Origin: an uncultured Gammaproteobacteria bacterium
GTDB lineage: Bacteria; Pseudomonadota; Gammaproteobacteria; Pseudomonadales; Azotimanducaceae
Length of the DNA: 33,252 nt
NCBI GenBank assembly: GCA_913051785.1
Contig: CAJXCK010000017.1
Coordinates: 1-33,252, forward strand
Reading direction: 5' to 3'
Shown: positions 1 to 33,252 of the stretch, in pieces
Layout: every line of letters starts with the position of its first letter
Numbering within the stretch: position 1 is the first letter of the stretch
The notes under the pieces: model-generated
What the model was told of the DNA's origin: nothing
Databases searched by the model: none
Seen by the model: only the letters and a program-made list of their open reading frames with translations
Made by a program: the position numbers and the translations under genes

Positions 1-1
1 A

Positions 2-1057
2 GGACTGATTTCATACAGTGCTTATTTGTGGCACCAGCCGTTGCTCGCTTTTTACAAAAATTTGTTTATTGGCCGGACGGAGAATTCCGTCTTGTTATTG
101 ATTTGCTTTACATCTTTAATCCTTGCCTATGCGAGTTGGCGGTATATTGAGAGGCCTTTCAGGTATCGGTCTCGATTTAGCCGTCTGCGTATTTTTACCT
201 TCTCAGCACTGGGCTGTGCTTTATTTTTAGTAATAGGTGTCAGCTTTTCGCTGAACAGAAGCAAGCTACAAATTGAAAATCCCAATATTGCCGCAAGCTC
301 TATCGCGGTTTACCAGAATGAAATTGACTTAACCTTAATTTCTCATCAGCTTTCTTATGAGTGTTCAGATAAAGCGGTGTTGGCCGAGCATGATTACGGG
401 TGGGGTGAATTAGAGGATGAAAGGCTTTGTTTTCAAAGCAAGCCTGAAGATCAAGTTGATATAGCAATCATGGGAGATAGTCATGCTTTGCACTTGTTTC
501 CTGGATTAGCCGAGGGTTTGGACCAAAATGTGGTTTCTTTATGGAAGCCAGGATGGGTCAGGGGGGCGCCTTTTAGAGAGGAGAATGCAGTTTTCTTCGA
601 TTATCTGGAGAAACCAGAGGGTCCTGAGATAATAGTAATCAGCCTATGGTGGGAGAAGCTTTTTATTCTCTTGGGGCGAGAAGAGTTTGAAATAAAAATC
701 AACGAAACAATCCGCTTAATGTCCTCAAAAAATAAGAAGGTGATTTTGATCGCGGATATCCCGTCTCTCGACTCACAGCCTGGGGCTTGTCTCTATTTGA
801 ATCGACTAGGAACCGAGCCTGTGTGCGGTATCAGTCGGGCGAGATTCGTAGACCAGCGCGATTACCTGGAAATCCTGCAAAAGTTTGAAAGCCTCGAAAA
901 TGTTGAGCTAATAGACAATGTCTCTCTCTTTTGCGACGAGTTGAGTTGCTCGATTTTAGATCAAGGTCATCTGTTGTACTGGGATGACGATCACTTGAAC
1001 GAAAGAGGCTCCCGCTATTTCGCCAGGCATATTATTAGAGAGTCTAAATTTCTTTAA
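2..1057 (+). CDS. Acyltransferase-3 / SGNH O-acyltransferase, C-terminal part (5' truncated by window edge)
   Basis: The open frame continues to the left edge. The codons before the first internal ATG (position 26) read LISYSAYLWHQP, the conserved last-helix motif of acyltransferase family 3, so the gene begins outside the window. What remains is the end of the membrane domain (helix around LLLICFTSLILAYASW, then the ERPFR motif typical of OafB/OatA-like enzymes), one more membrane helix (LGCALFLVIGVSFSL), and a periplasmic SGNH-hydrolase-like domain. That domain has the nucleophile motif GDSHALH and a late DDDHLNERG block matching the DxxH catalytic pair. Such enzymes transfer acetyl or acyl groups to O-antigen, exopolysaccharide or peptidoglycan sugars. 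It converges on the esterase gene with only about a dozen bases between the stops. The acceptor glycan cannot be told from sequence. Confidence 0.87.
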   Translation, partial: GLISYSAYLWHQPLLAFYKNLFIGRTENSVLLLICFTSLILAYASWRYIERPFRYRSRFSRLRIFTFSALGCALFLVIGVSFSLNRSKLQIENPNIAASSIAVYQNEIDLTLISHQLSYECSDKAVLAEHDYGWGELEDERLCFQSKPEDQVDIAIMGDSHALHLFPGLAEGLDQNVVSLWKPGWVRGAPFREENAVFFDYLEKPEGPEIIVISLWWEKLFILLGREEFEIKINETIRLMSSKNKKVILIADIPSLDSQPGACLYLNRLGTEPVCGISRARFVDQRDYLEILQKFESLENVELIDNVSLFCDELSCSILDQGHLLYWDDDHLNERGSRYFARHIIRESKFL

Positions 1058-1069
1058 AACTAGGCTGTC

Positions 1070-2578
1070 TTAGCGTTCCTTTGAGTAAATACTCTCGAAG
1101 AGCTCAAACTTTCGATTCATAAGGCCGACACCTGCCGCAGCTCCGTTTGTGCCCAATTCCACATATGCTTTCCCTTTTTGTGCGTATTTTGGCCAAGTCA
1201 CGGCGCCCTCCAGACTTGGGTCACCGGCTGAGGCAAATTGAACCCAATAGTCGGAAATCTCCTCAGCGAGTTTTCTGTTGATTGGATTATCAAACATTTG
1301 AGCGTGCTGAACATTGTTAAAAGCAAACACAATTTCCGCTGCATGGTAGGCGGCTAATTCATCTCCAAGTGGTCGGTGGGTGAAGTAGTACATAAACGCG
1401 TTCACATTGTGTTTAGCCGATTGTGCAGCCCAGTAGTGCATATTCCAGCCAAAGCCCGAATCTGAGGATAGGTGTAGAAAAGAATCTCTCACTTTGTCTT
1501 TTGGGTAGAGCTCCAGGAACCTGCCTGCATTTTTATCGAACCGTTGCTTTATTCCGGCGACATATTCTTTTTCATTTTTGGGTAACATTCGAAGAGCGCC
1601 AAGCGTGGTCCCTTCTTCTGCGTTGTAACCCAGCAACACCGGCACGCGATTGAATTTTCCTTGCTCGAAGAGCCTATATATTTGGTCAGGGATAAATTGA
1701 CCATCCACAATGCCTCTGTAGGATCTTCCATCATCTGCTGCGAGTATTTCTGACGCGTCAATGTCTCGCATTTGGTCTATCGAGTTTGCTTTCAATATTT
1801 TTTGAAAGCTCATGCCTCTAATTTCTGCAGGTCGTTCTCCCTGTGTTAGTTCAGGAAGTTTTCTAAAGCTGCCTCCGCTTTGGCCAATTGCCCGATGAAA
1901 GAGGCCCGCCGCTTTTGGCGAAGCGACTAGGTGGCTCACACTCCACGAGCCAGCCGATTCGCCGAAAATTGTTACATTGTCTGGATCACCGCCGAAAGCG
2001 GATATATTCGCTTTTACCCAGCGCAACGCCTCGATTTGGTCAGATGTGCCGTAATTTCCGGATGAATTCGCCTCTTTTGATAGTTCAGGATGGGCGAGAT
2101 ACCCAAAAACTCCCAATCTGTAATTGATCGTGACGAGTACGACACCTTTTTTAGCGAGCTCCGTACCATCATAAGTGTTTCCTACTCCGGCTCCTCTCGT
2201 AAGAGCGCCTCCATGTATCCATACCATTACAGGTAGTTTTTCGTCCTTGGGCATTGAAGACCACACATTGAGATGTAGGCAGTCCTCACTAGTCGGGTCA
2301 GATGGTCGAGAAAAGAATGAACCCTCCGGATAGCCTTTTTGCATGCAGGCAGGTCCAAATCGGGTAGCGTCCCGCACGCCCGCCCAGCCGTCCGCGGTTT
2401 CAGCGTAAGTCCAACGTCTGGCGCCTACGGGAGGCTTGGCGAAAGGAATTTGCTTAAATACCGAGACCTCAGCGGATCTGTCAGAAAGCATCCCCAGGAG
2501 TTTCCCTTGGTTGGTCGAGATCTCGATTGAATGCGCAATGGAAGCGCTAGCAAAAGTAAGTAGTAAGAGTATTCTCAT
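1070..2578 (-). CDS. Secreted type-B carboxylesterase (alpha/beta hydrolase)
   Basis: A 502-aa carboxylesterase/para-nitrobenzyl esterase family protein hydrolysing carboxyl esters. I start it at the ATG at 2578 (MRILLLLTFASASIAHS, a good signal peptide) because GAGGG lies about 7 bases upstream. The longer open frame reaching 2785 only adds a proline-rich stretch that is antisense to the next gene. Seen: oxyanion-hole HGG around residues 122-124, the nucleophile elbow GESAG at 206-210 (Ser208), the SEDCLHLNV motif, and YHAAEIVFAF near the catalytic His. Length fits the family. It is probably periplasmic or exported. It diverges from the M64-like lipoprotein gene with a 76-bp gap that must hold both promoters. 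Substrate unknown. Confidence 0.9.
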   Translation of the reverse strand: MRILLLLTFASASIAHSIEISTNQGKLLGMLSDRSAEVSVFKQIPFAKPPVGARRWTYAETADGWAGVRDATRFGPACMQKGYPEGSFFSRPSDPTSEDCLHLNVWSSMPKDEKLPVMVWIHGGALTRGAGVGNTYDGTELAKKGVVLVTINYRLGVFGYLAHPELSKEANSSGNYGTSDQIEALRWVKANISAFGGDPDNVTIFGESAGSWSVSHLVASPKAAGLFHRAIGQSGGSFRKLPELTQGERPAEIRGMSFQKILKANSIDQMRDIDASEILAADDGRSYRGIVDGQFIPDQIYRLFEQGKFNRVPVLLGYNAEEGTTLGALRMLPKNEKEYVAGIKQRFDKNAGRFLELYPKDKVRDSFLHLSSDSGFGWNMHYWAAQSAKHNVNAFMYYFTHRPLGDELAAYHAAEIVFAFNNVQHAQMFDNPINRKLAEEISDYWVQFASAGDPSLEGAVTWPKYAQKGKAYVELGTNGAAAGVGLMNRKFELFESIYSKER

Positions 2579-2654
2579 AAAGTTTTCCCTCTGTGCAGAA
2601 AAATTGTAAAGCTCAGGCATCGAGGCGTCACGATTAAGTTTTGGGGAATTTAAA

Positions 2655-5063
2655 TTGAAAAAATTTTTGCTTGTAGTGTTGAGCGCGCCCCTCGTTTTAG
2701 CAGCCTGCGGTGGTGGTGGGGGAGGTGGGTCAGGAAGCTCGCCTTCTCCTGCACAGTCAGTAAGCGTTAGTCTTAGCATTAGCACTGCAGAGACTTATCT
2801 CAATGATACGGTAGAGCTATCGTGGAGTAGTTCCGGAGGTGGAACTTGTACCGCTTCTGGAGATTGGTCGGGTACTAAATCGAGTAGCGGTACAGAGACA
2901 GTTAGCACCGATGCATCAGGCGACTTCTCATTTACCTTATCCTGCGCGAATTCATCCTCCACCTCAGAGAAAACCGCGAACTTGTCAGTCCTGCCTGAAC
3001 TCAGCATTAGCTATGCAAACCAAAATATTGAGACGAGTGAAGATGAAGCCAAAGACTTTGATATATCGTTGGCGACAACGAATCGACAGCCTACATCTGA
3101 TCTAACCTACAGTATTTCTAAAGAGCCCGAAAATGGCTCGGTAGTGATCTCAAATGGGTTGGCAACCTACACGCCAAACGCGGACTTCTCCGGCTCTGAT
3201 ACTTTGGAAATCACAGTGGAAGCCGAAAATCAGAGTGCGACTTCTCAGGTCAGTATATCGATTTCGAGTGTTAACGATGCGCCAAGCCTTAGCGTGAGTT
3301 TTCCACTCGTATACGTTAGTTCCGAACTCCCGGTGATTGTGTCAGGCAGTACTCTTTCCTTTCCCTATACTGCGACAGATCCAGATAACTCCGGATCTGA
3401 ATTGAGTTACTCGGCGTCAATAGGGGGCGTGAGTGTTCCCGTGACCGAGTCTGGTGAGACACTTGATCTTTCGATCGATAATTCATTTGTTTCCGGATCT
3501 AAGACGATTCAATTTTCTGTTTCAGATGGTGAGGCTGAAGCGAATAGCGTTATCTCTCTGTGGATTACTAAAACCCTAGCTGAATCATCTGATGGACCGA
3601 GGATTAATCAGTTGCTTGGGAATATTGCGGATACCAGTCGGGGATTTAATTACGTCGTTATTCTTGATGGTATCAGCGAAGGGGAAGTGCGAGATGCGGC
3701 TTATGGTGGGTTGCTTTTCTATGTGGGCGAGTTTCTCTCGGATGCAGATAATAGGCGCCAGGCCCTCATTGATTCTTTCTTTAATGTCTATGTTGTTGAT
3801 TTCCCGACTGGAGTGGAGTCCGGACTAGTGGTCGAAAAAGGGTGTGCGGAGGATGATCCCGATCTCTATTGCGCTGAAAAAGCGGCCGATTCGGCTACCG
3901 ATTTCGTTTCAAATCTGGCGACATTATCTGGCGTGAATACGGATTCTATCTCGATTATTACAAGTCTTGATGGCCGAGGAGTGAATCGCGGCAATGTGAA
4001 TGTGCAGCCCTTACTAGGGGCAACAAATGGAAGTTTTGATGGTCCTAATGCAATGCTCAAAACATTGAAGCATGAGTTTGGGCATGCGTTTCAGATACTG
4101 GGTGATCACTACACTGATGATTTCCAGTTAGAGGACGACGACGGTAACAAGCTGGTGGATATGACGAGCGGTATTGAAACGCTAGATTTTTTTAGCGTGG
4201 ACATAACGCTCGAGGACGATGCATATAAGGTTAAGTGGAAGCATCACTACCAGGATCTCGAATCCATCGATGGAGTTGATACCACGGATGACAAGAGCAA
4301 CAGCGCTGTGGGTTACTGGAGCGGCTGCTATTATCATGATAAAGAATGTTTTAGGAGCACGTATAATTCTGTTATGAATCAGGAATATAGCTCGTACACT
4401 GAAAGTTTGGCCTACGATAATAACCGGACTCAATACGACCATACGCAATTCGATAAAGTAGCGGCAGAAGCGTTTTTTCTTGCTGTCCTACAGGAGCAGG
4501 GCATTAACTCTATCAATGCAGAGATTAGCGATGCTGGGGATCTATTAGTCGGACACACCATGCAACTACCTGCCGAACTCTTTGCAATCGATTGGTACAT
4601 TGACGGAACTAGGATCGATAGTTGGGATAGTGTAAGCGCAACAAAGTTGTCGGGTAGCGATTTAGAGGATGAGAATGGCAACACATACATCGAACGCATA
4701 AAAATTCCCAAAGGAGTGGCGGGTACGTTTTCAACTGTTGCCTATCGAGCAAGAGAGCTAAATGCCAACCCGGTTATATCGGTCCCCGATGAGTTGGACG
4801 TGTATGGTGATGTTTACCTCGGAGCTTTTTCATCTCCCGGTGGAGGTTGGATTTGTGCAGAAAACAATACCTCTTGGAGTGAGGTGGGGATTACGTATTG
4901 CCATAGCACGCTTTCGATTCGTCTTGCGGATGGATGGACCTACTCGCCGGATTATGCCTCAAGATCACAGCTTCTTGCCGCGAAGTCGGCCGAAATTTAC
5001 TATTTTTATGAGGATTCGGGACTCGGCTCTCAGTTCTCAATCAACTGGGATTTCTTTCAGTGA
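2655..5063 (+). CDS. M64-like (IgA-peptidase family) metalloprotease lipoprotein with Ig/cadherin-like domains
   Basis: An 802-aa surface or periplasmic lipoprotein. It starts at TTG (2655, MKKFLLVVLSAPLVLAAC) with lipobox LAAC followed by a run of glycines as linker. Residues about 35-110 form an Ig-like repeat, and about 115-205 a cadherin-like repeat (LATYTPNADFSGSDTLEITV, ending VNDAPSL). About 210-305 is a second repeat (TDPDNSGSELSYS). The catalytic part follows: NYVVILDGISEGE, FNVYVVDFPTGVESG, then the zinc motif HEFGH at residues 473-477 followed by ILGDHY, the arrangement seen in peptidase family M64. The C-terminal 200 residues include another Ig-like segment. Its stop overlaps the next gene by 4 bases (GTGA), implying translational coupling. 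The family call rests on motif order; the third zinc ligand was not assigned. The substrate is unknown. Confidence 0.78.
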   Translation: MKKFLLVVLSAPLVLAACGGGGGGGSGSSPSPAQSVSVSLSISTAETYLNDTVELSWSSSGGGTCTASGDWSGTKSSSGTETVSTDASGDFSFTLSCANSSSTSEKTANLSVLPELSISYANQNIETSEDEAKDFDISLATTNRQPTSDLTYSISKEPENGSVVISNGLATYTPNADFSGSDTLEITVEAENQSATSQVSISISSVNDAPSLSVSFPLVYVSSELPVIVSGSTLSFPYTATDPDNSGSELSYSASIGGVSVPVTESGETLDLSIDNSFVSGSKTIQFSVSDGEAEANSVISLWITKTLAESSDGPRINQLLGNIADTSRGFNYVVILDGISEGEVRDAAYGGLLFYVGEFLSDADNRRQALIDSFFNVYVVDFPTGVESGLVVEKGCAEDDPDLYCAEKAADSATDFVSNLATLSGVNTDSISIITSLDGRGVNRGNVNVQPLLGATNGSFDGPNAMLKTLKHEFGHAFQILGDHYTDDFQLEDDDGNKLVDMTSGIETLDFFSVDITLEDDAYKVKWKHHYQDLESIDGVDTTDDKSNSAVGYWSGCYYHDKECFRSTYNSVMNQEYSSYTESLAYDNNRTQYDHTQFDKVAAEAFFLAVLQEQGINSINAEISDAGDLLVGHTMQLPAELFAIDWYIDGTRIDSWDSVSATKLSGSDLEDENGNTYIERIKIPKGVAGTFSTVAYRARELNANPVISVPDELDVYGDVYLGAFSSPGGGWICAENNTSWSEVGITYCHSTLSIRLADGWTYSPDYASRSQLLAAKSAEIYYFYEDSGLGSQFSINWDFFQ

Positions 5064-5569
5064 ATATCATAAGCAAGGTTTTATTATCGATTGTTATGGC
5101 GCTCTTTGCGTCAGTCACTTTTGCTGATGGGGATATCGCTCCTCGTGACGGTATTCTGGTGTCCGTCAAAAAGGATGGCGATATACTCGTCGGCGTTGAT
5201 TCCGATCCAGTCAGGTTGAATCTGAGGGGCGTGAGTTCGAGCCTTGAAAAGCACCTCAAAGAAACAGGCAAAGAGGGCTCAATGTCCTCGATTCAAGTGT
5301 CTGAGCAGTTAAAAAAGTTGCCGGATGGTACGGTGTATTTGTTCGTGCGTGGCGATGGTGGAAGTGTAAAGGGCATTATCCCGATGCGGGAGATACAAAG
5401 CTTCGCATCTCACTCCGAATTTGGTGGCAACAGGAAGTTGTCTCTCTCCGATACCACTCAATACTGGGCAGATCCTAGGATTAGCCTGGAAAATACCACT
5501 GTGTCCCTTAGGCGAAAGACAGCATTCGAAACACAGATGCTAGGGCCAGTCAGAATCTCAATGAGATGA
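5060..5569 (+). CDS. Small secreted protein of unknown function, coupled to the M64-like protease
   Basis: A 169-aa protein starting at GTG inside the GTGA overlap with the preceding protease gene, so the two are probably co-translated. The N-terminus MNIISKVLLSIVMALFASVTFA is a clear Sec signal peptide with an AxA-type cleavage site. The mature part is hydrophilic (DGDIAPRDGILVSVKKDGDILVGV...), has no cysteines, and its C-terminal third is basic. No family is recognised. Its position suggests an accessory, inhibitor or chaperone for the protease, but this is inference only. It converges on the lipoprotein gene at 5598. Confidence 0.72.
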   Translation: MNIISKVLLSIVMALFASVTFADGDIAPRDGILVSVKKDGDILVGVDSDPVRLNLRGVSSSLEKHLKETGKEGSMSSIQVSEQLKKLPDGTVYLFVRGDGGSVKGIIPMREIQSFASHSEFGGNRKLSLSDTTQYWADPRISLENTTVSLRRKTAFETQMLGPVRISMR

Positions 5570-5597
5570 ACTTGGACCGGCATCTTTGGTTGGGACA

Positions 5598-5903
5598 CTA
5601 GTTACACTGGATCATGAGAACTCGATTGTTTTGAGAGTCGTATCGTCCGAATACCTCTTCATCCAAGGTGCCGGCTGATCCCGAAGCGGATTGATCCATA
5701 TTTTTCTCTAGGACCGTATAACCATTTTCCCGACAGATTTCTCCTGCCTTTTCGTAACAATGATCCCAGGTTGCGCCTCTGTCGTCTGAACAGTTAAGCG
5801 TGTAGGCTTTGCCGCCGTCCGGTCCATATACCTCTTTAGTGGTAACGCATCCGGCTAGAAGGGGCAGGGCGACTAGAGAAAAGAAAAGCCCATGTTTGTT
5901 CAC
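5598..5903 (-). CDS. Small cysteine-containing lipoprotein
   Basis: A 101-aa putative outer-membrane lipoprotein. It starts at GTG (5903) with a GGGGTG ribosome-binding site 4-5 bases upstream. The signal peptide ends in lipobox LLAGC at about residue 18. The mature part has LNCSDDRGATWDHCYEKAGEICRENGY and a final CN. The cysteine spacing and the CYEKAGEIC block resemble short uncharacterised proteobacterial lipoproteins; four mature cysteines could form disulfides. It lies downstream of the TonB receptor on the same strand, separated from it by a strong hairpin, so co-transcription is uncertain. No function is assigned. Confidence 0.75.
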   Translation of the reverse strand: MNKHGLFFSLVALPLLAGCVTTKEVYGPDGGKAYTLNCSDDRGATWDHCYEKAGEICRENGYTVLEKNMDQSASGSAGTLDEEVFGRYDSQNNRVLMIQCN

Positions 5904-5920
5904 TGATCACCCCATCAACA

Positions 5921-5944
5921 GCTGCTATGCGTGAGCATAGCAGC
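5921..5944. terminator. Perfect 10-bp hairpin between receptor and lipoprotein genes
   Basis: The inverted arms GCTGCTATGC and GCATAGCAGC enclose the tetraloop GTGA, which is a very stable hairpin. On the + strand it is followed within three bases by five Ts, so it works best as a terminator for rightward transcription. On the minus strand, the direction of the receptor and lipoprotein genes, no T-run follows. There it may act as a weak terminator, an attenuator or an mRNA 3'-end stabiliser for the receptor transcript. Confidence 0.6.
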
Positions 5945-5960
5945 ATGTTTTTGGGTGTTA

Positions 5961-8201
5961 CTAGATGTCGATACTGAATTTCACCCCGAGGTTTCGGCCT
6001 GGAAGAGGCACTTCGTTTTTGACAAACGAACTGTGATTCCTCGCAACCTCGTCCATGAGGTTGTTACCAAAGGCGGTCAAATTCAGAACTAACCCGGAAT
6101 CGAATTGGATCGACTTGTTGGCTCTCAGGTTCAACATTTGGTATCCCTCTGTTGCCGTCTCACCAATCGCTGTATCACTCTGCTTTCCGACATCTTTCAA
6201 AGATAGTCGAACAGAGAGTGTGTCCTCGAGATACGCGATAGAGTAGATGTTCCTTGCAGGTATGATTCTGGGTACATTTCCGCCATCAGAGAATTCGGCG
6301 GTGACAGAATCTCTTCCGTAAGACAATGTTAGGTTGCCTCGAGAAAGATCAAAGGTTTTACCGATCTCTAGTTCATATCCATTAAAGTCGGCATCCTGCT
6401 GAAGCCATTCTGCATGAGGTAGGTCATGTCCGTGGGGATCCGCACTAGCTCCCGCATCCCCGTTATCATGATCGTCATCCTCTTCATCCATAAGATAGAT
6501 ATAGTCCGAGACACTATTGGCATAGAAAGTTAACTCACCAAAAAAACCCTGGTTTTGAAAGTTTAGGGATATATCTACGTTGTTCGATCTCTCCGCATTC
6601 AGACTTGGATTTCCCTCTTCAAATCTTCCTGTCGCTAAGTGAGGGCCATTCATTAGCATCTCTGTGGCGGCGGGAGCGCGTCCTACACTTGCGAACCCCA
6701 GATTAATAGATAGGGTTTCGCTAATATCGCGACTGACACCGACGGCAAAGCTGGTTTCGCTGTCGTCGCGGTCTATGATGTCAATCTCCTCCTCGTGAGG
6801 CTCATCATCGTCGTGAGGCTCTCCATCATGCGGATCTTCTTCGTGAGCCAGCGAGCCTTTCGTGTTAGCCATATCGTGACGTAAGCCCAGGTCAAGGTTA
6901 AATGCTTCGAAGCTCCTGCTTGCAAAATAACCTATTGTATTCTCGGTCCTCTCGGTCGGCCTCATGAAAGCTTCCGCGCCGATAATCGCGATCTCCTCTT
7001 GTGAGGAGTTAAAGCTAATCTTTTGGTTTAGTGCGTCGGTGCTTAGATCGATAGTTGCCCCGAATTCGGTTGAGTCATTTGTGAACACTGTCGGACCTTC
7101 ATCTTCGTGCCCTGCGTGTCCCGCATGTGCTCCTTCTTCCTCCTCATGTTGTTCCGTAAGTTCGTATTCGGAATCTCTGAAGAAATAGTTGATGCCTTTT
7201 AAGATCCCAGCATCAAGAGTAAGAGATCCTTCCAAGTTCACGATATTGAAATCGGTGGTGGAAAAGATTCTTTCATCTTCGTGCTCATCGTGATCATCCC
7301 CATGGTCATCGTCATGGTCACCGTCATGGTCATCGTCGTCATGGTCATCATCCGATGCCGCGTCAGGAGCCTCTTCTTCATCATGCTCTTCTCCGTGAAA
7401 GGGGATGCCATACAAGCTTTCACTGTTGCTATACGATAGTCCGAAATGGCCCCAGTCTTCGTTAAGAGATATGCCGAATCGGCTCTTTGTAGTTGCGAAA
7501 TCCGAATTGTTTACGAAGCCACTTTCTTCGTCGTGTTCGTCTTCTCCTACATGCTCGTCCTCATGGATGATCGCGCCGTCAGGTACGTCATAGTTCTCCA
7601 GATCGCTATCAGAGTATGCTGCGAATAGATTTAAGCCCCCGATGTTCGTCGCTACCGATGCAGTTTGCGCATCTCCCTCGTTAACTGACTGTGTTTCGAG
7701 GCCTAGGGAGATATCAACGCCTTCAACGTCTGTCCTGGCAATCGTTTCATCTACCACATTGACTATTCCGCCGATTACCCCATTGGAGTAAAGCAGAGAG
7801 GCAGGTCCTTTAATAATTTCGACCTGTTGAGCGTGATTAAAATCAACCTCGTTGACGTGGTCGGCGCCCAAGCCAGTGACATCTCTAATGACCATGCCGT
7901 TATTGAGAACTCTTACACGGGTGCCAGACATACCACGTATGATCGGCTGACCCACGGCCGCCCCATAATCTGCGGAAGCAACTCCTAGCAGACCGTCTAC
8001 TGTCTCACCGAGACTCTGCGAGGGATTGCTTGAAAGCTCTGCTTCGCCGATAACGTGAAGTGGATCTGCGATGGTGGAGACTTCGCTCTTCAAAATCGCT
8101 GATTGAACAATGACTTCCTCAATTATTTCATCCGCCGCGGCAGAACGGGCGAGGAAAACGCCGATTAAAACGAAACTAACTAAACCAACTAGCCTATTCA
8201 C
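5961..8201 (-). CDS. znuD: ZnuD-like TonB-dependent outer-membrane zinc receptor with His/Asp/Glu-rich loops
   Basis: A 746-aa outer-membrane receptor. It starts at GTG (8201) with GGAGG 6 bases upstream. Residues 1-23 are a signal peptide (ARSAAA), followed by a TonB-box-like EEVIV at about 28-32. The plug domain spans about 45-155 (RGMSGTRVRVLNNG, VEIIKGPASLLYSNGVIGGIVNVVD, typical of ZnuD-type receptors), and a beta-barrel ends in a C-terminal FSIDI. Five stretches extremely rich in His/Asp/Glu lie at about 213-226, 269-310, 351-368, 453-472 and 572-598, and are probably extracellular metal-capturing loops. A perfect Zur operator overlaps the promoter, which supports zinc as substrate. The gene symbol is by family resemblance. 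Copper or nickel transport is less likely given the Zur site. Confidence 0.9.
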   Translation of the reverse strand: MNRLVGLVSFVLIGVFLARSAAADEIIEEVIVQSAILKSEVSTIADPLHVIGEAELSSNPSQSLGETVDGLLGVASADYGAAVGQPIIRGMSGTRVRVLNNGMVIRDVTGLGADHVNEVDFNHAQQVEIIKGPASLLYSNGVIGGIVNVVDETIARTDVEGVDISLGLETQSVNEGDAQTASVATNIGGLNLFAAYSDSDLENYDVPDGAIIHEDEHVGEDEHDEESGFVNNSDFATTKSRFGISLNEDWGHFGLSYSNSESLYGIPFHGEEHDEEEAPDAASDDDHDDDDHDGDHDDDHGDDHDEHEDERIFSTTDFNIVNLEGSLTLDAGILKGINYFFRDSEYELTEQHEEEEGAHAGHAGHEDEGPTVFTNDSTEFGATIDLSTDALNQKISFNSSQEEIAIIGAEAFMRPTERTENTIGYFASRSFEAFNLDLGLRHDMANTKGSLAHEEDPHDGEPHDDDEPHEEEIDIIDRDDSETSFAVGVSRDISETLSINLGFASVGRAPAATEMLMNGPHLATGRFEEGNPSLNAERSNNVDISLNFQNQGFFGELTFYANSVSDYIYLMDEEDDDHDNGDAGASADPHGHDLPHAEWLQQDADFNGYELEIGKTFDLSRGNLTLSYGRDSVTAEFSDGGNVPRIIPARNIYSIAYLEDTLSVRLSLKDVGKQSDTAIGETATEGYQMLNLRANKSIQFDSGLVLNLTAFGNNLMDEVARNHSSFVKNEVPLPGRNLGVKFSIDI

Positions 8202-8259
8202 TAGATACCTCCGGTTAAAAACTAATACTTAAAGTGGCGGACAGATCCGCTGGGCGAGG

Positions 8260-8289
8260 ATTATACGGTATAATGTTATACTATAACAT
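8260..8289 (-). promoter_or_regulatory. Zur operator overlapping the promoter of the ZnuD-like receptor
   Basis: Positions 8273-8289 read ATGTTATACTATAACAT, a perfect 17-bp palindrome with a single central base. It matches the core of the enterobacterial Zur box (GTTATA-N-TATAAC with flanking AT) at every position. On the minus strand a consensus -10 TATAAT (8265-8260) lies 7 bases downstream, so the operator covers the spacer and the weak -35 region. Zn-Zur bound here would exclude RNA polymerase. The start codon is about 70 bases downstream. Site and promoter are seen in sequence; repression by the Zur encoded at 21758 is inferred. Confidence 0.92.
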
Positions 8290-8316
8290 CTCTTTTCGGT
8301 GGGCGGCTGTCTGGCC

Positions 8317-9876
8317 TCAATTGACGGTCATTTCCCGTCCAACAACCCTAACCGCTAGCGTTTCTTCTGTACCTTCAAAGATCGACAATACCTTCGCATC
8401 AACAAAATGACGGCTCACCTCAGTTTCTTGGGCATATCCCATACCTCCGTGAAGTTGTAGGGCATCACGGGCTACCTTTTCTGCTGACTGACAGGCGAAG
8501 AGTTTCACGAGGTTCGCATCCAGTGCTCCACCTCCTTGTTCCATTTTTTTTGCGACATCAAGAGTGTAAGTTCGGCTCGCTGAGATGAGACCTGCGATAT
8601 CCGCGATTTTTCGAAGCGTAAGCGGATGGTCGATGAGCTTTTTATTAAAGATTGAGCGGTCGGTTGCAAAAGCTTTGGTGCTTTCATAAGCAGAGCGCAT
8701 CAGACCGCATGCTCTGGCAGCAGTCTGAAGTCTCCCGTTCAGGAATCCTTTCATCGTATAATAAAAACCGCGGTTGAGCCCGGTTTCGCCGCCAATCAGG
8801 TTCTCTTCGGGCACAAAGAAATCGGTATAAGACATTTCGAATGAGTGCATGCCACGGTAACCGAGTGTTTTGATGGCTTTTCCTGTCATACGGCCACCAC
8901 CGTCCTGAGAGAATTCAAACTCGTCTGATTCGGAGGAGGGTTTTTCTACCATAAAAAGAGAAAGTCCCTTGTGAGACTTTTCAGTCTTATCCGTTCTTGC
9001 CAGGACGAGTATGACGTTTGCTGCACCAGCAAAGGTGCACCACAGTTTGCTTCCGTTAAGTATATAACCACCCTCGGTCTTGGCTGCGGATAGAGACACC
9101 GATGCGACATCAGAACCCGCATTGGCCTCTGTCACCGAGACTGCACACAAGGTTTCACCAGAGGCGATTTTGCCTAACCATTTGTTCTTTTGCTGCTCCG
9201 TTCCCCCCTCTAATAGAGCTCTAGCTATTATTTCAGGGCGAGTTATAAGGCTTCCAGCCGCGCCAAGGGAGCCGGCGCTTAGCTCTTCGGTGACAATTAC
9301 CATTGTGATGAGATCTTCTCGGTCATCGGGTTTGAGGCCTCCGAACTGCTCTGGAATGCTCAATCCGAAAGTGCCAAGGTCCTTTAAAGGTTCAATCAGG
9401 CTCCTCGGTACGAGTAGATTTTCATTATGAATCTTCTGAGCGACTGGTTTAATGTGCTTATCAGAAAAATCCGAGAAGGTTTTTCGGATGATTTCATGCT
9501 CGCTGGCTAGCTCGATTTCGGGCAGAGAAGCATTCGCATATTGTCTTCCTATTCTCATTGCATTTTCGGGTTTCAGCGGCTCATTTATGGCGTCTTTTCC
9601 GCTTATTTCAGACTGAGACAATCCGTATACGTTCGGGTCGGCCAACAGAAGTTGATCTAGTTCCCGCAATGTGGAGGCAAGGAAGTATGTCGCAAGGCCC
9701 TGATGTTCCCCCTCCGAGTGGTTTACAAGACTCATTGCGGCAGAAAAACGAGCCTTGGCCATGGCTAGATCAAATATTTCGATCTGATCCTCGAAAAGAT
9801 CGGCACCAACGTTCATGCACGCTTGGTCCAGTAGTGCGGAGTATTCTTTCGCGCTGTTTTCTAGATCATTGTTCAA
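8317..9876 (-). CDS. Acyl-CoA dehydrogenase with N-terminal extension, methylsuccinyl-CoA dehydrogenase-like
   Basis: A 519-aa FAD-dependent acyl-CoA dehydrogenase starting at TTG (9876) behind GGGAG. The canonical fold occupies about residues 125-519: IPEQFGG, the substrate/FAD motifs AVSVTEANAGSD and LNGSKLWCTFAG, the RGMHSFEMSY block, GFLNGRLQTAARA, LHGGMGYAQE, and the catalytic-base motif FEGTEETLA near the C-terminus. The first roughly 120 residues are a helical extension absent from ordinary enzymes (about 380 aa). This extension together with the RGMHSFE...GRGFY-type region recalls (2S)-methylsuccinyl-CoA dehydrogenase (Mcd) of the ethylmalonyl-CoA pathway, but no other gene of that pathway is nearby. 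The acyl-CoA dehydrogenase family call is firm; the Mcd assignment is tentative. Confidence 0.85.
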   Translation of the reverse strand: MNNDLENSAKEYSALLDQACMNVGADLFEDQIEIFDLAMAKARFSAAMSLVNHSEGEHQGLATYFLASTLRELDQLLLADPNVYGLSQSEISGKDAINEPLKPENAMRIGRQYANASLPEIELASEHEIIRKTFSDFSDKHIKPVAQKIHNENLLVPRSLIEPLKDLGTFGLSIPEQFGGLKPDDREDLITMVIVTEELSAGSLGAAGSLITRPEIIARALLEGGTEQQKNKWLGKIASGETLCAVSVTEANAGSDVASVSLSAAKTEGGYILNGSKLWCTFAGAANVILVLARTDKTEKSHKGLSLFMVEKPSSESDEFEFSQDGGGRMTGKAIKTLGYRGMHSFEMSYTDFFVPEENLIGGETGLNRGFYYTMKGFLNGRLQTAARACGLMRSAYESTKAFATDRSIFNKKLIDHPLTLRKIADIAGLISASRTYTLDVAKKMEQGGGALDANLVKLFACQSAEKVARDALQLHGGMGYAQETEVSRHFVDAKVLSIFEGTEETLAVRVVGREMTVN

Positions 9877-10063
9877 GCCTAATCTCCCGCTAATAATTTT
9901 CGCACCGATAGATGAAAGCTCTTTCGGAACCGGATTCTAGCCCTCGTTGTGGATAATCACCACGGTGCACGAAGGCCCAGGCGCTAGGTTAGACACAACT
10001 GGTTTTTGTTCAAGGGAACAAAATTAGGACTGCCCAGTGTCTTTTTGGATAGCCTTTTAAGAC

Positions 10064-10417
10064 TTACTCATGAGATGCACCGTCGGTAAGACCTATTTGA
10101 TCTTGAGCGAGACTCACCATTTGATCGAGACAGGCATAGTTGACAGATATTTGGCTGGGATCACGTCGCCTCCTGTGGTGGGTGTATACCCCGCAGTTTT
10201 TACAAAAATAATGCTCAGCGATGTGTTTGTTCCATTGGTAGCAAAGGAGTTCCTCGGCTCCCTCAATTAAAGAAAAAAGATTCCGATCGATTGGCTTCAT
10301 GATGATCGACTTCTTAACGCAGAGTGAACAGTTACATCTGTAGACATTCGCAGCCAGATCATCTGTCTCTATAGAAAAGATGACTTTTCCGCAGTGGCAG
10401 CTACCTTTAAATCGCAT
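10064..10417 (-). CDS. GFA/CENP-V-domain zinc-binding protein
   Basis: A 117-aa protein of the glutathione-dependent formaldehyde-activating enzyme (GFA) fold. The cysteine pattern CHCG...CNCSLC...FCKNCGVYTHH is the conserved zinc-site set of this family. I prefer the ATG at 10417 (MRFKGSCHCG), which has GGAG 9 bases upstream, to the in-frame TTG 15 bases earlier. Family members are carbon-sulfur lyase-like, but most, including this one, have no assigned substrate. It is separate from the upstream and downstream genes (gaps near 190 bp). Confidence 0.85.
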   Translation of the reverse strand: MRFKGSCHCGKVIFSIETDDLAANVYRCNCSLCVKKSIIMKPIDRNLFSLIEGAEELLCYQWNKHIAEHYFCKNCGVYTHHRRRRDPSQISVNYACLDQMVSLAQDQIGLTDGASHE

Positions 10418-10610
10418 CTTTTTCGACTCCAAAGTCTATCGGAAGAGCTTAGCATTTCCGGAGTTTGTGTACTCTCTGAGGAGCGTGATAGAGAAATCAC
10501 AGTTCTTGATTTCTGATGGGTGGTGATAGTATTCCGCCCCGCTAGGAAGGCGGGACTGCAACAAAAAGGGATTTTGAACCATAATCATTTTATCAAATAA
10601 GAATTAATCA

Positions 10611-11005
10611 GTGAGCAGTCCAAAAAAAAGCTTTGATCAAGCAACCGAGAAACTAGATAAATTTTCGATTGTCTTGTCGCTAGCTTGTCTGATTCACTGC
10701 TCGTCAATCCCCGTGCTTTTTTTCTGGGTGGTTATCTGTCATCAGTATTGTTTTTAACCGAGCACCTATTCCATGAAGTCGCTTTTATCTTGGCTATTCC
10801 GATAAGTTTATTTTCGTTGATAAAAGGCTATAAATTACATTTACAGCGTTGGGTTTTAGGAACCGGATTGTTTGGTCTTACGTTGATGGGACTCGGTCTT
10901 TTTTTCCACGCGATAGTTTCTATGGAGATCGTCCTGACTATTGCAGGCTCATGTCTGATGGTGGTAGCACACGGTCGAAACTTATCTTTCTTAACTGCAC
11001 GTTAA
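10611..11005 (+). pseudogene. MerC-family membrane protein interrupted by a -1 frameshift at a T7 run
   Basis: Frame 1, from GTG 10611, encodes DKFSIVLSLACLIHCSSIPVLF, the MerC N-terminal helix with its HC motif. It then meets a stop at the codon ending about 10754. The rest of the family (TEHLFHEVAFILAIPISLFSLIKGY, then GSCLMVVAHGRNLSFL) continues one base back in the -1 frame to the TAA at 11005. The junction is seven Ts at 10717-10723, giving the zero-frame slippery heptamer T_TTT_TTC (10718-10724). A -1 slip there restores a 131-aa protein, matching the 129-aa paralogue at 22225. It could be a recent pseudogene, a one-base homopolymer sequencing error, or programmed frameshifting. MerC-like proteins are small four-helix inner-membrane metal transporters. 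Confidence 0.8.
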
Positions 11006-11069
11006 AGCGGATTCGGCTTACGGTAGTGGGTATGAGATTTGTTATTTATAAAAGAAGCCTGAAGAGCTA

Positions 11070-11645
11070 ATGGGCGAGCGCTGTGGTTGGTGTGGGGATG
11101 ATCCTATTTATGTGGATTATCACGATACGGAATGGGGCGTGCCGACATATGATGATCAGTCCCTTTTCCAAAGTTTGATATTAGAGGGAGCGCAGGCTGG
11201 ACTCTCCTGGATAACTGTGTTGAAGAAGCGGGAAGGCTACCGAGCAGCCTTCGCTAATTTCGATTATGAGGCTATTGCAGATTTTTCTGATCGACAGTTA
11301 ATGGATTTGAGGACGGACGAAAGAATCATTCGTAATCGGCTAAAAATAGAGAGCGCTCGCACAAATGCGATCGCTTTTCTAGAAACTCGGCAAGAGTTTG
11401 GTTCTTTCAGCGAATTTATTTGGGGTTTTGTAAACTATAGGCCCATCGTCAACTCATGGGGCGAAGATGACTCAATTCCTGCCTCCACTGAGCTGTCTGA
11501 AAGGATCAGTAAGAATCTGAAAAAAAGAGGTTTCAAATTCGTGGGAAGCACAATCGTGTACTCATTTTTGCAAGCGTGTGGTTTAGTTAATGATCATGTG
11601 ACTTCATGTTTTCGGTACGAAGAGTGCAGGGCGATGGCAAAGTGA
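11070..11645 (+). CDS. tag: DNA-3-methyladenine glycosylase I
   Basis: A 191-aa base-excision repair enzyme removing 3-methyladenine from alkylated DNA. All hallmarks are present: the N-terminal zinc ligands in ERCGWC (Cys5) and YHDTEWG (His18), the catalytic region ILEGAQAGLSWITVLKKREGYR, FVGSTIVYSFLQACGLVNDH, and the C-terminal zinc ligands in NDHVTSCFRY (His and Cys). Length matches E. coli Tag. It begins 64 bases after the MerC-like gene and is followed 40 bases later by the MAPEG gene, so the three may share a transcript. Confidence 0.96.
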   Translation: MGERCGWCGDDPIYVDYHDTEWGVPTYDDQSLFQSLILEGAQAGLSWITVLKKREGYRAAFANFDYEAIADFSDRQLMDLRTDERIIRNRLKIESARTNAIAFLETRQEFGSFSEFIWGFVNYRPIVNSWGEDDSIPASTELSERISKNLKKRGFKFVGSTIVYSFLQACGLVNDHVTSCFRYEECRAMAK

Positions 11646-11685
11646 GGTGACGGTGGGCGTCTAAATGGTGATCATAGGAGCTATA

Positions 11686-12099
11686 ATGGAAATTCTGCAA
11701 CCAATGTTTGGGATGATTGTTTTATCTGGTCTGATCGTCCTGACTCTTTTTATCTCTCGAATAGGTTCAATCGTAAAATTTTGGGGAAATCTCCAGTTCG
11801 CTCAGCACTCGGAGGATCTCCGTCCTCAGCTACCAAGGCGGTTGAGATTGATTACCGATAACCATAATCATCTTATGGAGCAACCCACGCTCTTCTATGC
11901 AACCTGCGCTTACATCTTTATGACAGGTCACTCGGACTCTTTCCATTTGCTGTTGGCCTGGTCTTACGTGGCCATACGAATTGCTCATAGTGGTATTCAG
12001 TTAACGACAAATAATGTCTCGTACAGAGCACTCAGTTTCGGACTATCAAGTGCTTGTCTTGTTGCGATGATTATCAGAGAAGTTATCTCGCTCTTTTAA
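11686..12099 (+). CDS. MAPEG-family integral membrane protein
   Basis: A 137-aa protein with four predicted helices (MIVLSGLIVLTLFI; TLFYATCAYIFMTG; LLLAWSYVAIRIAH; LSFGLSSACLVAMII). It carries the MAPEG signature region DNHNHLMEQPTLFYA and the following RIAHSGIQLTTNN. I chose ATG 11686 because GGAG lies 6 bases upstream, rather than an ATG 21 bases earlier without a site. Eukaryotic MAPEG proteins are glutathione S-transferases and eicosanoid enzymes; bacterial members are mostly uncharacterised and possibly act in detoxification. It sits behind tag. Confidence 0.85.
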   Translation: MEILQPMFGMIVLSGLIVLTLFISRIGSIVKFWGNLQFAQHSEDLRPQLPRRLRLITDNHNHLMEQPTLFYATCAYIFMTGHSDSFHLLLAWSYVAIRIAHSGIQLTTNNVSYRALSFGLSSACLVAMIIREVISLF

Positions 12100-12196
12100 G
12101 CCTTGCTCATATGGAAACCTCTAACGAGATTAGTGAGGACTGCTTCGGGCATAAGATCTAATACAGAGAGCTCTTATTAATTATGGAAAGTTTGGC

Positions 12197-13126
12197 TTGT
12201 TAAAATTGTTGCTGAAAAGATTTAGAGGCCCAGCCTGGGTTTTGGCGATTACCCTGCTCTCAGGTTGCGCGAACGAAGTCCCCGAAGATTGGGAGAAGCC
12301 CATTAATTATCGCTTAGCGAGCTATTTTTTGGCCGGTGCATTCAACTGGACACGATCGTTTCCGGCCTTTCGAGTCGCGGGAGAAATCTATGGCGTGGGT
12401 ACGCATGATTTGATGGTTTTTTTTATTCCCTCGCAGGAGGGGCACGTTCTCATCAACACGGGGGTAGAGGGGTCGTTTCACCAGATCAAGGAAAATATTG
12501 AGTCGTTGGGGTATGACATAGCCGACGTTAAGATCCTTCTTACGATGCAGGCCCACTGGGATCATGTGGCTGAGTTTGCAAGGATAAAACAACTCACCGG
12601 GGCACAAGTTTGGGCGACAAAGGATGATGCTTCGCTTTTAGAAGATGGAGGCATTAGCGACCCTCACATGGGTGGCGAAACAGGGATTCGCTTCAGGCCA
12701 GTTGAAGTGGATCGAATCATTGAGGATGGTGAACTCATTTCTATCGGGGATATTGTTCTTAGGGTTCATGAGCATCCGGGTCACACGCCTGGGAGCGCGA
12801 GTTATTCGACGGAGGTCATTGAGGGCGGTGTCTCTCACCAGGTCGCGATTGTTAATATGGCTAGTCGTAATCCGGGAGTTAGCTTGATTGAGAAGCCTAC
12901 CTACGCGGGGATCGACAAAGATTTCGCGACGACGCTCGAAAAACAGCGGAAGATGGACGTGGATATCTGGGTCTCCGCTCACGCTGGGTTTTTTAAACTT
13001 CACGAAAAGTATCAGCCTGGTGACACCTATGAAGTCTCGACGTTTTATGACCCCGAGGGATATGATGAGGCCATAGAAACGTTTGAGCTGTTGTATCGGG
13101 AGCAACGTCAATCCGAGTTAGATTAA
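12197..13126 (+). CDS. Subclass B3-like metallo-beta-lactamase-fold lipoprotein with Gln in place of the first His
   Basis: A 309-aa lipoprotein starting at TTG 12197 (GGAAAG upstream) with lipobox LLSGC. The metallo-beta-lactamase fold has the active-site string MQAHWDHVAEF (Gln118, His120, Asp122, His123), His196 in PGHTPGSASY, and His262 in VSAHAGFFKLHEKY. The order and the last block are typical of subclass B3. The motif normally reads HxHxDH; the first His is Gln here, as known for the GOB branch of B3 enzymes. So it may bind one or two zincs with an altered Zn1 site. Either a true beta-lactamase or a related periplasmic hydrolase is possible; resistance cannot be concluded. The M3 peptidase gene follows within 63 bases. 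Confidence 0.85.
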   Translation: MLKLLLKRFRGPAWVLAITLLSGCANEVPEDWEKPINYRLASYFLAGAFNWTRSFPAFRVAGEIYGVGTHDLMVFFIPSQEGHVLINTGVEGSFHQIKENIESLGYDIADVKILLTMQAHWDHVAEFARIKQLTGAQVWATKDDASLLEDGGISDPHMGGETGIRFRPVEVDRIIEDGELISIGDIVLRVHEHPGHTPGSASYSTEVIEGGVSHQVAIVNMASRNPGVSLIEKPTYAGIDKDFATTLEKQRKMDVDIWVSAHAGFFKLHEKYQPGDTYEVSTFYDPEGYDEAIETFELLYREQRQSELD

Positions 13127-13189
13127 TAGTGTTCTTAGTCGGTCGCGGTCTAATCCTGCCAATGGTTAACCAATTTAATAGGAGCGAGA

Positions 13190-15340
13190 ATGAAGAGAGT
13201 TTTAGGGCTGATCAGCTTTTTGTTGGCAATACAATTTATGTCGGGTTGTGACACGGGAAGTACGTCATTGGAGAAATCAGATGAGGTGACAGTAAGTGAT
13301 GCCGAGTTAGCTGGTAATCCGTTTCGTCAAGACTGGGAGACTCCATACGGGGTGCCACCTTTCTCTGATATAGAAAATAGCGACTATTTACCTGCCATTA
13401 AAAAAGCAATTCTCGAAATGCGAGATGAGATTGAAACGATTGTGAGCAATTCGGAAGAGCCAACCTTTGCTAATACGATTGTAGCGCTTGAGCTCGCAGG
13501 CGAGTCGCTCAATAAAGTGTCCAGAACATTCGGAAATATTACGGGTACGGATACAGATGAAGAACTGAGGAATCTTGAGACAGAAATTTACCCCATGCTG
13601 ACTCGAGAGTCTGACGCGATCAGTTTGAATGAAGTTTTGTATGAACGTGTGAAGGGAGTTTATGACTCAAGAGAATCGTTAGGCTTGAATGAGCAGGATA
13701 GTCGCCTTTTAGAGCTTACCCACAGAAGTTTTATTCGATCGGGAGCTGCGTTCTCACCTGATGTAAAAGGTAAAATAGCATCGATTAATGAAGAAATATC
13801 TGCTCTCACGACCAAGTTTGCTCAGAATCTGCTTCTCGAGACAAAAGCGTTTAGGCTTGAGTTGAAGTCCGATGAAGAGGTCTCGGGGCTTAGTGACGAC
13901 TTTAAATCGGCGATTTGGGACGAGGAAAAAGAGGCGTGGGTTGTTGGCCTGAATAGGTCTTCCTACGAAAGCTTCATGGTTCAATCGAATAATCGATCAC
14001 TGCGCGAAAAATTATTCAACGGCTACAGACTTCGAGCGACTCAGGGAGATAGAGACAACGGCCCGATTGCTATTCAGATAGCCAAGTTGCGTGCCGAGCG
14101 TGCCGAGTTAATGGGCTATGAATCCCATGCTCACTATGTTTTGGAATACAACATGGCGAAGAGCCCGCAAGGCGCAGAAGATTTTCTACTGAAAGTCTGG
14201 GCGCCCGGACTTGAGCAAGCGAAGAAAGAGCGAGCAGATATGCAAGCGATGTTAGTCGACGAGACATTTCAGGCGTGGGATTGGTGGCACCTTGCTGAAA
14301 AACTGCGTCTTCAGCGCTACGAACTTGATGAGAATCAAACAAAACCTTATTTCAAGTTGGAAAACGTTCAGGCCGGGGCTTTCGCGATGGCAGAGAAATT
14401 GTTTGGACTGAGCTTTGAGGAGGTTGACGTTGAAGGTTGGAATCCCGTGGTGGTTTCCTTCGACGTGAAAGATGAAGAGGGCAAACATCTTGGGTTGTTT
14501 ATGACTGATATGTACGCGCGCGATTCCAAACGCGGGGGTGCTTGGATGAGTAGTTATAGAGGCACCTCAAACATAAACAATGATGCGATTAGACCTCTCA
14601 TTACAAACAACATGAATCTCTCAATGCCCCCGGATGGAGAGCCTACGCTCATGCGATATTCCGAGGTAGAGACGCTCTTCCACGAGTTCGGTCATGGGCT
14701 GCACGGATTAATGACTCAAATTGACTATCCAACGTTCTCCGGAGTCGATGGTCCCCGGGATTACACTGAGTTTCCCGCACAAATTCTTGAGCATTGGGTG
14801 AGTCAACCAGAGATGTTGGAAATGTACGCGACCCACTTTGAGACAGGAGATGTCATTCCGACTGACCTTGTGGAGAAGATTCGAGTCGCCGGGAATCATA
14901 ACCAAGGGTTTTACACGACTGAGTATGTTGCCGCCTCCCTGCTCGACTTAGCTTGGCACTCTTTATCATCTGATGAGGTGGCTGAGATCACTGATGCGCG
15001 TACTTTTGAAAAAGAAGTGTTAGAGGGTTATGGGCTGATACCTGAGATTGAACCACGATATCGTTCCCAATATTTCAGTCATATCTTTGCAGGGGGCTAT
15101 TCTTCGGGATACTACGCCTATTTGTGGTCAGAGATTTTGGATGCAGATGGCTTTGCTGCTTTCCAGGAAGTGGAGGATATATGGGACCCCCTTCTGGCAG
15201 CAAGGCTACAAAAATGGGTCTATGAGTCGGGCGGCCTGAAGCCTGCGGAGGAGTTGTATCGAAATTTTCGAGGCAAAGATCCTGATATAGGTCCGTTGCT
15301 TGTTGGACGTGGTTTTGAGAAACCCTCGCCCTCAAATTGA
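13190..15340 (+). CDS. M3-family zinc metallopeptidase lipoprotein (Dcp-like)
   Basis: A 716-aa oligopeptidase, probably peptidyl-dipeptidase Dcp-like. ATG 13190 follows GGAGCGAG. The signal sequence ends in lipobox FMSGC, so it is exported and membrane-anchored, unlike cytoplasmic E. coli Dcp. It starts with NPFRQDWETPYGVPPFSDIE, the usual M3 N-terminal motif. It has the zinc site HEFGHGLHG at residues 498-506, the downstream Glu in DYTEFPAQILEHW, and the substrate-binding SHIFAGGYSSGYYAYLWS block. Length is normal. It would trim peptides in the periplasm. Its stop overlaps the convergent HupE-like gene by 9 bases. Confidence 0.93.
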   Translation: MKRVLGLISFLLAIQFMSGCDTGSTSLEKSDEVTVSDAELAGNPFRQDWETPYGVPPFSDIENSDYLPAIKKAILEMRDEIETIVSNSEEPTFANTIVALELAGESLNKVSRTFGNITGTDTDEELRNLETEIYPMLTRESDAISLNEVLYERVKGVYDSRESLGLNEQDSRLLELTHRSFIRSGAAFSPDVKGKIASINEEISALTTKFAQNLLLETKAFRLELKSDEEVSGLSDDFKSAIWDEEKEAWVVGLNRSSYESFMVQSNNRSLREKLFNGYRLRATQGDRDNGPIAIQIAKLRAERAELMGYESHAHYVLEYNMAKSPQGAEDFLLKVWAPGLEQAKKERADMQAMLVDETFQAWDWWHLAEKLRLQRYELDENQTKPYFKLENVQAGAFAMAEKLFGLSFEEVDVEGWNPVVVSFDVKDEEGKHLGLFMTDMYARDSKRGGAWMSSYRGTSNINNDAIRPLITNNMNLSMPPDGEPTLMRYSEVETLFHEFGHGLHGLMTQIDYPTFSGVDGPRDYTEFPAQILEHWVSQPEMLEMYATHFETGDVIPTDLVEKIRVAGNHNQGFYTTEYVAASLLDLAWHSLSSDEVAEITDARTFEKEVLEGYGLIPEIEPRYRSQYFSHIFAGGYSSGYYAYLWSEILDADGFAAFQEVEDIWDPLLAARLQKWVYESGGLKPAEELYRNFRGKDPDIGPLLVGRGFEKPSPSN

Positions 15341-16117
15341 TAACGCGCGGCTGATTCCCCACCAGAGACCGATCAGCCCTATAAGGGCTGATCCGGGTCT
15401 CGTAAACCAAGTCCGATATTTTGAGGTATCGAATTTGTCTCGGAGAGCCAGTCTCACGGCCATTACTGGCCCAGCGACAAGTGCGACCACACCAATCTGA
15501 CCAACTTCAACGCCGATATTGAAACCAATTAGAGCGCTCCAGAAATGAGTTTCACTGAGATCAAATTCACTGATAAAGGCCGCAAAACCTAACCCATGGA
15601 TTAATCCGAAAATCATGATGATTACGGGCCTCCATTTAGTGATGTCGCGCACGAATAGGTTCTCTATAGCTACGAACGCAATGGTGAAAGCAATGAGAGG
15701 TTCGATGATCTCTCCTGATACTTTGATCGTTCCGCTGGCCGCCAGGGCGAGCGTGATTGTGTGAGCTATCGTGAAAGCGGATATCTGCCAAACAAGCGAA
15801 CCCAAACGTAGTGAGGCCAGAAATAGGGCTATTACGAATAGCATATGGTCGTAACCGCCCAGGAGAATGTGGTCCATGCCGATTGCTATGTAGGTACTAA
15901 GAATTGAAATGCTAGAGGTTTTTGTTGCGATGCTTTCGATCTGGTGCGCATTTTCCTCTAAGAGAAAGTCGCCATTTGATCGATTCATTTCCGCCAACAT
16001 GGCACATACCACAGGGTCGATATTATCTCGACCAGGCACGCAGAGCTCGTCTTCAGGGTGTCCACGAGCGTTCGTCGCGGAAAAAAAGAGAATTCCAAAA
16101 ATAAAGAGGCAGCGCAT
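15332..16117 (-). CDS. HupE/UreJ-like membrane protein (possible metal transporter)
   Basis: About 261 aa, starting at ATG 16117 (a TTG 24 bases upstream is the alternative). A signal peptide ends around ATNARG, followed by a short periplasmic segment with two cysteines (ELCVPGRDNIDPVVCAML) and then about six helices. Conserved blocks match the HupE/UreJ_2 family: GMDHILLGGYDHMLFVIALF, FTIAHTITLALA, FGLIHGLGFA, and GFNIGVEVGQ. The His/Asp residues inside the helices are thought to bind metal. Relatives include nickel-linked HupE/UreJ, and such proteins also occur beside zinc-regulated genes. Placed between metallopeptidases and near the Zur cluster, zinc is a reasonable guess. I found no Zur box in front of it. 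Confidence 0.83.
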   Translation of the reverse strand: MRCLFIFGILFFSATNARGHPEDELCVPGRDNIDPVVCAMLAEMNRSNGDFLLEENAHQIESIATKTSSISILSTYIAIGMDHILLGGYDHMLFVIALFLASLRLGSLVWQISAFTIAHTITLALAASGTIKVSGEIIEPLIAFTIAFVAIENLFVRDITKWRPVIIMIFGLIHGLGFAAFISEFDLSETHFWSALIGFNIGVEVGQIGVVALVAGPVMAVRLALRDKFDTSKYRTWFTRPGSALIGLIGLWWGISRALSI

Positions 16118-16224
16118 GGCGCGAGTATACCTGCAATGCAAATCATCTCGGTGAGGTGAACATTTTTTTCTACCAAAATATATTTTCGTCTCAAAATCTC
16201 AGCGGGGCTATTTCTTGTGCGAAT

Positions 16225-16437
16225 ATGGCAAAGGTGCTCAAAAAAACTGAATCACGAACGAACACAAAAGAGATTGAGTTGGCACTGTATGAAGGGCTTC
16301 TGGAAAGCATCTACAAAAGATTAGAATGGGAGAAATTAAGTGGAAATGATAATGCACTTCAAAAGATACATTCTCATAGCATGCCTGTTCTTCCCTCTAA
16401 CATTGCCAGCGCTTTCGATAAAAGACCTGCCTATTAG
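16225..16437 (+). CDS. Doubtful small ORF ahead of the M14 peptidase
   Basis: A 70-codon frame (MAKVLKKTESRTNTKEIELALYEG...) runs from ATG 16225 and overlaps the peptidase start by about 86 bases in another frame. It has a helical, charged middle part (ELALYEGLLESIYKRLEWEKL), but no visible ribosome-binding site. The last third simply reads the peptidase signal-peptide DNA in the wrong frame. It could be a real upstream gene with a shared 3' end, or chance. I keep it only as a low-confidence entry because it fills a gap of about 230 bases. Confidence 0.25.
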   Translation: MAKVLKKTESRTNTKEIELALYEGLLESIYKRLEWEKLSGNDNALQKIHSHSMPVLPSNIASAFDKRPAY

Positions 16438-18952
16438 CGATCGTGCTCTTGATAGCAGCATTCCAGCTCCGGAGGAAGTTATAGGGTCGGCGATTGGTTC
16501 AAGGCATCTGTTTCACTATGAAATATTGAAATATATGCGTTTTCTTGCAGAGGTTTCACCCAGGATGGTCTCACTAGGGGCTCACGCGAAGAGTTATGGG
16601 GGAAAGGATCTGCCAAGCTTTGTCATTTCATCTGAGAAAAATATTTCGAACCTAGACAGAATTAGAGAGAGCAGGGCAGAGATCACGCGATCCAGTAATA
16701 ACCCGAATCTCGAAAATATGCCCGTCGTAGTCCATATGATGTATAGCATTCATGGCAATGAGCCAAGTGGAGCCAATCTCACACCGTTGCTGGCCTACTA
16801 CTTGACCGCGTCTAAAGATCAAGTGTTATTGAATCAGTTAGAAGATGTTGTCTTGATATTAAACCCTGTTCTGAATCCTGATGGTCTCGATAGGTTTGCG
16901 GCATGGACAAACGATAATCGTGGCATGACTCCAAATGCAGACCCCGAAGATAGAGAACACCGCGAGATTTCTCCAAATGGCCGAACTAACTATTATTGGT
17001 TTGATCTAAATCGGGATTGGTTAGCGCACCAGCACCCAGAAAGCCAGGGCCGACTGGCTTTGTTTCACGAATGGAAGCCGAATGTTCAGCTAGATTTTCA
17101 TGAGCAAGGAAGTAACAGTAGCTTTTTCTTTATGCCCGGTAAGCCAGAAAGAACCTATCCGCTTACGCCGAAAATAAATCAGGTTCTAACTGAGAAGATC
17201 AGTGAATTTCATCGCGAGGCTTTCGATCAAGATGGAATATTAACGTTCTCGAAAGAAGGGTATGACGATTTTTACGTCGGAAAAGGATCGACTTATCCGG
17301 ACTTGTTTGGCTGTGTAGGGATACTCTTTGAGCAACCCTCTTCGAGGGGCGCCGTGCAAAACACGATTAATGGGACTTTGGCGTTTGAAGAAACGATCCT
17401 GAATCAGTTTCGAGCTTCAATGTCTTCGATAAAGGCGTCAGCGTCTCTGAAGAGCGAATTATTAGGTTACCAACGCGACTTTTATCAATCGGTCCAGCGA
17501 AAAAAGATCAAAGGCCACTACTTAGCTACGATCGAAGGGGACAAGGCGAGACTTGCTGAGTTTGCTCGAGTGCTTAGGGGGCATCAGATAACGGTTAAGT
17601 TACTCGCGAAAGATGCAACAGCTGGAGGGACTGAATATAAAGCCGGTGCAACATTAGCTATTCCTGCTGATCAGATTCAATCCACCTATCTGAGCGCGAT
17701 TTGGAGAAGGCAGGTTAATTTCCAAGAAAACGTTTTCTATGATGTTTCGACCTGGACTCTGCCCCTAGCTTTTGGGCTGACTCATACCATTGAACCGGTT
17801 AGAGGGGTTACCACTGAAGAGTTATCTGAGCAGCTAAGTCCTCAATCCAATGAACTAGTCCGATCTCCGGTTGGTTACCTTGTTGATTGGCGAGATTCGG
17901 CGACGCCGAAGCTGCTGTATCTGCTATTAGACACAGAGGCGAAAATTCGAGTTGCAACACGTCCGCTGACGGCAAATATTAAAAATCGAGGAGTTCGATC
18001 ATTTGGGTACGGCACCCTGTTTGTATCCGCTGAATTGGCAGAGAGTTTTCCGGATGACGCGCTCAAAATTCTCGACGCAGCGGCCCAGACGGGCACTGGA
18101 ATTCATCCAGTAGAGAGCAGTACGACGCCAAATGGTATCGATATGGGTAGTCGCTACTTTAAGGTCATACCTAAGCCCAGGGTGTTACTCATGAGCGGCG
18201 CTGGCACGAACGCATATCGCGTTGGGGAGATCTGGCATCTACTTGATACCAGGGTTCAAATGCCGGTCACTCGAGTGGGAGTCGATAGGCTGCTTGATAT
18301 TGATCTTAGTAACTACACACACCTGTTGCTTACTGACCCTCCAAAGGGTTCCGAGAAAGATTTAGTAACAAAAATTGATTCCTTTGTCCGCTCCGGTGGC
18401 GTCATGTGGGCGCAAGGCGATAGAACAATAAAATGGATTGATAAACAGTCACTTAGCGACATTATCTTCAAAGAAACTAAGTCCTCGCGAAACCGGTCCG
18501 AGCTCGAGAAAAAAATGGATAACCCTGACACGCTTGTTAAAGAACTCGAGGCTTTGTTGCCGGAGAGAAAACCATTTGTAGCCTCCGAGACCGACTCGGC
18601 CTACCAGCTGGTGCGAGGAGCAATACTGCGAGGGCTTATCGATGTATCGCATCCGTTGGGTTACGGTTTTGAGAGAAACGAGCTCCCCGTCTTGCGTCGA
18701 AATTCTACCTTCGTAGCGCGATCAAAAAATGCCTATGCGACACCTCTTCTCTATGCTGAAAGCCCATTGATATCGGGTTATATGTCAGAAGAAAATCTTG
18801 AATTGGCCGCGGGTTCAGCGGGGATTTTAGTAGACCCGAAAGGAGAGGGCGCCATAGTGCTGTCTCTCGATATACCCGCTTTCCGAGCTCATTGGTGGGG
18901 AACTCAAAAGCTTCTTCTGAACACCATTTTTTTTGGTAGCTTAATCAAGTAG
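16352..18952 (+). CDS. Secreted M14-family zinc carboxypeptidase-like protein
   Basis: An 866-aa exported protein. I start it at ATG 16352 (MHFKRYILIACLFFPLTLPALS, a signal peptide, GGAA 8 bases upstream). Two earlier in-frame starts at 16340 and 16346 are possible. The M14 domain has zinc ligands His134 and Glu137 in SIHGNEPSGAN and His250 in LDFHEQGSN. In between are LNPVLNPDGLDRFAAWTN (the substrate-binding NPDG/R region) and FDLNRDW. The C-terminal 450 residues include a flavodoxin/glutamine-amidotransferase-like segment (RVLLMSGAGTNAYRVGEIWHLLD; LLLTDPPKGSEKDL...GGVMWAQGD). This architecture is common in Bacteroidota and marine Gammaproteobacteria. It likely digests exogenous peptides or peptidoglycan stems. 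Confidence 0.88.
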   Translation: MHFKRYILIACLFFPLTLPALSIKDLPISDRALDSSIPAPEEVIGSAIGSRHLFHYEILKYMRFLAEVSPRMVSLGAHAKSYGGKDLPSFVISSEKNISNLDRIRESRAEITRSSNNPNLENMPVVVHMMYSIHGNEPSGANLTPLLAYYLTASKDQVLLNQLEDVVLILNPVLNPDGLDRFAAWTNDNRGMTPNADPEDREHREISPNGRTNYYWFDLNRDWLAHQHPESQGRLALFHEWKPNVQLDFHEQGSNSSFFFMPGKPERTYPLTPKINQVLTEKISEFHREAFDQDGILTFSKEGYDDFYVGKGSTYPDLFGCVGILFEQPSSRGAVQNTINGTLAFEETILNQFRASMSSIKASASLKSELLGYQRDFYQSVQRKKIKGHYLATIEGDKARLAEFARVLRGHQITVKLLAKDATAGGTEYKAGATLAIPADQIQSTYLSAIWRRQVNFQENVFYDVSTWTLPLAFGLTHTIEPVRGVTTEELSEQLSPQSNELVRSPVGYLVDWRDSATPKLLYLLLDTEAKIRVATRPLTANIKNRGVRSFGYGTLFVSAELAESFPDDALKILDAAAQTGTGIHPVESSTTPNGIDMGSRYFKVIPKPRVLLMSGAGTNAYRVGEIWHLLDTRVQMPVTRVGVDRLLDIDLSNYTHLLLTDPPKGSEKDLVTKIDSFVRSGGVMWAQGDRTIKWIDKQSLSDIIFKETKSSRNRSELEKKMDNPDTLVKELEALLPERKPFVASETDSAYQLVRGAILRGLIDVSHPLGYGFERNELPVLRRNSTFVARSKNAYATPLLYAESPLISGYMSEENLELAAGSAGILVDPKGEGAIVLSLDIPAFRAHWWGTQKLLLNTIFFGSLIK

Positions 18953-18957
18953 TGTCT

Positions 18958-18978
18958 CCCAGTGAGAGGCTCGCTGGG
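18958..18978. terminator. Hairpin between convergent M14 and DUF3299 genes
   Basis: The arms CCCAGTGAG and CTCGCTGGG pair over 9 bp (one T-G wobble) around the loop AGG, five bases after the M14 stop. No T-run follows on either strand, so it is at best a weak or Rho-assisted terminator, or a 3'-end protecting hairpin. Confidence 0.45.
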
Positions 18979-19050
18979 GTATTAAATGCGACTTGGAATG
19001 GCTAGAGGATAGATTTCTTTCAACCCAGATCGCCGAAATATTACGCGAGA

Positions 19051-19503
19051 TTATTCGTAGAGCTCTATTTTCTCGGCGTTGATAGAATATGACGCCGTGG
19101 CCAGCTCGCCCTCGACCCTCGTTGTGTAAATCTTTCCTTCAACCCACACTGGCTGCCACATGGCGTCCATTTCGTGTCCGGGTTCGTATATTGCGTAGAC
19201 GGTCTGGTTAGGTGGCGGGGGAGGCTCATGGATGCAGGCGCCAAAATAAGGGACAAGTAGAAAGCTTGTGACAGTTTGCTCGTCATATTCAAGAGGCACA
19301 ATAAACCCTGGAATTCGAACTGCTTTTTTGTTGAGGTCTGTGCGAATGCGCTCTCCCCAAGGAACGCTGTCGTCGAGGGCGGCAGGGCTATCAAGATCCG
19401 GCAGTAGGTCCTGCCATCCAAGCGTTTCAGTTGCATGGAGTCGTGCTCCCAAAAAACTGAGAACTAAAGTGACGAAGAAATAAACCTTAAGCTGTCTTGC
19501 CAT
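19051..19503 (-). CDS. DUF3299-family periplasmic protein, zinc-locus component
   Basis: A 150-aa secreted protein: signal peptide MARQLKVYFFVTLVLSFLGARLHA, then the DUF3299 core VRIPGFIVPLEYDEQTVTSFLLVPYFGACIHEPPPPPNQTVY and the MWQPVWVEGKI motif. The GACIH and PPPPPNQ blocks are diagnostic of the family; the Cys/His could touch metal. As I recall, DUF3299 proteins accompany Zur-controlled ABC systems such as Pseudomonas PA4063-PA4066 and Vibrio zrg. Here it is divergent from an ABC ATPase/permease pair, with a Zur-type operator only 21-37 bases before its ATG, so co-regulation is likely. No strong ribosome-binding site is seen (AGG directly abuts the ATG). The biochemical role is unknown. 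Confidence 0.87.
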   Translation of the reverse strand: MARQLKVYFFVTLVLSFLGARLHATETLGWQDLLPDLDSPAALDDSVPWGERIRTDLNKKAVRIPGFIVPLEYDEQTVTSFLLVPYFGACIHEPPPPPNQTVYAIYEPGHEMDAMWQPVWVEGKIYTTRVEGELATASYSINAEKIELYE

Positions 19504-19523
19504 CCTACATGTGTACCAATAAA

Positions 19524-19540
19524 AAGTTACAATGTATCAT
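19524..19540. promoter_or_regulatory. Zur-type operator in the divergent DUF3299 / ABC-transporter promoter region
   Basis: Positions 19526-19538 read GTTACAATGTATC, matching 9 of 12 defined positions of the Zur core GTTATA-N-TATAAC. Two of the three differences are the T-to-C and A-to-G changes also found at the symmetric positions of the palindrome at 23916. Outer bases extend the match. On the minus strand it lies between a -35-like TTGATG (19543-19538) and a -10-like TATTGG, so it would block the DUF3299 promoter. It is 53 bases before the ABC ATPase start and could control both directions. The function is inferred from match and context. Confidence 0.72.
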
Positions 19541-19592
19541 CAAAAATGGTGTTAATTCCCATAGGGGATCAAATTAAAGGAGCAAACAGGAC

Positions 19593-20291
19593 TTGTCGAC
19601 CCTAGAGAACACAACCCCAGCTGTTTATTTGTCGGAAGTTGGTTTTGTATTCGACCAAGGTGAAGAGCGAGTGTTGGAGATACCGTCCTGGGAGGTTGCA
19701 CGCTCAGAGCGAGTGTTCTTGCAGGGGGAATCAGGAAGCGGAAAGTCGACCCTTCTGTCTATTTTATCAGGAATGTTTGTTCCCTCTTCGGGACAAGTCT
19801 CGGTGCTTGGTACTGAGTTGTCAGCTTTATCGACAAGAGAAAGAGACAGGTTTAGAGCTGGGAATATTGGATTCGTCTTTCAGCAGTTTAACTTGATACC
19901 TTATTTGTCTGTGCTGGATAACATTCTTTTGGCCGCCCAATTCGGAGAAATTGCTGACGTCTCGTCTAGAGCGCGGGCGGAAGAGCTTCTGATCAAAGTT
20001 AATTTAGAAGTAGAGCTGCACGGTAGACCTGCAGGTCAATTGAGTATCGGTCAGCAGCAGCGAGTGGCAATTGTCCGGGCTTTAATTAATTCTCCAGAGC
20101 TGTTGCTTGTCGACGAACCAACGTCGGCTTTGGATCATCGGAATAGAGATTCTTTTCTTAATTTACTAACCGAGATCCTAGATGAATCGGGTTGCGCGAT
20201 GGTTTTCGTCAGCCACGATCCCGAAATTGGAAATTATTTTGAGAATAAGTTGACAATGTTAGACCTCAATAAAGCTGTAAAAGCAGTGTGA
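19593..20291 (+). CDS. ABC transporter ATP-binding protein (LolD/MacB type), zinc locus
   Basis: A 232-aa ATPase of the LolD/FtsE/MacB class. It starts at TTG 19593 with AAAGGAG about 10 bases upstream. Walker A GESGSGKST lies at residues 45-53, Q-loop FVFQQFNLIPYLSVLDN around 95-110, signature LSIGQQQRVAIVRAL from 150, Walker B LLLVDEP at 170-176, and the H-loop in VFVSHD. It pairs with the permease that begins in its stop codon (TGATG). The Zur-type operator upstream and the DUF3299 and zur genes around it place it in zinc homeostasis, not lipoprotein sorting. Transport direction is unknown: this ABC class usually drives periplasmic mechanics or extraction, not classical import. Confidence 0.92.
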   Translation: MSTLENTTPAVYLSEVGFVFDQGEERVLEIPSWEVARSERVFLQGESGSGKSTLLSILSGMFVPSSGQVSVLGTELSALSTRERDRFRAGNIGFVFQQFNLIPYLSVLDNILLAAQFGEIADVSSRARAEELLIKVNLEVELHGRPAGQLSIGQQQRVAIVRALINSPELLLVDEPTSALDHRNRDSFLNLLTEILDESGCAMVFVSHDPEIGNYFENKLTMLDLNKAVKAV

Positions 20292-21697
20292 TGAAGATGT
20301 TGTCTGCATTGACGAATGTTGCCCTCCAAAGTCTAAGGTATAGATGGGGTGGGGTGTTGCTTACGGTTGCGGCTGTTGCATTGAGTGTTTTTGTTCTGTT
20401 GGGTGTTGAACATGTTAGACAAGAAGCAAAGTCCGGTTTTGCGAGCACGGTATCCGGTGTTGATTTGATCGTAGGTGCTCGGACGGGAGAAATTAATCTC
20501 CTGCTCCTATCAATTTTTAGGATTGGAAATGCAACGACTAATGTTGAGTGGGGGACTGTTGAAGAAATTGAAGATCTTGAGAAGGTTGCATGGTTGGTGC
20601 CGATCACTTTAGGGGATTCCCACAAGAATTTTCGTGTGGTGGGCACCACGCAAGATTTCTTTGAAAGATATCAATATGGCAGAAAACAACCGTTGGTATT
20701 CGACAAGGGTTCTCAGTTTGAGGCATTGCAGGATGTTGTACTCGGATCCCGTGCCGCAACTGAGCTTGCATACCAGCTCGGAGACTCACTTGTTCTGAGT
20801 CACGGAATGGCGGATACCAGTTTCACTCATCATGATGAATTACCGTTCAACGTGGTTGGTATTTTAGAACGCTCTGGAACTCCTATAGACAACGCTCTAT
20901 TCGTCAGTCTCGAGGCGATAGACGCAATACACGATGATGAAAAGGGCGGTCCACACGAAGAGCATGAGGAAAGCCATAAAGGTCATGAGGATCATGACGA
21001 GCATGAATCCCACGATGATCATGACGAACACGAGGCGCACGAGCATGAGGAAAGCCATAAAAGTCATGAGGATCATGATGAGCATGAATCCCAGGATGAT
21101 CATGATGAACGCGGAGCTCATGATGATCATGAAGGCCACAATCATGGCCCCATCGGCACAGTTACCGCGTTGCTTGTTGGTCTGGAATCGCCAGCTTTTG
21201 CGTTACAGGTTCAAAGATCGATAAATGAATATCAGGGAGAAGCACTCCTAGCGATTTTGCCCGGAGTAGCCTTGGCGCAGTTGTGGGAGCTCATCGGCGG
21301 CGTAGAGAGCACTTTACGGGGAATATCGATCTTGGTCTTTATTTCCTCTATATTTGGGCTGAACGCCATGCTCTTGGCTTCAATGAGAGAGAGAAGGCGA
21401 GAAGTCTTCGTATTGCGTAGCATTGGCGCGCCATCTTGGTTCATCTTGGCTCTTTTACTCTTAGAGTCCTTGCTTATCGTCACCGTTGGGATCGCTACGG
21501 CTCTGGTAGGTCTGTTCGGAGCAATAGCAGCCATTAACGGTTTCTTAGCTGACCAAATTGGGGTCACGCTCTCAATGGCAATATTCAGTGAGGCCAGTGT
21601 CATTGCGATCGGACTTATCTACATTAGCTCTGTATTCTTGAGCCTCTTTCCTGCGGTCCAGGCATATAGGGCATCTCAGAACATATCATGGTCGTAG
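20291..21697 (+). CDS. FtsX/MacB-type ABC permease with a duplicated His-rich periplasmic insert
   Basis: A 468-aa permease. ATG 20291 overlaps the ATPase stop by one base (TGATG); GTG 20288 is an alternative. TM1 is at about residues 18-40 (GGVLLTVAAVALSVFVLLGV), then a periplasmic MacB-like domain (VSGVDLIVGARTGEINLLL...). Three C-terminal helices complete the FtsX fold (GISILVFISSIFGLNAMLL; LALLLLESLLIVTVGI; VIAIGLIYISSVFLSL). Between about residues 216 and 290 sits a stretch dominated by His, Glu and Asp, including two 27-residue near-identical copies, ending in HNHG. This can bind many zinc ions in the periplasm and may replace a separate zinc-binding protein, which is missing here. Related permeases lack such a long insert as far as I know. 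Confidence 0.9.
   Translation: MKMLSALTNVALQSLRYRWGGVLLTVAAVALSVFVLLGVEHVRQEAKSGFASTVSGVDLIVGARTGEINLLLLSIFRIGNATTNVEWGTVEEIEDLEKVAWLVPITLGDSHKNFRVVGTTQDFFERYQYGRKQPLVFDKGSQFEALQDVVLGSRAATELAYQLGDSLVLSHGMADTSFTHHDELPFNVVGILERSGTPIDNALFVSLEAIDAIHDDEKGGPHEEHEESHKGHEDHDEHESHDDHDEHEAHEHEESHKSHEDHDEHESQDDHDERGAHDDHEGHNHGPIGTVTALLVGLESPAFALQVQRSINEYQGEALLAILPGVALAQLWELIGGVESTLRGISILVFISSIFGLNAMLLASMRERRREVFVLRSIGAPSWFILALLLLESLLIVTVGIATALVGLFGAIAAINGFLADQIGVTLSMAIFSEASVIAIGLIYISSVFLSLFPAVQAYRASQNISWS
20960..21121 (+). repeat. Two tandem 81-bp units encoding a His-rich 27-aa repeat
   Basis: Unit 1 (20960-21040) and unit 2 (21041-21121) both begin GAGCATGAGGAAAGCCATAA and stay in register for 81 bases with a few substitutions. 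Both encode EHEESHK-(G/S)-HEDHDEHES followed by DDHDE. The copies keep the permease frame, so copy number can change by recombination without frameshift. The His-Asp pattern (HEDHDEH) is a likely metal ligand array. Confidence 0.93.
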
Positions 21698-21704
21698 GCG
21701 CTCC

Positions 21705-21738
21705 TTGGTAAAGTCTTTAGGATGTTATAAAGTAACAT
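21705..21738 (+). promoter_or_regulatory. Zur operator and promoter of the zur-merC operon
   Basis: Positions 21722-21738 read ATGTTATAAAGTAACAT, matching 14 of 16 defined positions of the Zur palindrome ATGTTATA-N-TATAACAT. A -10-like TATAAA (21726-21731) lies within it, and a -35-like TTGGTA (21705-21710) stands 15 bases before that. The ATG of zur is 19 bases downstream. This predicts negative autoregulation of zur. Site match is seen; binding is inferred. Confidence 0.88.
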
Positions 21739-21757
21739 TAAGGAATAGTGAGAGATA

Positions 21758-22228
21758 ATGAGAGACAAGGAAATAAAAAAAGCCCTTGTAGAGGCAGAAC
21801 GCCACTGCTCAGAGAAAGGAGTTAGGTTCACCGTCAAGAGAAAGTTGGTGTTCGAGGTTCTTTTGAAATCCGACAGGTCTCTTTCTGCCTACGAACTGGC
21901 TGATTATTGTCGTTCGGAGCAGGGTTCCGAACTACTCCCGATGTCGGTGTATCGCATACTAGACTTTTTGGAGAATGAAGGGCTGGTGCACCGCCTGAAA
22001 ACAACCAATAAATTTATTGCCTGCTCTCACATTTCGTGTGCTCACGAGCACCAGGCTTGGCAGTTTTTGATATGTCAGAACTGTGACAAAGTGAAAGAAG
22101 TTGATTTGGAGAAATCAATTGTGAACAAAATAGCTGATGCCATTCACGACGTTGGATTCCATATTGCCGGACGTCAATTAGAGCTTGAGGGCGTTTGCTC
22201 AGACTGTTCAGTTTCTAGAGGCCATTGA
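21758..22228 (+). CDS. zur: Zinc uptake regulator, Fur family
   Basis: A 156-aa Fur-superfamily repressor that binds DNA when zinc-loaded. The winged helix covers about residues 10-85 (GVRFTVKRKLVFEVLL; recognition region PMSVYRILDFLENEGLVHRL). The regulatory and dimerisation part has the sensory-site residues in CSHISCAHEHQAW and the structural zinc cysteines CQNC and CSDC near the end. SCAHEHQAWQFLICQNC resembles Zur more than Fur, which has the HHDH pattern. The Zur boxes in front of this gene, the receptor and the ABC locus support the identity. Its last codon overlaps the merC-like gene, so both are made from one mRNA. Confidence 0.93.
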   Translation: MRDKEIKKALVEAERHCSEKGVRFTVKRKLVFEVLLKSDRSLSAYELADYCRSEQGSELLPMSVYRILDFLENEGLVHRLKTTNKFIACSHISCAHEHQAWQFLICQNCDKVKEVDLEKSIVNKIADAIHDVGFHIAGRQLELEGVCSDCSVSRGH

Positions 22229-22614
22229 TAGCCGTGGCCTCTATGTTGCTCGACAGGGCCTCTATAGGGCTGTCAATTTTATGCGTTCTTCATTGCTTCG
22301 CGACGCCAATATTGTTGGCCTTTGCTCCATCATTATTAGCGTTGGGCGTGGCGGATGAAAAATTCCACTTTATTCTGATTTTTCTCATTATACCCGCCAG
22401 CCTCATAGCTCTTACTTTGGGGTGCAGACGTCACGGAGATATGTCCATTCTTTACTGGGGCTGCGGTGGCCTCATCGTTTTGTTGGGAACCTTATTGTTA
22501 GGCCATGACCTGTTAGGTGATGCGGGCGAAAAAATTATGACGGTTTTTGGTTCGGGACTAGTAGTCATTGGACACACGCTGAATTTTCGAGCTTGCAGGG
22601 TGAGCAGCTGCTAA
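22225..22614 (+). CDS. MerC-family inner-membrane protein in the zur operon
   Basis: A 129-aa, four-helix MerC-domain protein: SIGLSILCVLHCFATPILLAFAPSL with the HC motif and a Cys two turns earlier, DEKFHFILIFLIIPASLIALTLGCRRHGD, a glycine-rich third helix, and VVIGHTLNFRACR at the end. The TTG at 22225 overlaps the zur stop (a 4-base overlap). GTG 22234 or ATG 22243 are alternative starts, and the AGAGG site before them does not decide. MerC moves mercury in mer operons; no mer genes are here, and Zur-operon placement points to zinc. It is a paralogue of the interrupted gene at 10611. Confidence 0.85.
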   Translation: MIAVASMLLDRASIGLSILCVLHCFATPILLAFAPSLLALGVADEKFHFILIFLIIPASLIALTLGCRRHGDMSILYWGCGGLIVLLGTLLLGHDLLGDAGEKIMTVFGSGLVVIGHTLNFRACRVSSC

Positions 22615-22706
22615 CGCTAATCAGCCTCGGGTACGCTGTGCCTAAAACAACTCAAGCGATATTAGACAATAAATGTTCCCCCAATAGCCTCCGACAGATA
22701 AATTAA

Positions 22707-23843
22707 TTAGCCGATCGCGACCTCGTATAAAGATTCATATTCAGAAGCTGTGCATGGCCTTGGGTTTGTAAAGGTGCAGACGTCTTTCGCGGCATGCTCC
22801 GATAAATCTGGAATCGCGTCATTTGCAACTCCCATCTCCGAGAGATTCTTGGGTAGACCGAGTTTGGTATTTAATTCTCTAATGAAGTCTGCTGGATCAT
22901 CTCCCGATGAGATGCCCATTGCCTCATTTAGTCGAGCGTATTTGTCTCCAACATGGTCTCGGTTGAAATCAAGTATTGTAGGCAGTATCACGGCGTTTAA
23001 CGTTCCATGGTGAAGGCGAAGTTTCTGATCTGCTCCACAGGCATGACTCATAGAATGTACAGCTCCAAGACCTTTGCTGAAAGCCATGGCTCCCTCGGTA
23101 GAGGCCATCATCATGTTCCAACGGGCGTCTTCATCCCCACCATCTTGAGCTGCGCGCAAAAGGTGACCTTCTTTTATTCCACGCTCTATTCCATCACATG
23201 CGACCGCCTCGGCGGGGGGGTTGATCTGAGGGGATAGGAGCGCTTCGATGCAATGAGTCATTGCATCCATTCCTGTCGCTGACGTAAGGCGGGGTGGAAG
23301 TCCAATAGTCAAAGTAGGGTCACAGATAGCGGTCTTGGGCACAAGCTCGCGGCTTGCCAAAATCAATTTCTCTCCGTTATTCATAATAATGACAGCCCCA
23401 CTGGATACTTCGCTGCCCGTGCCCGAAGTTGTGGGTACTGCGACGAGTGGAGCAACCGTTCCTATCTTTGCTGCGCCTCCCATTCCAGCCGTGTAATCAA
23501 TTAGATCGCCATCATGGGTAACGCCCAATGCGACGGCCTTAGCTAGATCCATTGATGAGCCTCCCCCAAGGGCAACAACCCCATCACACTCTGCACTGCG
23601 ATATTTCTCAATTGCCTCCTCGACAGCCATTTGTGTTGGATTTTCGGGCGTTCCATCAAAGACGGTGATCGCCGCGTCGTTCCCGACAGCAGCCGCTAAG
23701 TTGTTCACCATCCCTAGTTCTACTAAACCGCGATCGGTACATAGTAAGGGTTTTGTAATGCCATGTTGTGCGAGTACCTTCCCTAATTGGGAGCTGGCGC
23801 CGTGGTCGAAAATCGTTTGGTTCATAAAAGTTAGTAAAGCCAT
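22707..23843 (-). CDS. Iron-type (group III) alcohol dehydrogenase
   Basis: A 378-aa NAD(P)-dependent dehydrogenase. ATG 23843 follows the perfect site TAGGAGG, so the 46-codon longer frame is discarded. The nucleotide-binding loop is GGGSSMDLAKAVAL, with AVPTTSGTGSEVS. The metal ligands are the Asp and His of SATGMDAMTHCIEA and the His residues in HSMSHACGA and LHHGTLNAVILP, the standard D-H-H-H set. Members reduce or oxidise small alcohols, lactaldehyde, hydroxybutyrate or maleylacetate; the substrate is not inferable. A Zur-like palindrome lies 73 bases upstream. The gene converges on the zur-merC operon. Confidence 0.93.
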   Translation of the reverse strand: MALLTFMNQTIFDHGASSQLGKVLAQHGITKPLLCTDRGLVELGMVNNLAAAVGNDAAITVFDGTPENPTQMAVEEAIEKYRSAECDGVVALGGGSSMDLAKAVALGVTHDGDLIDYTAGMGGAAKIGTVAPLVAVPTTSGTGSEVSSGAVIIMNNGEKLILASRELVPKTAICDPTLTIGLPPRLTSATGMDAMTHCIEALLSPQINPPAEAVACDGIERGIKEGHLLRAAQDGGDEDARWNMMMASTEGAMAFSKGLGAVHSMSHACGADQKLRLHHGTLNAVILPTILDFNRDHVGDKYARLNEAMGISSGDDPADFIRELNTKLGLPKNLSEMGVANDAIPDLSEHAAKDVCTFTNPRPCTASEYESLYEVAIG

Positions 23844-23915
23844 TTTTCCTCCTACAACAAGATGGGTCTGACCAAGTGCGGCCGGTGTTGGAAAGCGAGT
23901 CCACCAAGAATTCAG

Positions 23916-23928
23916 GTTACAGTGTAAC
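23916..23928. promoter_or_regulatory. Palindromic operator, Zur-like, upstream of the iron-type alcohol dehydrogenase
   Basis: GTTACAGTGTAAC is a perfect 13-bp palindrome with a one-base centre. It has the geometry of the Zur core GTTATA-N-TATAAC and matches 10 of 12 positions, the two changes being symmetric. The same C/G variation occurs in the operator at 19526, and half of the zur-promoter box reads GTAAC too. It is 73 bases from the dehydrogenase ATG. Alternatively it could be the operator of an unrelated (for example TetR-type) regulator. Confidence 0.55.
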
Positions 23929-23955
23929 AAAATATTTCGGACGGTAGATATTGAT

Positions 23956-24129
23956 CTAATAGTCGATAAGTTCAAAAGCATATTCAGATCGGGGGTTTAT
24001 CTTTTTTTGCGCTAAATAACCAGCACGTTGCACGTAAGTTTTAAGATTAGTATTTCCGTCAATCACGGTTAGGAGTGCCGCGGAGGCGGCGCGAAAAACG
24101 CTTCTGAACACTTCGAACGCAGGTTCCAT
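23956..24129 (-). CDS. Possible 57-aa protein
   Basis: On the minus strand, ATG 24129 opens a 57-residue frame (MEPAFEVFRSVFRAASAALL...SEYAFELIDY) that ends just before the palindrome preceding the dehydrogenase. It has a balanced composition with an amphipathic, alanine-rich N-terminal helix. A weak GTGGA lies 8 bases upstream. No family is recognised. It may be a small protein co-transcribed with the dehydrogenase or a chance frame in an otherwise empty region. Confidence 0.35.
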   Translation of the reverse strand: MEPAFEVFRSVFRAASAALLTVIDGNTNLKTYVQRAGYLAQKKINPRSEYAFELIDY

Positions 24130-24375
24130 TTTTAATCCACTGTTATTCCATTTTTTAGTATTGAGGAGCAGGAGGAAGAGAGCTATAGTATTCCCATCTT
24201 GTGAGGAAGGCAGCGGCTCGAGAAGCTGGGGTACTTAGAAGAGAGAAGCAGAAGGGTGAGAAGTCGAGAGAGATTTCGCCACATGTCGGACGGGAAGGTC
24301 ATAGTCCAACGCTGGTAGACCGCCAGACCCCTTCTACTTCGAAATAATTAAAAGCGCCAAATGGCGTTTTTTTTT
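24130..24375 (+). ncRNA. Gene-free stretch ending in a strong intrinsic terminator; candidate small RNA
   Basis: Between the dehydrogenase region and the lipoprotein at 24579 no long frame exists on the + strand. Yet a strong Rho-independent terminator closes it: CGCC-AAAT-GGCG at about 24355-24366, extended by A-T and G-T pairs, then nine Ts (24367-24375). A terminator with no gene upstream on its strand suggests a short transcript. The preceding 200 bases are purine-rich (GAGGAGCAGGAGGAAGAG) with a possible long-range pairing CTCGA/TCGAG at about 24218 and 24263. It does not resemble 6S, SRP, RNase P or tmRNA as I know them. The remaining 200 bases to 24578 show nothing clear. Confidence 0.4.
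24350..24375 (+). terminator. Rho-independent terminator
   Basis: The stem AAAAGCGCC / GGCGTTTT (with one G-T wobble) surrounds the tetraloop AAAT and is followed by an uninterrupted run of nine Ts. It is oriented for rightward transcription, yet the nearest upstream + strand gene is merC, which ends 1.7 kb earlier behind a convergent gene. Confidence 0.82.
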
Positions 24376-24578
24376 GTCTCTAGAAAAGACAATGTGCTTT
24401 CTGGTCTAGGACTTTAGACCCGCTTAAACAGATCTCACTCCGTATTCCGCGCGTTACCAAATGTCACAAACTGATATTAGATAGTAATAGTCGGGTTACT
24501 TGATGACGCTAGTTTATAGCTGACTCAAACGCAGATTGATTCGCTCAATGTGTTTACTGATAACCTTAGGAGATAGTT

Positions 24579-24959
24579 ATGCGATTTAAACAATATTTTG
24601 CAGTTTTCTCACTTAACGCCTTTTTATCTTACGGATGCGTTTCAACTGCATCAGATCCCTTATTTTCAAATTCCGGTCCAATAATCGATAGGAAGGGTGT
24701 AGATCTCAATCTATACGCTGTTGATTTAAAACAATGCAACGAATACGCAGATCAAGTTTCAGTTAGCCGGAGTGTGCTCAAAGGAGCTGCTGCAGGCGCG
24801 GTAGTCGGGGGACTTTATGAAGTAGTTACCAGGGAGGAAGAAGCCTTGGAGGTGGGCGCTATCACCGGTGGAACGAAATCTGCGATGGCCTCAATGAATC
24901 AGAAAAAAAAGATCGTTAAAAAATGTTTAATCGGCAGGGGTTATCGCGTCTTAAGTTGA
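24579..24959 (+). CDS. Small lipoprotein with a glycine-zipper segment
   Basis: A 126-aa putative outer-membrane lipoprotein. ATG 24579 follows AGGAGATAGTT. The signal peptide ends at LSYGC (lipobox-like, with Tyr-Gly before Cys). A central LKGAAAGAVVGGLYEVVTREEEALEVGAITGG has small-residue repeats typical of glycine-zipper membrane-inserting proteins. A basic C-terminus KKKIVKKCLIGRGYRVL ends it; the pair CNEYAD...CLIGRGY is shared with many small uncharacterised lipoproteins. Role unknown, perhaps envelope integrity. Confidence 0.78.
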   Translation: MRFKQYFAVFSLNAFLSYGCVSTASDPLFSNSGPIIDRKGVDLNLYAVDLKQCNEYADQVSVSRSVLKGAAAGAVVGGLYEVVTREEEALEVGAITGGTKSAMASMNQKKKIVKKCLIGRGYRVLS

Positions 24960-25072
24960 GTTCTTTTTTGTTAGGGGCGCGCAATTTGGAACTCCTGATT
25001 TTCATCTAGAACTGTTGAGAGGTCATTTTTCTCTAGAAGTTAATTTGGTAGTTTTGTAGGCTAAAGTTTCAC

Positions 25073-25546
25073 TTGGTAGCGCCAGTGGGTAAGTCTTCTA
25101 AAATACCTCGAAAGTCAGCAGCGGCGCGGTCTTTCCTCGAACGGTTAGGGCATCTTTTGATCCTGCTGTTACTTTTATCAAGTTGCACGAGCGTATCCAC
25201 TTATGAAACCTTACTGCCGGGTCAAGTTCTAGCTTTAAACTGTTCATTGGTGTCTAACAGGGTGATGCTCGATGTCTCGATTGTAGTGGATGTGGATGCG
25301 GCGACGGCCGATCTGCGTGAGCGTAACAGTCGGGCTGGCACTTTTGTAGTTTGGGAAAACTTACAGGTAGAAGCTCAGGAGAACCGCTTCCTTGTCCTTC
25401 GTTCTACAGTGTCGGACTTACTGAATATTTCAGATCAACATCGAGTCAATTTTCCAAATCTGTCCTATGAACGCGTCAGGACTATTGTTATGGGCAACTT
25501 GGCCCCTGTGACTACGAGGGACAAGGGAAAATGCTGGCCAATTTAG
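25073..25546 (+). CDS. Lipoprotein of unknown function
   Basis: Up to 157 aa from TTG 25073. The N-terminus is basic (KSSKIPRKSAAARSF), then a strongly hydrophobic helix LLILLLLLSSC forms a lipobox. The mature part has only two further cysteines (ALNCSL and GKCWPI), which could pair. The start is uncertain: no good ribosome-binding site precedes TTG, and later GTG/TTG codons in the same frame are possible. No domain is recognised. It may be transcribed with the lipoprotein gene ending 113 bases earlier. Confidence 0.6.
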   Translation: MVAPVGKSSKIPRKSAAARSFLERLGHLLILLLLLSSCTSVSTYETLLPGQVLALNCSLVSNRVMLDVSIVVDVDAATADLRERNSRAGTFVVWENLQVEAQENRFLVLRSTVSDLLNISDQHRVNFPNLSYERVRTIVMGNLAPVTTRDKGKCWPI

Positions 25547-25726
25547 AGGATGATTTATATTTTTGATCTGTAAGACGGTTCTGCGTTGACCTAAATCATG
25601 TTGCAATCTTTTTCATATAGCCCAAACACATCGGATAAAAGATACAAAACGATACGAAGGAGACACAGCAACGTTACAGGTGATTAGGATGATAAGACGT
25701 AACTTAAAACAGCTGTGGAGTTCGAA

Positions 25727-26080
25727 ATGAAACAGATTTTCTTTGCATTAATACTAGTTTTTTCCTTCTCTTGGGCAGGCGCCTCTGAGGGGAAAAGAAA
25801 AGAGATATCTTCCGTCGATGATGTTAGAGAAATGAGAGAATCCCAAATTGAAAGATTGACTAAACGATTGTCTCAAGAGGGTACGGATGAGAACAAAAGG
25901 ATCCGAATTGAGAAGCGAATAGCGATGCTTCAGTCCAAACCGTTACCAACTCAAGAGCAAATCGACTGGAGAAAAGAGAACTGGAGAGCTGATCGAAATC
26001 GCTCGGATAGAATTAGGTTTAAAGGGAAAGGGCCACGCCGTGAGCGATTACCCCGGGAGTCGTTCCCCAAACAGGGTTGA
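25727..26080 (+). CDS. Secreted basic coiled-coil protein
   Basis: A 117-aa protein. ATG 25727 with GGAG 7 bases upstream is preferred over GTG 25715. Signal peptide MKQIFFALILVFSFSWAGAS. The mature protein is helical and highly charged (RESQIERLTKRLSQEG...NKRIRIEKRIAML), with an Arg-rich tail (DRNRSDRIRFKGKGPRRERLPRES). It looks vaguely like Spy/CpxP-type periplasmic helical proteins, but no LTxxQ motif is visible. A 13-codon frame (ATG 25689) ends in the ATGA that holds this start and might be a leader. Function unknown. Confidence 0.68.
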   Translation: MKQIFFALILVFSFSWAGASEGKRKEISSVDDVREMRESQIERLTKRLSQEGTDENKRIRIEKRIAMLQSKPLPTQEQIDWRKENWRADRNRSDRIRFKGKGPRRERLPRESFPKQG

Positions 26081-26131
26081 ATCAGGTCATTTTGATCGAG
26101 GTGATCTTTCAATCAGCGAGTTTTTAAAGTG

Positions 26132-26197
26132 AAAACGCTAGCTCCTTTACATAGAGATAAGCCCCAGCAGCTGAGGCTCATCTCCTAACAGCGTTTT
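26132..26197. terminator. Nested stem-loop acting as bidirectional terminator
   Basis: The outer arms AAAACGCT (26132-26139) and AGCGTTTT (26190-26197) are perfect complements. Inside them a second hairpin runs 26154-26184, pairing GAGAT with ATCTC and AGCC with GGCT. Both strands end in a GCGTTTT-type tail, suiting convergent termination of the secreted-protein gene (+) and the VOC gene (-). Confidence 0.6.
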
Positions 26198-26204
26198 ATT
26201 TGAA

Positions 26205-26597
26205 CTAAGCTGGTCGATGTATGCCACATATCTTGTGGCCATTCGGGTCAAGGAAGTAACACAAATACATCAAGCCCATGTTGCTTTCTCTGGGACCTGG
26301 AGGATCTTCTATGCTTCTACCGCCGTTAGCGATTGCAACGTCATGAAACTCTTGTATCTGCTCTGGCGAATCGCACACAAAGCCGAGAGTTGATCCATTA
26401 GAGGGATCAACAGGCTCACCGTTTATAGGCTCTGAAAGACTGAATGTTGATCCATTGTGCATATAAAAAATGCGCTTCTGTCCTGTATCGTTAGTGTGTT
26501 CCATGGGCGCCCCTGCTCCCAACACTCCCAGTACTGCGTTATAAAATTCTTTTGTCTTCTCGATATCGTTTGCACCGATCATCACATGGTTAAACAT
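26205..26597 (-). CDS. VOC-family (glyoxalase/dioxygenase superfamily) protein
   Basis: A 130-aa vicinal-oxygen-chelate protein. ATG 26597 follows GGAGGAG. It has the beta-alpha-beta-beta-beta pattern: NHVMIGANDIEKTKEFYNAVLG at the start, FSLSEPINGE, GFVCDSPEQIQEFHDVAIANGG, and YLCYFLDPNGHKICGIH at the end. Possible metal ligands are His4 and the late Glu/His positions. Members range from glyoxalase I to dioxygenases and resistance proteins; this small one is close to the usual glyoxalase-like type of unknown substrate. It lies downstream of a GST gene on the same strand, so a role in detoxification is plausible. Confidence 0.88.
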   Translation of the reverse strand: MFNHVMIGANDIEKTKEFYNAVLGVLGAGAPMEHTNDTGQKRIFYMHNGSTFSLSEPINGEPVDPSNGSTLGFVCDSPEQIQEFHDVAIANGGRSIEDPPGPRESNMGLMYLCYFLDPNGHKICGIHRPA

Positions 26598-26710
26598 AGC
26601 TTTCTCCTCCGTTTTTTGTTGGCTGGTTCCAGATGCAAGCCGGTACCGCCCGTTATGACTTAGTCAGCAGAATTTTGAGAATTGGTTTCAAGCCCGCTAA
26701 GCGGAGGTAC

Positions 26711-26749
26711 CTTATCATTCTTTATTTCGCTTAGCCTCTTTATGATAAG
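26711..26749. repeat. Inverted repeat in the GST-VOC intergenic region
   Basis: CTTATCAT (26711-26718) and ATGATAAG (26742-26749) are perfect 8-bp complements separated by 23 bases. Short complementary pieces around CGCTAAGCG/CGCTTAGC are found nearby. It may fold as a hairpin in the message between the GST and VOC genes, or be a regulator half-site pair. Significance is modest. Confidence 0.35.
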
Positions 26750-26820
26750 AGTTTGCATCGGTGAATGTTTGATCACCACTTGCAAAGCTCTCGGTGCGAG
26801 GCATATGTCACTGGATTATC

Positions 26821-27498
26821 TTACAATCCATAAAGCTCTTTAAGGTGCGCCATAAAGCCTGGCTGGTCTGCCTGGGCATCGCCCCGGATTCTTTTTACGT
26901 GCTCTCTTTCTTCCATTCTTGCGCAGTATTCATCGAGTCCAGCGACCTGAGATAGCGGGTCTTCACCAAGAAAACGGTTCCCAACACTTCTAACTACCGG
27001 CAGGTTTAAGATGGCAGCAATATCGGCAAGGGTGAATTGATCTCCATAGGCAAATTGCTTGAAATTCGAGAGGTTAGAGAGTGCGCTTGAGGCCTTTTTT
27101 ATATTCGTTTCGAATTCCTTTAGGACATTTGAGTCGGGTTCTGTTCCGGATATTAGGTTAGGGATCATCCGCCTGGCCGCGAGTTCAAAGTAAAGTTCAA
27201 TAAATTGCGAAAGCTCTTGAACCTTGGCAATACCAAAAGCGCTCGTGGGAAGAAGGCTTGGGGTGGGGTAGGCCCTTTCTATGTACTCCAGAATCGATCG
27301 AGACTCGCTTATAAAACCGTCCGGGGTCTCCAGAGCGGGCACCTTCCCTAGAGGGCTTTTGTCTAAATACTCTGGCTTATATTTCGGACCCGCTCCGGAG
27401 TAAGACAAAACTTCTTCGAACTCAATACCTTTCTCCAATAGGGCCAGCTTTGGCACGTTATAGTAGTTACTTGCAGAAAATCCGTGCAGTTTAATCAT
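26821..27498 (-). CDS. Glutathione S-transferase family protein
   Basis: A 225-aa cytosolic GST-like protein. The N-terminal thioredoxin-like domain has KLHGFSASNYYNVPKLALLEKGIEFEEV, the cis-Pro region GKVPALETPDG and the glutathione-binding FISESRSILEYIERAYP (Glu-Ser pair). The C-terminal helical domain contains the FTLADIAAILNLPV N-capping motif. Ser9 or Asn/Tyr 11-13 could be the catalytic residue. Length fits. It conjugates or reduces unknown electrophiles. A GAGGGT site precedes ATG 27498. Confidence 0.92.
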   Translation of the reverse strand: MIKLHGFSASNYYNVPKLALLEKGIEFEEVLSYSGAGPKYKPEYLDKSPLGKVPALETPDGFISESRSILEYIERAYPTPSLLPTSAFGIAKVQELSQFIELYFELAARRMIPNLISGTEPDSNVLKEFETNIKKASSALSNLSNFKQFAYGDQFTLADIAAILNLPVVRSVGNRFLGEDPLSQVAGLDEYCARMEEREHVKRIRGDAQADQPGFMAHLKELYGL

Positions 27499-27699
27499 GT
27501 TTTCTCGACCCTCATGGTTTTGAGAGAGTAAAGAATAAAGCCAGTAGAGAGTCCATTATTTTTCTTTTTTTATTTAGGAAACCATCTCTTTTACGACACT
27601 CAATCTCGATTTTTATTGTCAAATGGCGTGCGGAATACCTCGCGAGATCTCAATTTTTACTTTAGTGTGAAGTGTGCTTTCGTTTCTTTGGGAGAGATA

Positions 27700-28137
27700 A
27701 TGAGAGAGTTTTTTGAAAAGCTTTTCGAACGCAACTCATTAAATAGAAAGTTGCATTGGACCACGATCGCCAGTGAAAAGGTGATACTCGCACTAGTCGG
27801 AATTCTTACGGTGTACGCGAGTTTGGCATTCATATATGAGCTGGCTTTGAGTAGAACTGTAGAACTGTCCGATTTGTTTCTATTATTTATTTATGTGGAA
27901 ATTATCGGGATGGTGGGTGCTTATTACTCAACTAATCGTATACCGGTGACATTGCCCATCATTATCGCGATTACGGCTCTTTGTAGGCTAATCGTGATGC
28001 AGAGCAAAGATATAGATGCTATTTCCCTAATTGCCGAGGCAGGTGCGATTTTGATCTTGAGTGGCGCAGCTTATTTGATGAGCTTGAAAGAGGAACGAAG
28101 TATTTTGCGACAGGAAAAGCGGAACAAAGACAATTAG
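27700..28137 (+). CDS. PsiE-like membrane protein
   Basis: A 145-aa inner-membrane protein with about four helices. ATG 27700 with GGAGAGATA just upstream is chosen; the frame begins 28 codons earlier without a site. The pattern VILALVGILTVYASLAFIYEL, LLFIYVEIIGMVGAYYSTNRIPVTLPIIIAITALCRLIVMQ resembles the phosphate-starvation-inducible PsiE family (conserved Glu in the second helix, the RIPV turn, and Arg in TALCRLIV). The C-terminus is charged and cytoplasmic. The molecular role of PsiE is not known. No Pho box was recognised. Confidence 0.72.
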   Translation: MREFFEKLFERNSLNRKLHWTTIASEKVILALVGILTVYASLAFIYELALSRTVELSDLFLLFIYVEIIGMVGAYYSTNRIPVTLPIIIAITALCRLIVMQSKDIDAISLIAEAGAILILSGAAYLMSLKEERSILRQEKRNKDN

Positions 28138-28250
28138 TTCCCGGACGGCTCTCTTAGATTGAATATCTCCAGAATACTAGATTTGCTGAGACTTCGAACG
28201 AGTATCGCCTCATAAATTACTTTCGTTGATTACTCTGATATGTTTTGGGA

Positions 28251-28412
28251 ATGACCAAAAGCCTGATACTAATTTTTCACCTCTCTCTAGTTCTGCTGCT
28301 TCCAGGTTGCTCAATGCAGGCCTTGGAGCCAACTGCGGAGGCTGAAGATGAGTCAGCAAAACAAAACTGTGGTCGCAATATGACGCAGAGATCCAAGTGC
28401 AAGAACAAGTAA
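28251..28412 (+). CDS. 53-aa small lipoprotein
   Basis: ATG 28251, preceded closely by TTGGGA, opens a 53-codon gene. MTKSLILIFHLSLVLLLPGC is a full lipoprotein signal peptide with lipobox LLPGC, followed by an acidic then basic tail with two further cysteines (NCGRN, SKCKNK). Such very short lipoproteins are often missed by gene callers. Function unknown. It converges on the gene at 28459. Confidence 0.68.
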   Translation: MTKSLILIFHLSLVLLLPGCSMQALEPTAEAEDESAKQNCGRNMTQRSKCKNK

Positions 28413-28458
28413 TGGAACTATTCGGACCGGGTGAAAGTGTCTGCGCTTGACCTTGATA

Positions 28459-28875
28459 TCAGCGCAAGGCTGTCACCAAATTCATCATTACTGCGGTTGC
28501 ACCGATGGAACTGCCAATCATGATGGCTCTATCGCTCCATTGAATGCCAACGAAAACCCATCCAATAGCGCTTAGTGCATAAGAGACCTGGCCGAGACTC
28601 GTAAAGCCCGCGGACATTAGAAAGATTCCGCATACTGAGAGGCAAGTTGCTATCCATTTAACGTACCAATCCACGGTACCAGTCGGTGTCGTTGACTTTA
28701 GGTCTTCGTTTTCGGCCTGCAACTCTTTCAGTTCCGTTAGCAATCGCTTTTTTTCGGTAGAGAGCTCCATGGCTAATCGACCCGCTTTGCTGACTGGCAT
28801 TTTACTCTGCCTGTCCTCGCGTTCATCACCAAAGAACGCGATTCCCTCGGACTCATAATGATGTGGCTCTTGCAT
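28459..28875 (-). CDS. Membrane protein with a coiled coil, unknown function
   Basis: A 138-aa protein. The N-terminal about 70 residues are hydrophilic, with a predicted coiled coil (LSTEKKRLLTELKELQAENEDL). Three hydrophobic helices follow (DWYVKWIATCLSVCGIFLMSAG; YALSAIGWVFVGIQW; IMIGSSIGATAVMMNLV). There is no signal peptide, so the N-terminus is probably cytoplasmic. I do not recognise the family; short proteins with the WYVKW...GWVFVG pattern occur in marine bacteria and some marine phages, which is only an impression. It stands alone. Confidence 0.65.
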   Translation of the reverse strand: MQEPHHYESEGIAFFGDEREDRQSKMPVSKAGRLAMELSTEKKRLLTELKELQAENEDLKSTTPTGTVDWYVKWIATCLSVCGIFLMSAGFTSLGQVSYALSAIGWVFVGIQWSDRAIMIGSSIGATAVMMNLVTALR

Positions 28876-29069
28876 TTTGTTCTCAGTAATAAAATTTTTA
28901 GCTCGCTAACCTCCCGAAACTTCGATGTTTTGCGTCGACCAATGTAAACTGCCGAGACACGATCCGGGGATGTCTCGCCCGCAGTATGCTCGTAGAAAAA
29001 GATGACGCATCATCTACTTTTCGGTTGCGCTGTCAACGTTTTTTTCCCCTTTAACCAGGGCTAGAAACA

Positions 29070-29222
29070 ATGTTCATTTTGTATCCTCTGCGAGTGATTT
29101 TGAGGCGATCAAATTCTTTAGAAGGCCTACCTAATTTCGGTAATACAATTGGTTCTCTTGGCATTGTTATTTATTCTTTGATTCTGTGCGAAGATCATCG
29201 CCTGAGTTTTTTTCATCCATAG
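29070..29222 (+). pseudogene. Decayed N-terminal fragment of a paralogue of the gene at 32607
   Basis: Positions 29118-29171 align without gaps to 32613-32666, with about 7 differences in 54 bases. Both encode LE-x-L-x-N-x-GN-x-IGSLGIVI. After this the similarity stops, and the frame ends at TAG 29220. The frame as it stands (ATG 29070, 50 codons) has an unrelated N-terminus, so it is most likely a remnant left by duplication and deletion. The enoyl-CoA hydratase begins 12 bases later. Confidence 0.65.
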
Positions 29223-29234
29223 ATAGGGGTACCT

Positions 29235-30029
29235 ATGTCGCATTTACTAGAGTCAATCGAGGACGGTGTTGCAACGCTCACTATGAACCGACCAGAGGCG
29301 CGTAATGCTATGAACGCAGAGATAATCGAGGGCTTGCGAGAAGCGTTGCCTAGGTTAGGGGCAGACAATGATGTTCGCTGCGTTGTCTTAACAGGGGCCA
29401 ATGGAGCTTTTTGTGCAGGCGGGGATGTAAAAGGTTTTGCTTCAGGGGGCGGCGGCGGGACGGCGCCAACGATTGAGCAGCGTGCGCAAATGCTTAGGCC
29501 AGGATTTGATGTATCGCGCATTTTGCATGAACTACCAAAGCCGACTCTAGCGGCTATTCCAGGGGCCGCTGCTGGCGCTGGACTTTCCTTGGCGTTGGCT
29601 TGTGATCTCAGGATAGCGCTGGATACGGCGAAACTGACTACAGCATTTTCTAAAGTCGGGTTGTCCGGAGATTATGGGATCTCCCATTTTTTACCGTACT
29701 TGTTGGGGCAGGCGAAAGCCCGCGAGTTGTTATTTACGGCGCCGGTGCTCAGCGGCGCGCAGGCTTTCGAGCTTGGATTAGTAAATCGTGTTGCTGTTGC
29801 CGAGGATTTCGAGACGGCAGTAAAGAGCTTCGCAACTGAACTAGCGGAGGCAGCCACCGTAGCGATTGGCTACATGAAGAAAAACTTGAACGCAGCTCAT
29901 CACAGCACGCTCACTGAGACATTAGACCGTGAAGCGGCTCATATGGCTCGTTGTTTTACCACCGAAGACCATAAAAGTGCGGTGCAGGCATTCGTTGAAA
30001 AAAGGTCACCGAAATTTTCTGGGGCCTAG
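29235..30029 (+). CDS. Enoyl-CoA hydratase/isomerase family protein
   Basis: A 264-aa crotonase-fold enzyme acting on acyl-CoA thioesters. ATG 29235 follows AGGGGTACC. Seen: the N-terminal TMNRPEARNAMNAEI, the first oxyanion-hole motif FCAGGDVKGFASGGGGG, the second AAIPGAAAGAGLSLALACDLRIA, and GLSGDYGISHFLPYLLG. Gly140-type residues of the hole are intact. In place of one of the two catalytic Glu residues of classical hydratase it has GLSGDYG, with an acidic Asp, so isomerase or other crotonase chemistry is possible. A glycine run (GGGGG) sits in the loop. No beta-oxidation operon surrounds it. Confidence 0.92.
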   Translation: MSHLLESIEDGVATLTMNRPEARNAMNAEIIEGLREALPRLGADNDVRCVVLTGANGAFCAGGDVKGFASGGGGGTAPTIEQRAQMLRPGFDVSRILHELPKPTLAAIPGAAAGAGLSLALACDLRIALDTAKLTTAFSKVGLSGDYGISHFLPYLLGQAKARELLFTAPVLSGAQAFELGLVNRVAVAEDFETAVKSFATELAEAATVAIGYMKKNLNAAHHSTLTETLDREAAHMARCFTTEDHKSAVQAFVEKRSPKFSGA

Positions 30030-30085
30030 GTTCTCTGCGGAGACTTCAAACGGTTGTAACTTGAAATCAGCACCCACCCCTGCCA

Positions 30086-30179
30086 CTTGCTTCTATCACT
30101 AATAGAGGCAAGCGTCAGAAGTAGTGGAAGTGTTTTAGTGCAGCCGGGTTCACATGGACACGCAGGTGTCCATTCCACT
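30086..30179. other. Two strong hairpins in the convergent gap after the enoyl-CoA hydratase
   Basis: Hairpin 1 (30086-30112): CTTGCTTCTAT pairs with ATAGAGGCAAG over 11 bp with one T-G wobble, loop CACTA. Hairpin 2: ATGGACAC (30154-30161) pairs with GTGTCCAT (30166-30173) around GCAG, and is enclosed by AGTGGA (30123-30128) with TCCACT (30174-30179). No T-run follows either, so a simple intrinsic terminator is unlikely. A structured 3' end, a small RNA or a repeat element is possible. The rest of 30030-30252 shows no gene. Confidence 0.5.
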
Positions 30180-30252
30180 GTCAACCGATAAATAGTAGCG
30201 GTCAGATATTGTTATCGCCCAAAAGAAAGCAAAGTTCGCTCTATCAGATGTT

Positions 30253-30384
30253 TCAAGGGAAACTCTTGTCCTTACTCGCTTCCCTGTTCCTTTGTTTTGA
30301 TGATGCCTTGAATCTTCCGAGATAAAAGAAAATCGCTAGTGATACAAAAATTATCGAACCAAAAAAAATCGTATTGAAATCCAT
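30253..30384 (-). CDS. 43-aa single-span membrane protein coupled to the BI-1 family gene
   Basis: ATG 30384 overlaps the TAA of the upstream BI-1-like gene by one base (TAATG), a standard sign of translational coupling. The product starts MDFNTIFFGSIIFVSLAIFFYLGRF, a single membrane helix, and ends in a basic tail (KASSKQRNREASKDK). Being so short it would be missed by length cut-offs. It might be a small regulator or subunit of the BI-1 protein; this is inference. Confidence 0.65.
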   Translation of the reverse strand: MDFNTIFFGSIIFVSLAIFFYLGRFKASSKQRNREASKDKSFP

Positions 30385-31154
30385 TAACGACTTCTCAATT
30401 TAGCGATGAGTCTTAGCATTTCTAAATAAAGCCATATTAAAGTGACCATTAGAGAGAAAGCTCCGAACCACTCCATGTATTTGGGCGCTCCTTGTTCCGC
30501 GCCTATTTCTATGAAATCAAAGTCTAGTACTAAGTTGAGGGCTGCAATCGCAACGACGAATAGGCTAAAACCGATGCCAAAAAGCCCGTTAGAGTGGATA
30601 AAACCTATCCCTGAAGAACCAAACATGTTCATAACAAAGCTAATCAAGTAGAGGACACCTATCCCCATGGTGGCAGACACAATCATTAGCCTGAAATTTT
30701 CTGTTGGTTTGATAATGCCTAACTTGTAGAGAACAAGTAGTGAAGCAAGCGTACCTAATGTCAGCCCCGTTGCTTGAATGACTATACCAGGATATTGAGC
30801 TTCAAAATAAGCCGAAACTCCCCCAAGAAAAAGACCTTGTAAAAGCGCATAGACAGGCGCGGTAATTCCTGCCCATTTTTTTTTGAAAATTGTTATCAGG
30901 GCCAGTATAAATCCCCCAATAGCTCCGCCAATCATCGCCGGTGCTACCGCTGCTGGGTTTCCAGTCTGAAAAAATATATTCCAAGTGTAGCTAGCTGTTA
31001 GAATAAGCAAGGCTAATAAAATCCCAGTTTTATTAACGGTGCCTTGAAGAGTCATAACCTGCTCGGCAGCAATCCCCTCGTTTTTGAAGGTGTTAGCGCT
31101 TAGAGCAGGATTTCCTGAACGACCAAGCATTTGTAGCGCGTTATGTCTTCCCAT
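30384..31154 (-). CDS. Bax inhibitor-1/YccA-YetJ family membrane protein
   Basis: A 256-aa protein with seven hydrophobic helices and a soluble N-terminus (NPALSANTFKNEG). ATG 31154 has AAGGA 6 bases upstream. Family features: GLFLGGVSAYFEAQYPGIVIQATGLTLG, an ALNLVLDFDFIEIGAEQGAPKYMEWFGAFSLMVTLIWLYLEMLRLI block with the acidic residues that form the pH-sensitive Asp pair in BsYetJ-type calcium channels. This is the bacterial subfamily with an N-terminal segment, about 250 aa. It probably conducts or leaks cations; the physiological role is unknown. It is translationally coupled to a 43-aa membrane protein. Confidence 0.9.
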   Translation of the reverse strand: MGRHNALQMLGRSGNPALSANTFKNEGIAAEQVMTLQGTVNKTGILLALLILTASYTWNIFFQTGNPAAVAPAMIGGAIGGFILALITIFKKKWAGITAPVYALLQGLFLGGVSAYFEAQYPGIVIQATGLTLGTLASLLVLYKLGIIKPTENFRLMIVSATMGIGVLYLISFVMNMFGSSGIGFIHSNGLFGIGFSLFVVAIAALNLVLDFDFIEIGAEQGAPKYMEWFGAFSLMVTLIWLYLEMLRLIAKLRSR

Positions 31155-31292
31155 GAATATCCTTAAGAATTGAGCCGGTGTAGCAAGAGTGAGATGGTCT
31201 CATATTTCCAATCGCATCTGAATCGACGACTAATCTGGCTGAACTAGCCCTTATTTTTTGACATTAATTCAGAACTCTTTGAGTCGTCTTTC

Positions 31293-31598
31293 TCAAATAT
31301 CCACATACTTGGGGCCGCAGAGCGTCGCTTTAAGGCCTGCTGCGCCACCCTCAAGTAGGGGTTCTAAAACTTCTAGTAATCCAGTCTCTATTCGCCAATC
31401 TAGATACTTGGCTTGATGTTCTAATGATTCCCAATCTTCTATCAGATGTACGGTGTTTGTAGCCTCTTCAATGTAGGTATCCACTGATATACAACCATCG
31501 AAAGATCTTGTTTCTGGCAGGGCGCCTTTAAGAGTTGTTTTTAGATTCTCGATCATTCCCGGTCTTGCAGGAAATGAAACGATTACTAAGTTCTTCAT
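31293..31598 (-). CDS. Antibiotic-biosynthesis-monooxygenase (ABM) domain protein
   Basis: A 101-aa dimeric alpha/beta-barrel protein of the ABM/YgiN type. ATG 31598 with GGAGAAAAT upstream is chosen; the frame extends 18 codons earlier without a site. Pattern: MKNLVIVSFPARPGMIENLKTTLKGALPETRSFDGCISVDTYIE, then NTVHLIEDWESLEHQAKYLDWR, the usual W-ES...HxxYLxWR motif. Relatives act on quinols or aromatic polyketides without cofactor, or have no known activity. It stands alone. Confidence 0.87.
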   Translation of the reverse strand: MKNLVIVSFPARPGMIENLKTTLKGALPETRSFDGCISVDTYIEEATNTVHLIEDWESLEHQAKYLDWRIETGLLEVLEPLLEGGAAGLKATLCGPKYVDI

Positions 31599-31837
31599 AA
31601 GATTTTCTCCACGCCGACTTTTTGTCTTACTCAAAAAGATATCAATAAACAAAAGTTAAACTAGGTAGGCTTTGTACAGAACCAGGTTAACGTTGTCGGC
31701 TTGATAGGCAAACCAGTTTCATCGCCAACAAAGGGAAACTCCAGAAGCAGGAGAGGGTTTTAGAGGCCTCCTTTAGCTGCTAGAAGATTCCCAATTGGGC
31801 CACTAAAACGCCAAATATTAGACTGAGATTCACCAAT

Positions 31838-31863
31838 ATGCTTCAAATAATTATTTGAAGCAT
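31838..31863. promoter_or_regulatory. Perfect 26-bp palindrome in the gene-free region 31599-31981
   Basis: ATGCTTCAAATAA followed directly by its exact reverse complement TTATTTGAAGCAT, with no mismatch and no spacer. It lies 119 bases before the FliG-like gene, within a 383-bp AT-rich stretch that otherwise shows only weak promoter-like tracts. A dimeric repressor operator is the natural reading; a cruciform or a replication/recombination site is possible. No adjacent regulator gene is visible. Confidence 0.7.
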
Positions 31864-31981
31864 TCGGATTAAAAATGCTACTAAAATGTTGAAAAACATA
31901 GATTTATCCCCATAAAGTAGAGTGAGGAAGTAGTCCTCAAACGGATGAATGTAAAAGTAATATAGGAGTTAAATTAAATAT

Positions 31982-32419
31982 ATGCGGGATTCAGTTGAAC
32001 AAGTGATGAAACCCTTGATTGAGATGGAGGATAAGGATTTTGCTAGATTATTCTCCGAGCTAGGTGATAACCCTTTTCTTGCGGTATTGGGCGCTCTATA
32101 CCCAGAAACCAGAGAAAAGTTCTTTCTCAAATTACCAAATCGAATTTCGGAAAGGTTGAGGGACGAGTTCCTGTTGAGATCTTGCCCTCACCCGATCTTT
32201 GTAAATGAGACATTGGAAGAGATCAGTCTGAAAACATTAGAGCTCGCAAAATACGGTTTTATAACCGTTCCGCCAGAACTCTTATCCCTCCCATTGATGG
32301 AACGGCTACTGAAGAAGAGAGAAAGTGCGACCAAAATAGAATCTTTGGAGGGGAAAATAGAGCAATTAACCTTGGCTCTAAACACGATGCTTAACAAGAA
32401 TAGTGTTGTGGCCAGCTAG
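31982..32419 (+). CDS. Stand-alone FliG C-terminal-like domain protein
   Basis: A 145-aa soluble protein. ATG 31982, with GGAG about 13 bases before it. Residues about 10-90 read MEDKDFARLFSELGDNPFLAVLGALYPETREKFFLKLPNRISERLRDEFL and then NETLEEISLKTLELAKYGFI. This has the layout of the FliG C-terminal motor domain (L-D/D-x-D..ll.e.d...l..Al.ga.e...ekf...l..r....l.ed). It is followed by a short leucine-rich coiled coil (KIESLEGKIEQLTLALNTML). No other flagellar gene is in the window and the FliG N and middle domains are absent. The family assignment is tentative. Function unknown. Confidence 0.6.
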   Translation: MRDSVEQVMKPLIEMEDKDFARLFSELGDNPFLAVLGALYPETREKFFLKLPNRISERLRDEFLLRSCPHPIFVNETLEEISLKTLELAKYGFITVPPELLSLPLMERLLKKRESATKIESLEGKIEQLTLALNTMLNKNSVVAS

Positions 32420-32606
32420 AGGCTGAGAGGTCCGAGACGATACAAGCAATCGGCACTCGTGTTCCAACTCTTGTTGAACTCAGGCACATATTCATTAGCA
32501 AAATAAACCCACTTTGGCGTTGGGAGAGAGTCGCTAACGCTAGGAGGCTTGGTTTTGTTTGGTCTTGTTGTTCATAAATCTGACGATCATTCACGAGGAG
32601 AATCGA

Positions 32607-33083
32607 ATGACCTTAGAAGACTTAGCTAATTTAGGTAATGCAATTGGTTCGCTGGGCATTGTTATTACCATAGGATTTCTTGCTCTTGAGATGCGGTGGA
32701 CTCGAATGGAGTCTAAACGGCAGCAACGAATTACTCTGCAACAAAGTGTCATGGACTTAGAATTGGCGCTGATGAGTAACAATGCTCACATAGCGCTCAA
32801 CAAGTGGGACGAATTAGCCCCTGCAAAAGTCGAAGGGGTGACTATCGCGGAGTTAGGGAACTCGTTTACTGATGAAGAGCTCAACACTATCCAAGCACGA
32901 ATGCTCCATGCGATATGCCATTTAGATATGATAATTGCGAAGCAACGTCACGGAATAATATCTAAGGAAGAGTTTGAGTTGATTGGTGCTACCATGAAAA
33001 GCCTGATATCCCCACTTGCAATCCGAGTGTTTGCGCTAGAAAAGTTTATGATGAAACCCGTCAGAGAATTCTTGCAACCCTGA
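32607..33083 (+). CDS. N-terminally membrane-anchored protein of unknown function
   Basis: A 158-aa protein. ATG 32607 follows GAGGAGAATCGA, so the frame starting 48 bases earlier is not used. The N-terminal LGNAIGSLGIVITIGFLALEMRW forms a single helix. Then comes a long helical cytoplasmic part with RQQRITLQQSVMDLELALMSNNAHIALNKW. This layout resembles a common family of short bacterial proteins with an IGxIIGxIAVVxSLxYLAxQxR start. There is a decayed fragment of a paralogue at 29118-29171. Function unknown. The final 169 bases of the window contain no gene. Confidence 0.72.
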   Translation: MTLEDLANLGNAIGSLGIVITIGFLALEMRWTRMESKRQQRITLQQSVMDLELALMSNNAHIALNKWDELAPAKVEGVTIAELGNSFTDEELNTIQARMLHAICHLDMIIAKQRHGIISKEEFELIGATMKSLISPLAIRVFALEKFMMKPVREFLQP

Positions 33084-33252
33084 GTAGTCAAGGCAGCTAA
33101 ACTTCAGAAGTGGGGCATAGTGTTAGAGGCTTGCTGTCATTGACCTGATTTAGCAACCAAAGGGTATTGGGTGCGATCCAATCATGCGAGCGAACTGACG
33201 GGCAGTGCGTCCTGGTAAATTTTAGGAATGTGAATGCCTAATTCTTTTCTCA

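Follow-up and report, generated by a model that had tools for sequence, protein, structure and literature searches.

A predicted Zur regulon with a ZrgA-less Zrg-type transporter and a histidine-rich permease loop in an uncultured gammaproteobacterium

The window, i.e., the whole analysed stretch of 33,252 nucleotides, carries what appears from its conserved predicted boxes to be a real Zur regulon. The DUF3299, ATPase and permease genes in it were identified by sequence as zrgE, zrgC and zrgB of the published Zrg system, and no ZrgA (PF10986, DUF2796) was found at the window locus. We class the window Zrg as a variant of this known system that lacks ZrgA at its locus, not as a typical member. 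We read the locus, with moderate confidence, as a Zur zinc-starvation regulon with a ZrgA-less ZrgBC, in which a loop of the permease likely catches zinc. The features are as follows.

5961 to 8201, minus strand: ZnuD-like TonB-dependent receptor with His/Asp-rich stretches (Pfam Plug and barrel)
8273 to 8289: Zur box 1, upstream of the ZnuD-like receptor; ATGTTATANTATAACAT, exact, 0 mismatches
19051 to 19503, minus strand: zrgE-like DUF3299 protein (PF11736, E 1.6e-39); N-terminus signal-peptide-like by eye
19524 to 19540: Zur box 2, divergent zrgE/zrgC promoter; AAGTTACAATGTATCAT, 4 mismatches to the motif of the sequence-only reading and 1 to GTTAYANTRTAAC
19593 to 20291, plus strand: zrgC-like ATPase (PF00005); nucleotide-binding motifs intact by eye
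20288 to 21697, plus strand: zrgB-like MacB/FtsX-type permease (PF12704 and PF02687)
20948 to 21148, plus strand: stretch of the permease loop rich in His/Asp/Glu (residues 219-285 of the model)
21722 to 21738: Zur box 3, upstream of zur; 2 mismatches to ATGTTATANTATAACAT
21758 to 22228, plus strand: zur (PF01475)
22225 to 22614, plus strand: merC-family membrane protein (PF03203, E 8.2e-27); 4-nt overlap with zur
22707 to 23843, minus strand: iron-type alcohol dehydrogenase (Fe-ADH; PF00465); start ATG at 23843 after AGGAGG
23914 to 23930: Zur box 4, some 70 nt ahead of the probable Fe-ADH ATG (23843); AGGTTACAGTGTAACAA, exact core match

The sequence-only reading had placed three Zur-type sites in the window, and all three were recovered, i.e., box 1 exactly, box 3 at two mismatches and box 2 by conservation. 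Boxes 1 and 3 were the sole window matches to ATGTTATANTATAACAT at ≤3 mismatches (expectation 0.11), and none of 100 shuffles reached two. Box 2 is weak taken alone, because its four mismatches let it be missed at the threshold of three; its recurrence at the zrgE/zrgC promoter of relatives supports it. There, a GTTAY-RNY-RTAAC box (≤1 mismatch) was found in 10 of the 15 scored insert-type loci, i.e., those with this permease type, the window counted, and in L127 and L135 it was present beyond the scored stretch. The box also lay 5' of zur in all nine loci scored, of the ZnuD-like receptor in three of four and of Fe-ADH in six of eight. The scored promoter stretches were 211-501 nt long, and the background, in which true sites may be present, was 35 of 900 random 271-nt stretches drawn from these loci.

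That reading had also proposed a genome search for further sites. The core GTTAYANTRTAAC had eight matches at ≤1 mismatch in the 2.37-Mb draft genome, four of them inside the window, and its only two exact matches were box 1 and box 4, both in the window; the reversed control pattern had 12 matches (≤1 mismatch). Judged by eye, three of the four matches outside the window lie within long open frames, and the fourth sits some 30 nt ahead of a likely start with no evident zinc link. A promoter scan of 19000-24100 found four, compared with 6.6 in shuffles.

The identities proposed earlier for the receptor, DUF3299, ABC/permease, zur and merC genes agree with Pfam and PDB matches, and the scans of window ORFs returned no family name pointing to znuABC, in line with the earlier claim. 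The Zrg identity, the absence of ZrgA from the locus and box 4 had been overlooked. The receptor shares with ZnuD the plug and barrel and the His/Asp-rich stretches, and its closest relative among PDB sequences is ZnuD 4rdr (E 1e-35). ZnuD was also its top NCBIfam match, at 226.9 bits, far under the cut-off of 950, so that it is called ZnuD-like only. The Zur protein, of the FUR family, has two CxxC pairs and best PDB matches to 7dh7 and E. coli Zur 4mtd, with an NCBIfam Zur score of 90.2, below the 167 cut-off. Relatives of both merC and zur were present in 9/15 insert-type loci, the window counted; a MerC-Zur link was not recognised in the open-licence PMC literature, where the sole match deals, judged by title, with zinc in plant defence. 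Fe-ADH, from its place behind box 4, is probably a candidate zinc-sparing enzyme, and nothing tying Zur to an iron-containing alcohol dehydrogenase was on topic by title in the same literature.

The zrgE-like protein matches 4hsp (E 1.7e-25), which one paper names as PA4066, the Pseudomonas aeruginosa DUF3299 protein. The ATPase is of LolD/MacB type, with LolD as its top NCBIfam match, cut-off not reached. By sequence, the permease had FtsX/MacB matches in the PDB, all weak; its predicted model best matched MacB 5gko (E 2.4e-14), and the modelled fold fits MacB and LolCDE transporters. It differs from these in the adjacent zur, the Zur box ahead and the His-rich loop. In the model, this loop has pLDDT <50 and is placed between helices 18-52 and 325-366. 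It is predicted to be periplasmic and disordered, and is probably zinc-catching. The scored loop has 76 residues with 20 His, compared with 26 residues and no His in the copy on contig C46 of the same genome. A His-rich ZrgB-type permease was not recognised in print among open-licence PMC papers. In viral contigs, six stretches matched a pattern, and no gene related to the permease was found on any of them.

Across 134 related permeases, ZrgA was missing in 28 of the 30 with a His-rich loop vs 7 of the 104 others, one of the latter (L135) being cut off inside its own loop. ZrgA was present in 0/18 insert-type relatives vs 11/11 canonical ones, and in named genomes in 0/14 insert-type vs 31/35 canonical, the two insert-type sets having eight genomes in common. 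This permease type therefore occurs without ZrgA elsewhere. In a class draw, a His-rich stretch was found in 10 of 12 ZrgB genomes without ZrgA. A weak loop and ZrgA occur together in L106, and the link between ZrgA and ZrgB is not a strict one, since eight class genomes have ZrgA over the cut-off with no ZrgB match. The window permease clade (SH-aLRT 100) is nested in a larger, mostly ZrgA-bearing set (96), and the loop/ZrgA trait needs six changes on the tree, four of them forced by supported branches. Because the loop arose few times, these counts are not independent statistical proof; in an independent-pairs test, four pairs gave about 1.8 in the expected way, 0.2 opposite and 2.0 equal, which is not significant with so few changes. 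When ORFs of ≥80 aa within 9 kb were compared among loci, no other shared His-rich gene stood out. Among 25 distinct insert-type genomes, a ZnuA-family match was missing from 19 and a ZIP match over the cut-off from 24. The 11 positions at which variant permeases depart from canonical ones showed no clustering, and as a sign of a lost ZrgA-docking surface they were uninformative.

The sequence-only reading had described an apparently self-contained zinc system. The parts it listed hold, i.e., the outer-membrane receptor, the DUF3299 protein of the periplasm, the ABC complex of the inner membrane and Zur. Self-containment does not, because contig C46 of the draft (134 contigs, 93.45% complete, contamination 2.59) bears another zrg locus, of canonical make-up, where ZrgA is accompanied by a second zur, by merC and by the beginning of a CobW-type gene. 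The ZrgA there is the only one found in the genome. It has a His-rich loop like that of the window permease, and the short-loop permease sits near it. The tetranucleotide distance of C46 to its own genome, 0.088, argues against a contaminant, though it is not proof (own pieces, n=21, 0.062-0.133; loci of other organisms, n=23, at least 0.147). A search of the draft for znuABC, likewise suggested earlier, found no zinc-type ZnuA-family binding protein. The single full-length ZnuA-type protein (PF01297) is closest to the Mn/Fe protein YfeA and belongs to a YfeABCD-like Mn/Fe transporter on contig C50, on which no Zur-type site was found at the thresholds applied. A PF02535 match in the genome, under the cut-off and inside the ZrgA gene, was taken as spurious.

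The closest known system is ZrgABCDE of Vibrio, which, in the passages of PMC9817125 and PMC9820375 used here, likewise has the ATPase, the MacB-like permease and the DUF3299 protein. Zur control is described there, and for the window it is predicted from the boxes. The window is unlike it in having no ZrgA at the locus or in insert-type relatives, the His-rich permease loop, a divergent zrgE, and zur-merC downstream. ZrgD (DUF2607) is reported missing in two Vibrionaceae species (part of PMC9817125). P. aeruginosa PA4063-PA4066 also combines a separate ATPase and MacB-type permease with a DUF3299 protein under Zur control, and has the ZrgA homologue PA4063, whereas the window locus has no ZrgA (passages of PMC11481552 and PMC8561739). 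The idea of a permease with a metal-capturing part attached to it is also found in part of PMC12537917, for the Ang-1/Ang-2 domains on HupE/UreJ permeases; those use the N-terminal His of a folded domain on another permease family, where the window permease has a His-rich loop.

In the preferred reading, Zur would sit on the four boxes and repress when zinc is present, and the regulon genes would be expressed when zinc is scarce, as its family and the boxes suggest. The ZnuD-like receptor would carry zinc over the outer membrane, and ZrgC and ZrgB would energise inner-membrane zinc handling as in Zrg, with no ZrgA at the locus. The permease loop would most likely capture zinc and hand it straight to the moving domain. 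ZrgE and MerC may be accessories, and Fe-ADH would probably stand in for a zinc enzyme and so spare zinc. We infer that the loop replaces ZrgA. However, the loop alone may not suffice, because in V. cholerae ZrgA, which carries a His-rich loop, is essential to the operon and that loop is dispensable (as stated in part of PMC9820375).

It is rather unlikely that ZrgBC is a MacB-type exporter, expelling a metallophore or metal complex in zinc starvation while the loop senses or strips metal. The modelled fold is that of MacB and LolCDE, MacB-type proteins usually export, and the P. aeruginosa relatives were reported in, and PA4063-PA4066 read as, pyochelin-cobalt complex export (passages of PMC11481552). 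The V. cholerae system, however, aids zinc-limited growth and was read as an importer (part of PMC9820375), no metallophore-synthesis family was found by Pfam in 30 window ORFs, several of which had no family at all, and a metal-binding loop is simpler to explain where metal itself is handled. We also think it unlikely that another, unlinked periplasmic protein replaces ZrgA and the loop is a zinc buffer. A ZrgE relative is present in all 15 insert-type loci, and nearby lies a metal permease (HupE/UreJ_2) whose mature form may start with an N-terminal His, but ZrgE failed to substitute for ZrgA in V. cholerae (same part of PMC9820375) and the 9-kb comparison offers no other His-rich neighbour.

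Since the genome keeps ZrgA at its second locus, on a contig whose composition fits the genome, that ZrgA could serve both permeases. This seems improbable, as insert-type relatives have no ZrgA match (0/18, and 0/14 named) and C46 has a short-loop permease of its own close to its ZrgA. The boxes arising by chance, or a binning artefact, is very improbable: the draft is in many contigs with some contamination and box 2 alone is weak, but the box counts vs control, the box conservation and the C46 composition speak against it.

More tentatively, and as a possibility we hold with less confidence than the preferred reading, a marine gammaproteobacterial clade and a distant permease clade may have a MacB-type ABC metal transporter without a soluble binding protein, its loop catching zinc, which would be the main Zur-linked zinc transporter where ZnuA, ZIP and ZrgA are missing. 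The function of Zrg-type systems is disputed, i.e., zinc import with ZrgA in Vibrio work and metal-complex export in Pseudomonas work. A natural ZrgA-less Zrg with a probable metal-binding tethered loop offers a direct test of this disputed function. Fe-ADH behind a Zur box would add a candidate zinc-sparing enzyme, and the transporter, if the reading is true, would be unusual among ABC importers in having no soluble binding protein.

The three Zur-type operators of the sequence-only reading (8273-8289, 19524-19540, and 21722-21738; sites 1 to 3) were searched again in the draft genome (2.37 Mb, 134 contigs, completeness 93.45, contamination 2.59), of which the window forms contig C17. At 3 or fewer mismatches to the motif of that reading, only sites 1 and 3 were recovered in the window, with 0.11 expected, and site 2 had 4 mismatches. 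The core GTTAYANTRTAAC, allowing at most 1 mismatch, matched 8 places in the whole draft genome, and a reversed control pattern matched 12. The 8 places were sites 1-3, a further window position (23916), and four outside the window, so the window held four core matches against approximately 0.17 predicted from the control rate. Judged by eye, three of the outside matches lay within long open frames and the remaining one, on contig C63, lay approximately 30 nt upstream of the probable start of a gene with no obvious connection to zinc. The observation of Zur sites was upheld, and on its sequence the window appears to hold a real Zur regulon.

The regulator was recognized as Zur and its neighbour as MerC. 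The receptor was nearest to ZnuD, yet far under the ZnuD cut-off. The DUF3299 protein matched 4hsp, called PA4066 in one paper, and the ATPase and permease were of MacB/LolD type. In excerpts of PMC9817125, the Zur-regulated zrg operon of V. parahaemolyticus comprises zrgE (DUF3299), zrgB (permease), zrgC (ATPase), zrgA (DUF2796), and zrgD (DUF2607); therefore, the window set was taken as zrgE, zrgC, and zrgB. The nearest named relatives of the permease include L092 and L094, loci of K189A clade bacterium. The fourth box lies before an Fe-ADH gene, whose start is probably 23843 rather than 23981, and the box is therefore intergenic.

Putative Zur-associated gene of the window
22707-23843: Fe-ADH with a predicted Zur box upstream (23914-23930), box in 6 of 8 scored loci

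The Fe-ADH behind this box is a candidate zinc-sparing enzyme. In L094, a CobW-type gene (16573-17676) is divergent from Fe-ADH with the same Zur box between them, and the BLAST cluster containing it occurs in 9/15 insert-type loci, window excluded. Other genes of the window were also identified: a second MerC-family gene (PF03203, 10685-11005), metallopeptidases of the M3 and M14 families (13190-15340 and 16340-18952) adjoining the zrg genes, and a HupE/UreJ_2 metal permease (15332-16141) whose mature N-terminus would be His, with cleavage judged by eye. The last resembles the 'anglerase' idea, as outlined in part of PMC12537917.

Box conservation was scored at 1 mismatch or fewer in 15 loci, window included, with insert-type permeases, i.e., zrgB-like with a long His/Asp/Glu-rich loop. 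Boxes were found at the zrgE/zrgC promoter in 10/15, upstream of zur in 9/9, of the receptor in 3/4 (the miss, L096, is cut by a contig end), and of Fe-ADH except in L099 and L136; the background was 35/900 random 271-nt stretches from the same loci. The scored zrgE/zrgC stretch lacked a box in L093, L098 (GC 0.63), L127, L130, and L135, and L127 and L135 had one beyond this stretch.

The sequence-only reading had proposed an apparently self-contained zinc system, which did not hold, as the genome has another zrg locus, with ZrgA and a second zur, on contig C46. ZrgA, the soluble zinc-binding partner, was not found in the window.

Second zrg locus on contig C46
L010, 6299-10820: zrgB, zrgC, zrgE, ZrgA with His-rich loop, second zur, merC
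L004:2375-2620: CobW-type gene start, at the contig end after the second zrg locus

A weak box (3 mismatches) lies between zrgA and zur of this locus. On contig C50, a YfeABCD/SitABCD-like Mn/Fe transporter (L011, 4997-8426) showed no Zur-type site at the thresholds used.

The two permeases of this genome differ in the loop: 76 residues (20 His, 32 Asp/Glu) in the window, and 26 residues without His at this position on C46. In a structure model of the window permease (mean pLDDT 75.5, pTM 0.58, 32 sequences), residues 219-285 had pLDDT below 50 and fell in the domain between helices 18-52 and 325-366; hence, by analogy with MacB, the loop is predicted to be periplasmic.

Among 58 surveyed genomes, own included, 18 relatives had insert-type permeases, which belonged to the window clade in 13 and to a distant clade in 5. 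No ZrgA match was found in these relatives, all of which had a His-rich stretch, some partial at contig ends. Canonical, short-loop permeases were found in 11 genomes, all with ZrgA; 9/11 were scored and none was His-rich, the tenth (G040) was represented by L105, identical in ZrgA place and score, and G057, split over contigs, was left out of this scoring. In G051, the ZrgA match was broken and no permease matched strongly. In named genomes, 14/80 loci were insert-type, including L135, which is cut off with 4 His visible. Searching the genomes of 49 of these loci matched ZrgA in 0/14 insert-type versus 31/35 canonical ones, the exceptions being L120 (short loop, 3 His), L133, L143, and L148; 8 of the 14 were also counted among the relatives.

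In a class draw of 369 genomes, a permease match of E ≤ 1e-20 was found in 46, of which 34 carried ZrgA and 12 did not, and 8 more genomes had ZrgA above cut-off but no such permease match. A His-rich stretch (at least 6 His in 40 residues) was found in 10 of the 12 (G453 with broken frame, G389 at threshold); the permeases of the exceptions, G123 and G282, lie at contig ends. From the 34, 27 were scored in the pooled table, none His-rich, the window's own genome has both permease types, no such stretch was seen in G231 or in the 142-residue fragment of G116, and G138, G166, G251, and G400 were left unscored. The pooled table (134 rows, 130 different, some genomes repeated; at least 6 His per any 40 residues of open frame) held 28 His-rich rows without ZrgA and 2 with it (the row of the window and the weak-loop L106), and 97 non-His-rich rows with ZrgA and 7 without, the ZrgA status of 31 named loci outside the genome search being presence at the locus only. 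One of the 7 is L135, cut off in the loop, and G014, the same genome, has the His-rich end on another contig. The contigs of L054, L055, L056, and L057 break within the His-rich repeat, and the loop may be hidden in other assemblies.

In a permease tree built by a quick method, the window clade (15 rows, SH-aLRT 100, long stem) was nested in a 64-row set (SH-aLRT 96) in which canonical permeases predominate. All 13 members of a distant clade were His-rich, and L247 and L255 were isolated His-rich cases on long branches of unsure position, with L106 a weak case. His-richness required 6 changes, 4 of them forced by supported branches. Four independent pairs gave approximately 1.8 in the expected direction, 0.2 opposite, and 2.0 without difference, a number of pairs much too small for significance. 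The association of loop and ZrgA absence is strong by counts, with few evolutionary events behind it. The distant clade (L200-L204, L245, L246, L249, L250, L252-L254, and L256) is MacB-type, from genomes without ZrgA match; DUF3299 matched weakly in L202 and in none of the other 12 loci, and 6/13 loci had a zur-like gene.

Two families of other zinc importers, ZnuA and ZIP, were searched in 33 insert-type entries. Eight pairs were the same genome and the remaining entries showed no additional overlap, so that 25 genomes, several incomplete, were taken as distinct. The ZnuA family was found in 6/25 (G000, G002 as fragments, G008, G030, G059, and G066), of which only the protein of G000, the window's own genome, was typed, as YfeA-like. 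ZIP was above cut-off in 1/25 (G024, the same as G060).

In the simplest reading, zinc capture, done by soluble ZrgA elsewhere, would be built into the permease. Against this, excerpts from PMC9820375 describe ZrgA of V. cholerae as essential and the ZrgA loop as dispensable, so the permease insert resembles the dispensable part. The transport direction is contested: the Vibrio system is described as an importer in the same excerpts, whereas Pseudomonas relatives are described in part of PMC11481552 as exporters of a pyochelin-cobalt complex. The novelty is a His-loop variant of the Zrg transporter without ZrgA.
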